A stretch of 64,000 nt of DNA from Streptomyces sp. Je 1-332 (lineage in GTDB: Bacteria; Actinomycetota; Actinomycetes; Streptomycetales; Streptomycetaceae): assembly GCF_040730185.1 (NCBI RefSeq), contig NZ_CP160402.1, positions 4,030,001-4,094,000 on the forward strand, in the 5' to 3' direction. This document shows positions 1 through 64,000 of this stretch, piece by piece (position 1 is the first letter of the stretch; each line of letters opens with the position of its first letter). Made by a program: the position numbers and the translations under genes. The notes beneath the pieces were generated by a model that worked only from the letters and a program-made list of their open reading frames with translations, searched no databases and had not been told where the DNA came from.

Positions 1-700
1 TCAGCGACCGCAGCTTCTGTCCGGCATACCAGGTGGCGAGGACCGTGACGGCGACAAGGAGCACCGTGGCGACCGGCAGTCCGACGTCCGAGGTGACGAG
101 GTCTCCGCCCGCGGTCTTCTGGGCGACGGCGAGCGACCACTGCTGGACGCTGAGCGTGCGCGCCCCGGAGACCAGCGACCCGAAGAGGGCCTCCCACACG
201 AGGGCGTAGACGAGCCCGAAGACCACCGCGTGCCGGGTGATGGTGCCGAGCAGCAGGAAGATCGCGGCGTACGCGATGGAGGCGACCAGGGCGGCGATCG
301 TGTACGCCACGGCGATCTGCTGGCCGTTGCCGTTCAGGATCATGCCCGCGATGAAGGTCGGGACCGCGGAGAAGGCCATGGTCACGGCGATGGCCACGGT
401 GAGCTTGGTGATGATGATCGTGGGCCGCTTGACCGGCTTGGAGAGGAGATAGACGACGGAGCCGTCGTCGATCTCCGGGCCGATGGCTCCGGTGCCGGCG
501 ATGACGCCGATGATCGGCACCATCGTGGCGAGCGCGAAGCCGCCGAGGAGGTCGGAGGCGACCTGGTCGTCGGCGCCGCTGAATCCGCGGACCGCCGCGG
601 CGATGACGATCAGCAGGACGGGCAGGGCGAAGAGGATCAGGGCCCGGCGGCGGCCGAGCAGGGCCCGGTAGGTGAGCCGGGCGACAGTGGGGTCGTACAC
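1..700 (-). CDS. ABC-2 type transporter permease (3' end outside window)
   Basis: Integral membrane subunit of an ABC exporter, paired with the ATPase that ends 12 bases upstream. About 233 residues are visible and the frame is still open at base 1, so only a short C-terminal piece is missing. Several hydrophobic segments can be read, including one near residues 15-35 (rich in A, L, I and V) and others around 60-75 and 95-150. A cytoplasmic stretch rich in D, G, S and V before KPVKRPT is typical of ABC-2 permeases. The GTG start at 700 is preceded by AAGGGAG, and this ribosome site overlaps the stop codon of the ATPase, which implies translational coupling. It is the last gene of a four-gene minus-strand operon. 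The substrate cannot be told from sequence. Confidence 0.85.
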   Translation of the reverse strand, partial: MYDPTVARLTYRALLGRRRALILFALPVLLIVIAAAVRGFSGADDQVASDLLGGFALATMVPIIGVIAGTGAIGPEIDDGSVVYLLSKPVKRPTIIITKLTVAIAVTMAFSAVPTFIAGMILNGNGQQIAVAYTIAALVASIAYAAIFLLLGTITRHAVVFGLVYALVWEALFGSLVSGARTLSVQQWSLAVAQKTAGGDLVTSDVGLPVATVLLVAVTVLATWYAGQKLRSL

Positions 701-711
701 GATGGCTCCCT

Positions 712-1623
712 TCAGGCCGCGACGAGATAGGAGAAGACCGACTCGAGGGACTCGTCCGATGGCGAGACCGTGAGCAGTCGGATGTCGTGATCGCGGGCGA
801 TGCGTGGCAACAGGGCGGTGAAGCGCCCGAAGTCGATGGCTTGGATGCGCAGGGCGCCTTCCTTGAGGTCGACTTCGATTCCTGCCGTCGACGGGTCAGC
901 GATCAGGGCGGCGGCCAGGGCGCGGTCGTCGCTGGAACGCACGAGGTAGCGGTGCGGGCGGTCGGTCATCAGACGGCGGATCTTGCGGAAGTCGCCGCTT
1001 GCCGCGTGCCGGCCGGCCACGATCACCTCGATGTGCGAGGCCAGTTGCTCGACCTCTTCGAGGATGTGCGAGGAGAACAGGACCGTGCGGCCCTCGTCCC
1101 CCATGCGCCGCAGCAGGTCCATCAGCTGCATGCGCTGGCGGGGATCCATGCCGTTGAACGGCTCGTCGAGCAGGAGCACGGACGGTTCGTGGACGAGGGC
1201 GGACGCCATCTTCACGCGCTGGCGCATGCCCTTGCTGTACGTCGAGATCTTGCGGTCCTGTGCGTACTCCATCTCGACCGTGGCGAGGGCCTTGTGCGCC
1301 GCCCGCTCGTCCAGGCCGTGCAACTCGGCGTTGGCGACGACGAATTCGCGTCCCGTGAGGAAGTCGTACATCGCCTCGCGCTCGGGGACGATGCCGATGT
1401 CCTTGTAGATCTGTTCGTTGCGCCAGATCGGCTTGGCGTCGAGGGTGACGCTGCCGGTGGAGGGGGCGAGGAAGCCGCCCATCATGTTGATGAGGGTGGA
1501 CTTCCCCGCGCCGTTCGGGCCGAGGAGTCCGGTGACGCCGGGTCCTACGTTCATCGTGATGTCGTTGACCGCCACCACGTTGCCGAACCAGCGGGAGGTG
1601 TGGTCGATGTTGATCGTGCTCAC
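712..1623 (-). CDS. ABC transporter ATP-binding protein
   Basis: Nucleotide-binding subunit of an ABC exporter, 303 residues. The Walker A motif GPNGAGKST is at about residues 35-43, the signature YSKGMRQRV near 129-137, Walker B SVLLLDEP at about 148-155, and the switch histidine is in the FSSHIL segment. The last 90 residues form the variable C-terminal extension common in exporters of the CcmA/NatA type. The GTG start at 1623 overlaps the stop of the upstream permease by four bases (GTGA), so it is translationally coupled. The first ATP-binding half of this operon is a second, separate ATPase/permease pair, so the operon probably encodes two related exporters or one heteromeric complex. 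Confidence 0.93.
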   Translation of the reverse strand: MSTINIDHTSRWFGNVVAVNDITMNVGPGVTGLLGPNGAGKSTLINMMGGFLAPSTGSVTLDAKPIWRNEQIYKDIGIVPEREAMYDFLTGREFVVANAELHGLDERAAHKALATVEMEYAQDRKISTYSKGMRQRVKMASALVHEPSVLLLDEPFNGMDPRQRMQLMDLLRRMGDEGRTVLFSSHILEEVEQLASHIEVIVAGRHAASGDFRKIRRLMTDRPHRYLVRSSDDRALAAALIADPSTAGIEVDLKEGALRIQAIDFGRFTALLPRIARDHDIRLLTVSPSDESLESVFSYLVAA

Positions 1624-2525
1624 AGCCCGACCTTTCGGTAGCGGCGCAGCAGGGCGCCGTAGCAGCCCGCGATGAGGGCGAGGACGACGATCACGTAGAC
1701 CACGCCTGTGCCGGACGAGGGGCCTTCCCCTCCGGGGAAGGCGGAGGTCGCGCCGAGGAAGGCGGACTGTACGCCGTCGATGAGCGTAATCGGCGAGAAG
1801 AGGCCGAGCCAGGCGATGGCGTCGGTGCTGCCCTGTTCGTAGGCGATGGCCTGGACCGTGGACACCGCTCCGTAGCTGATGGTCAGGACGGCGATGACGG
1901 CGGCGATCCCGAAGCCGCGGCGGGGTGTGACGGCCGAGACGACGAGGGCGATGCCGGAGAAGAGGAGCGAGAGCAGCGCCACGGAGACGAGGCCCTGGGC
2001 GAAGCCCTTGGTCTGGTCCGCGAAGTCGAGCTTGGCGAGCAGCGCCCCTACGTAGAGGACGAGCAGCGGTGCGGCCGTGAGGATGAAGAGGGCCGAGGCC
2101 ATCGCCGCGAACTTGGCGCGTACGTAGTCGCTGTGCTCGATGGGGCGGGAGAAGTAGAGGGGGACGGTCTTGAAGCGCAGGTCGCGCGAGACGGTCTGGG
2201 GGGCCTGGGCGGCGAGGTAGAGGCTGATGACGGCCTGCAGCAGGATCGCGTATCGGGTGTATTCGACGGGGAGGTCGTTCGCCTTCGTGGTCACGGCGAC
2301 CGCCACCATGATCGCGGCGGGGACGCACATCACCGCGAAGAGGATCATGGGGAGCACCTTGGACTTGGCCGAGCGGCCGAGTCCGTACGCCCCGCGCAGG
2401 CTCTGTGAGAAGAGCGAGCGGCGGGCATAGGCACGGCCCAGGCGCGGGCCGTCGTAGTTGCGATAGCCGATGTTGTGGATCTGTGTCTGTTCGCCGGCGT
2501 GTGCCGGGGGCTGCTCAACCGCCAT
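1620..2525 (-). CDS. ABC transporter permease
   Basis: A 301-residue membrane protein. After a charged 55-residue cytoplasmic N-terminus it has about six hydrophobic segments, roughly at residues 57-80, 92-112, 145-168, 178-200, 208-230 and 275-295. An extracytoplasmic or loop region with GGEGPSSGTG precedes the last helix. Arrangement and length fit an ABC-2 type permease. The ATG at 2525 lies inside the end of the upstream ATPase gene (11-base overlap). An in-frame reading further upstream exists but runs through the ATPase gene and has no transporter-like composition, so it was not used. The stop overlaps the next ATPase start. No substrate can be assigned. Confidence 0.88.
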   Translation of the reverse strand: MAVEQPPAHAGEQTQIHNIGYRNYDGPRLGRAYARRSLFSQSLRGAYGLGRSAKSKVLPMILFAVMCVPAAIMVAVAVTTKANDLPVEYTRYAILLQAVISLYLAAQAPQTVSRDLRFKTVPLYFSRPIEHSDYVRAKFAAMASALFILTAAPLLVLYVGALLAKLDFADQTKGFAQGLVSVALLSLLFSGIALVVSAVTPRRGFGIAAVIAVLTISYGAVSTVQAIAYEQGSTDAIAWLGLFSPITLIDGVQSAFLGATSAFPGGEGPSSGTGVVYVIVVLALIAGCYGALLRRYRKVGL

Positions 2526-3531
2526 GGCGGACCGCCTCCTTCCGCGCTTCGTCCCGGCCGGACTGCTCGGGTTGTTCCGTTTGCTTGGTCTGTTCGGACT
2601 GTTCGGACTGGAAGACCTCGGCGATGTGGTGCCTGCGCTGTTCCATCCGGACCAGCCCGAGGCCGAGGTCCGCGACCAGATCGCGGACCAGGTCGTACGT
2701 CTCGTCACCGACCGCTTCGAGCAGCACAGTGTGCCCCGCGCCGGGCAGGCCGCTTCCCTCGTGGGTGACGACCCCACGGCTCTGCAGCGCCTCGCGGAAC
2801 ACCTGGGTGCCGTCGGGGTGTTCGTCGGTGTCCGTCACCTCGACCGCCAGCGTCGTCGTGGTCTGCGTGAAGTCGGTGGTGGAGCTGGACCGCAGGAGCT
2901 TGCCGCCGTCGATGACGACGACGTGGTCGCAGGTGCGTTCCAGCTCGCCGAGCAGGTGCGAGGTGACCAGGACGGAGATGCCGAAGTCCGTGTGGACGCG
3001 GCGGATCAGACCGAGCATCTCGTCGCGGCCCACGGGGTCGAGGCCGTTGGTCGGTTCGTCCAGGAAGACCAGATCGGGGTCGTGGACGAGGGCCTGCGCG
3101 AGCTTCACGCGCTGCTTCATCCCCGTCGAGTAGCCCCCGATGGGGCGGTAGCGCTCCTCGTACAGGCCGACGTGCCGCAGGGTGTCCGCGGTGCGCTCAC
3201 GGGCTGCCGTGGGTGGCAGGCCCGACATGCGCGCCATGTGGACGACGAACTCGGTGGCCGAGACGTCGGGCGGCAGGCAGTCGTGCTCGGGCATATAGCC
3301 GACGCGCTCACGGATCTGGCCGCCACTGGTGGCGACGTCGAGGCCGAGCACAGCGGCGGTGCCCTCCGTGGCGGGGGACAGACCCAGCAGGATCTTGATC
3401 AGAGTGGACTTGCCGGCTCCATTGGCTCCGACGAGTCCGGTCACACCGGGCCCGATGTCCATGGAGAGCCGGTCAAGCGCGGTCACCCTCGGGAACCGCT
3501 TGCTCAGGCTTTCGGTCGCGATCACAGTCAC
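2515..3531 (-). CDS. ABC transporter ATP-binding protein
   Basis: First gene of the minus-strand ABC operon, 338 residues from a GTG at 3531 (a second GTG follows at 3525). Walker A GANGAGKST is at about residues 35-43. The signature YSTGMKQRV and Walker B DLVFLDEPTNGLDP are intact. Like its downstream paralogue it has the phrase GPGVTGL just before Walker A, so the two ATPases are probably duplicates. The C-terminus carries a short run of SEQ, TKQ, TEQ and PEQ triplets encoded by a 9-base DNA repeat (about 2557-2611), which overlaps the start region of the permease. Longer upstream in-frame codons encode no recognisable sequence and were left out. Confidence 0.9.
   Translation of the reverse strand: MTVIATESLSKRFPRVTALDRLSMDIGPGVTGLVGANGAGKSTLIKILLGLSPATEGTAAVLGLDVATSGGQIRERVGYMPEHDCLPPDVSATEFVVHMARMSGLPPTAARERTADTLRHVGLYEERYRPIGGYSTGMKQRVKLAQALVHDPDLVFLDEPTNGLDPVGRDEMLGLIRRVHTDFGISVLVTSHLLGELERTCDHVVVIDGGKLLRSSSTTDFTQTTTTLAVEVTDTDEHPDGTQVFREALQSRGVVTHEGSGLPGAGHTVLLEAVGDETYDLVRDLVADLGLGLVRMEQRRHHIAEVFQSEQSEQTKQTEQPEQSGRDEARKEAVRHGG
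2557..2611 (-). repeat. Nine-base repeat encoding a Gln/Glu-rich ATPase tail
   Basis: Short imperfect 9-base units (CTGTTCGGA-like on the plus strand) encode the SEQ/TKQ/TEQ/PEQ triplets near the C-terminus of the ATPase. It is a low-complexity tail, probably made by slippage. Confidence 0.6.
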
Positions 3532-3681
3532 GATTCGAAGGTAGTGGCGCAGACCACACCGGGCGTCAGACCAGGGTGCTGTCCTTGCATCACTCTCGGG
3601 TATTACGGGCCCGTAGGGGTCGTCCTGAGGTCGGCCCCTGGGGGACAACCCGGAGGTTCCCCCGGAGCCCGGCCCGGCTCG

Positions 3682-3710
3682 TGCTCAGCTATTGACGTAG
3701 CCGCTGAGCA
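3682..3710. promoter_or_regulatory. Inverted repeat around a TTGACG element upstream of the M24 gene
   Basis: Eight-base arms TGCTCAGC (3682-3689) and GCTGAGCA (3703-3710) are separated by 13 bases containing TTGACG (3692-3697), a plausible -35 element. CACATT (3715-3720) could be a weak -10 at a 17-base spacing. This may be an operator over the promoter of the plus-strand operon that begins at 3800. The protein that binds it is unknown; the MerR regulator at the end of the operon is one candidate. Confidence 0.4.
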
Positions 3711-3739
3711 TTGTCACATTCATCAGTGTCAAGTTACGG

Positions 3740-3777
3740 ACGCGTACTGCGATGGACCGGACACGCGTATTGCGATG
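3740..3777. repeat. Direct repeat ACGCGTAYTGCGATG upstream of the M24 gene
   Basis: Two 15-base copies at 3740-3754 and 3763-3777 differ at one base and are 23 bases apart. They lie between the putative promoter and the start codon at 3800. They could be a leader duplication or a regulator site. Confidence 0.5.
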
Positions 3778-3799
3778 ACGGACACGGACGGACGGTGGC

Positions 3800-4651
3800 A
3801 TGACCTCAGCAGTGGCAGGTGAACTCCCCGCGGATCTGCGGGGGTTCAGGGAAGTGCAGACCCTCGCGTATGAATGCGCGGAGGCGGTCGCGGCGCAGCT
3901 CAGGCCGGGCGTGACCGAGCGCGAGGCGGCTCGGATGCAGCGTGAGTGGCTGCGTGAGCGAGGTGTGCGGGACTGGTTCCATCTGCCCTTCGCCTGGTTC
4001 GGGGACCGCACGGCGTTCGTGAACTTCCGGATACCGCTGCAGTTCTTCCCCACCAATCGCCGTCTCGAGCCGGGGATGCCCTTCATCCTCGACGTGGCCC
4101 CGATCTACAAGGGATATACGGCGGACATCGGTTACTCGGGCTGCCTCGGCCTCAATCCCGTGCACGACAAGCTGCTCGCCGACCTGGAGGCGCACCGCGA
4201 GCTGCTCCTGCGCGAGGTGCGTGAGCGCCGCCCGTTGCGCGAGATCTATGAGGACGTGGATCGGCTCATGGTCCGCCAGGGCTATGCCAACCGCCATCGT
4301 GCGTATCCCTTCGGCGTCATCGCGCACAAGGTCGACCGGGTCAAGGAGCGCCGGTTCTCGCCGAACGTCTTCGGCTTCGGCACACAGTCCTTGAAGGGGC
4401 TCGCCGGCGACGCGATCCATGGCCACCGGGACGGCTGGTCGCCGCTCTGGTCGCCGTACAAATTCTCCGACCACCCACCCCGGAAGGGGCTCTGGGCGGT
4501 CGAACCGCACCTCGGATTCCGGGGTACGGGCGCGAAGTTCGAGGAGATCCTGGTCGTCACCGACTCCAAGGACCCCGAGCAGAGCGCGTTCTGGCTCGAC
4601 GACGATCTGCCGCATGTGCGGCGCTGGGCTGAGGAGAGGGCCGCCGCATGA
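3800..4651 (+). CDS. M24 family metallopeptidase-like protein
   Basis: A 283-residue protein of the creatinase/aminopeptidase P (pita-bread) fold. Candidate metal ligands are present: Asp98 in ILDVAP, Asp109 in YTADIGY, a histidine in the middle of the protein (IAHKVD or IHGHRDG), Glu235 in AVEPHLG and a glutamate in KFEEILVV. In proline and methionine aminopeptidases these hold two metal ions. It lacks the separate N-terminal domain of full creatinases. The ATG at 3800 follows a weak ribosome site. The stop overlaps the next start (ATGA), so it is the first gene of a coupled set with the EphD-like fusion and the PF10118 hydrolase. The true substrate is unknown. Confidence 0.85.
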   Translation: MTSAVAGELPADLRGFREVQTLAYECAEAVAAQLRPGVTEREAARMQREWLRERGVRDWFHLPFAWFGDRTAFVNFRIPLQFFPTNRRLEPGMPFILDVAPIYKGYTADIGYSGCLGLNPVHDKLLADLEAHRELLLREVRERRPLREIYEDVDRLMVRQGYANRHRAYPFGVIAHKVDRVKERRFSPNVFGFGTQSLKGLAGDAIHGHRDGWSPLWSPYKFSDHPPRKGLWAVEPHLGFRGTGAKFEEILVVTDSKDPEQSAFWLDDDLPHVRRWAEERAAA

Positions 4652-6429
4652 CCACGGGAGGAATCACCACGGGGATCAAGGGCGCCCGCGAGCGCTGGGT
4701 GCGTACCGGCGGAGTGGAGCTGTGCGTCGCCGAGCTCGGCGACCCCACGCAGCCCACGGTGCTGCTCGTGCACGGTTATCCGGACTCCAAGGAGGTCTGG
4801 TCCCAGGTCGCCGAGCGCCTCGCCGACCGCTTCCATGTCGTGCTCTACGACGTGCGTGGTCACGGCAGGTCGATGGCACCGCAGCCCCTGCGCGGCGGCT
4901 TCACGCTGGAGAAGCTGACCGATGACTTCGTGGCCGTCGCGGACGCGGTCAGCCCGGACAGGCCGGTGCATCTGGTCGGCCATGACTGGGGTTCGGTGCA
5001 GGCCTGGGAGTTCGTCACGGTCAAGCGCACCGAGGGCCGCATCGCGTCCTTCACCTCGATGTCCGGGCCCTCGCTCGACCACTTCGGGCACTGGATCAAG
5101 AAGCGGATGACCCGGCCCACACCCCGCAAGGTCGGCCAGCTCCTCGGCCAGGGCGCCAAGTCCTGGTACGTGTACATGCTGCACACGCCCGTGCTCCCGG
5201 AGCTGGCCTGGCGCGGCCCGCTCGGCAAGCGGTGGCCGAAGATCCTTGAGCGCATGGAGAAGGTGCCGTCGGGCGACTATCCGACGTCGTCGCTGCCCTC
5301 GGACGCCGCACACGGAGCATGGCTCTACCGCGACAACGTCCGCGCGCGGATGCGCAGGCCCCGCGCCGACGCCTATGCGCACGCCCCTGTGCAGCTCATC
5401 ACGCCGTCCGGGGACATCTTCCTGTCCGAGCGGCTCTACGACGAACTGGGGCAGTGGGCTCCTCAGTTGGTGCGCCGGAGCATCCCGGCCAAGCATTGGG
5501 TGCCCCGCACCCGGCCCGACCAACTGGCGTCTTGGATCACGGACTTCGTCACCACGAACGAGGACGGCATGCCCGCCAACGACAGTGTGGCCACGGGGAA
5601 GCACGCCGACCGCTTCGGGGGTCAGCTGGTGCTTGTCACGGGCGCGGGCAGCGGTATCGGCCGGGCCACCGCCTTCGCGTTCGCCGAGGCGGGCGCACGC
5701 GTCGTCGCCGTCGACCGGGACGCGGAGACCGCGGCGCGCACGGCGGAGATGGCCCGTCTGATCGGCGCCCCCGAGGCATGGGGCGAGACGGTCGACGTCT
5801 CCGACGAGCAGGCGATGGAGAAGCTCGCCGAGAAGGTCGCCAGGGAGTACGGCATCGTCGACGTTTTGGTGAACAACGCGGGGGTCGGCCTCTCCGGCTC
5901 GTTCCTCGACACGAGCGCCGACGACTGGAAGAAGGTTCTCGACGTCAATCTGTGGGGCGTGATCCACGGCTGCCGGCTCTTCGGCAACCAGATGGCGGAG
6001 CGCGGCCAGGGCGGCCACATCGTCAACACCGCGTCCGCGGCGGCGTATCAGCCCTCCAAAGCCCTGCCCGCCTACAGCACCTCCAAGGCGGCGGTCCTGA
6101 TGCTCAGCGAATGCCTGCGCGCGGAGCTGGCGCGCCAGGGCATCGGGGTCTCCGCGATATGCCCGGGCATTGTGAACACGAACATCACGGCGACCGCGCG
6201 CTTCGCCGGCGTCGACGCCGAGGAGGAGAAGCGCCGCCAGAAGAAGTCCTCGCGCCTGTACGGCCTGCGGAACTACCCACCGGAGAAGGTCGCCGACGCG
6301 ATCCTGCGCGCGGTCGTGAAGAACCAGGCGGTGATCCCGGTCACCCCGGAGGCCCGTGGCGCCCACCTCATGTCGCGTTTCACGCCCAAGGCCCTGCGCG
6401 CGATAGCCCGATTGGAGCCGCCGCTGTGA
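4648..6429 (+). CDS. EphD-like alpha/beta-hydrolase / short-chain dehydrogenase fusion
   Basis: A 593-residue two-domain enzyme. Residues about 20-305 are an alpha/beta-hydrolase of the epoxide hydrolase type: VHGYPDS forms the oxyanion region and GHDWGS carries the nucleophile Asp113. Residues about 325-580 are a short-chain dehydrogenase with the NAD(P) motif TGAGSGIG, NNAG, and the catalytic pair in YSTSK. The length and order match mycobacterial EphD (about 592 residues), known to act in mycolic-acid metabolism. Streptomyces does not make mycolates, so its substrate here must be different, perhaps another fatty or polyketide epoxide. The ATG overlaps the preceding stop by four bases, and its own stop overlaps the next GTG. 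Confidence 0.92.
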   Translation: MTTGGITTGIKGARERWVRTGGVELCVAELGDPTQPTVLLVHGYPDSKEVWSQVAERLADRFHVVLYDVRGHGRSMAPQPLRGGFTLEKLTDDFVAVADAVSPDRPVHLVGHDWGSVQAWEFVTVKRTEGRIASFTSMSGPSLDHFGHWIKKRMTRPTPRKVGQLLGQGAKSWYVYMLHTPVLPELAWRGPLGKRWPKILERMEKVPSGDYPTSSLPSDAAHGAWLYRDNVRARMRRPRADAYAHAPVQLITPSGDIFLSERLYDELGQWAPQLVRRSIPAKHWVPRTRPDQLASWITDFVTTNEDGMPANDSVATGKHADRFGGQLVLVTGAGSGIGRATAFAFAEAGARVVAVDRDAETAARTAEMARLIGAPEAWGETVDVSDEQAMEKLAEKVAREYGIVDVLVNNAGVGLSGSFLDTSADDWKKVLDVNLWGVIHGCRLFGNQMAERGQGGHIVNTASAAAYQPSKALPAYSTSKAAVLMLSECLRAELARQGIGVSAICPGIVNTNITATARFAGVDAEEEKRRQKKSSRLYGLRNYPPEKVADAILRAVVKNQAVIPVTPEARGAHLMSRFTPKALRAIARLEPPL

Positions 6430-7373
6430 GTACGGAGAAGAGCACGGGCACGGACACCGGGGAGCATGGCCTCGAAGAGCACTACACGATCGTTCCGCGC
6501 CGGGTCTCGTTCGACTGGGAGCGGACCCCCCTGCACTGGATACCGGACGAGCCCACCGCCACCCACGTGATCAACGTGCTGCATCTGCTTCTCCCCGCGG
6601 GGGAGCGGTGGTTCGTGAAGGTCTTCAAGGAAGGTCTGCCCCTGGTCACCGACCAGGTGCTGCTCAGGGACGTCAAGGGGTTCATGGGCCAGGAGGCCAC
6701 GCACAGCGTGCAGCACGCGCACGTGCTCGATCACCTGGCCGCGCAGCGGCTCGACACCGCCGCGTTCACCAAGTACGTCGACTTCCTCTTCGAGAAACTC
6801 CTCGGCGAGAAGCCGCCGTTGGGTGCTCCGATACCGACGCAGGAGTGGCTGCGTTTCCGCCTCGCGGTCGTCGCGGCGATCGAGCAGTTCACGGCGGTCC
6901 TGGGGAACTGGGTGCTGCACGCCGACGGCCTGGATCACGCGGGCGCCGACGAGGTCATGCTCGACCTGCTGCGCTGGCACGGCGCGGAGGAGGTGGAGCA
7001 CCGCTCTGTCGCCTTCGACATGTATCAGCACTGCGGCGGCGACGGCCTGCCCCGCTATGCCCGCCGCATCGCGGGCATGACGGTCACGGCGCCCGTGATG
7101 CTGTACCTGTGGGTCTGGGGCACCGCCTATCTGATGCGTCGTGACCCTCGGCTCGCGGGCCGCCTTCGCTACTCGCTCGGCGAGCACAACAGGGCCGTCA
7201 GGAAGGGGCTGCTGCCCCCGTGGCGGGAGCTCGGTGCGGCCATACCCCGCTATCTGCGGCGGTCGTACCATCCCTCGCAGGAGGGCTCGCTGCGCAGGGC
7301 CGTGGAATATCTGGCGGAGTCACCCGCGGCACGGGCCGCGGCCGCTGCGGTCGGCCGAGCGGCCATCGCCTAG
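6426..7373 (+). CDS. PF10118-type metal-dependent hydrolase
   Basis: A 315-residue protein of the predicted metal-dependent hydrolase family. The conserved acidic/His pairs are visible: QEATHSVQHAHV near residues 87-98 and HGAEEVEHRSVAFD near 185-198. These look like a di-iron helical-bundle metal site, although the activity of the family is not established. A hydrophobic stretch at about residues 218-235 may be a membrane contact. The GTG start at 6426 overlaps the TGA stop of the EphD-like gene. The three genes 3800-7373 are translationally coupled, which suggests one pathway, probably lipid-related (inference). Confidence 0.83.
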   Translation: MSTEKSTGTDTGEHGLEEHYTIVPRRVSFDWERTPLHWIPDEPTATHVINVLHLLLPAGERWFVKVFKEGLPLVTDQVLLRDVKGFMGQEATHSVQHAHVLDHLAAQRLDTAAFTKYVDFLFEKLLGEKPPLGAPIPTQEWLRFRLAVVAAIEQFTAVLGNWVLHADGLDHAGADEVMLDLLRWHGAEEVEHRSVAFDMYQHCGGDGLPRYARRIAGMTVTAPVMLYLWVWGTAYLMRRDPRLAGRLRYSLGEHNRAVRKGLLPPWRELGAAIPRYLRRSYHPSQEGSLRRAVEYLAESPAARAAAAAVGRAAIA

Positions 7374-7397
7374 CACGAGGGTACGGAGGCGGGGAGC

Positions 7398-8516
7398 GTG
7401 GACGAGCAGTCGGACGCCGGGCTGGGACCGGTGGACCAGCCCGGCGCCGGGCCGGGGCCGGTGGATCACCACGATGCCGGGCACAGGCCGGCGGATCACC
7501 ACGGCGCCGGGCCGGGGCCGGCGGATCACCACGGCACCGGGCACAGGACCGGGCACAGGCCGGCGGAGCACCACGGCACCGGGCACAGGCCGGCGGAGTA
7601 CCGCATCGAGGACCTGGCGCACCTCAGCGGCGCCACCGTCCGCACGATCCGCGCCTACCAGGACCGCGGCCTGCTCCCCCGGCCCGAGCGGCGCGGCCGG
7701 GCCAATGTGTACGGCGACGCACACCTGGCCCGGTTGCGGCAGATAGCCGATCTGCTCGACAGGGGGTACACCCTGGCCTCCATCAAGGAGCTGCTCGAAG
7801 CCTGGGACGCGGGCCGTGGGCTCGGCGGCGTCCTGGGGCTGGCCGCCGAGGTCGGCGGGCCGTGGACGGACGAGAAGGCCGACCGGATGACCCGGGCGGA
7901 GCTGGACGCGGCGTTCGGCGGTGAGCCGGACGAGGCGGCGGTGGCCGACGCGATCGCGCTCGGCGTGCTCGAACCCATGCCGGGCAAGGACGACGAGTTC
8001 CTGGTGCCGAGTCCGCAAGAGCTGGCCGTGGCCGTGGAGTTGCACGCCGCCGGGGTTCCGCTGTCCGCGATCTCGGGCCACCTGCGGGAGTTGAGGGGGC
8101 AGGTCGAGCACATAGCGGCCCGTTTCCTGGAGTTCACGACCGAGCATGTCTTCGCCCGCTACCTCGGCCAGCACCCGCCGAGCGAGGCGGACGCGGCGGA
8201 GGCGGCTGCGCTCGTCCGGCGCCTGCGGCCGCTCGCCCAGCAGTCCGTCGACGCCGAACTGGCCCGTGCGATGCGTCTGTTCGCCACTCGGCACCTCCAG
8301 CAGCACCTAGCCGCCGGGCAACCGGCTCAACGTACGAATGAGCCGGTTCCGGTAGCGCTGCCCGCGGCGACAATGCAGGCCGTGGAGGCGCTGGTTGGTC
8401 GGGAGAACGCTGCCGCGTTCGTAGCCGCCGCCGCTGAACAAGAGGTGCAGAAACGGACATTGGACTCCCTGGCCTCAAGTCACCTTAAACATGGATCCCT
8501 TGGTCAAATAGAGTGA
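7398..8516 (+). CDS. MerR family transcriptional regulator with His-rich repeat N-terminus
   Basis: A 372-residue regulator. Residues about 70-140 form the MerR winged helix (YRIEDLAHLSGATVRTIRAYQ, then GLLPRP and the RLRQIADLLDRGYTLASIKELL helix). The rest is a long helical effector region with no familiar ligand domain. Unusually, the DNA-binding domain is not at the N-terminus: residues about 6-68 are six degenerate 10-14 residue units of the type GAGPGPADHH and GTGHRPAEHH, rich in His, Gly and Pro. The GTG start at 7398 has a GGGGAG ribosome site. A later start just before YRIEDL is possible, but no better ribosome site is evident there. It lies 24 bases behind the hydrolase operon and may regulate it. 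Confidence 0.88.
   Translation: MDEQSDAGLGPVDQPGAGPGPVDHHDAGHRPADHHGAGPGPADHHGTGHRTGHRPAEHHGTGHRPAEYRIEDLAHLSGATVRTIRAYQDRGLLPRPERRGRANVYGDAHLARLRQIADLLDRGYTLASIKELLEAWDAGRGLGGVLGLAAEVGGPWTDEKADRMTRAELDAAFGGEPDEAAVADAIALGVLEPMPGKDDEFLVPSPQELAVAVELHAAGVPLSAISGHLRELRGQVEHIAARFLEFTTEHVFARYLGQHPPSEADAAEAAALVRRLRPLAQQSVDAELARAMRLFATRHLQQHLAAGQPAQRTNEPVPVALPAATMQAVEALVGRENAAAFVAAAAEQEVQKRTLDSLASSHLKHGSLGQIE
7413..7605 (+). repeat. Coding tandem repeat (about 30 bp units) in the MerR gene
   Basis: About six imperfect units of 30 bases, one of 42, encode GxGPxxDHH / GHRPAEHH repeats. The units share GGATCACCACG-like and CCGGGCACAGGCCGG-like blocks. Copy number is likely to vary between strains. Confidence 0.8.
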
Positions 8517-8528
8517 ACTACACCGGTG

Positions 8529-8627
8529 TTGTCCACAGAATCGCCAATTGGCCTGTGGATAACTGGACTTGGTTGTGGATCAAACCTGTGGGCGAAAAGT
8601 GGTGGATGAAAAGTCGGTGGACGAAAA
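8529..8627. other. Cluster of DnaA-box-like sequences upstream of kptA
   Basis: In the gap before kptA there is TTGTCCACA (8529-8537, identical to the Streptomyces DnaA-box consensus as I recall it), TTATCCACA on the minus strand (8554-8562, the strong E. coli box) and TGATCCACA on the minus strand (8574-8582). Weaker relatives at 8587-8595 and at about 8602-8625 contain CCCACA or TCCACC. Three good boxes within 54 bases is far above chance. Confidence 0.65.
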
Positions 8628-8666
8628 TCAAGTGCGGGGAGAACGAATCGGCGCGAGGCTGAACGG

Positions 8667-9245
8667 ATGAATAGAGAAGCCCCCTCCGACGACGCGGCGG
8701 GCGAGCGACGCACCGTCAGGGTGTCGAAATACCTGTCCAAGCACCTGCGCCATCAGCCGGAGAGAATCGGCCTCACGCTCGACGAGGGCGGATGGGTGGA
8801 GATCGACGCGCTCATCGCGGCAGCGGCGGCGCACGGATTCCGCTTCACCCATGCCGAGCTGGAGCACGTGGTGGCCGTGAACGACAAACAGCGCTTCGCC
8901 GTGGACGGCGGCCGGATCCGCGCCAGTCAGGGGCACTCCGTCGACGTCGACCTCGATCTGCCTCCGGCGACCCCGCCCGCGTACCTCTTCCACGGCACGG
9001 TGATCCACAACATCGCCGCGATCCGCGCCGAAGGCCTGCGGCCCATGAACCGCCATGCCGTGCACCTCTCGCCCGACCGCGAGACCGCCACCCGTGTCGG
9101 CGCCCGCCGCGGGCGGCCCGTCGTTCTCTCCGTCGACACGGGCGCGATGCACCACGACGGGCATGTCTTCCAGGTCAGCGCCAACGGCGTCTGGCTCACC
9201 GCCGCCGTACCCGCCGCATACCTCCGCTTCCCCGCCGGGCACTGA
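8667..9245 (+). CDS. kptA: RNA 2'-phosphotransferase (Tpt1/KptA family)
   Basis: A 192-residue enzyme that transfers a 2'-phosphate from RNA to NAD, giving ADP-ribose 1'',2''-cyclic phosphate. Family hallmarks are intact: SKYLSKHLRH near residues 20-29, GGWVEIDAL, the HGT motif in YLFHGTVIHNIAAI, HLSPD near 129-133, and the C-terminal GHVFQVSANGVWLT segment. In fungi it finishes tRNA splicing; bacteria have no such introns, so its target in bacteria is unsettled. The ATG at 8667 was chosen because the upstream region holds the DnaA-box cluster and no coding signal. It appears to be monocistronic. Confidence 0.93.
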   Translation: MNREAPSDDAAGERRTVRVSKYLSKHLRHQPERIGLTLDEGGWVEIDALIAAAAAHGFRFTHAELEHVVAVNDKQRFAVDGGRIRASQGHSVDVDLDLPPATPPAYLFHGTVIHNIAAIRAEGLRPMNRHAVHLSPDRETATRVGARRGRPVVLSVDTGAMHHDGHVFQVSANGVWLTAAVPAAYLRFPAGH

Positions 9246-9298
9246 CCCGTCCGGGGCGAGCTGAAGGGGCGCGGCTTCTCCGGCATACGCTCTGACAC

Positions 9299-10222
9299 AT
9301 GAGTCTGCGTCTGAGCACCGTGATCCTGCCCGTCCGCCGTTGGCACGAAGGCGGAAAGGAGCGCTGGCAGCGGGCCGAGGAGCTGGGCTTCCACACCGCG
9401 TACACCTACGACCACCTCTCCTGGCGGACCTTCCGGGACGGGCCCTGGTTCGGCGCGGTGCCGACCCTGACCGCCGCCGCGGCCGTCACCGACCGGCTGC
9501 GCCTGGGCACCCTGGTCACCTCGCCGAACTTCCGGCACCCGGTGACCCTCGCCAAGGACCTGATCACGCTGGACGACGTGTCCGACGGCCGGATCACCCT
9601 CGGCATCGGCGCGGGCGGCAACGGCTTCGACGCCACCGCGCTGCTCAAGGCGGGCGAAGAGCCCTGGACTCCGCGCGCACGGGCCGACCACTTCGGCGAG
9701 TTCCTGCCGCTGCTCGACCGTCTCCTGACCGAGGACGTCGTCTCGTACGAGGGGGAGTACTACTCGGCATCCGAGGTGCGCAACATTCCGGGCTGCGTCC
9801 AGCGCCCCCGGCTGCCCTTCGCGGTCGCCGCCACCGGACCGCGCGGCCTGAAGCTCGCCGCGCGTCACGGGCAGGCTTGGGTGACCACGGGCGACCCGAA
9901 ACTCTTCGAGAACGGCATCCCGGAGCAGTCACTTCAAGCCATCCGCGGACAGGCCGAGAAGCTGGCCGCGGCGTGTGACGCGATCGGCCGGGACGTCGAC
10001 GAGCTCGACAAGATCCTGCTCACCGGGTTCACTCCGGACCGCCCCCTGGACTCCTTCGACGCCTTCGTCGACTTCGCGGGCAACCACGCTGAGCTGGGCT
10101 TCAACGAGATCGTGCTGCACTGGCCGCTGCCCGGCACGGATTTCGCGGCCGACGAGAAGGTCTTCGAGCGCATCGCCACCGAAGCCCTGGCCCAGCTGGG
10201 AGGCAGCACGGCGGAGGCATAA
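9299..10222 (+). CDS. LLM class flavin-dependent oxidoreductase
   Basis: A 307-residue bacterial luciferase-like TIM-barrel protein. Typical segments are [14 protein letters not shown] near residues 32-45, [42 protein letters not shown] around 71-112, and [25 protein letters not shown] later. These form the flavin (FMN or F420) site. Streptomyces genomes hold many such paralogues with different substrates, so no reaction is assigned. The ATG at 9299 lies 53 bases behind kptA. The following HAD gene starts 61 bases downstream and may be cotranscribed. Confidence 0.92.
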
Positions 10223-10283
10223 AGGCACTCAGATGTGCGCCCCAGCGCACGCCCGTGCGCTCATGTGCGGGACAATCGATGGC

Positions 10284-11171
10284 GTGACCTCAGCTACCCC
10301 ACGGCCCAAGACCCCGGCCGCCTCCGCCCCCCACCGGCCCAAGGCCCGGCTGATCGCCACGGACCTGGACGGCACCCTTCTGCGTGACGACAAGTCCGTA
10401 TCCGACCGCACCGTCGCCGCCCTCGCCGCCGCCGAGCGGGCCGGGATCGAGGTCTTCTTCGTGACCGGCCGCCCGGCCCGCTGGATGGACGTCGTCAGCG
10501 CCCACGTGCACGGCCACGGCCTCGCCATCTGCGGCAACGGCGCCGCCGTTGTCGACCTGCACGACGGATCCGGCGGCCATCGCTTCGTGAAGGTGCGGGA
10601 GCTGCGCAGCCAGGACGCCCTCGACGTCGTCCGGCTGCTGCGCGCGGCGGCCCCCGGCACGTCCTTCGCGGTCGAGCGGACCGGCGGACTGCACCACGAA
10701 CCGACGTACCCGCCCCTGCACCTTGAGCCCGGCGAGAGCGTCGCCCCCGCGGAGAAGCTCCTCGCCGAGGACTCCGAGAACGCGACCCAGCCCATCCTGA
10801 AGGTCCTCGCCTTCCACCCCGAGATCGCCCCCGACGACTTCCTCGTCGTGGCCCGCGAGGCCGTGCGGGGCCAGGTCGAGATCACCCGCTCGAGCCCGAG
10901 CGCCCTGCTCGAGATCAGCGGTCCGGGAGTCTCCAAGGCCAGCACCCTGGAGCTGTGCTGCGCCGAGCGCGGCATCACTCCGGCGGAGGTGGTCGCCTTC
11001 GGGGACATGCCGAACGACATCGAGATGCTCGCCTGGGCGGGCACGTCGTACGCGATGGGCAACGCGCACCCGGACGTGCTCGCCGCCGCCTCGGGGCACA
11101 CGGTCGCCAACAACGAGGACGGCGTCGCGGTCGTCATCGAACGCATCCTGCGCGAGCAACAGGATCAGTAG
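10284..11171 (+). CDS. Cof-type HAD family phosphatase
   Basis: A 295-residue haloacid dehalogenase superfamily hydrolase of the Cof/YbiV type. Motif I is DLDGTLLRDD at about residues 22-31 with the two catalytic aspartates. Motif II is the threonine in FVTGRP, and motif IV is GDMPNDIEML. A C2-type cap lies between them. Such enzymes dephosphorylate sugar or nucleotide phosphates; the substrate is not predictable. The GTG at 10284 gives the start MTSATPRPK. In-frame ATG codons at 10232 and 10263 would add a Cys/Ala-rich leader without family similarity. The gene ends in CAGTAG, which is the first copy of a 35-bp repeat. Confidence 0.9.
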   Translation: MTSATPRPKTPAASAPHRPKARLIATDLDGTLLRDDKSVSDRTVAALAAAERAGIEVFFVTGRPARWMDVVSAHVHGHGLAICGNGAAVVDLHDGSGGHRFVKVRELRSQDALDVVRLLRAAAPGTSFAVERTGGLHHEPTYPPLHLEPGESVAPAEKLLAEDSENATQPILKVLAFHPEIAPDDFLVVAREAVRGQVEITRSSPSALLEISGPGVSKASTLELCCAERGITPAEVVAFGDMPNDIEMLAWAGTSYAMGNAHPDVLAAASGHTVANNEDGVAVVIERILREQQDQ

Positions 11172-11267
11172 CGGCTCCCACTGAGCGTCAGAGACGCGAC
11201 CAGTAGCCACACCCACTGAGCGTCAGAGCCGCGACCAGTAGCCGCACCCACTGAGCGTCAGAGCCTC
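11166..11267. repeat. 35-bp tandem repeat spanning two convergent stop codons
   Basis: Three units begin with CAGTAGC at 11166, 11201 and 11236 (period exactly 35, third unit partial). The first unit contains the TAG stop of the HAD gene. The last contains the TGA stop (minus strand) of the M23 gene at 11258-11260. Each unit carries CCCACTGAGCGTCAGAG. The whole gap between the two genes has therefore been multiplied. Confidence 0.9.
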
Positions 11268-12322
11268 ACTCCCCGCTCGTCCAGCCACTCGACGGGGTCC
11301 ACGCCCGACCCCAGCTGCGGCGTGAGCCGCACCTCGAAGTGGAGGTGCGGCCCCGTCGAGTTGCCGGTGGTGCCCGCCTGCCCGACCCACTGGCCGGGGT
11401 CCACCCGTTCCCCCTGGTCGACGGTGACGGCGGCCAGGTGCGCGTACTGCGTGTAGTAACCGTCCTCGTGTTCCACCAGGACCGCGATGCCGAAGGCGCC
11501 GCCGCACGACACGGACACCACCCGGCCCGCGCCGACCGACCGCACCGGGGCCCCGATGCCGACCGCGAAGTCCTGCCCGGTGTGCCGGTGCGACCAGCGG
11601 CCACCGGCGCTGTCGAAGCCCGCCGACAGCTCGTACGTCTCGACGGGCGCCGTCCACGCGCGCGTGGAGACCGTTTCCGGCTGATCCAGGCGTACGGCGC
11701 CTCTGCACTGACCGGCGGCGACCGCCCGGTCGGCCTCGCCCTGCAAGGTCCACTGCGCGGCTTCCAGCTTGCTCTCGATCCCCCGCTTCAGCTCCGCGAG
11801 ATGCTCGCTGCGGCGGTCGAGGGTGCGTTCGGCGCGGTCCGCGGTGCGCTTGGCGTCCGCGAGCCTGGCGGCGGCCCGCCGGGTCTTGTCGACGGTGTGG
11901 GTGGCCGCGAGATCCGCCTGCCGCAGCAGCCGCCGGCCACGCATCAGCTCTTCGGGGCTCTCGGCGAGCAGGAGTTGGGCGGCCTGGGAAAGGGCGCCGC
12001 CGCTGCGGTACTGGGCGTTGGCCAGCCGGCCGAGGTCCGCGTGCAGCGCGTCGGCCGCGCGCCGCTTCTTCTTCAGGAGACGGTTGAGTTTGCGGACCTT
12101 CGCGCGCTGCGCCTCGGCGGCGTACCGCCCCACTTCGTAGCGCGCGGTAGCCAGGGAGGCCTCCTCGTAGAGGCGTGCCACTTCGGCGCTCGCGCCCGGC
12201 CCGTCGCCCGCTCCCTCGCCCGGCTCCTCGGAGGCGCCCGCGGGTGTGGGGCACAGGAGTGCGCACAGCAGCAGTGTCACGGCGACGAGCGGATGACGGG
12301 CACCGCGGTGGCTCAAGCGCAT
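11258..12322 (-). CDS. M23 family peptidoglycan endopeptidase
   Basis: A 354-residue secreted or envelope enzyme. Residues about 1-30 are a signal peptide (hydrophobic LVAVTLLLCALLCPTPAGA). Residues about 40-200 are charged and helical, likely coiled coil, as in NlpD/EnvC-like proteins. The C-terminal 120 residues are a lysostaphin-like domain with the zinc ligands His and Asp in HTGQDF and the HxH motif in PHLHFEVR, so it should cleave peptidoglycan peptides. The ATG at 12322 gives the signal peptide directly. It is convergent with the HAD gene, and its stop lies within a 35-bp repeat array. Confidence 0.93.
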   Translation of the reverse strand: MRLSHRGARHPLVAVTLLLCALLCPTPAGASEEPGEGAGDGPGASAEVARLYEEASLATARYEVGRYAAEAQRAKVRKLNRLLKKKRRAADALHADLGRLANAQYRSGGALSQAAQLLLAESPEELMRGRRLLRQADLAATHTVDKTRRAAARLADAKRTADRAERTLDRRSEHLAELKRGIESKLEAAQWTLQGEADRAVAAGQCRGAVRLDQPETVSTRAWTAPVETYELSAGFDSAGGRWSHRHTGQDFAVGIGAPVRSVGAGRVVSVSCGGAFGIAVLVEHEDGYYTQYAHLAAVTVDQGERVDPGQWVGQAGTTGNSTGPHLHFEVRLTPQLGSGVDPVEWLDERGVRL

Positions 12323-12436
12323 GTCGGGGATCGTTGCCGCGCGGCCGTCACCGGGTCCTGCCCGACTGGTGCACCCGGGGCACCCGATGCCCCGAACAGC
12401 CCCCTTCCGTACGGCCGAACAGGGGCCCCGCCCCTC

Positions 12437-14173
12437 CTAGTACGGCGCCTGCCACACCACCGTCGTACCGCCGCCGTCCTCCCCGGTGCCGGGCCCGTAC
12501 CAACTGTCCCCGCCGAGCGACTCCGCACGCCTCTTGAGGTTCTTCAGGCCGCTGCGCCGGCCGCCCTCCGCGATGCCGACACCGTCGTCCGAGACCGTCA
12601 GGCGTACGCCCCGCTGCCCGTCGGGCAGGGTCACCGTCGCGTCGACGACGACATCGATCCGGTCGGCGTGCGCGTGCCGGAACGCGTTGGACAGCGCCTC
12701 GCGCAGCGCGGCGATGAGGTTCTTGCCGGATAGCTCGCCGACCACGGTGTCTACGGGGCCCACGAAGTGGTGCGTGGGCTTGAAGCCGAGCGGCACCGCG
12801 GCCATGTTGATCTCGCGAAGTACGCGCGTACGCAAGCCCGAAGGAGCCTCTGCCGGGCCCTGCTGCAAGGCGAAGATCGCGGTCCGGATCTCCTGGATGG
12901 TCACGTCCAGTTCGTCGACGGCCTTGCCCACGCCGGTCTGCACCTCGGGCACGACGGACCGGCGCTGGGCGCTCTCCAGCATCATCCCGGTGGCGAACAG
13001 GCGCTGGATCACGAGGTCGTGCAGGTCCCGTGCGATCCGGTCGCGGTCCTCGTACACGGCGAGCCGTTCACGGTCGCGCTGTGCCTCGGCCATCATCAGC
13101 GCGAGGGCGGCCTGCGAGGCGAACTGGGTGGCGAGGGTCCGCTCGGTCTCGCTGAAGTGCCGTGCGCCACGCGCGCGTGGCGTGACGAGCGTCCCCATGA
13201 CGCGGCCGTCGCTCTGCAGGGGCAGCATCATGACGGGGCCGTAGCCGCGGGCGAGGTCGGTCATCACGCGGGGGTCGGTGGCCGCGTCGTCCAGGAACAC
13301 GGAGTCCCCGGCGAGCAGATCGGAGATGATCCGGCTCTCCGGGGGGACGATCACGCCGAGCATGCCGGAGGGTTCGTCCGAGGAGACGGCGACGATCTCC
13401 ATGCCGCCCTCCTCGTCGGGCAGGAGCACGATCCCGGCTGCCGAGTCGGCCAGATGGCGGGCCTGTTCGGCGACGACGGCGAGCGCCTCCTCCGCGTCGC
13501 TTCCCGAGAGCAGCGCCGTGGTGACCGCCACGGAGCCGTCGATCCAGCGCTCGCGCTGCATGGCGGCCTCGTAGAGGCGGGCGTTGCCGATGGCGATGCC
13601 CGCCTCCGTGGCGAGGACGCGGACCATGTGGACGTCGTACTCGTTGAAGTCGGCGCCGCCCCGCTTCTCGGTCAGATAGAGGTTGCCGAAGATCTCGCCC
13701 TGGACGCGGATGGGAACGCCGAGGAAGGTCCGCATCGGCGGGTGGTGGGGCGGAAAGCCGCACGAGCGCGGATCGGCCGAGAGGTGCGCGAGGCGCAGGG
13801 TCTCCGGCTGGTGGATGAGGGCGCCGAGCAGCCCCTTGTGGCCGTCGGGCAATCGCCCGATCCGCTCGGCGGTCTCCTCGTCGATGCCGGTGTAGACGAA
13901 GTCGGAGAGGCCCTTGCCGTCCTCGGATACGACGCCGATCGCCGCGTAGTGGGCGTCCGCGAGCTCGGCCGCCGTCTCGCAGATGCGGTCGAGCGTGGTG
14001 TGCAGTTCGAGACCCGCGCCGACCGAGCGCATCGCCTCCAGGAGCTGCGGCACGCGCGCGGTCAGCTCGGGGGAGAGCCCGTGCAGGCCACGGGTCGCCT
14101 GCTTCGCCGCCTCTGCCGAGTCCGATGTGCCGTCGGGCTGGGGAGAGGCGGCGGAGGCCGAGGGGGCTGACAT
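12437..14173 (-). CDS. GAF-domain sensor histidine kinase (DevS/DosS-like architecture)
   Basis: A 578-residue cytoplasmic sensor with no membrane segment. Two GAF domains can be placed at about residues 60-205 and 225-370. They are followed by a HisKA_3-type dimerisation helix with the phospho-acceptor in RDRIARDLHDLVIQRLF, then an HATPase domain with NAFRHAHA (N box) and SDDGVGIAEGG (G1 box). The order matches DevS/DosS redox or oxygen sensors, but haem binding cannot be judged here. No response regulator gene is adjacent, so it is an orphan. It lies directly downstream of cydDC in the same orientation (76-base gap), which hints at a link to respiration. Confidence 0.92.
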   Translation of the reverse strand: MSAPSASAASPQPDGTSDSAEAAKQATRGLHGLSPELTARVPQLLEAMRSVGAGLELHTTLDRICETAAELADAHYAAIGVVSEDGKGLSDFVYTGIDEETAERIGRLPDGHKGLLGALIHQPETLRLAHLSADPRSCGFPPHHPPMRTFLGVPIRVQGEIFGNLYLTEKRGGADFNEYDVHMVRVLATEAGIAIGNARLYEAAMQRERWIDGSVAVTTALLSGSDAEEALAVVAEQARHLADSAAGIVLLPDEEGGMEIVAVSSDEPSGMLGVIVPPESRIISDLLAGDSVFLDDAATDPRVMTDLARGYGPVMMLPLQSDGRVMGTLVTPRARGARHFSETERTLATQFASQAALALMMAEAQRDRERLAVYEDRDRIARDLHDLVIQRLFATGMMLESAQRRSVVPEVQTGVGKAVDELDVTIQEIRTAIFALQQGPAEAPSGLRTRVLREINMAAVPLGFKPTHHFVGPVDTVVGELSGKNLIAALREALSNAFRHAHADRIDVVVDATVTLPDGQRGVRLTVSDDGVGIAEGGRRSGLKNLKRRAESLGGDSWYGPGTGEDGGGTTVVWQAPY

Positions 14174-14249
14174 GCCTTTGAGAGTAGTTAGTCCTATTTG
14201 GCGAGGAAAGTCGGGGGCCTGTGGCGCCTGGCCCAGGGCCCCCGCGCTC

Positions 14250-17200
14250 CTACCCGGCGGCCGTCACCAGGAGGTCCGCCGCCCGCTCCCGTTCCCGCAT
14301 GTTCCGCAGCGGCCCCTCCACCAGGACAAGCTCCGCGTACGTGCCGCGCTGCACCACCCGGCCCGCGTCCAGGACGATCACCTCGTCCACCGCGTCGAGC
14401 CCGGCGAGCCGGTGCGTGATGAGTAGCGTCGTACGGCCTTCGGTGGCGGCGAGGAGGTCGCCGGTGAGGGCGTCGGCGGTCGGCAGGTCGAGATGTTCGG
14501 CCGGCTCGTCCAGGACGAGGACGGGGAAGTCGGCGAGCAGCGCGCGGGCCAGGGCGATGCGCTGCCGCTGCCCTCCGGAGAGCCGGGCCCCGTGCTCACC
14601 GACCAGGGTGTCGAGCCCTTGGGGGAGCGAATCGGTCCACTCCCGCAGCCGGGCCCGCGCGAGGGCGTCACGCAGTTCGTCGTCACTGGCACCCTTGCGC
14701 GCGATGAGCAGGTTCTCGCGTACGGAGCTGTCGAAGATGTGCGCGTCCTGGGCGCAGAGCCCGACGAGTTCGCGCACGGTGTCGCCGTCCAGCGTGGCCG
14801 CGTCCGTGCCGCCCAGGCTGTACGTGCCTTCGCTCGCCCCCAGGAAGCGCAGCAGCACCTGGGCGAGCGTCGTCTTGCCGGAGCCCGAGGCCCCGACCAC
14901 CGCGACACGCCGTCCGCGCTCCAGGGTCAGGTCGACGCCCGCGAGCGCGTCCCGGCCCTGCCCCTCGTACCGGGCGTGCAGCCCCTCGACCCGGAGCGGG
15001 AAGGGCGTCTGCGGGCGCTGTGCGGGCACGGCGGGCTCGGGTACGGGTTCGGGGGCGTCGAGGACCTCGTAGACCCGCTCGGCGCTCTTCCTGACGCGCT
15101 GGCGGTACTGCACGGCGAGCGGCAGGCCGAGGACCGCCTCGAAGGCGGCGAGCGGGGTGAGGACGACGACGGCGAGTGCCACGCCGCTGAGCCGGCCGTC
15201 GTGCAGCGCCTGTACGCCGACGAGAGCGGCGGCGGCCACGGTGAGGCCGGAGGCGAGCGCGCCCAGGCCGTCGCCGAGCGCGGTGGCCGTGGCGGTCCTG
15301 GACGCGATGCGGGTCAGCTCGGCATCGGCTTCCTTCGCCCTGGCCGTACGCCGGGTCAGCGCGCCCGCGACCGTCAACTCCGCGGTGCCGGTGAGCAGAT
15401 CGGCCACGCGGGTGGCCAGCACCCCGCGGGCGGGGGCGAGCTTGCGCTCCGCCCGGCGGGCGACGGCTCCGGAGAGCAGCGGTACGCCCACGCCTGCGAC
15501 GAGCAGGCCGACGGCGAGGACCGCGCCCGCCTCGGGCAGCAGCCAGGCGGTGAAGCCGACGGCTCCGGCGCCCACGACAGCGGCGGCCGACGCGGGCAGG
15601 AGCCAGCGCAGCCAGTAGTCCTGCAAGGCGTCCACGTCGGCGACCAGGCGGGAGAGGAGGTCACCGCGGCGCGTCTTCCTGAGCCCGGCGGGGGCGAGGC
15701 GCTCAAGGCGGCGATAGACGGCCACGCGCGTGTCGGCCAGCATCCGCAGGACCGCGTCGTGCGAGACGAGGCGCTCCGCGTAGCGGAAGACGGCGCGGCC
15801 CATGCCGAAGGCGCGGGTCGCCGTCACGGCGATCATCAGGTACATCACCGGCGGCTGCTCGGACGCCCGGCTGATCAGCCACCCCGAGGTGGCCATCAGC
15901 CCTACGGAGCTGCCGATCGCGAGGGCGCCGAGCAGCAGGGCGAGCGCGAGCTTGCCCTTGCGTGCCTGCGCGGCACCTCGCACCCGGGCAAGGACGTCAC
16001 CCTTCGGGCGGGTCGTCTCGTGCCCGTCCACGCGGTCACCGGGCACGATCGCACCGCCGCGAGACTCATCGGCAACGGCAACGGCAACGGCTTCGGCAGC
16101 AGGCACCGCTGCCGTACCCGCGGGCTCCGGCACCTCTACGGCGCGCCCACGAAGCCGAAGTTCGTCGGCGTCCAGCCGCACGACCCGATCCGCGACCGCC
16201 AACAGAGCCGGCCGATGCACCACGAGGAGCACGGTCCGCCCCACGGCCAGCCGTCGCACCGCATCGACGACGCCCTCCTCGGTCCGGCCGTCCAGAGCCG
16301 CGGTCGGCTCGTCCAGCAGCACCACGGGGCGGTCGGCCAGGAACGCCCGCGCCAGAGCGAGCCGCTGCCGCTGCCCCGCCGAGAGCCCCGCCCCGTCCTC
16401 CCCGAGCAGCGTCTGCACACCAATCGGCAGCGCGGACACGAACTCCCAGGCCCCCGCCGCCTCCAACGCGTCCCGCACGGAAGCGTCGTCCGCGTCCGGC
16501 CGCGCGAGGCGTACGTTCTCCGCGATGGAACCGGCGTACAGGTGCGGCCGTTGCGGGACCCAGGCGATCCGCTCCCGCCACCGCTCCGGCGCGACCTCGG
16601 CCAGGTCGACGCCCCCGACGCACACCCGTCCCTCGGCAGGCTCGACGAACCCCAGGATCACGTCGAGCAGCGTCGACTTGCCCACCCCGCTGGGCCCGAC
16701 CAGAGCCAAGGTCTCGCCGGGCTCCACCGCGAACGACACCCCGGAGACCGCGTCCGACGACCGCCCCGGATACCGGACCGTCACGCCCTCCACGCTCAAC
16801 GTCCCCGAAGGCACCGCGGCCTCCCCGGCGGCCCGTACCGGAGTCTCCAGGACCTCGAAGATCTCCTCGGCGGCCGAGAGCCCCTCCGCCGCCGCGTGGT
16901 ACTGCGCGCCGACCTGGCGCAGCGGCAGATAGGCCTCGGGCGCCAGGATCAGGATCACCAGGCCCACGTACAGGTCCATGTCGCCGTGGACGAGCCGCAT
17001 GCCGATCGTCACCGCGACCAGCGCCACGGACAGCGTCGCGAGGAGTTCGAGGGCGAACGACGACAGGAAGGCGATGCGCAGCGTACGCATCGTCGCCTGC
17101 CGGTACTCGCCCGTGATCTGCCGGATCGACTCGGCCTGCGCCTTCGCGCGGCCGAACACCTTCAGCGTCGGCAGCCCCGCCACCACGTCCAGGAAGTGCC

Positions 17201-17792
17201 CCGACAGCCGGGAGAGGAGCCGCCACTGACGGTCCATCCGGTTCTGCGTCGCCATGCCGATCAGGATCATGAAGATCGGGATCAGCGGCAGCGTCACGAC
17301 GATGATCGCCGCCGACACCCAGTCCTCGGTGACGATCCTCGCGAGCACCGCCACCGGGACGACCACCGCGAGCCCCAGCTGCGGCAGATAGCGCGAGAAG
17401 TAGTCGTCCAGGGCGTCCACGCCCCGCGTGGCCAGCGACACCAACGACCCGGTCCGCTGGCTGCTGAGCCAGCCGGGACCCAACTGCCCCGCCCGGTCGA
17501 GCAGCCGCCCCCGCAGCGCCGACTTCACCGCCGCGCTCGCCCGGTGGGCCGCCAGCTCGGTCAGCCAGGCGACAAGGCCTCGCCCCGCCGCGACGACCGC
17601 GAGCAGGACGAGCGGCGTCCACAGGTCACCGAGGCCGAATCCCCGCTGGAAGGCCCCGACCACGATCTCCGCGATGAGCATCGCCTGAGCGACGACAAGC
17701 CCCGCCCCGGCGACGCCGAGGACCACCACCGCGGCCAGGAAGAGCCGGATGGCACGGGCGTACCGCAGCAGACGCGGGTCGATTGGTTTCAC
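14250..17792 (-). CDS. cydDC: Fused CydD-CydC ABC exporter for cytochrome bd assembly
   Basis: A protein of about 1180 residues with two complete ABC half-transporters in one chain: TMD1 (about 1-310), NBD1 with Walker A GPSGVGKST (about 340-560), TMD2 (about 640-910) and NBD2 with Walker A GASGSGKTT (about 940-1160). Both signature motifs (SAGQRQR and SGGQRQR) and both Walker B motifs are intact. Family members export thiols or affect haem supply, and are needed for cytochrome bd. In E. coli they are two genes. Two GTG starts lie in a parS site, at 17801 and 17792. The ribosome site GGAGGG sits one base before the first but ten before the second, so 17792 was chosen. It follows cydB by about 55 bases. 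Confidence 0.95.
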   Translation of the reverse strand: MKPIDPRLLRYARAIRLFLAAVVVLGVAGAGLVVAQAMLIAEIVVGAFQRGFGLGDLWTPLVLLAVVAAGRGLVAWLTELAAHRASAAVKSALRGRLLDRAGQLGPGWLSSQRTGSLVSLATRGVDALDDYFSRYLPQLGLAVVVPVAVLARIVTEDWVSAAIIVVTLPLIPIFMILIGMATQNRMDRQWRLLSRLSGHFLDVVAGLPTLKVFGRAKAQAESIRQITGEYRQATMRTLRIAFLSSFALELLATLSVALVAVTIGMRLVHGDMDLYVGLVILILAPEAYLPLRQVGAQYHAAAEGLSAAEEIFEVLETPVRAAGEAAVPSGTLSVEGVTVRYPGRSSDAVSGVSFAVEPGETLALVGPSGVGKSTLLDVILGFVEPAEGRVCVGGVDLAEVAPERWRERIAWVPQRPHLYAGSIAENVRLARPDADDASVRDALEAAGAWEFVSALPIGVQTLLGEDGAGLSAGQRQRLALARAFLADRPVVLLDEPTAALDGRTEEGVVDAVRRLAVGRTVLLVVHRPALLAVADRVVRLDADELRLRGRAVEVPEPAGTAAVPAAEAVAVAVADESRGGAIVPGDRVDGHETTRPKGDVLARVRGAAQARKGKLALALLLGALAIGSSVGLMATSGWLISRASEQPPVMYLMIAVTATRAFGMGRAVFRYAERLVSHDAVLRMLADTRVAVYRRLERLAPAGLRKTRRGDLLSRLVADVDALQDYWLRWLLPASAAAVVGAGAVGFTAWLLPEAGAVLAVGLLVAGVGVPLLSGAVARRAERKLAPARGVLATRVADLLTGTAELTVAGALTRRTARAKEADAELTRIASRTATATALGDGLGALASGLTVAAAALVGVQALHDGRLSGVALAVVVLTPLAAFEAVLGLPLAVQYRQRVRKSAERVYEVLDAPEPVPEPAVPAQRPQTPFPLRVEGLHARYEGQGRDALAGVDLTLERGRRVAVVGASGSGKTTLAQVLLRFLGASEGTYSLGGTDAATLDGDTVRELVGLCAQDAHIFDSSVRENLLIARKGASDDELRDALARARLREWTDSLPQGLDTLVGEHGARLSGGQRQRIALARALLADFPVLVLDEPAEHLDLPTADALTGDLLAATEGRTTLLITHRLAGLDAVDEVIVLDAGRVVQRGTYAELVLVEGPLRNMRERERAADLLVTAAG

Positions 17793-17800
17793 GTGAAACA
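17785..17800. promoter_or_regulatory. parS site (ParB binding) over the cydDC start codon
   Basis: GGTTTCACGTGAAACA: a perfect 14-base core GTTTCACGTGAAAC at 17786-17799, the Streptomyces parS consensus. It encodes the first codons of cydDC (FHVK). ParB bound here organises the origin region and could also block translation or transcription starts. Confidence 0.93.
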
Positions 17801-17847
17801 CACCCTCCGAAGAGATCAGCGACCGAAGAGATCAGCGGGCGCAAAAC

Positions 17848-18852
17848 TCAGTGCGCGGCATCCGCAATGTGCTGCGTCCCGATCCGCTTGCGGAACACCC
17901 AGTAGGTCCACGACTGGTAGAGCAGCACGATCGGCGTCGCGATGACCGCGCACCACGTCATGATCTTCAGGGTGTAGGGACTCGACGAGGCGTTGGTGAC
18001 CGTGAGGCTCCACTCGGCGTTCAGCGACGACGGCATGACGTTCGGGAAGAGCGTCAGGAAGAGCATCGCGACGGCGGCCGCGATCGTGATGCCCGACAGC
18101 GCGAACGACCAGCCCTCGCGCCCCATCTTGATCGCCCCGATGGCGCCGACCAGCGCGACCACGGCCACGACCATCGCGACCAGGCTCTTGCCGTCGCCGT
18201 TGTCCGCCTGCGTCCAGAGCAGGAACCCGAGCGCCAGGACAGCAGTTACCAGGCCGAGCCCGAGCGCCAGCTTCCGCGCCCGCATCCGGATGTCCCCCAC
18301 CGTCTTGAGCGAGGCGAAGACCGCGCCATGGAAGGTGAACAGCGTCAGGGTGACCAGGCCGCCCAGGATGCCGTACGGATTCAGCAGGTCCCAGAAGGTG
18401 CCCACGTACTCCTTGTGGGCGTCGATCTTCACGCCGCGCGTGATGTTGGCGAAGGCGACGCCCCACATCACCGCCGGGATCAGCGAGGTCCAGAAGATGG
18501 CCTGCTCCCAGTTGCGCTGCCACTTCTCCTCGGGTCGCTTCGCCCGGTACTCGAAGGCGACGCCGCGCACGATCAGGCAGAGCAGGATGATCAGGAGCGG
18601 CAGATAGAAGCCGGAGAAGAGCGTCGCGTACCACTCGGGGAAGGCGGCGAAGGTCGCGCCGCCGGCCGTGAGCAGCCACACCTCGTTGCCGTCCCAGACG
18701 GGACCGATGGTGTTGATGAGTACCCGCTTCTCGGTCCGGTCACGGGCGAGCAGCTTGGTGAGGATGCCGATCCCGAAGTCGAAGCCCTCCAGGAAGAAGT
18801 AGCCGATCCACAGGACTGCGATCAGCACGAACCAGACGTCGTGAAGTTCCAT
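17848..18852 (-). CDS. cydB: Cytochrome bd ubiquinol/menaquinol oxidase subunit II
   Basis: A 334-residue membrane protein, the second subunit of the high-affinity terminal oxidase. The N-terminus MELHDVWFVLIAVLWIGYFFLEGFDFGIG is diagnostic, followed by the GPVWDGNEVWLLTAGGATFAAFP signature. Eight or nine hydrophobic helices can be counted. It supports the oxidase together with CydA and does not itself bind the b-type haems in actinobacteria. The ATG at 18852 has a GAGGGAG ribosome site nine bases upstream; a TTG nine bases earlier was rejected. Only 14 bases separate it from cydA, so they form one operon. Confidence 0.97.
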   Translation of the reverse strand: MELHDVWFVLIAVLWIGYFFLEGFDFGIGILTKLLARDRTEKRVLINTIGPVWDGNEVWLLTAGGATFAAFPEWYATLFSGFYLPLLIILLCLIVRGVAFEYRAKRPEEKWQRNWEQAIFWTSLIPAVMWGVAFANITRGVKIDAHKEYVGTFWDLLNPYGILGGLVTLTLFTFHGAVFASLKTVGDIRMRARKLALGLGLVTAVLALGFLLWTQADNGDGKSLVAMVVAVVALVGAIGAIKMGREGWSFALSGITIAAAVAMLFLTLFPNVMPSSLNAEWSLTVTNASSSPYTLKIMTWCAVIATPIVLLYQSWTYWVFRKRIGTQHIADAAH

Positions 18853-18866
18853 GTCGATCAACTCCC

Positions 18867-20405
18867 TCAGTACGAGAAGGCCATGGGCCGGTCGGCGTCG
18901 GCGTCGTCATCGGAACCCGACCCCGAGCTGGGGCCGCCGATCTTGGTGGGCGGGTTGAGGTCGGCCTCGGTGAGCTCGGGCGGGCCCGCCTTGATGTACT
19001 TGAGCAGCAGCTTCACCTCGATCACGGCGAGGATCGCGTAGATCCCGGTGAAGACGACCAGCGACGTGATCACCTCGCCCTGTGAGACCCCCGGCGAGAC
19101 CGCGTCCTGGGTCTTCAGGACGCCGTAGACCACCCAGGGCTGTCGCCCGGTCTCGGTGAAGATCCAGCCCCAGGCGGTGCCGATGAGGGGGAAGATCAGC
19201 GTCCACTGCGAGAGCCGCCACCACCAGTTGCCGAGCTTCGGTGTCAGCTCCTTGTTCTTGGTGAGCATCAGCTTCGGGACGTCGTCCTCGCCCGTGCGGT
19301 GCTCCGGCGCGAGCCAGAACTTCTTCCGCGTGAGGTAGAGCCCGGCGGTGCACAGCGCCATCGAGACCCCGCCGAAGCCGATCATCCAGCGGTAGGACCA
19401 GTAGGCGGTGGGGATGTTGGGCCGGTAGTCACCGGGCCCGAACTTCTCCTGCGCCTCCTTGTTGAGGTCGTTGATGCCGGGGATCTCGGCGCTGAAGTTG
19501 TTCTTGGCGAGGAAGGACAGGACCCCGGGGACCTCGATGGCGACCTTGTTGTGGCCCTCGGCGACATCGCCGTACGCGAAGAGCGAGAACGGCGCCGGCT
19601 TCTCCGACTCCCACAGCGCCTCGGCCGCCGACATCTTCATCGGCTGCTGCTCGTACATGACCTTGCCGAGGGTGTCGGCGCTGACCACGGTGAGCAGCGT
19701 GCCGACGAACGCGGTGACCAGGCCGAGCCGCATCGACATCCGCATGGTGCGGATGTGCTGCTTCTTACGGAGGTGGAAGATCGCGATACCGGTCATGAAG
19801 GCGCCGCCGACCAGGATGGCCGCCGAGATGACGTGGAAGAAGTTGACCAGCGTCGTCTCCTGGAAGAGCACCTTCGAGAAGTCGGTGAGCTCCGCGCGCT
19901 TGGTGCCGTCCCGCTCCGCGATCTTGTAGCCGACCGGGTGCTGCATAAAGGCGTTGGCGGCGATGATGAAGTACGCCGACGCGATGGTCCCGGCGGAGAC
20001 GATCCAGATCGTGGCGCAGTGCAGCTTCTTCGGGAGCTTGTCCCAGCCGAAGATCCACAGGCCGATGAAGGTCGACTCGAAGAAGAAGGCGATCAGGGCC
20101 TCGAAGGCGAGCGGCGCCCCGAAGACGTCACCGACGAAGCGCGAGTAGTCGGACCAGTTCATGCCGAACTGGAACTCCTGGACGATGCCGGTGACGACGC
20201 CCATCGCGATGTTGATCAGGAACAGCTTGCCCCAGAACTTGGTCGCCCTGAGGTAGTGCTCCTTGCCCGTGCGCACCCAAGCCGTCTCCAGGATCGCCGT
20301 GAGGGCGGCCAGCGAGATCGTCAGCGGGACGAACAGGAAGTGGTAGACGGTGGTGATGCCGAACTGCCATCGCGCCAGTGTCTCGGGCGCCAGAGCCAGG
20401 TCCAC
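18867..20405 (-). CDS. cydA: Cytochrome bd oxidase subunit I
   Basis: A 512-residue haem-bearing subunit that oxidises menaquinol and reduces oxygen under low aeration. The start MDLALAPETLARWQFGITTVYHFLFVPLTI includes the conserved N-terminal histidine ligand. The segment FFHVISAAILVGGAFMTGI holds the next axial histidine, and GRQPWVVYG near residue 420 is invariant in the family. The Q-loop between helices VI and VII is of ordinary length. GTG at 20405 is preceded by AAGGAGA at good spacing. It is the first gene of cydA-cydB-cydDC. A perfect Rex-type operator lies 83-98 bases upstream of the start, so repression at low NADH/NAD+ is expected. Confidence 0.97.
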   Translation of the reverse strand: MDLALAPETLARWQFGITTVYHFLFVPLTISLAALTAILETAWVRTGKEHYLRATKFWGKLFLINIAMGVVTGIVQEFQFGMNWSDYSRFVGDVFGAPLAFEALIAFFFESTFIGLWIFGWDKLPKKLHCATIWIVSAGTIASAYFIIAANAFMQHPVGYKIAERDGTKRAELTDFSKVLFQETTLVNFFHVISAAILVGGAFMTGIAIFHLRKKQHIRTMRMSMRLGLVTAFVGTLLTVVSADTLGKVMYEQQPMKMSAAEALWESEKPAPFSLFAYGDVAEGHNKVAIEVPGVLSFLAKNNFSAEIPGINDLNKEAQEKFGPGDYRPNIPTAYWSYRWMIGFGGVSMALCTAGLYLTRKKFWLAPEHRTGEDDVPKLMLTKNKELTPKLGNWWWRLSQWTLIFPLIGTAWGWIFTETGRQPWVVYGVLKTQDAVSPGVSQGEVITSLVVFTGIYAILAVIEVKLLLKYIKAGPPELTEADLNPPTKIGGPSSGSGSDDDADADRPMAFSY

Positions 20406-20487
20406 GTCGACTTCTCCTTACGGCCGTGCTCACATCGGCGATGTGCCCCTTTAATCCCTCTGATCTCGGGAGCAACCGGGATACGCT

Positions 20488-20503
20488 TGTGAACGCGTTC
20501 ACA
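20488..20503. promoter_or_regulatory. Rex operator upstream of cydA
   Basis: TGTGAACGCGTTCACA is a perfect 16-base palindrome identical to the Rex operator described for Streptomyces coelicolor. Rex releases DNA when NADH is high, and so induces cytochrome bd when oxygen is limiting. A half-like TTCACAA follows directly (20505-20511). Confidence 0.95.
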
Positions 20504-20581
20504 TTCACAAGCAATTATGACGCACAGCTTGTCGGCCCGGGAAGGGGGGTCCCCCTTACTCGGAGAAACGCGGAGAAACGC

Positions 20582-20619
20582 GAGAAGGCCCCGGGAAACA
20601 CACGCCCCGGGGCCTTCTC
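20582..20619 (-). terminator. Rho-independent terminator behind the hisC-like gene
   Basis: A 14-bp perfect stem, GAGAAGGCCCCGGG (20582-20595) with its complement at 20606-20619, and a 10-base loop. It follows the stop of the minus-strand aminotransferase and insulates the Rex-controlled promoter of cydA. Confidence 0.85.
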
Positions 20620-20627
20620 GTGCACAG

Positions 20628-20663
20628 TGCGCGGAGGCTACAGCCTGCGCGGAGGCTACAGCT
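20628..20663. repeat. 18-bp tandem duplication over the hisC stop codon
   Basis: Two copies of TGCGCGGAGGCTACAGC(C/T), at 20628-20645 and 20646-20663, differ only at the last base. The second copy contains the TAG stop (20656-20658, minus strand). The first repeats the stop in the same frame position. Confidence 0.9.
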
Positions 20664-21735
20664 CCTTGCGGAACGCCTCCGCAGCCTGCAGGAAGATGTC
20701 GTTGGCCTCGGTCTCACCGATCGTGGCCCGCATCCCCTCGCCCGCGAACGGCCGTACGACCACGCCGGCCTTCTCGCAGGCCGCCGCGAAGTCGGTCGTG
20801 TGCTCCCCGAGCCGCAGCCACACGAAGTTCGCCTGCGTCTCGGGCACCGTCCAGCCCTGCCCGCGCAGCGCGTCGACCACCCGCGTGCGCTCGGCGACCA
20901 GCGAGCCGACGCGGCCCATCAGCTCGTCCTCGGCCCGCAGCGAGGCCACCGCCGCGTCCTGCGCGAGCTGGCTCACCCCGAAGGGCACCGCCGTCTTGCG
21001 CAGGGCGGCCGCCACCGGCTCATGGGCGATCGCGAAGCCGACGCGCAGGCCCGCGAGGCCGTACGCCTTGGAGAACGTACGCAGCACGGCGACATTCGGA
21101 CGCTCGCGGTAGATCTCCACGCCGTCCGGCACCTCGGGGTCCCGGATGAACTCGCGGTAGGCCTCGTCGAGCACCACCAGGACATCGCTCGGCACCCGGT
21201 CGAGGAACCGTTCCAGCTCGGCCCTACGCACCACGGTGCCGGTCGGGTTGTTCGGGTTGCAGACGAAGATCAGCCGCGTCCGGTCGGTGATGGCGTCGGC
21301 CATCGCGTCCAGGTCATGGACGTCTCCCGGCGTCAGCGGCACCTTCACCGACGTGGCGCCGCTCACCTGCGTGATGATCGGGTACGCCTCGAAGGACCGC
21401 CAGGCGTAGATGACCTCGTCCCCCGGGCCCGACGTGGCCTGGATGAGCTGCTGCGCGACACCGACGGAACCGGTGCCCGTCGCCACGTGCGACACCGGCA
21501 CCCCGAAGCGGTCGGCGAGCTCGCTCATCAGCCCCGTGCACGCCATGTCGGGGTAGCGGTTGAACGCGCCCGCGGCGGCGAGCGCGCTCTCCATGACGCC
21601 CGGCAGCGGCGGGTAGGGGTTCTCGTTCGAGGACAGCTTGTAGGCCACCGGACCGTCTGCCGCGGCGGGCTTCCCCGGCTTGTACGTGGGGATACCCTCC
21701 AGCTCGGCACGCAGCCTCGGGCTCGTCTCGCTCAC
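20656..21735 (-). CDS. hisC: HisC-like aminotransferase (histidinol-phosphate or aromatic)
   Basis: A 359-residue class I/II PLP aminotransferase. The start [22 protein letters not shown], the SSNENPYPP motif, the [10 protein letters not shown] motif near residue 170 and the PLP lysine in [16 protein letters not shown] are all present. The last conserved arginine lies in the GMRATIGE segment. The family covers histidinol-phosphate and phenylalanine/tyrosine aminotransferases. No other his gene is nearby, so it may be the second, aromatic-type copy (inference). The GTG at 21735 has the strong ribosome site AGGAGGA seven bases before. It is divergent from the LacI regulator. Confidence 0.9.
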
Positions 21736-22120
21736 CGCAGTCCTCCTCTTGAACACCTGCACCCTGACTTCAATGCTCCTCACCTTAAGAGGATTCAGCT
21801 CTGCTGCGAATGGGTCAGGGGTATCCACTCGTATCCGCTCCCCTGGGCGCACAACGAGGGGGGAGCGCTCCCCCCTCTGGCGCGCGCCGGTGGCTCACTC
21901 CGTGGCGCGCATCACCCGTGAAGGTGAGTTGAGACCTCTTCGAGACATCGCTCATTTAGCAGGCCTGCATACGGCGACGAGGGACCGTCCACATCAGATC
22001 CCTTCAACTCCCTTGCATTCCAAGGTGGTTGACCCGTTTCCACCATGCAGAAACGTGCCTGTCAACGAGTGAATATGCGCCCGCCCTACCCACCCTCATG
22101 AGCCCTACTATCGGCTCGCC
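21736..22120. other. Gene-free divergent promoter region (hisC-like / lacI-like)
   Basis: This 385-base region holds the promoters of two divergent genes. The only strong structure is the 22-bp palindrome at 21856-21877. A TACTAT hexamer just before the LacI start (about 22106) could be a -10 of a leaderless or short-leader transcript. No coding signal was seen. Confidence 0.6.
21856..21877. promoter_or_regulatory. 22-bp palindrome with a CebR-like core
   Basis: A perfect palindrome, GAGGGGGGAGC joined to its complement, with the centre GGGAGCGCTCCC. The Streptomyces CebR (LacI family, cellobiose) operator is TGGGAGCGCTCCCA, so 12 of 14 bases match. A LacI-family gene starts 243 bases away, so this is a likely operator of that regulator (inference). 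Confidence 0.55.
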
Positions 22121-23242
22121 ATGACAGCAGCAGGGAAACACCAGGTGAGCCGAGCGGAGACCGCCCGCCGGGGCAACCGGCAGAGCCGAGCGGGCATCAG
22201 AGACGTCGCCGCCGCCGCCGGTGTCTCCATCACGACTGTCTCCGACGCTCTCAACGGCAAGGGCCGGCTCCCGGACGCCACCCGACGCCACGTCCGCGAG
22301 GTCGCCGAACGGCTGGGCTATCGCCCCTCCGCGGCGGCCCGAACGCTCCGTACCGGCAAGTCGGGCCTCATCGGCCTGACCGTGACGACCTACGGGGATG
22401 AACCTTTCACCTTCACCGAATTCGCGTACTTCGCGGAGATGGCCAGAGCCGCGACCTCGGCCGCGCTGGCCCGCGGCTACGCCCTCGTCATCCTGCCCGC
22501 CACCTCCCGGCGCAGCCCGGTCGACGTGTGGTCGAACGTCGCGCTCGACGGCACCGTCGTCGTCGATCCGTCCGACCACGATCCCGTCGTCAGCGAACTC
22601 GTGCGCCAGGGCCTGCCCGTCGTGTCCGACGGGCGTCCCGCCGGGTCCCTCCCGGTCACCGCCTGGGTCGACAACGACCACGAGGCGGCGGTCCTGGAGA
22701 TCCTCGATCACCTCGCGGCGGCCGGAGCCCGCCGGATCGGGCTGCTCACCGGGACCACCACGGACACGTACACGCATCTGTCCACGACCGCCTATCTGCG
22801 CTGGTGCGAGCGCGTCGGCCAGGACCCGGTCTACGAGTCCTACCCGGCCCACGACCCGTGTGCCGGCGCGGTCGCGGCCGACCGGCTGCTCGCCAGACCC
22901 GACCGGCCCGACGCCGTCTACGGCCTCTTCGACCCGAACGGCACCGATCTCCTCGCGGCCGCCCGCCGGTACGGCCTGCGCGTCCCGGACGACCTGCTGC
23001 TCGTGTGCTGCAGCGAGTCCACGGTCTACGCCACCACCGAACCGCCCATCACGACCCTCTCGCTCAAACCGCGGCGCATCGGCACGGCCGTGGTCCAGCT
23101 CCTCATCGACGCCATCGAAGGCCTGGATTCGGGCCGGCCCGTCGAGCAGGTGATACCGACGGAGCTGATCGTGCGCACCTCGTCCGAGCGACGCCCACCG
23201 CGCACGACGGTCAGCCCACCGCGCTCACCCGGAACGGGTTGA
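22121..23242 (+). CDS. LacI family transcriptional regulator
   Basis: A 373-residue repressor. The helix-turn-helix is at about residues 27-75 (IRDVAAAAGVSITTVSDALNGKGRLPDATRRHVREVAERLGYRPSAAARTL). A periplasmic-binding-protein-like effector domain follows from GLIGLTV to about residue 345. The C-terminus is a Pro/Arg/Ser-rich tail that runs into a 36-bp repeat. The ATG at 22121 lacks a clear ribosome site; a GTG at 22145 is an alternative. No sugar operon is adjacent, so the inducer is unknown. The palindrome at 21856 resembles sites of this family. Confidence 0.92.
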   Translation: MTAAGKHQVSRAETARRGNRQSRAGIRDVAAAAGVSITTVSDALNGKGRLPDATRRHVREVAERLGYRPSAAARTLRTGKSGLIGLTVTTYGDEPFTFTEFAYFAEMARAATSAALARGYALVILPATSRRSPVDVWSNVALDGTVVVDPSDHDPVVSELVRQGLPVVSDGRPAGSLPVTAWVDNDHEAAVLEILDHLAAAGARRIGLLTGTTTDTYTHLSTTAYLRWCERVGQDPVYESYPAHDPCAGAVAADRLLARPDRPDAVYGLFDPNGTDLLAAARRYGLRVPDDLLLVCCSESTVYATTEPPITTLSLKPRRIGTAVVQLLIDAIEGLDSGRPVEQVIPTELIVRTSSERRPPRTTVSPPRSPGTG

Positions 23243-23318
23243 GCGGTCAGCCCATCCCGCTCGCCCGGAACAGGTTGAGTCGTCAGCCCATCCCGCTCAC
23301 CCGGAACCGGTTGAGCGG
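23211..23318. repeat. 36-bp tandem repeat over the LacI stop codon
   Basis: Three units start with TCAGCCCA at 23211, 23247 and 23283 with period 36. The first contains the TGA stop of the LacI gene (23240-23242) within GGGTTGAGCGG. Units two and three repeat that stop in the same place. Differences are point changes only. Confidence 0.92.
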
Positions 23319-23587
23319 GCTGGTCGGCGGGGAGAACCCCCGTCGACCGGTCGACAAGCGGCCGTCAACCAACACTGCCTGGCACATCCCGGCCGTGGCG
23401 TGGGGGGAAACCCCTACCCAATTCGGGAGAAAACCTCGGTGAACTGGGGTTCAGCACTGATTCACCACCCCTGGTGCACCACACAGCGCGAGCCGCATTC
23501 CTATGATGGGCGGACGACACCGCGGGCCGCTGCGACCAGGCAGTCCGATCTCGGTGCAGATGCGGCGCAATGGTGGTGGAGGGGTCG
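23319..23587. other. Gene-free leader before the metallophosphoesterase
   Basis: Beyond the repeats no gene is seen. TATGAT at 23502-23507 could be a -10, but no convincing -35 lies 17 bases before it. Confidence 0.4.
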
Positions 23588-24673
23588 ATGACTCAGGGGG
23601 CCGGTCAGGGACCCGATGTGCGGACGGCGACGTTGCGCGACTTCCGCGTTCCGGCGTACGTCCATGAGACCGGTCCGGTCCCGGGGGACCCGGCGGGCGT
23701 GGCGGTTCCCGGCGCCCCGGCGGAGGCCCCAGGGGCGCCGGACGACGGTTACACCCCCACCCAGCGCGACCTGCCCGTCATCAACCGCGGCGACACCGTG
23801 CAAGTGGAGGTGCAGGCCATGCCCGAGCCTCCGCAGGCGCCGGCGTCCGACGAACACGGCCCGCTGTTCGTGGTGGGCGATGTGCACGGCTATCTGGACG
23901 AGCTGCTCGCGGCGCTCCAGGCGCAGGGCCTCATCGACGCGGAGGGCGACTGGTCCGCGGGCAACGCGCGCCTGTGGTTCCTCGGCGACTTCACCGACCG
24001 CGGCCCGGACGGCATCGGCGTCATCGACCTCGTGATGCGCCTGTCCGCGCAGGCGGCCGCGGCGGGTGGCTACTGCAAGGCGCTGATGGGCAATCACGAG
24101 CTGCTGCTGCTCGGCGCGAAGCGGTTCGGCGACACCCCGGTCAACTCGGGCGCGGGAACGGCCACCTTCCAGGCCGCCTGGCTCCTGAACGGCGGCCAGA
24201 AGACCGACATGGAGCGCCTCGAGGACCACCATCTGCAGTGGATGGCCCGCCTCGACGCGATCGAGTCGGAGGACGGGCACCTACTGATGCACTCCGACAC
24301 CACCGCCTATCTGGATTACGGCGACTCGATCGAAGCCGTGAACGACACGGTCCGCGAGACCCTCACGCGCAACGACGCCGACGAGTGCTGGGACCTCTTC
24401 CGCAAGTTCACCAAGCGCTTCGCCTTCCGCGACGAGTCGGGCCCCTCGGCCGTACGCGAACTCCTCGACATGTACGGCGGCCACCGCATCGTGCATGGCC
24501 ACAGCCCCATCCCGTATCTGCTCGGTGACGTCGGCTCCGAGGATGACTCGGACGGCGGCGGTCCGGTCATCGAGGGACCGCACATCTACGCAGGCGGACT
24601 GGCCATCGCCATGGACGGCGGAGTGACCATGGCCGGAAAACTGCTGGTCTGCCAACTTCCCCTGGATAACTGA
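23588..24673 (+). CDS. Calcineurin-like metallophosphoesterase
   Basis: A 361-residue phosphoesterase. After a Pro/Ala-rich 90-residue N-terminus, the catalytic motifs follow in order: GDVHGYLDEL (about residues 100-109), GDFTDRGPDG, MGNHELLLLG, and the late GGHRIVHGHSPI. These bind two metal ions, as in PPP-type phosphatases and diadenosine tetraphosphatases. The gap between GNHE and the last motif contains DDHHLQWMARLDAI and MHSDTTAYLDYGDS. The ATG at 23588 has GGAGGGG five bases before and was preferred to a GTG at 23570. The substrate is unknown; protein phosphate or nucleotides are possible. Confidence 0.9.
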   Translation: MTQGAGQGPDVRTATLRDFRVPAYVHETGPVPGDPAGVAVPGAPAEAPGAPDDGYTPTQRDLPVINRGDTVQVEVQAMPEPPQAPASDEHGPLFVVGDVHGYLDELLAALQAQGLIDAEGDWSAGNARLWFLGDFTDRGPDGIGVIDLVMRLSAQAAAAGGYCKALMGNHELLLLGAKRFGDTPVNSGAGTATFQAAWLLNGGQKTDMERLEDHHLQWMARLDAIESEDGHLLMHSDTTAYLDYGDSIEAVNDTVRETLTRNDADECWDLFRKFTKRFAFRDESGPSAVRELLDMYGGHRIVHGHSPIPYLLGDVGSEDDSDGGGPVIEGPHIYAGGLAIAMDGGVTMAGKLLVCQLPLDN

Positions 24674-24860
24674 GCGTTCGCCGGGCAGGCGCACCTCTAC
24701 AGGATCACGCTGGCCAGGGGGCCTATTTCTGGAAACCCCCTGTCACCGCGTGCCTCCACGGCTCTACCATCGGCTTATCCGTAGCAGGCTCCCCTCCGTT
24801 TCTGCCCGACGGCTCGCACCCATGCGAGCCCCAAGCCCTACGGAGCATCGGGGGATGCAC

Positions 24861-25727
24861 ATGAACAGCGCTCCACACCTGCTCAATGAGGACCGCCCCG
24901 AGTACGAGCGGATCCTCGATGAGGCGCTGCGCACGGCACCGAATCGTCCTGATCTCGCCGCAGTGGGCGAGCGGCTCAATCCCGAACAGCTGCGCACCAT
25001 GGCCCTGAACGCCACTGCGCTGATCACCGCAGCCGCCACAACCGAGTACACGCACTATGTGAAGGTCCGCGAGGAACTGCGCGAAAGCGGATCTGCCGCA
25101 CCATCGATCCGGGAGCGGAGCACCGAGGGCCCGGCGGAAGCCGGCTCCGGTGGCCTCGGTCTCGCCACCACGATGGGGGAGGTCACCGCCCAGGCTTCGG
25201 GTGCGGGGGCCATCGCCGTCGTCGCGGTGCTCGCACCGGTTCTCGCCGGGGCCGCCGCCGCGATCTTCCTGCTCGTCGGCTACATCCTGAAGATGCTCAA
25301 CCCCGAGCCCGCCTTCGCGGACACCATGCTCACCGCGGGGTGGCTGTTCGGCGCGCTCACCGCAGGGGGCATCCTGATCGCCGCGATCGGCCTGCTCCTG
25401 ACCGCCCTGCGCAACGGCGCCACGTCGCTCCAGGCCGGTTCGTACGGAGAACGGAACGAGGAGGTGGTCCGCGCCAGGGAAGCCTGGGGCGAGGCCCTCA
25501 TGGAGCGCGGCGTCCTGCCGTTCCTGCGGGAGGCGCTCGCGGATCCGGCGGCGCACGCGGCGCGCACGACGTCGACGGATCCGGGCAGCCGCATGCCCCA
25601 ACTCGGCTACAACCGGCCGGGATTCAGCAGCCCGGACGGCGGCCCGGCGGCGGGACCGCGCCCGAGCTTCTCGAGCCCGGACTTCTCAAGCCCGGAATTC
25701 GGCGGTCCCGACCACAAGCCGGAGTAG
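24861..25727 (+). CDS. Conserved membrane protein of unknown function
   Basis: A 288-residue protein. An N-terminal helical region (about 1-90, PEYERILDEALRT and MALNATALITAAATTEYTHYVKVREEL) is followed by two clear membrane helices at about residues 110-135 and 155-180. A cytoplasmic helix (NEEVVRAREAWGEALMERGVLPFLREAL) comes next, and then a tail with four FSSPD/FSSPE-type repeats. The ATG at 24861 follows GGGGG at usable spacing; an ATG at 24855 is too close to it. I do not recognise the family. It is convergent with thiC across a strong terminator. Confidence 0.75.
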   Translation: MNSAPHLLNEDRPEYERILDEALRTAPNRPDLAAVGERLNPEQLRTMALNATALITAAATTEYTHYVKVREELRESGSAAPSIRERSTEGPAEAGSGGLGLATTMGEVTAQASGAGAIAVVAVLAPVLAGAAAAIFLLVGYILKMLNPEPAFADTMLTAGWLFGALTAGGILIAAIGLLLTALRNGATSLQAGSYGERNEEVVRAREAWGEALMERGVLPFLREALADPAAHAARTTSTDPGSRMPQLGYNRPGFSSPDGGPAAGPRPSFSSPDFSSPEFGGPDHKPE

Positions 25728-25738
25728 TACGCGACGCT

Positions 25739-25769
25739 GCTTCGGGCGGGCGCGGTGCCCGCCCGAAGC
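25739..25769. terminator. Bidirectional terminator
   Basis: A perfect 13-bp stem, GCTTCGGGCGGGC (25739-25751) with its complement at 25757-25769, and a 5-base loop. It lies between the convergent membrane-protein gene and thiC. Confidence 0.9.
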
Positions 25770-25786
25770 GCGGCGCGAACCGTGCC

Positions 25787-27725
<1,939 letters not shown>

Positions 27726-27813
27726 CTCCCGCGATTGCAAAGGTGGCTCCACGCTAGCGTCATGTCGGGCGCGCTGAACAGAGGGCCCTCTCCGTTCTTG
27801 CGATGATCGGGCA

Positions 27814-29229
27814 GTGACCTCGACACAGCCGCCGTCCCAGCCGCCCGTCCCGAACGTGCCTCCGGACCCGCATGGGCACTCCCACAGCCACGGTCCGGCC
27901 GCGCCCGTCTCCAAGCATCTGCGCAAGGTCATCGCCGCCGTGCTGATCCCTTTCGCGACGGCGGTGGTCGTGGGCCTCGTGGTGCTCTGGCCCGGTGGCG
28001 CGCCGGGCCACGAACGCACCGGAGTCGGCTTCGACCGGCAGACCCAGTCGGCGGACGTGACGAAGGTGCAGGAGCTCCCCTGCAAGGACGTGAACGCCTC
28101 GCAGACCCCGCCCAACGGCGACACCTCCACCGCCGAGGGGCAGTCCGCCCAGTCTCGCGCGGAGGGCATCTGCAAGAAGGCCACGATCGAGGTGACCAGC
28201 GGCAAGGACAAGGGCCGCACCTTCACCGAGATCGTCCAGCCGGACTCACCGCGGCAGTTGCGCCAGGGCCAGGAGGTGGTGGTCGCCTATGAGCCGACGG
28301 CTCCCGAGGCGCTCCAGTACTCGGTCACCGACGTGAACCGCAAGCTCCCCATGGCGCTGCTCGCCGGGATCTTCGCGCTCGCCGTCGTCGTGGTGGGGCG
28401 GTTGCGCGGTGTCATGGCCCTGGTCGCCCTGGCGTTGAGCTTCCTCGTCCTGACGTTCTTCATCCTGCCCGCGATCCTGCAGGGCTCGAACCCGCTGGTC
28501 GTGGCGGTGATCGGGGCCAGCGCCATCATGTTGATCGCGCTCTATCTGTGTCACGGCCTGACGGCGCGAACATCGGTCGCGGTCCTCGGCACGCTGATCT
28601 CGCTGCTCCTCATCGGCCTCCTCGGCTCGCTCTTCATCGGCTGGGCCTCGCTGACCGGCAACACGGACGACAACACCGGCCTGATCCACGGTCTGTACCC
28701 GTCCATCGACATGAGCGGCCTGCTGCTCGCCGGCGTCATCATCGGCTCGCTCGGCGTGCTCGACGATGTGACGGTGACGCAGACGTCCGCAGTCTGGGAA
28801 CTGCATCAGGCCAACCCCACCATGGGTTGGCGCGGTCTGTACGGCGCGGCCATCCGCATCGGCCGCGACCACATCGCCTCGGTCGTCAACACCCTCGTCC
28901 TGGCCTACGCGGGCGCCGCGCTGCCCCTCCTTCTGCTCTTCTCGATCGCCCAGAGCAGCGTGGGCACGGTGGCCAACAGCGAGCTGGTCGCCGAGGAGAT
29001 CGTCCGCACTCTGGTCGGCTCGATCGGCCTGGTCGCCTCGGTGCCGGTGACGACCGCGCTCGCGGCCCTGGTGGTCTCGGCCGACCGCTCGTCTCCCGCG
29101 GGCCGGGCGGTGACTGCGGGCAGGATGGGGGCTGCGGACCGGACGGCAAGCGCGGGCGGACCCGGGAGCGGTGCCACCCCCGCCGCCAAGCAGGGCCGCG
29201 GCGGAAAGGGCCGCCGCCGCAAAGCCTGA
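27814..29229 (+). CDS. YibE/F family membrane protein
   Basis: A 471-residue protein. The N-terminal cytoplasmic part contains a His cluster (DPHGHSHSHG, about residues 18-27). A first membrane helix is at about 38-60, followed by an extracytoplasmic region up to about 165. Seven further helices then include the family blocks RGVMALVALALSFLVL and GVLDDVTVTQTSAVWEL. The C-terminal 50 residues are basic and Gly-rich. The function of the family is not established; the DDVT region may be catalytic or metal-binding (inference). GTG at 27814. It is divergent from thiC and convergent with ssgA. Confidence 0.9.
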   Translation: MTSTQPPSQPPVPNVPPDPHGHSHSHGPAAPVSKHLRKVIAAVLIPFATAVVVGLVVLWPGGAPGHERTGVGFDRQTQSADVTKVQELPCKDVNASQTPPNGDTSTAEGQSAQSRAEGICKKATIEVTSGKDKGRTFTEIVQPDSPRQLRQGQEVVVAYEPTAPEALQYSVTDVNRKLPMALLAGIFALAVVVVGRLRGVMALVALALSFLVLTFFILPAILQGSNPLVVAVIGASAIMLIALYLCHGLTARTSVAVLGTLISLLLIGLLGSLFIGWASLTGNTDDNTGLIHGLYPSIDMSGLLLAGVIIGSLGVLDDVTVTQTSAVWELHQANPTMGWRGLYGAAIRIGRDHIASVVNTLVLAYAGAALPLLLLFSIAQSSVGTVANSELVAEEIVRTLVGSIGLVASVPVTTALAALVVSADRSSPAGRAVTAGRMGAADRTASAGGPGSGATPAAKQGRGGKGRRRKA

Positions 29230-29352
29230 GAGCCGGCGGCCGATGCGGAGGGCGGCGGCGTAAGACCCGGGCAAGCAGACGCGGAGGGCGGCGGCGCAGA
29301 GCCTGAGCGGCCGATGCGGAGGGCGCCGCCGCAAAGCCTGAGCGGCCGATGC
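29222..29352. repeat. Degenerate 35-40 bp tandem repeat after the YibE/F stop
   Basis: Three and a half imperfect units share AAAGCCTGAG, GGCCGATGCGGAGGGCG and GCCGCCGC-type blocks. The stop TGA of the YibE/F gene (29227-29229) lies in the first AAGCCTGAG, and the same stop-bearing block recurs at about 29301 and 29333. It lies in the gap between convergent genes. Confidence 0.8.
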
Positions 29353-29404
29353 CACGAAATGCAGCAATCTGCCGTACGGCTGGGCCTCTTGGCTGTCGGA
29401 GGCT

Positions 29405-29812
29405 TCAGCCCGCGCTCTGCTCCTCGGCGAGGATCCGGTCAAGCGCTTCGTCCAAGTGCGTCTCGAAGTCGGCGAGTGCCCGCTCCTGCCCCAGCGGCAC
29501 CAGCTTGTCCGTACGGTCCAGGAAGGCGAGCAGCGGCGGGATCCCCACCCGGAACAGCGCGTGGTCCGGGCCGACCTGAAGCCGGATGAGCACCTCGTCC
29601 AACAGCTCGGGATCGGTGGGAGCGATGTGCACATCCCCGTCACCGCACGCACCGCCCACCCCGTCGACCAGCAGCTCGCGCCCGAAGGCCCAGGTCACAG
29701 GGGCGTCGCCGGGAAGGTGGAAGGTCAGCCGGACGGCGTAGGGATCGCCGGTTTCATAACGCAGCTCCACCGGGATGCGAAACGACAACTCCTCGGAAAC
29801 GAGGAAGCTCAT
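29405..29812 (-). CDS. ssgA: SsgA sporulation and cell-division activator
   Basis: A 135-residue SsgA-like protein (SALP family), found only in morphologically complex actinomycetes. The N-terminus MSFLVSEELSFRIPVELRYE and the core FHLPGDAPVTWAFGRELLVDG are close to SsgA of S. coelicolor as I recall it. The RTDKLVPLGQE motif and the C-terminal ILAEEQ also fit. SsgA helps place SsgB and FtsZ at sporulation septa. ATG at 29812 has AGAGG five bases before; an adjacent ATG at 29815 is possible. The IclR gene upstream matches SsgR, the known activator of ssgA. Confidence 0.93.
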   Translation of the reverse strand: MSFLVSEELSFRIPVELRYETGDPYAVRLTFHLPGDAPVTWAFGRELLVDGVGGACGDGDVHIAPTDPELLDEVLIRLQVGPDHALFRVGIPPLLAFLDRTDKLVPLGQERALADFETHLDEALDRILAEEQSAG

Positions 29813-29945
29813 CATGACCTCTGCCTGGACCGACTCGCGCATCGCCCGCCTACCCCGTCGCTAAAGCTCGACTGGCCAGGAACCAACTCCCTGACACCCT
29901 TGGCATCTTGCTTAACGTACACATCAGATCACAAGGAGTGAGTTT

Positions 29946-30782
29946 TCAGATGCTGATAGAGAAAGCAAGTGTCCCTAGTAGCTTTCCGATCTCGTCCTGC
30001 AACCGCTCCGCCGCAGGCAGCAGGCGGTCCGACTGATAGGCGGGAACGGAAATCGCCATCGTGGCCGCCGTGTTGCCCGCAGTGATCGGAATCGCGGCGC
30101 AGACCGTTCCCAATGCGTACTCCTGCCGCTCCACCACAGGCTTCATCCGGCCCATGCCGTCGAGGCGGCGGATGAAACTCCGGTCGTCGCGGACCGAGTA
30201 CCGAGTGATCGACTGCACCGGATAGCGGGAGAGATGATCTTGCCGCTGTTCATCGTCGAGTTGGGCGAGCAGACATTGCCCGATCGCATGGGCGTGGCCC
30301 GTCTCGCGGAAGTCCGCCCACTCCTCCACCGCTGGATTGCCCGGCGTGTCCGCGACGGCCACGACCTCGATCTCGCCCTCGCGGTAGACGGCGAAGTACA
30401 CCGGTGCGCCGATGGCGTCGCGCCAGTGCTCCAGGGCCTCGTCGATCATGCCGCGACGATTCTGCTGCGCCCCGCTGGCGCTCAGCCGCTCGGCCTCCTC
30501 ACCGAGCACGAACACGCCCTTCTCCCGGCGCAGATAACCCTCGTGGGTCAACGTACGCAACAGGTGATACGCCGTGGGCAGTGCGAGCCCGGCCTCCCGG
30601 GCCAACTGCTTGGCGGGCGCTCCCTCCTGATGCGCGGCGGCGGCCTCCAGCAGGCGCATCGCCCGCTGCACCGAGCCAATGAGCGTCGGCGCGGCGGCAG
30701 TTGCAGCGGAGACGGCCGGCGACGCCTCGTACGGAGGATCGTTGGACGAGATGTCGGCGGGTGTGGCGTCAACCGTGGCCAA
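29946..30782 (-). CDS. ssgR: IclR family regulator SsgR
   Basis: A 278-residue regulator. The winged helix is at about residues 35-95 (IGSVQRAMRLLEAAAAHQEGAPAKQLAREAGLALPTAYHLLRTL), and the IclR ligand domain follows. Position and orientation directly upstream of ssgA match SsgR of S. coelicolor, which activates ssgA in development. The start is unusual: a TTG at 30782 preceded by GGGAG six bases before, with no ATG or GTG in a good place downstream until the DNA-binding domain. Low or controlled translation is likely. The 133-base gap before ssgA should hold the ssgA promoters. Confidence 0.92.
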   Translation of the reverse strand: MATVDATPADISSNDPPYEASPAVSAATAAAPTLIGSVQRAMRLLEAAAAHQEGAPAKQLAREAGLALPTAYHLLRTLTHEGYLRREKGVFVLGEEAERLSASGAQQNRRGMIDEALEHWRDAIGAPVYFAVYREGEIEVVAVADTPGNPAVEEWADFRETGHAHAIGQCLLAQLDDEQRQDHLSRYPVQSITRYSVRDDRSFIRRLDGMGRMKPVVERQEYALGTVCAAIPITAGNTAATMAISVPAYQSDRLLPAAERLQDEIGKLLGTLAFSISI

Positions 30783-30960
30783 GGTTCACTCCCGAAAACG
30801 CGTGGGGGTTCCGCCCGTGCCCCGGGATACACGGGTGGGAGCGCAGTGCGCCCGTACGCGGGGCTCACCCCACGTCGGTTTTCGGACTCTAACCGTTGGC
30901 CGTCGGCCTAAGGCGTCGCGCCAGGAAACTTCCCCCACCCGAGCGAACTGTTGCGAGAAG

Positions 30961-31182
30961 TCACCAATCGCTGCGCGAAGAGGTCGAGCCGGATATGAAC
31001 TTCCGTACGACGTAGATGAGTCCACCCACCAAGGCGACGAAAATCAGTGCCTTGAACAGGAGGCCGACCACGAATCCCACAACGCTCGCTATCAAACCGC
31101 CGAACACGACCAGGGCGACGACCGGCACCGCGATCCACTTCACCCACCACGGCAATCCCGAGAAGATCTCCTGCGCTGCCAT
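30961..31182 (-). CDS. Small membrane protein, DUF5326-like
   Basis: A 73-residue protein with the N-terminus MAAQEIFSGLPWWVKWIAVPVVALVVFGG and two hydrophobic segments (about 14-35 and 40-62), then a short Ser/Arg-rich tail. It resembles the small DUF5326 family of Streptomyces. The ATG at 31182 was preferred to starts up to 13 codons upstream. It probably sits in the membrane as a hairpin; the function is unknown. Confidence 0.8.
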   Translation of the reverse strand: MAAQEIFSGLPWWVKWIAVPVVALVVFGGLIASVVGFVVGLLFKALIFVALVGGLIYVVRKFISGSTSSRSDW

Positions 31183-31391
31183 CGTCCTTACCTCTCTCCG
31201 CATCCGTCCTACTTCTTGCATTCGATGCTAGGGCGGCGGAGGGCCCGACGGGGGCCTCGCATCCCTTGTCCTCCCCTGATCCGTCCCCTAGGGAACCCCG
31301 AGGTCGGAGCCCCGAGAAGTCAGCCCAGGGGCGTAGCGGACCAGCCCTCCAAGAGGGCCGAGTTCTTCGACGGAGCCCGGCAGCGCGGGGC

Positions 31392-31709
31392 TCAGCCCTC
31401 CGGCGGCGAGAAGACGACGAGCACCCGCAGGTCCTCGCTGATGTGGTGGAACTTGTGGGCCACCCCGGCCGGCACGTACACCACGCTGCCGCGCGCGACT
31501 TGGGTGGTTTCCATGCCGACGGTGATCGACGCCCGGCCGCTGACGATCATGTACACCTCGTCCTGCTGGTGAGGCTGTTGCGGATCGGACTCCCCGGCAT
31601 CGAGCGCGTACAACCCGACCGACATGTTCCGCTCGCGCAGAAACTGCAGATACGCACCGTCGTTCGCGGCCCGCTCGGTCTCCAGTTCGTCCAGCCGGAA
31701 TGCCTTCAT
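31392..31709 (-). CDS. Cupin domain protein
   Basis: A 105-residue single-cupin beta-barrel. The metal-site motif is seen as HQQDEVYMIVSGRASITVG (first histidine and glutamate), followed by PAGVAHKFHHISED. It may be a small dioxygenase, isomerase or a binding protein. ATG at 31709. It is divergent from the holin-like gene, 71 bases apart. No partner suggests its substrate. Confidence 0.88.
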   Translation of the reverse strand: MKAFRLDELETERAANDGAYLQFLRERNMSVGLYALDAGESDPQQPHQQDEVYMIVSGRASITVGMETTQVARGSVVYVPAGVAHKFHHISEDLRVLVVFSPPEG

Positions 31710-31780
31710 CGTCCTCGTACGCCCCTTGCCTCAGGCAGCGGTCCGACCGCTCTGGCCGTCCGTCTGCAACGATCAGACAC

Positions 31781-32161
31781 ATGAAGAATTTCGTAGTCAA
31801 GACGATCGCCAACGCGGCGGCCCTGGCCGTCGCCGTGTGGCTCCTCGACAAGATCACGCTGACCGGCGACAACACGGGCAAGAAGACGCTCACGCTGATC
31901 GTCGTCGCGCTGCTCTTCGGCTTGGTGAACTTCCTGGTCAAGCCGGTCGTGAAGGTACTCACCTTCCCGCTGTTCATCCTGACCCTCGGCCTGATCACGC
32001 TGGTGGTCAACGCCCTGATGCTGCTGCTCACGTCGTGGCTGGCCGACAAGCTCGACGTGAGTTTCCACGTCGAGGGGTTCTGGACCGCCGTCCTGGGCGG
32101 CCTGATCATCTCGATCGTGTCCTGGGCGATGAACGTCATCCTGCCCGACGACAAGGACTGA
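31781..32161 (+). CDS. Phage holin family 4-like membrane protein
   Basis: A 126-residue protein with four hydrophobic helices: about 7-23, 37-53, 60-80 and 95-118. The segment LVNFLVKPVVKVLTFPLFILTLGLITLVVNALMLLL is typical of this family (PF04020). Despite the name, most members are ordinary bacterial membrane proteins, and no phage gene is nearby. It starts at ATG 31781. ptpA begins ten bases after its stop, so they are cotranscribed. Confidence 0.87.
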   Translation: MKNFVVKTIANAAALAVAVWLLDKITLTGDNTGKKTLTLIVVALLFGLVNFLVKPVVKVLTFPLFILTLGLITLVVNALMLLLTSWLADKLDVSFHVEGFWTAVLGGLIISIVSWAMNVILPDDKD

Positions 32162-32170
32162 GCCTTCCCC

Positions 32171-32680
32171 ATGGCCCTCCCCACCGCCTTCTCCGTGTGC
32201 TTCGTCTGCACCGGCAACATCTGCCGGTCCCCGATGGCCGCGTCCGTCTTCCGCGCCCGGGTCGACGAGGCCGGACTCGGCGGCCTCGTCCGCGTGGACA
32301 GCGCGGGCACCGACGGCTGGCACGAAGGGGACGGCGCCGATCCGCGCACCGTCTCCGTCCTGGAGGCAGCCGGTTACGAGAGCGGTCATGTGGCGCGCCG
32401 TTTCCAGGTCTCCTGGTTCTCCCGGCTCGACCTGGTGATCGCCCTGGATTCCGGGCACCACCGCACCCTGCGCCGCCTCGCGCCCACCCCGGACGACGCG
32501 GACAAGGTACGGCTGCTGCGCTCGTATGACCCCGTGGCCGTGAGCCTCGGCGACCTGGACGTCCCCGACCCGTACTACGGGGACGACGAGGGGTTCGACG
32601 CGTGCCTGAGAATGGTGGAGGCGGCGAGCGACGGTCTGCTCGGCGCCGTACGCGAAGCAAGGGAAGGGCGGGCGGCATGA
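32171..32680 (+). CDS. ptpA: Low-molecular-weight protein tyrosine phosphatase
   Basis: A 169-residue phosphatase. The P-loop CTGNICRS (CX5R) is at about residues 13-20, and the general acid aspartate is in the DPYYG motif near residue 136. Fold and length match PtpA of S. coelicolor, which dephosphorylates phosphotyrosine and is linked to secondary metabolism. The start ATG at 32171 lies ten bases after the holin-like gene. Its stop overlaps the start of the lyase by four bases (ATGA), so the three genes form one coupled unit. Confidence 0.95.
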   Translation: MALPTAFSVCFVCTGNICRSPMAASVFRARVDEAGLGGLVRVDSAGTDGWHEGDGADPRTVSVLEAAGYESGHVARRFQVSWFSRLDLVIALDSGHHRTLRRLAPTPDDADKVRLLRSYDPVAVSLGDLDVPDPYYGDDEGFDACLRMVEAASDGLLGAVREAREGRAA

Positions 32681-33864
32681 CGGACTCCGCAGCGATAGCC
32701 GCAGGTAGCGGCGCAGGCACCGGGATGGGCGACGGCACGAGAGCGGTGCGGGCCGGGCTGCCCGAGCCGGTGAAGCACGAGCCGACCCTGCCGGGCCCGG
32801 TGTTCGCCGCGCACTTCCACCTGCCGGGCGATCCCACAGGCCCGTACACCTACGGGCGGGACTCCAACCCGACGTGGACGCTTCTCGAACAGGCCATCGG
32901 CGAGCTCGAGGCACCGGAAGCGGCCGGTGACGCGGCCGCCGCTACGGACGTCGAGACCCTGGTCTTCGCCTCCGGCATGGCCGCGATCTCGGCGGTGCTC
33001 TTCTCGCAGTTGCGCGCCGGTGACGCGGTGGTCCTGCCGGACGACGGTTATCAGGCGCTGCCGCTGGTCAGGGAGCAGCTCACCGCGTACGGCATCGAGG
33101 TGCGCACCGCCCCGACCGGCGGCGACGCCCAGCTCGACGTCCTGGACGGCGCCAAGCTGCTGTGGATCGAGACACCGTCGAACCCGGGCCTCGACGTGTG
33201 CGACGTGCGGCGCCTCGCCGACGCTGCACACGCGCGTGGAGCCCTCGTCGCGGTCGACAACACCCTGGCCACGCCGCTCGGCCAGCGCCCCCTCGAACTC
33301 GGCGCGGACTTCTCCGTGGCCAGCGGCACCAAGATGCTCACCGGCCACGGCGACATCCTCCTCGGTTACATCGCCTGCCGCGACGCCGAGTTGACCGACT
33401 CCGTGCGGCGCTGGCGCAAGATCGTCGGGGCCATCCCGGGGCCGATGGAGGCCTGGCTCGCGCATCGCTCGCTCGCCACGCTCCAACTGCGCGCCGAGCG
33501 CCAGAACGCCAACGCCCTGGCCCTGGCCGAGGCGCTGCGCGCCCGCGGCGAGGTGACCGGGCTCCGCTATCCGGGGCTGTCCGACGACCCGTCGTACAAG
33601 ATCGCCTCACAGCAGATGCGGCGCTTCGGATGCGTCGTCTCCTTCACGCTGCCCTCACGCGTGCGCGCCGACCGTTTCCTCGACGCCCTGCGTCTGGTGG
33701 ACGACGCGACGAGCTTCGGCGGCGTGCGTTCCACCGCCGAGCGGCGTGGCCGCTGGGGTGGGGACGCCGTCGCGGAGGGCTTCATCCGGCTTTCCGCCGG
33801 GTCCGAGGACCCGGACGACCTGGTCGCGGACGTGCTGCGCGCGCTGGACGAGTCGGCGTCGTAA
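32677..33864 (+). CDS. Cystathionine gamma-lyase-like PLP enzyme
   Basis: A 395-residue enzyme of the Cys/Met metabolism PLP family. Visible motifs are YTYGRDSNPTWTLLEQAI (tetramer active-site region), the glycine-rich FASGMAAIS, TPSNPGLDVCD, DNTLATPLG and the PLP lysine in SGTKMLTGHGDI. The last block, SFGGVRSTAERRGRW, matches the substrate carboxylate region. It most likely splits cystathionine or related thioethers to release cysteine. ATG at 32677 overlaps the ptpA stop. A terminator follows at 33917. Confidence 0.93.
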   Translation: MTDSAAIAAGSGAGTGMGDGTRAVRAGLPEPVKHEPTLPGPVFAAHFHLPGDPTGPYTYGRDSNPTWTLLEQAIGELEAPEAAGDAAAATDVETLVFASGMAAISAVLFSQLRAGDAVVLPDDGYQALPLVREQLTAYGIEVRTAPTGGDAQLDVLDGAKLLWIETPSNPGLDVCDVRRLADAAHARGALVAVDNTLATPLGQRPLELGADFSVASGTKMLTGHGDILLGYIACRDAELTDSVRRWRKIVGAIPGPMEAWLAHRSLATLQLRAERQNANALALAEALRARGEVTGLRYPGLSDDPSYKIASQQMRRFGCVVSFTLPSRVRADRFLDALRLVDDATSFGGVRSTAERRGRWGGDAVAEGFIRLSAGSEDPDDLVADVLRALDESAS

Positions 33865-33916
33865 CGGCGCCGCGTGCGTGCGGACCGCTCCCGGCTAGTA
33901 CCGCGCTACGCACAAC

Positions 33917-33955
33917 GAACGGTCCGAGCCTCCCCCCTCGTGGCTCGGACCGTTC
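33917..33955 (+). terminator. Terminator after the holin-like/ptpA/lyase operon
   Basis: A perfect 14-bp stem, GAACGGTCCGAGCC (33917-33930) with its complement at 33942-33955, and an 11-base loop. It lies 53 bases after the lyase stop. Confidence 0.85.
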
Positions 33956-34090
33956 CGGTTCTGCGCGCGAAGAACCGCGCGCACAAGGCTAGTTGACTCT
34001 GTGTCAGTGTCCAATCACAGTAGCGACAGAGACCTATCGACATATTTATAGTTGGGCGCGGCCCCAGGGCCGGGAGGGGAGGGCACCGCC

Positions 34091-34996
34091 GTGGATCTGG
34101 CCCTGCTGCGCACGTTTGTGACCGTGCATCGGGCCGGTTCCTTCACGCGTGCGGCAGCCCTGCTCGGCCTCTCCCAGCCCGCCGTCACCTCACAGATACG
34201 GACCCTCGAGCGGCAGCTCGGCCGCCCCTTGTTCCTGCGCCAGGCGCGCGGCGTGACCCCCACGACCATGGGGGACGAGCTCGCCCACAAGGCCGCGCCG
34301 CATCTCGACGCCCTGGTGGAGATCGCCGAGACGGGGCTCGAAGAGGACTCTTCGGTACGCACGCTCCACCTTGCGGGGCCACCGGAATTCACCGCGGCCC
34401 GCGCATTGCCCGCTCTCACCACGCTGACCGGGCAGGACGGGCAGAGCTTCGCGCTGCGCGCCTCGTTCGGCAACGCGGAGGAGGTGCTCGAAGGCCTCTC
34501 CGCCGGGCACCACGACCTGGCCATCACCACCGCAAGGCCCCGGGGCGCGCTGCTCACCGCGAAGCCCCTCTGCGACGAGGAGCACGTCCTGGTCGCCAGT
34601 CCGCGCTGGGCGGCCCACATCGGCCCCGGCAAGCTGCGCCGCAAGGGCGCGTCCGTCCTGGAGAGTCTGCCCGTGGTGGAGGTGCACGAGTCGCTGCCGC
34701 TGGTTGCCCGGTACTGGGCCGCTGTCTTCGACGCCCGTCCGGCCGCATCCGGCGCCGTCATTGTGCCGGACCTGCGGGCGGTGCTCGCCTGTGTCGCCGC
34801 CGGGGCGGGGCTCGCCGTGCTGCCGCGCTACCTCTGTGCGCCCGCCTTGAAGAGTGGCGAGGTCGTGGCCCTGCTGGACCCGGCGGTGCCGCCTCTGCGC
34901 ACCTATTTCCTCGTCGTACGCACCGGCACGCTCGCGATGCCGCACATCGCGCGAGCGCACGAGTGGCTGCTGCATGCTGCCGCTGACTGGGCTTGA
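34091..34996 (+). CDS. LysR family transcriptional regulator
   Basis: A 301-residue regulator. The helix-turn-helix is at about residues 1-60 (VDLALLRTFVTVHRAGSFTRAAALLGLSQPAVTSQIRTLERQLGRPLF). The effector domain resembles type 2 periplasmic binding proteins. A GTG at 34091 lies seven bases behind GGAGGG. The upstream gap is unusually AT-rich for this genome (CATATTTATAG near 34040), as expected of a promoter with an autoregulatory LysR site. No obvious target gene is divergent; the NUDIX gene follows downstream. Confidence 0.93.
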   Translation: MDLALLRTFVTVHRAGSFTRAAALLGLSQPAVTSQIRTLERQLGRPLFLRQARGVTPTTMGDELAHKAAPHLDALVEIAETGLEEDSSVRTLHLAGPPEFTAARALPALTTLTGQDGQSFALRASFGNAEEVLEGLSAGHHDLAITTARPRGALLTAKPLCDEEHVLVASPRWAAHIGPGKLRRKGASVLESLPVVEVHESLPLVARYWAAVFDARPAASGAVIVPDLRAVLACVAAGAGLAVLPRYLCAPALKSGEVVALLDPAVPPLRTYFLVVRTGTLAMPHIARAHEWLLHAAADWA

Positions 34997-35019
34997 GCGG
35001 TACTCCGGCTCATTCGCGA

Positions 35020-35035
35020 TGTTTCACGTGGAACA
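35020..35035. promoter_or_regulatory. Degenerate parS site
   Basis: TGTTTCACGTGGAACA differs from the parS consensus at one base (A to G in the right arm). It lies just behind the LysR gene and 21 bases before the NUDIX start, within the leader or promoter of the NUDIX gene. Confidence 0.8.
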
Positions 35036-35055
35036 GTCCGGGCCACATTCCTCCC

Positions 35056-35538
35056 ATGACCGTCCGACCCGTGGTCAAGCGCACCGCACGCGCCGTCCTG
35101 CTCGATGGCGACGACCTGATTCTGATCAAGCGGACCAAGCCCGGCGTCGATCCGTACTGGCTCACCCCTGGTGGTGGCGTGGAGCCGGAGGACACGACCG
35201 TCGTCGACGCCCTCCACCGTGAGGTGCACGAAGAGCTCGGCGCCAAGATCTCCGATGTGGTGCCCTGCTTCGTGGACACCGTCGAGCACATCGGCGAGGA
35301 CGGAGGCGCGACCGGCGTCAAAGTCCAGCACTTCTTCGTCTGCCGGCTGGAGTCCATGGACCTCTCCCTGCGGCACGGCCCGGAGATCGAAGAGCCGTGC
35401 GGCGAGTACGAGATCGTCCACGTGCCCTTCACCCGGGTCGGGATCGCCTCGGTCCACCTCGTACCGCTGTCCCTGCGGCACTACCTGGACGGCAACATCG
35501 AGGGCGTACGCGCGATGCACGCCCCCGATCTCGGCTAG
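35056..35538 (+). CDS. NUDIX hydrolase
   Basis: A 160-residue pyrophosphohydrolase. The NUDIX box is intact: GGGVEPEDTTVVDALHREVHEELGA at about residues 38-62 (GX5EX7REXXEEXG). The substrate is some nucleoside diphosphate linked to X and cannot be named. ATG at 35056 was chosen because upstream in-frame codons run through the parS region and the LysR stop. The gene ends in TCGGCTAG, the first unit of a CTAG-bearing repeat array. Confidence 0.92.
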   Translation: MTVRPVVKRTARAVLLDGDDLILIKRTKPGVDPYWLTPGGGVEPEDTTVVDALHREVHEELGAKISDVVPCFVDTVEHIGEDGGATGVKVQHFFVCRLESMDLSLRHGPEIEEPCGEYEIVHVPFTRVGIASVHLVPLSLRHYLDGNIEGVRAMHAPDLG

Positions 35539-35623
35539 GTGCCCCTTGGGGCTAGGGGCTTCCTGGGCTAGGCGCTTCTTGGGCTAGGGCCTTCCTGGGC
35601 TAGCTGCTCCTTGGGCTGAGCTA
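35531..35623. repeat. 16-17 bp CTAG-bearing tandem repeat between convergent stops
   Basis: Five units of the type GGCTAGGNGCYTCYTGG begin at about 35532, 35549, 35566, 35582 and 35598, and end at CTAG 35620-35623. The NUDIX stop TAG (35536-35538) is in the first CTAG. The stop of the minus-strand flavohemoprotein (35621-35623) is in the last. CTAG is its own complement, so every unit offers TAG on both strands. Confidence 0.9.
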
Positions 35624-37198
35624 GTCGCCCACGGAGACCAGTTCCTCCACGGAGTCGTGGCGGATGCGTCCTGCCGGGATACCGACGTCCCGCAGCGCGT
35701 CCACCCCACTGCGGATCATGCCGGGCGGGCCCGAGAGATAGGCGTCGTACTCGTTCCAGGGGCCGTACTCGCGCACGGCGTCCGGGAATTGAGCGTGGCC
35801 GTCGACGACCGGGCGGACCGAGAGCCAGGGGTGGGACTGCTGGAGCCGCAGCATCGTGTCGATGTCGTACAGGTCGTGGTCGGTGCGGGCGCCGTAGAAG
35901 ACCTCGACCGGCCGCCGTTCGCCGTGCTCGGCCACGTCCTCGACGAGCGCCTTGATCGGGGCTATTCCGGTGCCACCGCCCAGACAGAGCAAGCCGCTGT
36001 CGGTGGTGTGGTCGACGGTCATCGAACCGGCGGGCGCGCCGAGGCGCAGGACGTCACCGGGGCGTGCGTGATGCACCAGCGCGTTGGAGACCCAGCCCGC
36101 GGGGACGGCCTTCACGTGGAACGAGAGCAGCCCGTCGGAGCGCGGCGCCGACGCGAACGAGTAGTGCCGCCAGATCCGCGGCCACCAGGGCGTCTCCAGG
36201 CTCGTGTACTGGCCTGCCAGGAAGGGGTAGGGCTGGTCGGGGCGGACGGTGACAACAGCGATGTCGGGCGTCCTGAGGTCGTGCGAGACCACCTCGGCGA
36301 ACCACCAGGCCGGGGCACGCAGTTCATCGGCGGCAGCCGCGTCGATCATGATCTGGGAGATCGTCGTGTACGTCCGGACCCAGGCGGCCTCGGTCTCCTC
36401 GTCCCAGATCGCGCTCGCGTAGCGGCTGAGCGAGCCGATCAGGCACTCGCCGACGGCCGGGTAGTGCTCGGGCCGGGTGCCGTACTTGCGGTGTCCGCGG
36501 CCGAGGTTCTTCAGATACGCGGCGAGCACGTCGGCGTGGTCGATGTGCTCGGCCGCGGTCAGCAGCGCCTTCAGCAGCCGGTCGCGCTGGGTGTCCATCG
36601 CGGCGGGGAACAGGGGGCGCAGGTCGGGGTGCCGGGTGAAGAGCAGCGCGTAGAAATACGACGTCACCTTGTCGGAGACGGGGGCTATCTCAGCCATCGT
36701 GCGCTGGACGCGTATCGCGTCGGGGGAGCCCGAGGGGGACGACGTCCGCGGTTCCGGCATGCCCTCGGAGCGCGGCTCGGGGCGTGCTGCGGGGGCGGCG
36801 TGAGGTGCGCTCCGGGGCGCGGCCTGTGACGCGTGCTGGTGCGGCGGGGCCTGGGGTGCGCTCTGCGGCGCGGCCTGAGCGGGCGCCGGCGATGGTGCCG
36901 GTGCTATGGCTGCTGCGGCGGCTGTCCGGCCTGCCGGTATTCGTTCCTCGGCCGCGCGTTCCGGCTCGGGCACGTGCCGTGCCTCCTGTGCGGGCGCAGC
37001 CGCGCCGGGCCTGCCCACCGGACGTATGGCCGACACCCGGCGTCCCTCGGTCACCTCGGGCTCACCGCCCTCGGGGGGTGTCGGCTGCTCGCCGCTCTCC
37101 GACGGCTTCGGCGCCTTCCGTGGGGTGAACCAGCCGCCTCCACCGCCGCTGTCGCCGGAAGTACCGTTGCCCGCCGACGTGGTGGTCGGAGCGTCCAT
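35621..37198 (-). CDS. Flavohemoprotein-like globin / FAD-NAD(P)H reductase
   Basis: A 525-residue protein. Residues about 1-160 are low-complexity (Pro, Ala, Gln, Glu), with a Gly patch and WFTPRK near residue 25. A globin domain follows from about 165 to 300, with RHPDLRPLFP and the proximal histidine in GRGHRKYGTRPEHYPAVG. Then comes an FAD domain (RHYSFASAP) and an NAD domain (GGGTGIAPIKA). Such proteins oxidise nitric oxide to nitrate. The ATG at 37198 gives MDAPTTTS; an ATG at 37219 is also possible. The long disordered N-terminus is absent from ordinary Hmp proteins. Two AATGT/ACATT palindromes upstream may be operators. Confidence 0.9.
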   Translation of the reverse strand: MDAPTTTSAGNGTSGDSGGGGGWFTPRKAPKPSESGEQPTPPEGGEPEVTEGRRVSAIRPVGRPGAAAPAQEARHVPEPERAAEERIPAGRTAAAAAIAPAPSPAPAQAAPQSAPQAPPHQHASQAAPRSAPHAAPAARPEPRSEGMPEPRTSSPSGSPDAIRVQRTMAEIAPVSDKVTSYFYALLFTRHPDLRPLFPAAMDTQRDRLLKALLTAAEHIDHADVLAAYLKNLGRGHRKYGTRPEHYPAVGECLIGSLSRYASAIWDEETEAAWVRTYTTISQIMIDAAAADELRAPAWWFAEVVSHDLRTPDIAVVTVRPDQPYPFLAGQYTSLETPWWPRIWRHYSFASAPRSDGLLSFHVKAVPAGWVSNALVHHARPGDVLRLGAPAGSMTVDHTTDSGLLCLGGGTGIAPIKALVEDVAEHGERRPVEVFYGARTDHDLYDIDTMLRLQQSHPWLSVRPVVDGHAQFPDAVREYGPWNEYDAYLSGPPGMIRSGVDALRDVGIPAGRIRHDSVEELVSVGD

Positions 37199-37592
37199 GC
37201 TGTGCCTCGCCTCGAACATCTCTCAGTCGGTCCGTGCACTTCCCTGTGGGAAGCCGCTTACTTTCCCCGCTCTGCCTCGGCAGCCAATGTGGCCACATTG
37301 AACCTCGGATTACCGGACCCTACGGACAAGTAGGTAGTAAATGTGACATTGCCCGCAGTCAGCTCACCGCAGCGTCCCACCCCTCACCGTCACGCCGGTC
37401 GCATAACGGAAAGTTCAGGTCTTCGATCTCTTCGCCCCGTTAGGCTGCGTTGACCTCCGTCCGCGCCCCCCAGAGATGCGCTGCGATACACCCGGCGCGA
37501 ACCGGACTCGACCATACCGGCAGCCGTCCGGCGCACAAGTCCCGCCGCCCTTCACCGGGAATTCAGCGACCCACGCCAGCCAATTGCCCCAA
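37199..37592. other. Gene-free region upstream of the flavohemoprotein gene
   Basis: A 394-base stretch without a convincing gene on either strand. It should hold the flavohemoprotein promoter (minus strand). Notable contents are the palindromes at 37285-37300 and 37339-37349. TTGACC at 37451-37456 has no matching -10. Confidence 0.55.
37285..37300. promoter_or_regulatory. 16-bp palindrome upstream of the flavohemoprotein gene
   Basis: CAATGTGGCCACATTG is a perfect palindrome 86 bases before the start at 37198. A related shorter site, AATGTGACATT, lies at 37339-37349. Both have AATGT/ACATT arms. The regulator is unknown. Confidence 0.5.
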
Positions 37593-38226
37593 TTACCGGG
37601 CGCCACGCACCAATTCATACGCCTTACGCAGATCACGCCCGACATAAGAGTGGGTCGCGAGCCCGACCAGCCGCTGATCCCGCATTGACAGCGACCGAAA
37701 CAGGCACCGCTCCGAACAGCTCCAGGTCCGAGAGCGAGTCGCCATAAGCGATGCAATCGGACCGCCCGACCCCGAACTCTTCACAGAGCCGGTCCGCGAT
37801 CTTCACCTTGGCCGCGGCGTTGAGAATGCCGGTCGGATTCACCGGCTCGGTGAACGGCACTGAGGGGAAACGCGACCCGTGCGCGGCATGCGCACCCCAG
37901 CCGAGCAACCGTTCCACGAAGAACGACGGCGACAGTGAGATCACCGCGCAGTAGTCGCCGCCCTCCCGGATCTCGGCCCAGGTTTCCCGGATCCCCGTCA
38001 GCCACGGCGCCCCCTCGAAGGCGGCGGTGACCTGCATGTCCGTGAGGTCCGCCCACAGGGCGTGCACCCGGGCCGCGTACTGCGGTGAGTCGATCCGCTG
38101 CGCCACGAAGTCCCGTTCCAGCTCCGCGATCTCCGCGTCGAGGCCGAGCTGGCGCGAGATCTCCACGGGAGCCGCCGTGCCGTGCAGCAGCGTTCCGTCC
38201 AGGTCGAAGAGGTGAAGGCGTGCCAT
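37593..38226 (-). pseudogene. HAD family phosphatase with a 3' frameshift
   Basis: The 5' part encodes a good SerB-like HAD enzyme: DLDGTLLHG (motif I), ISLSPSFFVERLL (motif II serine) and YGDSLSDLELFG (motif IV), ending in VSVAVNA. Then the frame goes wrong: it reads GSAAGRARDPLLCRA and stops at 37633. The missing end, DQRLVGLATHSYVGRDLRKAYEL, lies in another frame and stops at 37593. Removing one G from the run at 37679-37681 joins the two. The out-of-frame end even uses the rare TTA codon. It could be a sequencing error, a recent mutation or programmed slippage. The catalytic core is unaffected. ATG at 38226. Confidence 0.8.
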
Positions 38227-38294
38227 GTACGCCGAGGCTAGTACCCGCGGTTACTCCCGCTGTAAGACGCCTTCCGTCGCGACTCCCGGGCACC

Positions 38295-38855
38295 GTGTTT
38301 CACGTGAAACTACGCCGCCCCGCTCGCCGGGCCACCCTCGTCGTCCATGTCATCGCCGCCGCAGGCTGGCTCGGGCTCACGCTCGGCCTGCTCGCGCTTG
38401 CGTTCGCGGCCATCACCACCGATTCCGCCTCGGTCACCGAGGCCGCCGCTCGCTCCATGAAGCTCTTCGCGGACTGGCTGGTACTGCCGCTCGCGCTGCT
38501 CACCCTGCTGAGCGGCCTGCTGCTGTCCCTCGGGACTCCCTGGGGGCTCGCCAGGCATCGCTGGGTCTACACGAAGTTCTGGCTGACCCTCGCCACGACC
38601 GCCGCGTCGGCGTTCGCCCTGCGTCCGGGCATCAACGACACGGTCGCCACCGTGTCCGCCGGCGCCCCGGTGACGGATCCCACCGGCCTGATCGCCGGGC
38701 CCATCGTCTCCCTGAGCGCCTATCTCTTCATGATGGTCATCTCGGTGCTCAAGCCCTGGGGCCTGACCGGCCGTGGCCAGAAGCAACGCAACCAAAAGAA
38801 CCGTGCCTCTGCCCACAAACCGGTGGACGCCAAGGTCATGCGTCAGACAGCCTGA
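38295..38855 (+). CDS. Conserved membrane protein (DUF2269-like)
   Basis: A 186-residue protein with four hydrophobic helices (about 13-40, 55-78, 88-108 and 130-155) and a basic, Gln/Asn-rich tail. It resembles small integral membrane proteins of the DUF2269 type; the function is unknown. The start is special: the two candidate GTG codons (38295 and 38304) overlap or lie within a parS site, so the N-terminus reads MFHVKLRRPARRA. No strong ribosome site precedes them, so a leaderless start is possible. It is divergent from the HAD gene by 68 bases. The GNAT gene follows five bases after its stop. Confidence 0.8.
   Translation: MFHVKLRRPARRATLVVHVIAAAGWLGLTLGLLALAFAAITTDSASVTEAAARSMKLFADWLVLPLALLTLLSGLLLSLGTPWGLARHRWVYTKFWLTLATTAASAFALRPGINDTVATVSAGAPVTDPTGLIAGPIVSLSAYLFMMVISVLKPWGLTGRGQKQRNQKNRASAHKPVDAKVMRQTA
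38296..38311. promoter_or_regulatory. parS site over a start codon
   Basis: TGTTTCACGTGAAACT: a perfect 14-base core at 38297-38310. Both candidate GTG starts of the DUF2269-like gene overlap it. Confidence 0.93.
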
Positions 38856-38860
38856 ACCGA

Positions 38861-39730
38861 GTGTCGACACCTACCCTTTCCGCTCTGCCCATCCGCCGGC
38901 TGACCCTCCGCGATCTCAACGCCTGCGCCGACCTGTCGCAGGATCGAGGCTGGCCACGCGAGGACCACAAGTGGGGGCTACTGCTCTCGGCCGGTACGGG
39001 CTACGGCATCGACGACCCGGACGGCAACGGCCTCATCGCCGCCTGCGTGGTGACCGAGTACGGCCCGTATGAAAGCCCCGGCCTCGGAGCGATCGGAATG
39101 GTCCTCGTCGCTGAGCGGCACACCCGCCAGGGCCTGGGCCGCCGCCTCATGCACTTCGTCGTCGAGGGTGCGGGCACCACACCGCTCACCCTTCACGCGA
39201 CGCCCACCGGCCGCCCCCTCTACGAGCAGCTCGGATTCAAGACCACGGGCAGCGCCGAGATGGTCCGCGGCCGGTTCATCTCCGGTGGCACCTTGCCGGA
39301 TGTCGCCACCCGGCCCGCGACCGCGGAGGACCTGCCCGCGATCATCCGGCTCGACACCGAGGTCTTCGGCCTCGACCGTACGCACGTCCTCACCCGGCTT
39401 CCCGCCTTCGTCGACCAGCTGCGGGTCGCGGAGACGGACGGCACGATCACCGGCTACGCGGGGGCCTGGCCGAACATGGAGACCCATGTCATCGGCCCCC
39501 TGATCGCCCGGGACACGGAGACGGCGAAGGCCCTGATCGCCTCGCTCGCCGCCGGCTCGGACCGGCCGCTGCGCACAGACATCGACGTACGTCACGAAGA
39601 GCTGCTCGCCTGGGTGAAGGAGCGCGGCCTCGCGCCGATCGCCTTCAATGCCGTGATGACGTACGGCATCCCCGAGCTGCCCGGCGACTGGACCCGTCGC
39701 TTCGCGCCGCTGACGGTCGCGGCCGGCTGA
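38861..39730 (+). CDS. GNAT family N-acetyltransferase (two-domain)
   Basis: A 289-residue protein. The N-terminal half is a GNAT fold with the acetyl-CoA loop in RHTRQGLGRRLMHF near residues 84-97. Motif A continues to PLYEQLGFKTTG. The C-terminal half (from about residue 145, ATRPATAEDLPAIIRLD) is a second, weaker GNAT-like domain that ends with a family-typical YGIPELPGDWTRRFAPLT. GTG at 38861 begins five bases after the preceding stop, so it is in an operon with the membrane protein. The substrate is unknown. Confidence 0.9.
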   Translation: MSTPTLSALPIRRLTLRDLNACADLSQDRGWPREDHKWGLLLSAGTGYGIDDPDGNGLIAACVVTEYGPYESPGLGAIGMVLVAERHTRQGLGRRLMHFVVEGAGTTPLTLHATPTGRPLYEQLGFKTTGSAEMVRGRFISGGTLPDVATRPATAEDLPAIIRLDTEVFGLDRTHVLTRLPAFVDQLRVAETDGTITGYAGAWPNMETHVIGPLIARDTETAKALIASLAAGSDRPLRTDIDVRHEELLAWVKERGLAPIAFNAVMTYGIPELPGDWTRRFAPLTVAAG

Positions 39731-39739
39731 CCACACAGC

Positions 39740-39786
39740 GGCCCGCCCCCGAAGACCGGCTGGTTACCGGCACTTGGGGGCGGGCC
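39740..39786. terminator. Bidirectional terminator
   Basis: GGCCCGCCCCC (39740-39750) pairs with its complement at 39776-39786, with a smaller hairpin (ACCGGC/ACCGG) in the loop. It lies between the convergent GNAT and HbpS-like genes. Confidence 0.8.
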
Positions 39787-39842
39787 TTCGTCACGTCCTC
39801 TCGCGCGGCCTCGTACTACCTACGCACGCGGTGTCGTACGTA

Positions 39843-40268
39843 CTACGCGAGGGCCTCCACGGCCGCCGTGGCGAACCCGTGGTCCTGTTCGGGTGCTCCG
39901 CCACCGACACCGACGGAGCCGATCAGGCGGCCGTCCCGGTGGACGGGCACACCACCGGCGATGAAGAGCAGCGGCCGGTCGAGAGCGGTGGGCAGGGTGT
40001 GGAAGGGCCCGTCGGGCTTGACCAGGTCGACGAGGTCGGCGGTGGGGGCGTTGAGCTGAAGCGCCGTGTACGCCTTACGGGTGCTGGTCTCGCCGGAGAT
40101 CAGCACAGCCCGGTCGTCGCGCCGGAAGGCGAGCAGATGGCCGCCCGCGTCGAGGACGGTGACACTGACCGTGACATCGGCCGCCTCGGCCGCACGGCCG
40201 GCCGCGGTGACGAGCGCCTCGGCGTCCTGCGTGGTCAGCGGGGCGACGGCGGGGGTGGTGGTGCTCAT
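39843..40268 (-). CDS. GlcG/HbpS family protein (haem-binding-like)
   Basis: A 141-residue protein of the GlcG/HbpS (PF03928) fold. The pattern VTVLDAGGHLLAFRRDDRAVLISGETSTRKAYTAL and the terminal GRLIGSVGVGGGAPEQDHGFATAAVEAL are typical. HbpS of Streptomyces is a secreted haem-binding regulator of a two-component system, but this copy has no signal peptide and no kinase beside it. ATG at 40268 has AAGGAG upstream. It follows an MFS gene by 67 bases in the same direction; the pair is divergent from a MarR regulator. Confidence 0.88.
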   Translation of the reverse strand: MSTTTPAVAPLTTQDAEALVTAAGRAAEAADVTVSVTVLDAGGHLLAFRRDDRAVLISGETSTRKAYTALQLNAPTADLVDLVKPDGPFHTLPTALDRPLLFIAGGVPVHRDGRLIGSVGVGGGAPEQDHGFATAAVEALA

Positions 40269-40335
40269 GGGGTTTCTCCTTGTGCGGTGGTGCTGATGAG
40301 GGGGGCTGGTGGGGTCGGTGGGAGAGGTCGGCGAG

Positions 40336-41544
40336 TCAGTGGTGGACGGGCGTCGCCTGCTCGACGGGGGCCACGCCAGCGACGACCCGGCTGGGAGCGG
40401 TCGTGCGGCGCTCGAGCGTGGCCGAGACCACGGCCAGCAGGAGCGCGGAGGCCGCGAGTGCCGCGCCCACCCAGTTCGGGGCGGTATAGCCGAGGCCCGC
40501 GGAGATCACGAGGCCGCCGAGCCAGGCCGAGAGCGCGTTGCCGAGGTTGAAGGCGCCGATGTTCATGGCCGAGGCGAGCGTGGGCGCGCCGGAGGCCTGG
40601 TCCAGCACCCTCTTCTGCAGGGGCGGCACGGTGGCGAAGCCCAGCGCGCCGATCAGGGCGATGGTCACAGCTGCCGCGATCTTGTTGTGCGCGGTGAGGG
40701 TGAAGAGGGCGAGCACGACGGCCAGCGCGCTCAGCGAGATGTAGAGCAGCGGCATCAGGGCTCGGTCCGCGAACTTTCCGCCGATCAGGTTGCCCGCGAC
40801 CATGCCGAGGCCGAAGAGGACGAGAAGCCAGGTCACCGAGGAATCCGCGTATCCGGCGACGTCCGTCATCATCGGCGCGAGGTAGGTGACAGCCGCGAAG
40901 ACTCCGCCGAAGCCGAGGATCGTCATCGCCATGGCCAGCAGCACCTGGACATTGCGGAATGCGGCCAGCTCGTGGCGCAGCCTGACGCCCTCGGGCTTGG
41001 GCAGGTCGGGAACGAGCTTGGCGATACCGGCCAGACCGATGACGCCGAGCCCCGCGACGACGGCGAAGGTGATGCGCCAGCCGAGGGTCTGCCCGACGAG
41101 CGTGCCGAGGGGGACACCGACCACGTTGGCCACGGTCAGGCCCGTGAACATCATGGCGATGGCTCCGGCCTTCTTCTCCGGCGCGACCAGTTCGGCCGCG
41201 ACGACCGAGCCGATGCCGAAGAAGGCACCGTGGGCGAGCGAGGCGACGACTCGTCCCGCCAGCATGACGCCGAAGACCGGGGCCACGGCGGAGAGCAGAT
41301 TGCCCGCGATGAACAGGCCCATGAGCAGCATCAGCATCCGCTTGCGCGAGATACGGGTGCCCAGGACCGTCATCAGGGGAGCGCCGAGCACGACGCCGAG
41401 TGCGTAACCGGTCACGAGCAGACCGGCCGTGGGGATGGAGACGCCGAAGTCACCCGCGACCTCAGGGAGGAGTCCCATGATCACGAACTCTGTGGTCCCG
41501 ATTCCGAAGGCCCCGATCGCGAGGGCCAATAGCGCGAGAGGCAT
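40336..41544 (-). CDS. MFS transporter (DHA1, AraJ-like)
   Basis: A 402-residue exporter with twelve hydrophobic segments. The N-terminus MPLALLALAIGAFGIGTTEFVIMGLLPEVAGDFGVSIPTAGLLVTGYALGV is characteristic of AraJ/YdhP drug or sugar efflux proteins. The loop 2-3 motif GTRISRKRMLM and motif C (GVPLGTLVGQTLGWR) are present. ATG at 41544 has GGAAGG before it; the long upstream in-frame reading crosses the MarR gene and is not coding. The divergent MarR gene is 141 bases away and probably represses it. Confidence 0.92.
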   Translation of the reverse strand: MPLALLALAIGAFGIGTTEFVIMGLLPEVAGDFGVSIPTAGLLVTGYALGVVLGAPLMTVLGTRISRKRMLMLLMGLFIAGNLLSAVAPVFGVMLAGRVVASLAHGAFFGIGSVVAAELVAPEKKAGAIAMMFTGLTVANVVGVPLGTLVGQTLGWRITFAVVAGLGVIGLAGIAKLVPDLPKPEGVRLRHELAAFRNVQVLLAMAMTILGFGGVFAAVTYLAPMMTDVAGYADSSVTWLLVLFGLGMVAGNLIGGKFADRALMPLLYISLSALAVVLALFTLTAHNKIAAAVTIALIGALGFATVPPLQKRVLDQASGAPTLASAMNIGAFNLGNALSAWLGGLVISAGLGYTAPNWVGAALAASALLLAVVSATLERRTTAPSRVVAGVAPVEQATPVHH

Positions 41545-41563
41545 GGTTCTACCTTCCAAGGCG

Positions 41564-41635
41564 ATTGCAGGTGCGCTTAGCTGGCGTCCACAATAATTGC
41601 ATGCGCGGGTTAATTGCAAGCGCCGGATATTGCGC
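41564..41635. promoter_or_regulatory. Four direct repeats ATTGCANGCGC between MFS and MarR genes
   Basis: Copies lie at 41564-41576 (with one extra base), 41596-41606, 41613-41623 and a short one at 41629-41635. The second and third are 17 bases apart. On the minus strand TTGCAA (41615-41620) and TATTGT or TTATTG 17-18 bases later form a good promoter for the MFS gene, covered by the repeats. The MarR protein is the likely ligand. Confidence 0.6.
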
Positions 41636-41685
41636 TGGTGGCCTATCCTGGTTCTCAGCAGCTCCGGGACGGAGGAACAAGAGCC

Positions 41686-42144
41686 ATGACAGCGACAGAC
41701 CCCGCACTGACAGCCCTTGCGCAGGGCTGGTGCGCGCTCTCCCTGCTCCACGGGAAGATCGAGACCCACATCGAGCGCGCCCTGCAGGCACACCACGACC
41801 TGAGCGTGCGCGAGTACTCCCTGCTGGATGTCCTCAGCCGCCAGCACGACGGGGAGGGTGGCCATCTGCAGATGAAGCAGGTCGCCGACGCCGTCGTACT
41901 CAGCCAGAGCGCCACCACGCGCCTGGTCACCCGGCTCGAGGACCGCGGGCTCCTGTCCCGCTACCTGTGCCCGACCGACCGCCGGGGCATCTATACGGAC
42001 GTCAGCGACTCGGGCGCCGCACTCCTCGCCGAGGCACGCCCCACCAATGACGCCGCGCTGCGCGAGGCGCTCGACGAGGCGGCGCTGAACCCGGAGCTGG
42101 CGCCGCTGGTCAGGGCCGTGGAAGCGGTCCGGGTACCGGCGTAG
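41686..42144 (+). CDS. MarR family transcriptional regulator
   Basis: A 152-residue winged-helix repressor. The core REYSLLDVLSRQHDGEGGHLQMKQVADAVVLSQSATTRLVTRLEDRGLLSRYLCPTDRRGIYTDVSDSG covers the recognition helix and wing. ATG at 41686 has GGAGG ten bases before. It is divergent from the MFS/HbpS-like pair, with repeat sites in between, so it probably controls both sides. Inducers are usually phenolic or other aromatic compounds; none can be named. Confidence 0.93.
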   Translation: MTATDPALTALAQGWCALSLLHGKIETHIERALQAHHDLSVREYSLLDVLSRQHDGEGGHLQMKQVADAVVLSQSATTRLVTRLEDRGLLSRYLCPTDRRGIYTDVSDSGAALLAEARPTNDAALREALDEAALNPELAPLVRAVEAVRVPA

Positions 42145-42207
42145 GCCCTCTGTGGGTCGAGTGACCTGCCCTGCCTGAACGGCGATCGCCTGCATAGGCT
42201 GCGTCTC

Positions 42208-42660
42208 ATGGGAGATCTTGAGATACGCCCGGCGGTCGCCGACGACATCCCCGCCATCGTGGAGATGCTCGCCGACGACCCCCTGGGCAGCACACGCGAG
42301 TCACCGGACGACCTCACTCCGTACCTCGCCGCGCTCGAACGCCTCGACGCGGACCCGAACCAGCAACAGGTCGTCGCCGTGCGCGAGGGACGCGTCATCG
42401 GCACACTGCAGCTCACGATCGTTCCGGGCCTGTCCCGGAAGGGAGCGCTTCGGTCGATCATCGAGGGTGTACGCGTCCACGCCGACGAGCGCGGCAGTGG
42501 TCTCGGCACCCGCTTCATCGAGTGGGCCGTCGATGAGTCCCGGCGCCAGGGCTGCCAGTTGGTGCAGCTGACCTCCGACGCCACCCGCACCGATGCCCGC
42601 CGCTTCTACGAGCGGCTCGGGTTCACGGCATCGCACGTGGGCTTCAAGCTTCAGCTCTGA
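42208..42660 (+). CDS. GNAT family N-acetyltransferase
   Basis: A 150-residue acetyltransferase. The acetyl-CoA loop is in ADERGSGLGTRFIEWAVDESRRQG near residues 92-115, and the last motif in ARRFYERLGFTASHVGFKL. Such proteins acetylate amines of amino acids, antibiotics or proteins. ATG at 42208 lies 63 bases after the MarR gene. A parS-centred palindrome directly follows its stop. Confidence 0.92.
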   Translation: MGDLEIRPAVADDIPAIVEMLADDPLGSTRESPDDLTPYLAALERLDADPNQQQVVAVREGRVIGTLQLTIVPGLSRKGALRSIIEGVRVHADERGSGLGTRFIEWAVDESRRQGCQLVQLTSDATRTDARRFYERLGFTASHVGFKLQL

Positions 42661-42681
42661 CGCCACCGTCGAAGCGTCATA

Positions 42682-42725
42682 CCGCTTGGGCGTTGTGTTT
42701 CACGTGAAACACGACGCCCAAGCGG
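42682..42725. terminator. 44-bp palindrome: terminator-like hairpin centred on parS
   Basis: Arms of 22 bases (42682-42703 and 42704-42725) pair along their whole length with one T-G mismatch, which is a wobble pair in RNA. The centre is the parS site 42696-42711. It lies between the stops of the convergent GNAT and serine hydrolase genes. Confidence 0.85.
42696..42711. promoter_or_regulatory. parS site
   Basis: TGTTTCACGTGAAACA, a perfect parS consensus for ParB, at the exact centre of the palindrome 42682-42725. Confidence 0.96.
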
Positions 42726-42739
42726 GCTCACACGAGGTC

Positions 42740-44122
42740 TTACTGGGGCAGCCCGCGCCATCCCTCCGGATCCACGCCGCCCGGCACGGGAGCCCCCGCG
42801 TCGTACGGCTCCCGGGTGAAGAAGAACGACCCCAGGTCGAGATGGCTCACCGTCCCGTCGGGCCGCCGCACCGCCCGCAGCTGCTCACCGGCGAAGTAAC
42901 CGTCGAGTCCCGTCCACGCACCGTCGCCGTCCGGCAGGAATCGCGATCCGCGGCCCCCGCCCGCGAGGGGCGCCAGAACGAGTGCTCGCTCGGCCTGCGG
43001 GCGCAGCACGAAGGTGCTCGTCCCCCAGTACCAGGGCCCCGCCAGCTTCAGGAGCCCCTCGTCCAGCTCGGGCAGGGGGCGCCACGCCTCGGGAATCCGC
43101 GGCTCAGCCTCGGCCACGATCTTCAGCAGGTCCAGAGCCAGCCCCGTCACAGCAGGACCGGAAGTGCAGTTGGTCAGCGTTACCGCCACCAACCCGTCCT
43201 CCGCACTCGCCCACAACCCGGCCATGAAGCCCGGCAGCGAGCCCCCGTGCCCGACAAAGGTGCGCCCCTCCCCCCGGAGCAGCTGCGTTCCCAGGCCGTA
43301 CGACACATCCCAGTCCCCCGCGGGCAGGGGTGACCCCGGCGTACGCATCTCCCGCACGGAATCGGCGGACAGAACCCGGTCGTCGCCCTCCAGGAGGAAG
43401 GCGGCGAAGCGTCCCAGGTCCGCCGTCGTGGACCACAGCTGCCCGGCCGCAGCCATGAGGCCCAGGTCCTCGGCGGGTTCGGGCATCATCACGTCGGCCC
43501 ACGGATGGACGGCCCAGCCACCCGCGTGCGGGGCCTGCGGCTGCGCACTCGTCCGGTTCAGGCCCAGCGGCTCCAGGACCTCACGGCGCAGCACGGCTTG
43601 CCAGGAGTCCCCTCGCAGCACCTCGATCAGCGAACCGAGCAGTGTGTAACCGGGGTTGGAGTAGTGGAACCGTCGCCCGGTGGGATGCTTGAAGGGCTGC
43701 TCGCCGAGTACGTCCCCGAGCTCGGGGCGCTGCGACGCGGGCGTACGCTCCCACCACTCACCGGGGGTCTCGGCCGCCAACCCGCTGGTGTGCGCGAGGA
43801 GTTCCGCGATGGTGACATCGCCCGCGGCCGTCCCCGGGAGATGCTTCTCCAGGGGGTCGGAGAGGTCGAGGACGCCCTCGTCGCGCAGCCGCATCACCAG
43901 TACGGCGGTGAAGGTCTTGGTGATCGAGCCGATGCGGTACTGGACGTTCTCGTCCGGTGCGTGCCCCTCGACGCAGGTGCGCCCCTCGGTCCACACCAAC
44001 TCGCCGTCCCTGAGCACCGAGGCGACGAGCGAGGGCGCCCTCCCCTCCGACTGAGCGGTGGCGACGCGGTGCAACAGGGCTCGACGGGTACTGGGCAGCA
44101 ATTCTTCACGCGGTGATGTCAT
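42740..44122 (-). CDS. Serine hydrolase (class C beta-lactamase / DD-peptidase fold)
   Basis: A 460-residue enzyme of the beta-lactamase-related family. The catalytic SxxK is in RIGSITKTFTAVLVMRL near residues 66-80, and the YxN motif is in FHYSNPGYTLLG near 170. The third motif appears as HGG in FVGHGGSLPGF. A C-terminal domain of about 120 residues (PEAWRPLPELDE onward) is common in esterase-like members. No signal peptide is evident, so a cytoplasmic esterase or peptidase is more likely than a true beta-lactamase. ATG at 44122. Confidence 0.9.
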   Translation of the reverse strand: MTSPREELLPSTRRALLHRVATAQSEGRAPSLVASVLRDGELVWTEGRTCVEGHAPDENVQYRIGSITKTFTAVLVMRLRDEGVLDLSDPLEKHLPGTAAGDVTIAELLAHTSGLAAETPGEWWERTPASQRPELGDVLGEQPFKHPTGRRFHYSNPGYTLLGSLIEVLRGDSWQAVLRREVLEPLGLNRTSAQPQAPHAGGWAVHPWADVMMPEPAEDLGLMAAAGQLWSTTADLGRFAAFLLEGDDRVLSADSVREMRTPGSPLPAGDWDVSYGLGTQLLRGEGRTFVGHGGSLPGFMAGLWASAEDGLVAVTLTNCTSGPAVTGLALDLLKIVAEAEPRIPEAWRPLPELDEGLLKLAGPWYWGTSTFVLRPQAERALVLAPLAGGGRGSRFLPDGDGAWTGLDGYFAGEQLRAVRRPDGTVSHLDLGSFFFTREPYDAGAPVPGGVDPEGWRGLPQ

Positions 44123-44176
44123 GGCCCCAGTCCACCGTCGGAGAAGCCGCCCGTCGAGCGAATTCCGCCGGTCGCG

Positions 44177-45049
44177 CTATGCGGCGCGCGTGCCCGTCGC
44201 TTTGAAGAACGTGTAGTGGAAGGTCCCGCCGTCGTCCGCGGTCCTGCGCAGGTCGTCGATCCCACGGTCCCAGTCGGCCTCGGTGATGAGGGACGAGGCG
44301 AGCGCGTCACCCCTGACGGATTCGATCATGGCGATGAACGTGCTGCGGGTGAAGCCCTCGACCAGGTGGGGCCGGGTCCGGTCCGCGTACACGGTGCGGG
44401 GCCGCACCCGGACACCGTCGTAGCCGGCCTGTGTGAGGAGCGGCTGCAGCTGCCGCCCGACCAGGGCGTTTCCCCCGCCGTCGACCTGGAGCTGGACGAG
44501 GCAGTCGATCGCCGCGCTGGCGTAGGCGCTGTCGGGATGGAAGAGCGCCGACCCGTGGTCCCCTTCGATCACGGTGATGGTCCCGCCGGGACGCAACAAC
44601 CGCCGCAGTCCGGCGAGCGCGCGTTGGGCTGCCGCCAGATGCTCCAGGACGAAACAGACGAAGATGTGGTCGAACTCGGCGTCCGGGAAGGGGAGAGCGA
44701 AGAGGTCGGCACGGCGCCACCGCACGTGCGCGTCGGGCGCGTGTGCCGCCACGCGGGCGGCGGCCGTCGCGAGTGAGTCCGCCGACCGGTCGACGGCCAC
44801 GAAGTGGGCCCCGGGACTGGAGTCGATCAGGTGGACCGTCTGGGCGCCGACCCCGCATCCGACCTCGAGAACCCGGCTCCCCGCTGGATACGCCGTGCCC
44901 TCGTGCAGCAGGGCGGCGAGGGTGTCCGCTTGGTCCCCCAGCCTGCGGGCCTCCTGAGGCGAGTATCCGTGGACGTACTCAACTGCCGGTCCCAGGGCGG
45001 GATTCGAGGGGGCGGTGGTGTCGGTCGCTGCGGTTGCTGCTGTCTGCAT
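44177..45049 (-). CDS. Class I SAM-dependent methyltransferase
   Basis: A 290-residue methyltransferase. Motif I is VLEVGCGVGAQTVHL near residues 60-74, the acidic residue after it is in FVAVDRS, motif II is in FDHIFVCFVLEHL, and motif III is LRPGGTITVIEGDHGS. The C-terminal part has YADRTRPHLVEGFTRSTFIAMIESVRG. It resembles small-molecule methyltransferases. ATG at 45049 lies only 28 bases from the divergent MocR start, so the two promoters must overlap each other or the coding regions. It is probably regulated by that MocR protein. Confidence 0.92.
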   Translation of the reverse strand: MQTAATAATDTTAPSNPALGPAVEYVHGYSPQEARRLGDQADTLAALLHEGTAYPAGSRVLEVGCGVGAQTVHLIDSSPGAHFVAVDRSADSLATAAARVAAHAPDAHVRWRRADLFALPFPDAEFDHIFVCFVLEHLAAAQRALAGLRRLLRPGGTITVIEGDHGSALFHPDSAYASAAIDCLVQLQVDGGGNALVGRQLQPLLTQAGYDGVRVRPRTVYADRTRPHLVEGFTRSTFIAMIESVRGDALASSLITEADWDRGIDDLRRTADDGGTFHYTFFKATGTRAA

Positions 45050-45077
45050 GCCTTCACCCTGGTGTCACTATGGCCCG

Positions 45078-46640
45078 GTGAACAGGTCCAATGACGGCGC
45101 CTCTGACCGGTCCATAAGCCGCGGAGCAGGGCGCCCGGTACACAGGCCCGCAGCGCGCGAGTTGGCGGTCGGAGCCGACTTTCTCCAGCTGAACATCGAC
45201 GACGCCCCCGCGGGTGGCCGCGCGGACTGGCTGGCCCGGCAGCTGCGCCTCGCGATAGCGAACGGTCTCCTGCCGGTGGGCAGCAGGCTCCCGGCCACCC
45301 GCGTCCTCGCGGGCGAACTCCGCGTCTCCCGCGGCCTGATCACCGAGGCCTACCAGCGCCTGAGCGAGGACGGACACGTCGCCGGGCGCGGACGGAACGG
45401 CACCGTAGTGGTCGCCGCTCCGGCGAAAGCCCGGCCCGAAGCACCCGCGGGCCCGCCCCAGCCGCCCCAACCGCCCCAACCGCCCCAACCGCCCCCGAGC
45501 AGCCTGTTCGCAGCCCCACCCGGCACAGACATCTTCGACGCCCTGCGCGCCACCCCGGCCCGGATCGATCTCTCCCCCGGCATGCCCGACCTCGCTGCCT
45601 TCCCCCGCGCCGCCTGGCTGCGCGCTGAACGCACCGTGCTCAAGGACCTATCGGCGTCCGCCTTCGGCTACGGAGACCCGCGCGGAGCCCCGGCGCTGCG
45701 CAGAGTCGTCGCCGAGTGGCTGGCCCGCAACCGCGGCATCCGTGCCGACCCGGGTGATGTCGTCATCGCCGCGGGCACCGCCCAGACCCTCACCCTGCTC
45801 GGCCAGGTCCTGCACGGCGACGGCATCCCCGCGGTGGCCGTCGAGGACCCCGGGTCGCTCGGCGCCCGCCAGCATCTGCGCAACGGCGGCCTCTCCACCC
45901 CACCCGTCACGGTCGACGCCGAGGGCATCCGCGTCGACGAGCTGCGGGCAACGGACGCCCCCGCGGTGCTGCTGACCCCGGCGCACCAGTTCCCGACGGG
46001 CGTGGTGCTCGGCGGTGAGCGGCGGCGGGACCTGATGCGCTGGGCCACCGAGCGCGACGGGCTGATCATCGAGGACGACTACGACGCCGAGCACCGCTAC
46101 GACCGCGCTCCCGTCCCCGCCCTGCGCTCCCTGCTCGCAGAGCACGTCTGCTACGCGGGGAGCGTTTCCAAGCTGCTGGCTCCTGCACTGCGGATCGGCT
46201 GGGTCCTCGCGCCACCGCGGTACCAGGAGGCGCTGGTCGCCGCCAAGCGCTTCGCCGACCTCGGCAACGCCGTACTGCCCCAGCTCGTCCTGGCCCAACT
46301 GATGGAATCGGGCGCCCTGGAACGCCAGTTGCGCCTCCTGCGCCGCCGCCATCGCCGCCACCGGGACGCGATGATCGCCGCGGTGAGAACTCATCTGCCG
46401 CGGGCCATCGTGCACGGCGCAGCGGCGGGCCTGCACCTGACGATCACTTTCGAGGCGGACTTTCGCGACACCGACCTCGCGGCGGCCGCCCTGACCCGCG
46501 GTGTGAAGGTCCAGCCCCTGTCCTGGCACAGCCAACGGCCGCACCGCCCCGGCTTGGTCCTCGGCTACGCCGCACCCACCGCCACGGAGATCGCCGAGGG
46601 CATGGCAAGCCTCGGAGAAACCTTGCGACAGCTGTCCTGA
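45078..46640 (+). CDS. MocR/PdxR family regulator (GntR HTH + aminotransferase)
   Basis: A 520-residue regulator. A GntR winged helix is at about residues 35-115 (WLARQLRLAIANGLLPVGSRLPATRVLAGELRVSRGLITEAYQRL). A linker with PPQPPQPPQPPQP follows at about 125-140, then an aminotransferase-like domain with the PLP lysine in YAGSVSKLLAPALRIGW. The family senses PLP, GABA or similar amines and usually controls a divergent gene; here that is the methyltransferase. GTG at 45078. The PPQ linker is encoded by about four copies of CCGCCCCAA. Confidence 0.94.
   Translation: MNRSNDGASDRSISRGAGRPVHRPAARELAVGADFLQLNIDDAPAGGRADWLARQLRLAIANGLLPVGSRLPATRVLAGELRVSRGLITEAYQRLSEDGHVAGRGRNGTVVVAAPAKARPEAPAGPPQPPQPPQPPQPPPSSLFAAPPGTDIFDALRATPARIDLSPGMPDLAAFPRAAWLRAERTVLKDLSASAFGYGDPRGAPALRRVVAEWLARNRGIRADPGDVVIAAGTAQTLTLLGQVLHGDGIPAVAVEDPGSLGARQHLRNGGLSTPPVTVDAEGIRVDELRATDAPAVLLTPAHQFPTGVVLGGERRRDLMRWATERDGLIIEDDYDAEHRYDRAPVPALRSLLAEHVCYAGSVSKLLAPALRIGWVLAPPRYQEALVAAKRFADLGNAVLPQLVLAQLMESGALERQLRLLRRRHRRHRDAMIAAVRTHLPRAIVHGAAAGLHLTITFEADFRDTDLAAAALTRGVKVQPLSWHSQRPHRPGLVLGYAAPTATEIAEGMASLGETLRQLS
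45456..45495 (+). repeat. Nine-base coding repeat CCGCCCCAA
   Basis: About four copies in a row encode the Pro-Pro-Gln linker between the two domains of the MocR regulator. Linker length should vary between strains. Confidence 0.8.
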
Positions 46641-46684
46641 CGGAGCGGCACCACTTCCGACGTACCCGCCGGAGCTGTTGCCCG

Positions 46685-48166
46685 CTACGTCTGCGCCATG
46701 TCCACGAAGCGCGAGTAGTGACCCTGGAAGGCGACCGTGATCGTCGCCGTCGGGCCGTTACGGTGCTTGCCCACGATGATGTCGGCCTCGCCCGCGCGCG
46801 GCGACTCCTTCTCGTACGCGTCCTCGCGGTGCAGCAGGATCACCATGTCCGCGTCCTGCTCGATCGAACCGGATTCACGCAGGTCCGAGACCTGGGGCTT
46901 CTTGTCCGTGCGCTGCTCGGGACCACGGTTCAGCTGCGAGAGCGCGATGACCGGGACCTCGAGCTCCTTGGCGAGGAGCTTCAGGTTTCGCGACATGTCC
47001 GAGACCTCCTGCTGGCGGCTCTCGGCGCGCTTGGAACCACCGGACTGCATCAGCTGCAGATAGTCGATGATCACCATCTTGATGTCGCTGCGCTGCTTGA
47101 GACGGCGACACTTCGCGCGGATCTCCATCATCGACAGGTTCGGGGAGTCGTCGATGTAGAGCGGCGCCGCCGACACCTCGGGCATCCGACGCGCGAGTCG
47201 TGTCCAGTCCTCGTCCGTCATCGTGCCGGACCGCATGTGGTGCAGCGCCACCCGTGCCTCTGCGGACAGCAGACGCATCGCGATCTCGTTACGCCCCATT
47301 TCCAGGGAGAAGATGACGCTGGGCAGGTTGTGCTTGATGGAGGCGGCGCGCGCGAAGTCGAGCGCCAGCGTGGACTTACCCATGGCGGGACGTGCCGCGA
47401 TGACGATCATCTGGCCGGGGTGCAGGCCGTTCGTCAGCGAGTCGAAGTCGGTGAAGCCCGTCGGCACACCGGTCATCTCTCCGCTGCGCGATCCGATCGC
47501 CTCGATCTCGTCGAGCGCGCCCTCCATGATGTCGCCGAGCGGCAGATAGTCCTCGCTGGTGCGCTGCTCGGTGACCGCGTAGATCTCGGCCTGGGCGCTG
47601 TTGACGATCTCGTCGACGTCGCCGTCGGCCGCGTATCCCATCTGTGTGATGCGTGTGCCGGCCTCGACGAGGCGGCGCAGCACCGCGCGCTCGTGGACGA
47701 TCTCCGCGTAGTACTCGGCGTTCGCCGCCGTCGGCACCGTCTGCACCAGCGTGTGCAGATACGAGGCCCCGCCGACCTTGGTGATCTCGCCGCGCTTGGT
47801 GAGCTCGGCCGCCGCGGTGATCGGGTCGGCCGGCTCCCCCTTGGCGTACAGGTCAAGGATCGCCGTGTAGATCGTCTCGTGCGCGGGCCGGTAGAAGTCG
47901 TGGCCCTTGAGCACCTCGACGACATCGGCGATGGCGTCCTTGGACAGCAGCATGCCGCCGAGCACCGACTGCTCGGCATCGAGGTCCTGCGGCGGTACAC
48001 GCTCGAAGGCGGTTCCCCCGCCGTCCCAGCCACCGCTTTCACGGCCGCGCTCGTGCTGCTCGTCGCGGCCTCTGCCGCCCCCGTCGCGGCGCTGTCGGGA
48101 GGCGGGCAGACGGTCACTGGGACCGCTGTCGGCCCAGGGGTCGTCCAAGGGCTCGGAAATACTCAC
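46685..48166 (-). CDS. dnaB: Replicative DNA helicase DnaB
   Basis: A 493-residue hexameric helicase that unwinds DNA at the fork. After a Gly/Arg-rich N-terminus of about 50 residues comes the N-terminal helical domain (VPPQDLDAEQSVLGGMLLS). The RecA-like motor follows, with Walker A ARPAMGKSTLALDFAR, Walker B IIDYLQLM, and the last conserved block KHRNGPTATITVAFQGHYSRF. No intein interrupts the Walker A region, unlike some actinobacterial DnaB proteins. GTG at 48166 follows AGGGAGG. A DnaA-box cluster lies upstream. Confidence 0.97.
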   Translation of the reverse strand: MSISEPLDDPWADSGPSDRLPASRQRRDGGGRGRDEQHERGRESGGWDGGGTAFERVPPQDLDAEQSVLGGMLLSKDAIADVVEVLKGHDFYRPAHETIYTAILDLYAKGEPADPITAAAELTKRGEITKVGGASYLHTLVQTVPTAANAEYYAEIVHERAVLRRLVEAGTRITQMGYAADGDVDEIVNSAQAEIYAVTEQRTSEDYLPLGDIMEGALDEIEAIGSRSGEMTGVPTGFTDFDSLTNGLHPGQMIVIAARPAMGKSTLALDFARAASIKHNLPSVIFSLEMGRNEIAMRLLSAEARVALHHMRSGTMTDEDWTRLARRMPEVSAAPLYIDDSPNLSMMEIRAKCRRLKQRSDIKMVIIDYLQLMQSGGSKRAESRQQEVSDMSRNLKLLAKELEVPVIALSQLNRGPEQRTDKKPQVSDLRESGSIEQDADMVILLHREDAYEKESPRAGEADIIVGKHRNGPTATITVAFQGHYSRFVDMAQT

Positions 48167-48626
48167 CGGGCCACCTCCCTCACGTCCGCCGCGCGGACCT
48201 CGCCGTGCCCCTCTTTCTTACGGCACGACACTGACAAATAAGCGGCCCAACTCCGGTTCTGGCGCGTCGGATTTACGGGCGTTCCGAGGCAGGATCACGA
48301 GGGGGGCGCCGCCCCACGGTAGGCCCGTGGCCACCGTCAGCCAATCTGGTTATCCACAGGCGGTGTGGATGACGGGCGCGTTGCTGTGGAGAACCCCGCC
48401 AAACCTGTGCACGGCTCGGTGGACAGGCCTGTGAACAAGCACTCAGCCTTCTCCACAAAGCGCCTCTGACCTGCACCTTTCGCATCCACCGGCTGTGCAG
48501 AAGAAAAACTTCCCCAGTCGGCCCAAGATCCTGCCGAACAGCACCCCGGAGAGCGCCCGACTCGTGACCAGGTAAGGGTCCTAAAGGCATTGCATCTCTT
48601 ACCTGTGGAAGATTAGATTGGTGCCC
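48167..48626. other. Gene-free divergent region between dnaB and MATE genes
   Basis: 460 bases with no credible gene. The left part holds the dnaB promoter on the minus strand. The middle and right part holds the DnaA-box-like cluster (48350-48611). No tRNA or small ORF was recognised. Confidence 0.6.
48350..48611. other. Cluster of DnaA-box-like sequences between dnaB and MATE genes
   Basis: TTATCCACA (48350-48358, perfect), TCATCCACA on the minus strand (48364-48372), TTCTCCACA on the minus strand (48385-48393), TTCTCCACA on the plus strand (48449-48457) and TCTTCCACA on the minus strand (48603-48611). Weaker CTGTCCACC- and TTGTTCACA-like sites lie between them. All share the CCACA or CACA core. 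Confidence 0.65.
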
Positions 48627-49964
48627 ATGACACCGGCTCCCGCGGCGACCAAGGTCGCTCGGCGACAGCATGACCGAGAGATCATCGCCCTCGCTGTTCC
48701 CGCCTTCGGCGCACTCGTCGCCGAGCCTCTCTTCGTGATGGCCGACAGTGCCATCGTGGGCCACCTCGGCACCGCACAACTTGCCGGTCTCGGCGTCGCC
48801 TCGGCCCTTCTCACCACCGCCGTGAGCGTCTTCGTCTTCCTCGCCTACGCGACCACGGCCGCCGTCGCCCGCCGAGTGGGCGCCGGAGATCTCCAGGCCG
48901 CCATCCGCCAGGGCATGGACGGCATCTGGCTCGCCCTCCTGCTCGGCGCCGCCGTCATCGCCGTCGTCCTTCCCACCGCACCCGCCCTAGTGGAACTCTT
49001 CGGCGCATCGGACACCGCGGCCCCGTACGCGATCACGTACCTACGCATCTCCTCGCTCGGCATCCCCGCCATGCTCGTCGTGCTCGCCTCCACCGGTGTC
49101 CTGCGCGGACTGCAGGACACCAAGACCCCGCTGTACGTGGCGGTCGGCGGCTTCGTCGCCAACGGCGTCCTCAACGTGGCCCTCGTCTACGGCGCCGGCC
49201 TGGGCATCGCCGGCTCCGCCTGGGGCACCGTCATCGCCCAGTGCGCGATGGCCGCCGTGTACCTCTACGTGGTCATCCGCGGAGCCAGACGCCACGGCGC
49301 CTCCCTGCGCCCCGACGCCGCCGGCATCAGGGCCTGTGCCCAAGCCGGCGCACCGCTCCTCGTCCGTACGCTCTCGCTGCGGGCGATCCTGATGATCGCG
49401 ACCGCAGTGGCGGCTCGCCTCGGCGACGCCGATGTGGCTGCCCACCAGATCATCCTGTCGCTATGGAGCCTGCTGGCCTTCGCGCTCGACGCCATCGCCA
49501 TCGCCGGCCAGGCGATCATCGGCCGCTACCTGGGCGCGAACGACGCCCAGGGCGCCCGCGACGTCTGCCGCCGCATGGTGCAGTGGGGCATCGCATCGGG
49601 GGTCGTGCTCGGAGTCCTCGTCGTACTGGCCCGCCCACTGTTCATCCCGCTCTTCTCCAGCGACTCCGTCGTCCAGGACGCGGCCCTGCCCGCCCTCGTG
49701 GTGGTGGCGATCTCCCAGCCGATCTGCGGCATCGTCTACGTCCTCGACGGCGTCCTGATGGGCGCGGGAGACGGCCCGTATCTGGCCTGGGCGATGTTGG
49801 CCACACTGGCGGCCTTCGCTCCGGTGGCCCTTCTCGTGCCCACCCTGGGCGGCGGACTGACCGCGGTCTGGGCAGCGATGACCCTCATGATGGCGGTCCG
49901 CATGGTGACCCTCTGGCTGCGCATGCGCTCCGGCCACTGGATCGTCACCGGCGCGACCCGCTGA
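48627..49964 (+). CDS. MATE family efflux transporter (DinF-like)
   Basis: A 445-residue exporter with twelve hydrophobic helices in two similar halves. The first half has PAFGALVAEPLFVMADSAIVGHLGTAQLAGLG, the second begins near AGAPLLVRTLSLRAILMIATAVAARLGDADVAAHQI; this pairing is typical of the DinF/NorM branch. It expels cationic drugs or metabolites using Na+ or H+. ATG at 48627; a GTG at 48618 is possible, and neither has a strong ribosome site. It is convergent with rplI across parS and a terminator. Confidence 0.93.
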   Translation: MTPAPAATKVARRQHDREIIALAVPAFGALVAEPLFVMADSAIVGHLGTAQLAGLGVASALLTTAVSVFVFLAYATTAAVARRVGAGDLQAAIRQGMDGIWLALLLGAAVIAVVLPTAPALVELFGASDTAAPYAITYLRISSLGIPAMLVVLASTGVLRGLQDTKTPLYVAVGGFVANGVLNVALVYGAGLGIAGSAWGTVIAQCAMAAVYLYVVIRGARRHGASLRPDAAGIRACAQAGAPLLVRTLSLRAILMIATAVAARLGDADVAAHQIILSLWSLLAFALDAIAIAGQAIIGRYLGANDAQGARDVCRRMVQWGIASGVVLGVLVVLARPLFIPLFSSDSVVQDAALPALVVVAISQPICGIVYVLDGVLMGAGDGPYLAWAMLATLAAFAPVALLVPTLGGGLTAVWAAMTLMMAVRMVTLWLRMRSGHWIVTGATR

Positions 49965-49991
49965 GCCTGCGCCTTCCCGCTGACCACCGGA

Positions 49992-50013
49992 CGCTGTTTC
50001 ACGTGAAACAGCG
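49992..50013. promoter_or_regulatory. parS site in a 22-bp palindrome
   Basis: TGTTTCACGTGAAACA at 49995-50010, a perfect parS. The symmetry extends to CGCTGTTTCAC and its complement. A second partial copy of the right arm, GTGAAGCAGCGTCC, follows at about 50018-50031 and could pair with the left arm in RNA. Confidence 0.95.
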
Positions 50014-50053
50014 GCTGTGAAGCAGCGTCCGTGACACACCACCTCGGAAACAC

Positions 50054-50084
50054 GTTGGGCCGCACCCTGAGGGTGCGGCCCAAC
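50054..50084. terminator. Bidirectional terminator for rplI and MATE genes
   Basis: A perfect 14-bp stem, GTTGGGCCGCACCC (50054-50067) and its complement at 50071-50084, with a 3-base loop. Confidence 0.92.
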
Positions 50085-50113
50085 GGTTGCTTCAGCCCTG
50101 CCAAGCGCAGTGC

Positions 50114-50560
50114 TTAGGCGGAGACGACCTCGATGTTGACCTGAGCGGCAACCTCGGGGTGCAGACGCACGGACGTCGCGTGGGCGCCCAGCGTCTTGAT
50201 CGGCGAGCCCAGCTCGACACGACGCTTGTCGATCTTCGGGCCGCCGGCGGCCTCGATCGCCGAAGCGACGTCAGCCGGGGTGACGGAACCGAAGAGACGA
50301 CCGGCGTCGCCGGAGCGGACGGCCAGACGGACCTTGACGCCCTCGAGCTTGGCCTTGACCTCGTTGGCCTGCTCGATGGTCGCGATCTCGTGGATCTTGC
50401 GAGCACGACGGATCTGCTCGACGTCCTTTTCGCCACCCTTGGTCCAGCGGATCGCAAAGTTCCGCGGGATCAGGTAGTTGCGGGCGTAGCCGTCCTTGAC
50501 GTCTACGACCTCGCCGGCGGCGCCGAGGCCGGAGACCTCGTGGGTGAGGATGATCTTCAT
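50114..50560 (-). CDS. rplI: Ribosomal protein bL9
   Basis: A 148-residue 50S subunit protein. The N-terminal domain [36 protein letters not shown] carries the bL9 signature. A long helix ([17 protein letters not shown] region) joins it to the C-terminal domain with [16 protein letters not shown]. Last gene of rpsF-ssb-rpsR-rplI, 18 bases after rpsR, and followed by a strong terminator. Confidence 0.98.
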
Positions 50561-50578
50561 TAGTCGGTCACCCTTCCC

Positions 50579-50815
50579 TTATCGCGCGGTGGACGTGTAG
50601 GGCAGCAGCGCCATCTCACGGCTGTTCTTCACGGCCGTGGCGACGTCACGCTGGTGCTGCGTGCAGTTGCCGGTCACGCGGCGGGCACGGATCTTGCCGC
50701 GGTCGGAAATGAACTTCCGCAGCATGTTCGTGTCCTTGTAGTCCACGTACGTGACCTTGTCCTTGCAGAATGCGCAGACCTTCTTCTTAGGCTTGCGCAC
50801 AGGCGGCTTCGCCAT
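50579..50815 (-). CDS. rpsR: Ribosomal protein bS18 (zinc-binding form)
   Basis: A 78-residue 30S subunit protein. Cys14, Cys17, Cys51 and His54 (CAFC and NCTQH) form a likely zinc site. Streptomyces often has a second, zinc-free copy under Zur control elsewhere; this is the zinc-containing copy in the main operon. The core [24 protein letters not shown] is conserved. It lies 57 bases after ssb. Confidence 0.98.
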
Positions 50816-50872
50816 GTGTTCTCTCCTGTTTGATCAAGAAGTGTGGGAACGGCCCACCCTTGGCCCTGAGGC

Positions 50873-51481
50873 CTAGAAGGGGGGCTCGTCCGAGTAGCCG
50901 CCGCCAGAGCCGCCGGAGCCACCGGAGCTTCCGCCCCAGCCACCGCCGCCGCCCTGCTGGCCGCCGCCGGCCGGCGCACCGGTCGCCCAGGGGTCGTCGG
51001 CGGGAGCACCGCCACCGCCACCCTGCTGCTGACCGCCACCGGAGCCGCCGCCCCAGTTGCCGCCGCCCTGGTGGCCGCCGCCACCGCCGCCGAATCCGCC
51101 GCCCTGGCCACCGCGACCGGTGGTCTTGGTGACCTTGGCCGTGGCGTTCTTCAAGCTGGCGCCGACTTCCTCGACGTCCAGCTCGTAGACCGTGCGCTTG
51201 ATGCCCTCACGGTCTTCGTAGGACCGCTGCTTCAACCGGCCCTGCACGACGACGCGCATGCCTCGCTGAAGCGACTCCGCGACGTTCTCCGCCGCCTGAC
51301 GCCAGACCGAGCAGGTGAGGAAGAGGCTCTCGCCGTCCTTCCACTCATTGGTCTGACGGTCGAAGGTGCGGGGAGTGGACGCGACACGGAACTTCGCGAC
51401 CGCCGCACCGGACGGGGTGAAGCGCAGCTCGGGGTCGTCGACAAGATTGCCGACTACCGTGATGACGGTCTCGCCTGCCAT
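50873..51481 (-). CDS. ssb: Single-stranded DNA-binding protein
   Basis: A 202-residue SSB. The OB fold spans about residues 1-110 ([25 protein letters not shown] onward). Next is a Gly/Gln-rich linker of about 75 residues made of GGG and QQGG repeats, and then the acidic tip YSDEPPF, which binds partner proteins of the replisome. It is the SsbA-type essential copy, in the ribosomal operon between rpsF and rpsR. ATG at 51481. Confidence 0.97.
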
Positions 51482-51561
51482 GGGGGAACCTCTCGGCGGG
51501 TTTGCTGCTGGCTGCTTTTGCTGCTGCTACTCGGATCCCGAGTGCCGCTGAGCTAGGAAGC

Positions 51562-51852
51562 TCAGTGGGTCTCGGGACGGAGGACCTTGGTCCGGAGGAC
51601 CGACTCGTTCAGGTTCATCTGGCGGTCGAGCTCCTTGACGACCGCAGGCTCGGCCTGCAGGTCGATGACCGAGTAGATGCCCTCGGGCTTCTTCTTGATC
51701 TCGTACGAGAGACGACGACGGCCCCAGGTGTCGACCTTCTCGACCTTTCCGCTGCCCTCACGGACGACGGAGAGGAAGTTCTCGATCAACGGGGAGACAG
51801 CGCGCTCCTCGAGATCGGGGTCGAGGATGACCATCACTTCGTAGTGACGCAT
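51562..51852 (-). CDS. rpsF: Ribosomal protein bS6
   Basis: A 96-residue 30S subunit protein that pairs with bS18. [19 protein letters not shown] and [17 protein letters not shown] are diagnostic. ATG at 51852 is preceded by AAAGGAGGTGG, nearly the full anti-Shine-Dalgarno complement, at correct spacing. It is the first gene of the operon; longer in-frame readings upstream have no bS6 similarity. Confidence 0.98.
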
Positions 51853-52128
51853 GTGGAACCCACCTCCTTTGGACTCAGCGGCCACGGTCGTTCCGTGGCA
51901 GGAGGGTCGTGATGCGTACGCAACGGTATCGGCAGCCACTGACAATCGGGCTCCCCGATCAGTAGGCCGATCGGGAGTCCCTGCCATGGCCTGGGCAGAC
52001 ACCGGTGCAGACGGTACACAGTACCCGCACCGGGGCTTCCGGTTGAAATCCGGCCGCGGAAGGGCAGAATCTGTACACATCGGGTGTGTATGGCGCTACA
52101 GTGCGCCGCCTTCCGCAGGAGGTGCCTT

Positions 52129-52440
52129 ATGGCACAGACATTGCGACCGAACACCGCCGGCTCTCTCTTCGCCACGGACGGCAAGGCCCATCCCATGCAG
52201 GACACGCTGCTCGGCGTGACCCTGATCCTGGGTGTGATCGCCTTCGTCACGGCGATGTTCCACAACCTGCACCTGCTCAGCTCATGGGCCGGCCTGGTGG
52301 GAATCGCCACGGGTGCTTGGGGACAGTTCATCTCCGAGACGACCCGCGAACGCTTCGGCCTGATCCTCGGCCTCGGCGCATCGGCGGTCGGATTCTTCCT
52401 GGGTATGGCCCACGGCGGACTCTTCGGCGGGCTTTGGTAG
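52129..52440 (+). CDS. Small membrane protein of unknown function
   Basis: A 103-residue protein with three hydrophobic segments at about residues 26-46, 52-66 and 76-98. The C-terminus is rich in Gly and Phe (GLFGGLW). ATG at 52129 has GGAGGTGCC upstream. It is divergent from rpsF by 276 bases and is followed by a small terminator. I do not recognise a named family. Confidence 0.78.
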   Translation: MAQTLRPNTAGSLFATDGKAHPMQDTLLGVTLILGVIAFVTAMFHNLHLLSSWAGLVGIATGAWGQFISETTRERFGLILGLGASAVGFFLGMAHGGLFGGLW

Positions 52441-52450
52441 CCGCCCCTCG

Positions 52451-52480
52451 ACGCCCCCGCCGCGCCTAGGGCGGGGGCGT
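52451..52480 (+). terminator. Terminator after the small membrane protein
   Basis: ACGCCCCCGC (52451-52460) pairs perfectly with GCGGGGGCGT (52471-52480), with a ten-base loop. Confidence 0.75.
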
Positions 52481-52586
52481 AGGTCCCGTACGCCCAGACG
52501 GGGCGCTCTCGGGGCACAGTAGGCTTCGGCGCGAGAGCCGGAGCCCCTGTACCCATGGGGACACACCAGCCCGAGGAGCGCCCCGA

Positions 52587-53708
52587 ATGAGTCTGACCCT
52601 GAGGACCATCAGTCGCGAGCAGCATCTGGCGTATATCCAGAGCCTGCCGTCGGCAAGTCATTGCCAGGTCCCGGCATGGGCGGATGTGAAGAGTGAATGG
52701 CGTTCGGAGAACCTGGGCTGGTTCGACGACCGGACCGGCGAACTCGTCGGTGCGGGCCTGGTGCTCTACCGGCAGTTGCCCAAGGTGAAGCGCTATCTCG
52801 CGTACCTCCCCGAGGGCCCGGTCATCAATTGGTACGCCCCGAACCTGGACGACTGGCTGCAGCCGATGCTCGCGCATCTGAAGCGGCAGGGCGCCTTCTC
52901 CGTGAAGATGGGCCCGCCGGTCGTCATCCGGCGCTGGGACGCTCCCGCGATCAAGTCCGGCATCCAGAACCCGGACGTGAAGCGCCTGCGGGACGTCGAG
53001 GCCTCGCACATCGAACCGCGCGCCTTCGAAGTCTCCGACCGGCTGCGGAAGATGGGCTGGCAGCAGGGCGAGGACGGCGGCGCCGGCTTCGGTGACGTCC
53101 AGCCGCGTTATGTCTTCCAAGTCCCGCTGGCCAACCGCTCCTTGGACGAGGTCCTCAAGGGCTTCAACCAGCTGTGGCGACGCAACATCAAGAAGGCCGA
53201 GAAGGCCGGCGTCGAGGTCGTCCAGGGCGGTTACGAGGACCTCGCCGAGTGGCAGCGCCTGTACGAGATCACCGCTGTCCGCGACAAGTTCCGTCCGCGG
53301 CCGCTGGGTTACTTCCAGCAGATGTGGCGGGCCCTCAACTCCGAGGACCCCAACCGCATGCGGCTGTACTTCGCGCGGCACAACGGCGTGAACCTGTCCG
53401 CGGCGACGATGCTCGTCGTCGGCGGCCATGTCTGGTACTCCTACGGCGCCTCGGACAACATCGGCCGTGAGGTCAGGCCCTCGAACGCGATGCAGTGGCG
53501 GATGCTCCGGGACGCCTACGCACTCGGCGCCACCGTCTACGACTTGCGGGGCATCTCCGACTCCCTGGACGAGACGGACCACCTCTTCGGACTGATTCAG
53601 TTCAAGGTGGGCACGGGTGGAGAGGCTGTCGAGTACATCGGCGAGTGGGACTTCCCCCTCAACAAGCTGCTCCACAAGGCGCTCGACATCTACATGTCGC
53701 GCCGCTGA
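52587..53708 (+). CDS. femX: FemABX family peptidyltransferase (FemX-like)
   Basis: A 373-residue enzyme that adds the first glycine to the lysine or diaminopimelate side chain of lipid II, using glycyl-tRNA. Two GNAT-like halves are visible: SHCQVPAWADVKSEWRSENLGWFDD in the first and YDLRGISDSLDETDHLFGLIQFKVGTGGEAVEYIGEWDFPL in the second. NQLWRRNIKKAEKAGVEVV matches the tRNA-contact helix. Streptomyces has a Gly cross-bridge made by FemX. ATG at 52587 has GAGGAG before it. It leads a short run with the racemase-like gene. Confidence 0.92.
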   Translation: MSLTLRTISREQHLAYIQSLPSASHCQVPAWADVKSEWRSENLGWFDDRTGELVGAGLVLYRQLPKVKRYLAYLPEGPVINWYAPNLDDWLQPMLAHLKRQGAFSVKMGPPVVIRRWDAPAIKSGIQNPDVKRLRDVEASHIEPRAFEVSDRLRKMGWQQGEDGGAGFGDVQPRYVFQVPLANRSLDEVLKGFNQLWRRNIKKAEKAGVEVVQGGYEDLAEWQRLYEITAVRDKFRPRPLGYFQQMWRALNSEDPNRMRLYFARHNGVNLSAATMLVVGGHVWYSYGASDNIGREVRPSNAMQWRMLRDAYALGATVYDLRGISDSLDETDHLFGLIQFKVGTGGEAVEYIGEWDFPLNKLLHKALDIYMSRR

Positions 53709-53798
53709 CCGCACCGCCCCGGCACAACTCGCACCACCCGACATAGTCTTCATATCTCTGATACACCGCAGCCACGAGAAAGGTTCCGGGATCCGGCC

Positions 53799-54830
53799 AT
53801 GGCGCTCACGCTCTATGTCGACACCGCGCGCTGGCGGGCACACCACAAGCACGTGCTGGAGCAGTTCCCGGGAATCGTCCCGGTCTGCAAGGGCAACGGC
53901 TACGGCTTCGGTCATGAGCGCCTCGCGGAAGAAGCGACCCGCTTCGGCTCCGACGTCCTCGCCGTCGGCACCACGTACGAAGCAGCCCGGATCAAGGACT
54001 GGTTCAGCGGTGACCTGCTGGTCCTGACCCCGTTCCGGCGGGGCGAGGAGCCCGTGCCGCTGCCCGACCGCGTCATCCGCTCCGTGTCCTCCCTGGACGG
54101 CGTACACGGCCTCGTGGGCGCCCGCGTCGTCATCGAGGTCATGTCCTCGATGAAGCGGCACGGCGTGAGCGAGCAGGAGCTCTCACAGCTCCACGCGGCC
54201 ATCGAGGACGTACGGCTCGAGGGCTTCGCGATCCACCTGCCGCTGGACCGCACCGACGGCTCGGACGCCGTCGAGGAGGTCATCGGCTGGATGGACCGGC
54301 TGCGTGCCGCCCGTCTTCCGCTGCACACCATGTTCGTCAGCCACCTCAAGGCCAACGAACTCGCCCGCCTGCAGCAGCAGTTCCCTCAGACGCGCTTCCG
54401 CGCACGCATCGGTACGCATCTTTGGCTGGGCGATCACGAGGCCACCGAGTACCGCGGCGCCGTCCTTGACGTCACGCAGGTGACGAAGGGCGACCGCTTC
54501 GGCTACCGCCAGCAGAAGGTCGCCTCCGACGGCTGGCTGGTCGTCGTCGCGGGCGGCACCTCGCACGGCGTCGGCCTGGAGGCACCGAAGGCGCTGCACG
54601 GGATGGTCCCGCGGGCGAAGGGCGTGGCCCGCGCGGGCCTCGCGACCGTCAACCGCAACCTCTCGCCGTTCGTCTGGGGCGGCAAGCAGCGCTGGTTCGC
54701 GGAGCCGCCGCACATGCAGGTCTCCATCCTCTTCGTGCCCTCGGACGCTCCCGAGCCGAAGGTGGGCGAGGAATTGGTGGCCCATCTGCGGCACACCACC
54801 ACGCAGTTCGACCGCATCGTCGACCGCTGA
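53799..54830 (+). CDS. Alanine racemase-like PLP protein (divergent)
   Basis: A 343-residue fold-type III PLP protein. The lysine is in VCKGNGYGFGHERLAEEATRFGSDVLAVGT, which corresponds to VKANAYGHG of true alanine racemases. The C-terminal beta domain is short, and the usual catalytic tyrosine motif is not obvious; RARIGTHLWLGDHEA occupies its place. The activity is uncertain: a racemase with another substrate or a non-racemase is possible. It follows femX by 90 bases, and next come GT87 and a class A PBP, so a cell-wall role is likely. ATG at 53799. Confidence 0.87.
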   Translation: MALTLYVDTARWRAHHKHVLEQFPGIVPVCKGNGYGFGHERLAEEATRFGSDVLAVGTTYEAARIKDWFSGDLLVLTPFRRGEEPVPLPDRVIRSVSSLDGVHGLVGARVVIEVMSSMKRHGVSEQELSQLHAAIEDVRLEGFAIHLPLDRTDGSDAVEEVIGWMDRLRAARLPLHTMFVSHLKANELARLQQQFPQTRFRARIGTHLWLGDHEATEYRGAVLDVTQVTKGDRFGYRQQKVASDGWLVVVAGGTSHGVGLEAPKALHGMVPRAKGVARAGLATVNRNLSPFVWGGKQRWFAEPPHMQVSILFVPSDAPEPKVGEELVAHLRHTTTQFDRIVDR

Positions 54831-54857
54831 TCACGGGCAGGACGAGCCGAACACAGT

Positions 54858-54899
54858 CTGAAGGGCCGGGAGCGACAGTTGTCGCTCCCGGCCCTTCAG
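54858..54899. terminator. Bidirectional terminator with a 19-bp stem
   Basis: Perfectly complementary arms at 54858-54876 and 54881-54899 with the loop AGTT, between the convergent racemase-like and GT87 genes. Confidence 0.93.
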
Positions 54900-54930
54900 T
54901 CGTTCCAGGCCACCTCGCTGGCGCGTTCGC

Positions 54931-56469
54931 TCAGGGCGAAACGTCGGTCGACGCCGATCCCCACCGCACCTGGGGGCCCTCGGTGGAGTGCACCGTCTGC
55001 CGTGGCGGATGAGCCGCCTGGCCGAGGACGAAGACGTCCTGTGCGCCGTCCAGGACGCCTCCTGAGGGGTCATCGTCACCGGACCGCCGCACCGGGTCCC
55101 GCTCCGGCATCAGGATGTCGCGTACGACCACGGCGCACAGGTACAGCGTCCCCAGCAGGTGGACCACGATCGCGAGTTGATAGCCCTCGGTCGGCAGGCC
55201 CTTGTGGGCGTCTCCGCTTGTCGTGTACGCGAGGTACAGCCAGATCCCCAGGAAGTACCCGACCTCGCAGGCCTGCCAGATCAGGAAGTCACGCCAGCGC
55301 GGCCGGGCAAGCGCCGCGAGGGGGATCAGCCACAGTACGTACTGCGGCGAGTAGACCTTGTTGGTGAGGATGAACGCGGCGACCACCAGGAAGGCGAGCT
55401 GCGCGAAGCGCGGTCGACGCGGCGCCGTCAGGCCCAGCGCGCCGACCCCGAGGCAGGCAAGCAGCATCAGAGCGGTCGCCAGGGTGTTGACCGTATCCGT
55501 GGACAGCGGGTCGTCCATGCGCTGCGAGAGAATCAGCCAGAACGAGCCGAAGTCGACGCCTCGCTCCTGGCTGAAGGTGTAGAACTTCGCCCAGCCCTCG
55601 CGGATGTGAAATCCCGTCGCGTCGTGCGTGATCATCACGGGCAGGTTCACCACGAGCCAGGCCCCAACCGCGGCCCCGGCCGTCGTGAGGAACGGCCTCC
55701 AGCGCCCTGCCCGCCAGCACAGGATGAGCAGCGGGCCGAGCAGCAGCGCCGGGTAGAGCTTCGCGGCGGTGGCAAGGCCCAGCAGGACGCCCGCCGAGAA
55801 CGTGCCCCCACGCGCCCACATCAACATCGCGGCGGCCGTGAGAGCGACGGCGAAGAGGTCCCAGTTGATGGTGGCCGTCAGCGCGAAGGCGGGCGCCAGG
55901 GCGACCATCAGGCCGTCCCAGGGACGGCGCCTGTGGGTGCGGGCGACACAGACGGCGATGACCGCCGTGCAGGCCATCAGCATCCCGGCATTGACCATCC
56001 AGTAGAACTTCTCCTGGTGCTGGATGCTGCCGCTGCCAGGGGTCAGCCAGGAGGCCACCTCCATGAACACACCGGTCAGCACCGGGTACTCGAGGTACTC
56101 CATATCGCCGGGCAGCTTGTCGAAGTAGGGCACGAGCCCGTCGGCGAAACCGCGCCCCTGGTAGAGGTGCGGGATGTCGGAGTAGCAGGCATGCGTGTAC
56201 TGCGAGCTCGCACCCTGGAACCATGCGCCGTCGTAGCAAGGCATCTTCTGCACCATGCCGAGTGCGAACATCCCGATGGCCACGAGCGCGATGACGCGTA
56301 CGGGGGTCAACCGTGTCGCCGCGTACAGCACTCTGCGGCCGATGGGTCCACCGATCAGCTCGCTGCCGGCCGCGGCGACCTCATCCTCCTTGGTCGGCTG
56401 TACCGGCTCCGGCTGTTGTGCACTGGGGTTCTTGTGCACGCTCGTGCGCGTCGTCTCTGCACTGGGCAT
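54931..56469 (-). CDS. GT87 family integral membrane glycosyltransferase
   Basis: A 512-residue protein with about ten hydrophobic helices between residues 60 and 460. After the first helix come the extracytoplasmic YDGAWFQGASSQYTHACYSDIPHLYQGRGF and the YLEYPVLTG motif, characteristic of polyprenol-phosphate-mannose-dependent mannosyltransferases such as those of mycobacterial lipomannan. Later NWDLFAVALTAAAM and ATAAKLYPALLLGPLLI are also family-typical. It should glycosylate an envelope lipid or protein. ATG at 56469. It is located next to a class A PBP on the same strand. Confidence 0.9.
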   Translation of the reverse strand: MPSAETTRTSVHKNPSAQQPEPVQPTKEDEVAAAGSELIGGPIGRRVLYAATRLTPVRVIALVAIGMFALGMVQKMPCYDGAWFQGASSQYTHACYSDIPHLYQGRGFADGLVPYFDKLPGDMEYLEYPVLTGVFMEVASWLTPGSGSIQHQEKFYWMVNAGMLMACTAVIAVCVARTHRRRPWDGLMVALAPAFALTATINWDLFAVALTAAAMLMWARGGTFSAGVLLGLATAAKLYPALLLGPLLILCWRAGRWRPFLTTAGAAVGAWLVVNLPVMITHDATGFHIREGWAKFYTFSQERGVDFGSFWLILSQRMDDPLSTDTVNTLATALMLLACLGVGALGLTAPRRPRFAQLAFLVVAAFILTNKVYSPQYVLWLIPLAALARPRWRDFLIWQACEVGYFLGIWLYLAYTTSGDAHKGLPTEGYQLAIVVHLLGTLYLCAVVVRDILMPERDPVRRSGDDDPSGGVLDGAQDVFVLGQAAHPPRQTVHSTEGPQVRWGSASTDVSP

Positions 56470-56505
56470 GCCGCACATCCTGCCGTACGCACCTGAGAAC
56501 ACGGC

Positions 56506-56540
56506 GAGGGCCGCCACACCGGTGCGGTGTGGCGGCCCTC
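56506..56540 (-). terminator. Terminator after the class A PBP gene
   Basis: A 15-bp stem, GAGGGCCGCCACACC (56506-56520) with its complement at 56526-56540, and a 5-base loop. It lies between the PBP stop and the GT87 start, downstream of the tandem parS. Confidence 0.85.
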
Positions 56541-56559
56541 GTCAACGCTCAGTGGCGCA

Positions 56560-56594
56560 TGTTTCACGTGAAACAGCGCGTTTCACGTGAAACA
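56560..56594. promoter_or_regulatory. Two tandem parS sites
   Basis: TGTTTCACGTGAAACA (56560-56575) and CGTTTCACGTGAAACA (56579-56594), centres 19 bases apart. Together with GCAT/ATGC flanks the pair forms one near-palindrome of 41 bases. They lie directly downstream of the PBP stop. Confidence 0.96.
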
Positions 56595-56612
56595 TGCTCA
56601 CGGGGGAGCAGC

Positions 56613-59363
56613 TCAGCCTCCCGGGCCCCCGAGCCAGCCTCCGTTGTCGTTTCCGTTGTTGCCTCCGCCACCGGTCGGTTCATCGGTGGCCGGTGGCGAC
56701 TCCCCGCCAGTACTGCCCTCGTTCTCCCCGCCTCCCGACACACCACCGTTGTTGTTGCACTGCCAGTCCCAGTCAGCACAGGACTCACCGGGATCAGGGC
56801 TGTCCGACGGGCTCGGGGACGGCCCACTGTCCGAAGGACTCGGCGTGGGTGACGTCTCCGGCTCCTCGGTCTTCGACGGGGTCGGGCTCGGGGCGGGCGG
56901 CGGGGTCTCACCGACGACCGAACCGATCGGCTCCGGGACGGGGAAGGGGATCACACGAGCGCCCTTCAGGGCCTGCTCCATGTAGCTCTTCCAGATCTGC
57001 GCGGGGAACGAGGCACCGTGGATCTTCTCCTCGCCACCCGTGCCGAACATCTCCAGGAACTGGCGCTTCTTGTTCCCCTCGTTGTCGTCGAGGCGGTACA
57101 TGCTGATGGCGGTCGACAGCTGCGGGGTGTACCCGACGAACCAGGCGGACTTGTTGCCATCGGTCGTACCGGTCTTACCCGCCACCTGGCGGCCACTCAG
57201 CTGGGCCGAGGTGCCCGTGCCCTTCTCGACGACGGTCCTGAGCACGTCGGTGACGTTGTCGGCGACCGACTGATCGAAGGCCCGCTTGGGCAGCGCGTCG
57301 TGCTGATAGACGGTGTTGCCCTTGTGCTCGACCTTCGTGACCGAGTACGGCTCGTTCTGCTTGCCGCGCGCCGCAAAGGTGGAGTACGCGCCGGCCATGC
57401 GGATCGCGCTCGGAGAGGACGTACCGAGGGAGAAGGACGGGTAGTTGGCGCTGGCCAGGCTGTTCTCCTTGATGCCGGAGGCGATGGCAGCCTCCTTCAC
57501 CTTGTCCAGGCCGACGTCCATGCCGAGCTGCACATAGGCCGAGTTGACGGACTCCCGCATCGCTTCACGGAGGTCGATCTGGTAGGTCGGCGCGTTGTAC
57601 GACTGGTCACCGTCGTTGGTCTGCAGCCACTCCTTGCCTTCTCGGTCCGTCCAGATACTGCCGTCGTAGTTCTTGATCTTGAGCTTGTTCTTGCCGCTGT
57701 AGAGGCTCTTGGGGTTGACGATCGTGCGCTGGCCCTCGCCTTGGTCCGGCAACCCCTCCTTGTCGCGGGTTCCGTCCTTGAAAGCCGCTGCCAGCACGAA
57801 GGGCTTGAAGGTCGAGCCGACCTGCGCACCGGTCTGGTCCGCGTTGTTGGTGAAGTGCTTGGTCGCGTCCTCACCGCCGTAGATGGCCTCGATGGCCCCG
57901 TCCTCGGGATTCACGGACGCGCCGCCGAACTGGACGTGGGTGTCCTTGTCCGGTCGCTGTTTGGGCTTGATCTTCGCCTTGCGGACCTTCTCCACGGACT
58001 TCTCGAGCTTGTCGACCTTGGACTTGCTGAAGGTCGTGTGGATCTCGTAGCCGCCCCGCTGGAGGTCGTTGGCCGTGATCTCGCCGTCGCTGTTGTTGAT
58101 CACGTAAGCCTTGGCAAGGTCGACCAGGTAACCGACCTGACCCCCCAGCAGCGCATTGGAGCGCGGGTTCTCCAATTCCGGGAAGTCCTCGTACTTCTTC
58201 CGGACCTCGGCGGTCAGGTGACCGTCCTTGACCTCTTCGTCGAGGATCCAGTTCCAACGCTTCTTGGCCCGCGCGGTGTTGGCTTCCCGCGAGGCCGCGG
58301 GGTCGACCTCCGGAGAGCCCGCCGGGTCGTAGTACGTGGCGCCCTTGAGAACCGTCGCCAGGAGTGCGCACTGGCTGGGGTTCAGTTCGGCGGCGTCCTT
58401 GCCGAAGTAGGCGCGGGCGGCGGCCTGGATGCCGTAGGCCCCACGACCGTAGTAGGCGGTGTTCAGATACCCCGCCATGATCTTCTCTTTGGACTCGGTC
58501 CTGCCGACCTTTATGGAGATGAAGAGCTCTTTGAACTTACGCGTGAACGTCTGCGACTGGTCGCCCAGGCGCGCGTTCTTCACGTACTGCTGGGTGATGG
58601 TCGAGCCACCCTGGGTCTCCCCGCCCTTGGCCATGTTGACCAGGGCGCGCGTGATGCCCATAGGGTCGATGCCCTTGTCGTCCTCGAACGACTTGTTCTC
58701 GGCCGAGATGACGGCGGTCCGCATCTCCTTGGGGATCTTGTCGTAGTCGATGATCTGGCGGTTCGTCTCACCACCGGTCGCGACCATCTGCTTGCCGTTG
58801 GCCCAGTAATAGACGTTGTTCTGCGCCTTGGCCGCTTCGTCGACCTTCGGCACCTCCACCAAGGCGTACGCGATTCCCGTGACCGCCATCAGGCCGCCGA
58901 GGAAACCGACGAACAGGCCGGTGACCAAACGCCATGACGGCACCCAGCGGCGCAGACCGTCCTTGTCCGCGCGCGGGTAGTCGATGAACCGCTTCTTGCG
59001 GGGCTCGTGGCCGCCACGGCCTCGGCCGCGACCAGGCCCGTTCGGGCCGCCGCCACCGCGCCGACCACCGCCGCCGGCGCCTCCGCGCCCGGCACCGGAT
59101 CCGTCGGCTGCTCTGCGTCGGCCTCCACCCGCGCCGACTGCGCCACTGCGCTGCGCGGCACGACGAGCCTCGGCACGGCCGCCGTAGGAGCGGTCCCCGT
59201 CGTCAGGGGCCCCTGCTCCGTGCGAGCCGGTTGAGGAAGTGGGCGATCCAGTGGCGCCACGCGGTGCCGCGCGGCGACCCGACGACGCGCCTGGGACGCC
59301 GCGTCTGGCCGCGGCGCGTCCACCGCCCTGCGGCTGCGGCGGTTTGCGACGGTGCTCGCTCAT
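56613..59363 (-). CDS. Class A penicillin-binding protein (transglycosylase/transpeptidase)
   Basis: A 916-residue bifunctional murein synthase. A Gly/Arg-rich cytoplasmic N-terminus of about 135 residues precedes one membrane helix (about 150-172). The GT51 domain has ISAENKSFEDDKGID (catalytic glutamate) and GGSTITQQYVKN. The transpeptidase domain has the catalytic serine in GSTFKP, SVN in RESVNSAYV and KTG in AGKTGTTDGNKSAWF. The last 80 residues are a Pro/Ser/Gly-rich tail. ATG at 59363. Together with FemX and GT87 it forms an envelope cluster. Confidence 0.96.
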   Translation of the reverse strand: MSEHRRKPPQPQGGGRAAARRGVPGASSGRRAAPRGATGSPTSSTGSHGAGAPDDGDRSYGGRAEARRAAQRSGAVGAGGGRRRAADGSGAGRGGAGGGGRRGGGGPNGPGRGRGRGGHEPRKKRFIDYPRADKDGLRRWVPSWRLVTGLFVGFLGGLMAVTGIAYALVEVPKVDEAAKAQNNVYYWANGKQMVATGGETNRQIIDYDKIPKEMRTAVISAENKSFEDDKGIDPMGITRALVNMAKGGETQGGSTITQQYVKNARLGDQSQTFTRKFKELFISIKVGRTESKEKIMAGYLNTAYYGRGAYGIQAAARAYFGKDAAELNPSQCALLATVLKGATYYDPAGSPEVDPAASREANTARAKKRWNWILDEEVKDGHLTAEVRKKYEDFPELENPRSNALLGGQVGYLVDLAKAYVINNSDGEITANDLQRGGYEIHTTFSKSKVDKLEKSVEKVRKAKIKPKQRPDKDTHVQFGGASVNPEDGAIEAIYGGEDATKHFTNNADQTGAQVGSTFKPFVLAAAFKDGTRDKEGLPDQGEGQRTIVNPKSLYSGKNKLKIKNYDGSIWTDREGKEWLQTNDGDQSYNAPTYQIDLREAMRESVNSAYVQLGMDVGLDKVKEAAIASGIKENSLASANYPSFSLGTSSPSAIRMAGAYSTFAARGKQNEPYSVTKVEHKGNTVYQHDALPKRAFDQSVADNVTDVLRTVVEKGTGTSAQLSGRQVAGKTGTTDGNKSAWFVGYTPQLSTAISMYRLDDNEGNKKRQFLEMFGTGGEEKIHGASFPAQIWKSYMEQALKGARVIPFPVPEPIGSVVGETPPPAPSPTPSKTEEPETSPTPSPSDSGPSPSPSDSPDPGESCADWDWQCNNNGGVSGGGENEGSTGGESPPATDEPTGGGGNNGNDNGGWLGGPGG

Positions 59364-59736
59364 CGAACGATTACTCCTCGGGCAGGCGCAGGTATCCGCG
59401 CCTGGAAACGGCGGCTGGTTTCCGGTCCCCCCGAAGTACGGATGCGCCCTTCTCAGCGCTCACCCGCACTACACCAGGGTCAACGACGCCCTCACGCGTC
59501 ACTTGGTTCCCGGCGGTCTGCATGGCGCACAGACTACGCACCGTCAAAACCCTCTTAGGGCAGAAGTTCACCCCAAATCAGGCAAGTCACTTCCTACGAA
59601 TCGGTGATGTGACGCCGTTCACCGTTTCCCCTCTTGTCTCAACAGGCGGGCCGTTCTATCGTCTCGATGTATCGAGTCGATACATCAGCTCGGCATAAAG
59701 ACCGTGTCGACAGACGCTGGCAGACGGGAGGCGAAG
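59364..59736. other. Gene-free divergent region between PBP and PadR genes
   Basis: 373 bases with the PBP promoter (minus) and the PadR promoter (plus). The clear element is the palindrome 59666-59686. No small gene could be supported. Confidence 0.6.
59666..59686. promoter_or_regulatory. PadR-type operator
   Basis: GATGTATCGA (59666-59675) and TCGATACATC (59677-59686) are perfect inverted arms around one G. The inner ATGTA/TACAT pattern matches known PadR operators. It lies 51-71 bases before the PadR start, so autoregulation is likely. Confidence 0.8.
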
Positions 59737-60423
59737 ATGAGCAGACGCTCCGGCATCCTCGAGTTCGCCGTGCTCGGCCTGCTGCGCGAGTCCCCGATGC
59801 ACGGCTATGAGCTGCGTAAACGGCTCAATACTTCACTGGGAGTGTTCCGCGCCTTCAGCTACGGGACGCTCTACCCCTGCCTCAAGACGCTGGTCGCCAA
59901 CGGCTGGTTGATCGAGGAATCGGGCGGCACCCCCGAGGAGGCCCTCGCGGCCCCCCTCTCCGGGCGCCGCGCCAAGATCGTCTATCGGCTGACGGCGGAA
60001 GGTAAGGAGCACTTCGAGGAGCTGCTCTCCCAGACCGGCCCCGACGCGTACGAGGACGAACACTTCGCCGCCCGCTTCGCCTTCTTCGGGCAGACATCGC
60101 GGGACGTACGCATGCGGGTCCTCGAGGGGCGTCGCAGCCGCCTCGAGGAGCGTCTGGAGAAGATGAGCGCCTCCCTGGCCCGAACCCGGGAGCGCCTGGA
60201 CGACTACACGCTTGAGCTGCAGCGGCACGGAATGGAGTCCGTGGAGCGCGAAGTGCGCTGGCTGAACGAGCTCATCGAGAGCGAGCGCGCGGGGCGGGAT
60301 CAGCAACGGTCCGCCCCGGACGGCTCCGCTCAGCACGACAGCACATCTGGGGAGTCGGGCGGCCTGCCCCGGCGGCGGGACACGAACCCGCCGCCGGATC
60401 CGTCCGATGACACCGCCAAGTGA
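59737..60423 (+). CDS. PadR family transcriptional regulator
   Basis: A 228-residue regulator. The winged helix is at about residues 1-90 ([52 protein letters not shown]). A C-terminal coiled coil follows ([44 protein letters not shown]), and the tail is disordered. ATG at 59737 has GGGAGGCG upstream; an ATG-like start 33 bases earlier is weaker. It is directly upstream of ino1 (60-base gap), so it may control inositol synthesis in addition to its own gene. Confidence 0.94.
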
Positions 60424-60482
60424 GGCACCGCGGTCCGCGGGGTCTCATCCGGAATACACAGATCACACAGGGAGCAACCGGA

Positions 60483-61565
60483 ATGGGTTCGGTTCGCGTA
60501 GCCATCGTCGGCGTGGGCAACTGCGCCGCCTCGCTGGTCCAGGGCGTCGAGTACTACAAGGACGCAGACCCGGACGCCAAGGTCCCGGGCCTGATGCACG
60601 TCCAGTTCGGCGAGTACCACGTCGGTGATGTCGAGTTCGTCGCCGCCTTCGACGTCGACGCCAAGAAGGTCGGGCTCGACCTCTCCGACGCCATCGGCGC
60701 CAGCGAGAACAACACCATCAAGATCTGCGACGTGCCGAACAAGGGCGTCGCCGTCCAGCGTGGCCACACGCACGACGGCCTGGGCAAGTACTACCGCCAG
60801 ACCATCGAGGAGTCCGCCGAGGCTCCCGTGGACGTCGTCCAGATCCTCAAGGACAAGCAGGTCGACGTTCTCGTCTGCTACCTGCCGGTGGGTTCCGAGG
60901 ACGCCGCGAAGTTCTACGCGCAGTGCGCCATCGACGCCAAGGTCGCCTTCGTCAACGCCCTCCCGGTCTTCATCGCCGGCACCAAGGAGTGGGCCGACAA
61001 GTTCACCGAGGCGGGCGTCCCGATCGTCGGCGACGACATCAAGTCCCAGGTCGGCGCCACCATCACGCACCGCGTGATGGCGAAGCTGTTCGAGGACCGC
61101 GGTGTCCGTCTTGAGCGCACCATGCAGCTCAACGTCGGCGGCAACATGGACTTCAAGAACATGTTGGAGCGTGACCGCCTCGAGTCGAAGAAGATCTCGA
61201 AGACGCAGGCCGTCACCTCGCAGATCCGCGACCGCGAGTTGGGCGAGAACAACGTCCACATCGGCCCGTCGGACTACGTCGCGTGGCTCGACGACCGCAA
61301 GTGGGCGTACGTCCGCCTCGAGGGCCGCGCCTTCGGTGACGTCCCGCTGAACCTGGAGTACAAGCTCGAGGTCTGGGACTCCCCGAACTCGGCCGGTGTC
61401 ATCATCGACGCCCTGCGCGCCGCGAAGATCGCCAAGGACCGCGGCATCGGCGGCCCGATCCTCTCCGCGTCCTCGTACTTCATGAAGTCCCCGCCGGTGC
61501 AGTACTTCGACGACGAGGCCTACGAGAACGTCGAGAAGTTCATCAAGGGCGAGGTCGAGCGCTGA
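60483..61565 (+). CDS. ino1: Inositol-3-phosphate synthase (Ino1)
   Basis: A 360-residue NAD-dependent enzyme that makes myo-inositol 1-phosphate (L-inositol 3-phosphate) from glucose 6-phosphate, the first step toward mycothiol and phosphatidylinositol in actinobacteria. The NAD motif is [20 protein letters not shown], and core blocks include [15 protein letters not shown] and [18 protein letters not shown] at 60483 has GGGAGC upstream. Followed by a 14-bp-stem terminator. Confidence 0.96.
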
Positions 61566-61588
61566 AGCCCGCCGCTTGAACAGCTGTT

Positions 61589-61621
61589 GAGGGTCCCCGG
61601 GCAATCCGCCCGGGGACCCTC
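61589..61621 (+). terminator. Terminator after ino1
   Basis: GAGGGTCCCCGGGC (61589-61602) pairs perfectly with 61608-61621; five-base loop. Confidence 0.9.
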
Positions 61622-61643
61622 CTCGTATGTGAGGCTGTGCCCC

Positions 61644-62900
61644 ATGGCTGTCGTCGGTGACCTGCGCGTACTGCTGCGCCTGCGGGACTTCCGGCGCCTG
61701 CTCGCCGTGCGGCTGCTCTCCCAGGGCGCGGACGGCGTCTACCAGGTGGCCCTCGCCACGTACGTCGTCTTCTCGCCGGAGAAGCAGACCTCGCCAGGTG
61801 CGATCGCCTCCGCGATGGCGGTGCTGCTCCTTCCGTACTCCCTGATCGGCCCCTTCGCCGGGGTCCTCCTCGACCGCTGGCCGCGCCGACAGGTTTTTCT
61901 GTACGGCAACGTGCTGCGGGCCGCCCTTGCCTCGGTGACGGCGGTGCTGATGCTGGGCGGCGTGCCGGACTGGCTCTTCTACGCCTCCGCTCTCTGCGTC
62001 ACGGCCGTCAACCGTTTCGTCCTCGCCGGACTGTCGGCGGCGCTGCCGCGCGTGGTCGACGACGAGCGTCTGGTGATGGCCAACTCCCTCTCACCGACCG
62101 CGGGGACACTGGCCGCCACCGTGGGCGGCGGTCTGGCGTTCGTCGTACGCCTGGTGGGCTCCGACTCGGACGCGGCGGTCGTCCTGCTCGGGGCGGCTCT
62201 GTACCTCTGCGCGGCGCTCGCCTCACTACGGATGGCGCGTGACCTCCTCGGCCCGGACCCTGAGCTGGTGCGGCCACGGCTCGGTGCTGCGCTCTCCGGT
62301 ACGGCGCGGGACCTGGTCGCCGGGGTGCGCCATCTGTCGCAGCGGCGCCCGGCCGCCCGAGCGCTCCTCGCGATGACGTTCATGCGGTTCTGTTACGGCG
62401 CCCTGACGGTCATGGTCCTGATGCTCTGCCGGTACGCCTGGGCGTCCTCGGAGCCCGACGGGCTCGCCCTGCTCGGGCTCGCCGTGGGGATCTCGGGGGC
62501 GGGCTTCTTCGCGGCGGCCGTGGTCACTCCCTGGGCAGTGAACCGACTGAGCGCCGCGGGCTGGATCGTCACCTGCGCGGGGGCCGCGATGGTCCTGGAG
62601 CCGGCGCTTGCCCTCTCCTTCACCCCGGCCCCGCTGCTCATCGCCGCGTTCCTGCTGGGCCTGGCGACACAGGGAGCCAAGATCGCCACGGACACGGTGG
62701 TGCAGTCAGCAGTGGACGACAGCTTCCGTGGCCGGATCTTCTCGCTCTACGACGTCCTGTTCAACGTCGCCTTCGTCGGCGCGGCAGCAGTAGCCGCACT
62801 GATGCTGCCGCCTGACGGTCGATCGGTTCCACTGGTGGTCACGGTGGCCGTTATCTACGGAGCAATTGCTGCCGCTATGGCCAGATTTGACGCGCAGTAA
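61644..62900 (+). CDS. MFS transporter
   Basis: A 418-residue transporter with about eleven or twelve hydrophobic helices. The N-terminus MAVVGDLRVLLRLRDFRRLLAVRLLSQGADGVYQVALATYVVF and the loop LLDRWPRRQVFLYGN (motif A-like) resemble the MFS group that includes Tet-like and enterobactin exporters. ATG at 61644, 22 bases after the ino1 terminator. It may be independent or lie downstream of ino1 by read-through. The substrate is unknown. Confidence 0.9.
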   Translation: MAVVGDLRVLLRLRDFRRLLAVRLLSQGADGVYQVALATYVVFSPEKQTSPGAIASAMAVLLLPYSLIGPFAGVLLDRWPRRQVFLYGNVLRAALASVTAVLMLGGVPDWLFYASALCVTAVNRFVLAGLSAALPRVVDDERLVMANSLSPTAGTLAATVGGGLAFVVRLVGSDSDAAVVLLGAALYLCAALASLRMARDLLGPDPELVRPRLGAALSGTARDLVAGVRHLSQRRPAARALLAMTFMRFCYGALTVMVLMLCRYAWASSEPDGLALLGLAVGISGAGFFAAAVVTPWAVNRLSAAGWIVTCAGAAMVLEPALALSFTPAPLLIAAFLLGLATQGAKIATDTVVQSAVDDSFRGRIFSLYDVLFNVAFVGAAAVAALMLPPDGRSVPLVVTVAVIYGAIAAAMARFDAQ

Positions 62901-63014
62901 GTGTCACATCAATGCCACAGAGGCCCTCTGAGCTACAGAGATGTCGTCGCGTCCCTATAACTTACGGACGTCGTATCCGCGCCATAGCGCTTCCGTTCGA
63001 GGGGGACCCCCAAA

Positions 63015-63491
63015 GTGACTACTCCGCCCCAGGGCCAGAATCCGTACGGTCAGGCCGTGCAGCCGCAGCCCGGCCAGCCGGGACAGCCCGGCCAGCCCGG
63101 TATGCCGCAGCAGCCCTACCCGCCGTACAACCAGGGGGCGCCGGTTCCTCCTCCGGCCGCTCCGAGCGGTGGCGGCCGCAGCAAGAAGCTCATGCTGCGC
63201 ATCGGTGGCTTCATCGTCGTCGCCATCATCATCGCTGTCGGCAAGTTCTACCTGGGACAGAATGACGCGGAGACCACGGCCGTCGGCGACTGCCTGCACA
63301 ACAAGGGCACGCAGACGCAGCCGGACATGAAGGACGCCGACTGCTCTTCGAGTGACGCCGATTTCGAGGTCATCGAGAAGTTCGACGACACGAGCAGCGT
63401 CAGCAAGTGCGACGCGGTCAAGGGGACCGAGGTCGCCTACTACCAGACCGGCAGCGGCCACAACATGGTGCTCTGCCTGAAGAACAAGTAA
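63015..63491 (+). CDS. LppU-like membrane-anchored protein
   Basis: A 158-residue protein. Residues about 1-55 are Pro/Gln/Gly-rich with GQPGQPGQPG repeats; one membrane helix is at about 59-80; a small extracytoplasmic domain carries four cysteines (GDCLHNKG, DADCSS, VSKCDA and VLCLKNK) that could form two disulfides. It resembles mycobacterial LppU-type proteins. GTG at 63015. It is convergent with cca; two parS-centred palindromes lie between. Confidence 0.8.
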   Translation: MTTPPQGQNPYGQAVQPQPGQPGQPGQPGMPQQPYPPYNQGAPVPPPAAPSGGGRSKKLMLRIGGFIVVAIIIAVGKFYLGQNDAETTAVGDCLHNKGTQTQPDMKDADCSSSDADFEVIEKFDDTSSVSKCDAVKGTEVAYYQTGSGHNMVLCLKNK

Positions 63492-63507
63492 CGGCATGTA
63501 GCGGCGT

Positions 63508-63551
63508 ACGCGAAGGGGCACTGTTTCACGTGAAACAGTGCCCCTTCGCGT
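63508..63551. terminator. Perfect 44-bp palindrome centred on parS, with T-run
   Basis: Arms 63508-63529 and 63530-63551 are exactly complementary (22 bp, no loop beyond the parS centre), followed by TTTT (63551-63554). parS TGTTTCACGTGAAACA lies at 63522-63537. This is an intrinsic terminator for the LppU-like gene built around parS. Confidence 0.92.
63522..63537. promoter_or_regulatory. parS site
   Basis: Perfect TGTTTCACGTGAAACA, at the centre of the 44-bp palindrome. Confidence 0.96.
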
Positions 63552-63560
63552 TTTCCGGAT

Positions 63561-63594
63561 CCGGTGCGATGTTTCACGTGAAACATCGCACCGG
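63561..63594. terminator. Perfect 34-bp palindrome centred on parS
   Basis: Arms 63561-63577 and 63578-63594 are exactly complementary (17 bp). parS TGTTTCACGTGAAACA lies at 63570-63585. It directly precedes the cca stop and so could end cca transcription on the minus strand. Its centre is 48 bases from that of the previous palindrome. Confidence 0.88.
63570..63585. promoter_or_regulatory. parS site
   Basis: Perfect TGTTTCACGTGAAACA, at the centre of the 34-bp palindrome. Confidence 0.96.
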
Positions 63595-63602
63595 GCCTCA
63601 CC

Positions 63603-64000
63603 TCACTCCTGCGCGGCCCACCATTCCTTGAGCGCCGCGATGGCCGCGTCCCGCTCCATCGGCCCGTTCTCCAGCCGCAGCTCCAGCAGGAACTTGTAGG
63701 CCTGGCCGATCACCGGCCCCGGGCGCACGTCCAAGATCTCCATGATCTCGTTGCCGTCCAGGTCGGGCCGGATCGAGTCCAGCTCCTCCTGCTCCTGAAG
63801 CCGCGCGATGCGCTCCTCCAGGCCGTCGTACGCACGCGACAGCGCATTGGCCTTGCGCTTGTTACGCGTCGTGCAGTCGGACCGGGTCAGCTTGTGCAGC
63901 CGGTTGAGGAGGGGGCCCGCGTCGCGTACATAGCGACGTACGGCCGAGTCCGTCCACTCACCTGTGCCATAGCCGTGGAAGCGCAGGTGCAGCTCCACCA
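63603..64000 (-). CDS. cca: CCA-adding tRNA nucleotidyltransferase, C-terminal part
   Basis: About 132 C-terminal residues of a longer gene that starts beyond the window. The segment RYVRDAGPLLNRLHKLTRSDCTTRNKRKANALSRAYDGLEERIARLQEQEELDSIRPDLDGNEIMEILDVRPGPVIGQAYKFLLELRLENGP matches the end of actinobacterial CCA tRNA nucleotidyltransferases (PcnB/CCA type). The enzyme adds CCA to tRNA ends. The catalytic part is not visible. Confidence 0.9.
   Translation of the reverse strand, partial: VELHLRFHGYGTGEWTDSAVRRYVRDAGPLLNRLHKLTRSDCTTRNKRKANALSRAYDGLEERIARLQEQEELDSIRPDLDGNEIMEILDVRPGPVIGQAYKFLLELRLENGPMERDAAIAALKEWWAAQE

Follow-up and report, generated by a model that had tools for sequence, protein, structure and literature searches.

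Minisatellites (VNTRs) of bacteria and archaea are arrays of short head-to-tail units, and in at least one species all satellites with long units are described as mutually unrelated, many of them being non-coding (PMC6749651). Closer to the organism studied here, short intergenic tandem repeats whose copy number varies among Streptomyces strains are reported, and the gap between the convergent cmlR and cmlL genes of Streptomyces venezuelae measures 4, 465 or 289 bases in three strains (PMC7357120). In Mycobacterium, the rnc-fpg VNTR is confined to one species group, the gap in most other species listed ranging from a few bases to some tens, and MIRUs are one dispersed family, said to insert at start codons (PMC2734929, PMC12548453). 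Borg repeats are described as being of independent origin, with coding arrays in multiples of three, and according to a figure legend their intergenic arrays may start within the end of an open reading frame (PMC9879509). The TAACTGA repeats of Beggiatoaceae contain stops in their unit (PMC4679880), and yeast genes can end in more than one stop, a nearby extra stop being reported as conserved (PMC1088959).

The arrays described here lie in a 64-kb stretch (hereafter the window) near the mid-point of the single-contig, 8.27-Mb genome of Streptomyces sp. Je 1-332. They have the minisatellite form, with head-to-tail units of about 10-100 bases in about two or more copies, but their position within non-coding DNA is non-random, stops being over-represented and starts avoided. 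Like MIRU and the rnc-fpg VNTR they are tandem arrays at actinobacterial gene junctions; unlike MIRU they have no common unit and copy the local stop region instead (PMC2734929, PMC12548453). The S. venezuelae repeats, in contrast, lie upstream of genes and are not linked to stop codons in the passages cited (PMC7357120), Borg repeats are described as perfect and A-enriched, with no stop-codon test in the passages cited (PMC9879509), and the Beggiatoaceae repeat is a single heptamer found mostly just upstream of start codons (PMC4679880). In contrast to the conserved extra stop of yeast (PMC1088959), the copied stops here are not specially conserved. Among the matches listed in a search of titles and abstracts, with subscription journals mostly outside its scope, there is no prior report of tandem-repeat enrichment at bacterial stops. 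The elements are ordinary, but their distribution is unusually clear.

Arrays were detected with TRF (period of at least 10 and score of at least 60, overlapping rows merged and periods below 10 dropped), and gene ends were taken from home-made gene calls together with Pfam; when the caller was checked on a single annotated stretch of 40 kb from a Streptomyces plasmid, it found 35 of the 39 stops annotated there and called no others. The five stop-codon arrays of the original prediction are found as described, both by TRF and by reading the sequence, with A1, A4 and A5 at convergent junctions and A2 and A3 at co-directional ones. The most telling of them, A1 (11166..11265, no strand assigned; period 35, 2.9 copies), holds the stops of both of its convergent neighbours, at 11169-11171 on the plus strand for a HAD hydrolase gene (10284-11171, plus strand, ending in TAG) and at 11258-11260 on the minus strand for an M23 peptidase gene (11258-12280, minus strand, ending in TGA). 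Since both neighbours' stops occur in each 35-bp unit, the whole convergent junction has been multiplied. A2 (20628..20662, minus strand; period 18, 1.9 copies) contains the TAG at 20656-20658 of an aminotransferase gene, and A3 (23208..23318, plus strand; period 36, 3.1 copies) the TGA at 23240-23242 of a gene for a LacI-type regulator that is co-directional with the next gene. A4 (29209..29352, plus strand) has about four units of about 35 bp if the gene end itself is counted, and lies between a YibE/F-like gene (TGA at 29227-29229) and a convergent SsgA-like gene (stop at 29405). TRF places it at 29236-29352 (period 35, 3.3 copies), a start that falls after the stop, but comparison with a close relative identifies the gene end, from about 29209, as its first unit; one inner unit is a variant with TAA near the stop position. 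A5 (35533..35617, no strand assigned; period 16/32, about five units of 16) spans the TAG of a NUDIX gene (35536-35538) and takes up the gap as far as a flavohaemoglobin-like gene on the minus strand (stop at 35621). There is also a sixth array, absent from the original prediction (39804..39848, minus strand; two copies of 23 bp), which spans the stop (39843-39845) of an HbpS-like gene that is convergent with a GNAT acetyltransferase gene. By TRF the window thus has five stop-touching arrays, A4 being uncounted because its TRF start lies past the stop, and 6 of 56 stops are touched. In a genome sample for comparison (60 evenly spaced 20-kb stretches, doubled to 120, none overlapping the window; 2.4 Mb or 29% of the genome), 62 of 1930 stops are touched. 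The window is somewhat rich in stop-spanning arrays, but these are the same in kind as those of the sample.

The origin of two of the arrays can be seen from Streptomyces longisporoflavus, the closest of 79 ranked relatives (93.2% coding identity). There, A3 and A4 are single-copy: the gene end with one stop is followed by the flank that is found after the last copy in the window. The single-copy state implies that multiplication took in the coding tail, the stop and some bases beyond it, with stop and downstream flank left in place. Copy number at these two junctions differs between lineages, with several copies in the window and one in S. longisporoflavus, in what is a between-species comparison; no better match to A3 was found among the 41 genomes searched with it. 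At the A2 and A5 junctions S. longisporoflavus has no array, and at A2 no duplication, and A1 lies beyond the stretch of that genome that was compared.

The same junctions carry arrays in other species as well. Counting our own genome throughout, the A1 junction has an array in 5 of the 24 loci, out of 30, that were fit for scoring (the gene end being doubtful in two), and the A5 junction in 4 of 30, while in a second comparison of the A5 junction the only array among 45 is our own. At the A4 junction, arrays occur in 15 of 78 loci and three of them span the left stop, our own not being among these three by TRF. At the A2 junction the count is 14 of 71, with four spanning the stop and 12 of the 14 within 200 bases of it; at the A3 junction it is 19 of 78, with five spanning the stop, 11 of the 19 within 200 bases and some hundreds of bases downstream. 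In these last two comparisons the far end of the gap was set where similarity resumes, and arrays far downstream may belong to the next gene. By eye, the units at the same junction differ among species, save for the shared gene-end sequence. Arrays thus seem to arise and vanish repeatedly. At A5, the sequence before the TAG in the later copies is CTGGGC or TTGGGC in three cases and TTGGGGC in one, while the NUDIX gene itself reads CTCGGC; in relatives, the end of this gene before the stop is CTGGGC in 22 of 29 and CTCGGC in three of 29. The copies may thus be remnants of an older gene end.

In the sample as a whole, 413 arrays were found, of which 196 are coding, 149 intergenic, 58 overlap a stop, eight overlap a start and two overlap both. 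Markov-shuffled gap DNA of the same amount as the real (349 kb) yielded one array of score 60 or more in each of three shuffles, compared with 217 real arrays that are non-coding or partly so, and the arrays therefore exceed chance. The sample bears out the earlier proposal that a duplication is tolerated if it brings a stop of its own. The period is divisible by three in 191 of 196 coding arrays, as against 17 of 58 stop-spanning and 63 of 149 intergenic ones, starts are spared (eight overlaps versus 58 at stops), and of the 62 touched stops 56 belong to the first unit, on the side of the gene, and six are located beyond it. This last proportion also led us to reject stops created by frame-shifting arrays as the main cause. 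Arrays begin most often in the interval that opens about 20 bases ahead of the end of the stop and closes 10 bases past it. The same asymmetry is seen elsewhere: leaving out arrays that overlap both (two in our own genome, two in relatives, two in Nonomuraea, none in megaplasmids), stop overlaps outnumber start overlaps 31 to 6 in orthologous stretches of 80 relatives, and the corresponding counts are 19 and 2 for Nonomuraea and 7 and 1 for Streptomyces megaplasmids.

Two nulls were used to ask whether stops are spanned more often than position alone would predict. Uniform relocation over all non-coding DNA gave 29 stop overlaps against 7.8 expected in the first 1.2 Mb (none of 200 relocations was as high) and four start overlaps against 10.4 expected; it was set aside as too generous, since DNA upstream of starts is several times less covered by arrays. 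It was replaced by a stop-side null that places arrays in convergent gaps and in the stop-side half of co-directional gaps and lets a unit extend into the gene up to the limit set by the stop. Periods above 60 are excluded from this null, as are junctions that lack a gap or whose gene end is incomplete, and so is any array that touches a start or lies in the start-side half of a co-directional gap. It is conservative because a placement that covers both stops of a convergent pair enters the count twice. Even so, the enrichment at stops anticipated by the original prediction survives the correction for intergenic position on the 29% sample, with 55 stop-spanning arrays observed and 21.3 expected (2.6-fold). 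The excess is present at convergent (26 versus 8.7) and co-directional junctions (29 versus 12.7) alike. It recurs in 550 kb of Nonomuraea gerenzanensis (17 versus 7.2; an 11.85-Mb circular record filed as a plasmid but, judging by its size, a chromosome) and in 550 kb from three Streptomyces megaplasmids (5 versus 1.1). In 80 Streptomyces relatives the excess is weak (30 versus 20.7, or 15 versus 12.3 at score 80) and confined to co-directional junctions (14 versus 7.7, against 16 versus 17.6 at convergent ones), in a set that covers one orthologous region and few distinct junctions. Sinorhizobium meliloti pSymB (250 kb) has two arrays at score 60, both coding and none stop-side, which is too few for power, and the gene-end excess is shown within actinomycetes only. 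The concentration of arrays at gene ends is real, but only partly explained.

A dispersed, MIRU-type mobile repeat inserting at gene ends would account for the recurring position of the arrays. However, the original prediction already held that the units are unrelated, and indeed not one related pair exists at E <= 1e-3 among 63 units (58 from the sample and five from the window). Moreover, the precursor of A3 and A4 is local and single-copy, namely the gene end itself. As far as the units can be compared by sequence, they contradict a mobile repeat, and we regard it as extremely improbable.

It is also conceivable that the copies are kept as stacked backup stops, catching ribosomes that read through or shift frame, as had been suggested. 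The window units do repeat a stop, and all eight later copies scored in the window arrays keep it, but these arrays had been picked for repeating a stop. Within the sample, 58 of 92 later copies have an identical stop triplet, compared with 997 of 1764 for other triplets, which would nominally point to slightly better retention of the stop. Over 86 arrays from two sets, the stop bases of later copies match the first copy in 341 of 429 cells, no better than the flanks (1724 of 2129), a stop is still present in 87 of 143 later copies, and the least-kept position (0.70) from -9 to +11 is the stop's own first base. Nor do the periods favour the reading frame, with only 17 of 58 divisible by three. 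TGA is the leakiest stop, but it is not over-represented among the spanned stops (35 of 58, compared with 1358 of 1930 overall). The suggestion of backup stops is therefore not supported, being contradicted as far as it was tested, and we consider it very unlikely.

We also consider it very unlikely that the arrays are transcription terminators or other RNA elements that serve gene ends, even though some units, as in A3, can pair with themselves and three of the first five arrays sit between convergent genes. The 80 bases past the stop fold less stably in genes with arrays (mean z -0.93, n=60) than in 200 control genes drawn from those that lack a stop-spanning array (mean z -1.65), relative to shuffles (p = 0.03). 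A2 is followed by a separate, intact terminator-like hairpin (about 20582-20619), an Rfam search found no family at gathering score on any array, and relatives mostly lack the arrays or have other sequence in their place.

A more serious contender is that gene ends are true hotspots for the birth of duplications, for example if the exit of the ribosome uncouples transcription from translation, and stalled polymerase, RNA-DNA hybrids or fork encounters then promote slippage. The original prediction had pointed to convergent junctions in particular, perhaps through collision of polymerases or forks. This part of the proposal is not supported. Arrays are marginally more frequent at convergent stops (30 of 606) than at co-directional ones (30 of 958; p = 0.08), and they occur at 29 of 824 genes on the leading and 31 of 740 on the lagging strand (p = 0.51; origin taken near dnaA); the apparent richness of convergent junctions is largely due to their having two stops each. 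Neither convergent orientation nor replication strand thus has a clear effect. The excess at gene ends as such stands, at both junction types and again in Nonomuraea, and is in keeping with a hotspot. However, it is absent from the convergent junctions of the relatives' one region, and the peak lies on the stop itself, whereas an uncoupled polymerase would be expected to act downstream. Microhomology does not set stops apart either, since the arrays at stops (n=24) and the other arrays outside genes (n=66) have the same median, two, of extra bases beyond two units.

The age of the arrays, as gauged by the match between their copies, bears on the same question. Nearly perfect duplications number 12 versus 5.6 expected in our own genome, 2 versus 2.3 in Nonomuraea and 4 versus 0.8 on the plasmids, or 18 versus 8.8 when pooled; those of the relatives, kept out of the pool, number 5 versus 5.8. 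Survival alone does not account for this roughly two-fold residual among young duplications, which leaves room for a birth hotspot, though it is built on 18 arrays and is not seen in Nonomuraea or in the relatives taken alone. In our own genome, the observed-to-expected ratio goes from 2.07 at a match of at least 95% to 3.11 at 85-94% (44 versus 14.1) and 2.53 below 85%, and longer survival of stop-spanning arrays would predict such a rise; in Nonomuraea the corresponding ratios are 2.04, 3.08 and 1.55. In the relatives the excess drops with age (2.32, 1.41 and 1.26), which runs counter to the survival idea and is in favour of a hotspot. On balance, we think a hotspot driven by uncoupling rather improbable. 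A broader version, in which the last codons and the stop of actinomycete genes are a birth hotspot for duplications whatever the orientation or strand, so that gene ends keep yielding new intergenic DNA by copying themselves, is a tentative idea that we also hold to be on the unlikely side.

The explanation that we prefer, and consider probable, is recurrent and nearly neutral duplication, harmless wherever the stop is retained in the first copy, and possibly combined with longer survival at such places. The arrays would be independent tandem duplications of any sequence across the 3' end of a gene, mostly grown to two to five copies. Their unit takes in the end of the coding sequence together with the stop and some bases beyond it, the gene-side copy as a rule retains the true stop, so that the protein need not change, and at A3 and A4 the flank of the single-copy relative resumes after the last copy. 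Such duplications presumably arise throughout the genome by slippage or recombination at short homologies. Inside genes they would survive almost only in multiples of three, and across starts they would be removed, since ribosome binding and promoters are disturbed, while across stops they would be close to neutral, and no function is required. Stop-spanning arrays may also stay recognisable for longer, with the gene-side copy under selection for the protein and gap DNA turning over fast, and gap DNA may be less tolerant of duplication than the null assumes. Both are likely causes of the excess over the neutral count. That excess, more than double what the stop-side null predicts, speaks against tolerance as a complete account; no constraint was shown that would lower array counts further downstream, the survival component is a matter of argument, and the age trend is not uniform between our own genome and the relatives.

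Repeated stops at the end of a gene should accordingly not be taken for a safety device. Counting such arrays is a simple way to trace where small duplications are formed and persist in densely packed bacterial genomes. If the excess among young arrays reflects a bias in their birth, gene ends would be a tractable place to study what triggers slippage. Our findings suggest that some of the intergenic DNA of actinomycetes is made by the copying of gene ends.

Beyond the five arrays named in the original prediction, the window holds a sixth tandem repeat that overlaps a stop codon, consisting of two copies of a 23-bp unit (39804-39848) and located between the convergent genes for a GNAT acetyltransferase and an HbpS-like protein. 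Another short repeat, a perfect 16-bp duplication of 1.9 copies (17807-17837), lies in a gap of 55 bases that is flanked on both sides by a minus-strand gene, and it sits 10 bases past the upstream gene's stop codon. A coding repeat is also present: in the gene for a MerR-type regulator (7398-8516), roughly four copies of a 30-bp unit (7415-7552) lie within the N-terminal coding region, preceding the DNA-binding domain. When the whole window was searched against Rfam, the sole match to reach the gathering score was the Streptomyces small RNA Scr3920 (RF02828; 33914-34038, minus strand, 150.8 bits).

At an equal threshold (TRF period of at least 10 and score of at least 60), 10 intergenic arrays were found in 550 kb of Streptomyces megaplasmid DNA (L262, L264, L265, L276-L283), versus 149 in the 2.4-Mb sample of the strain's own chromosome, such that the per-base density of intergenic arrays is lower in the megaplasmids than in the chromosome sample.
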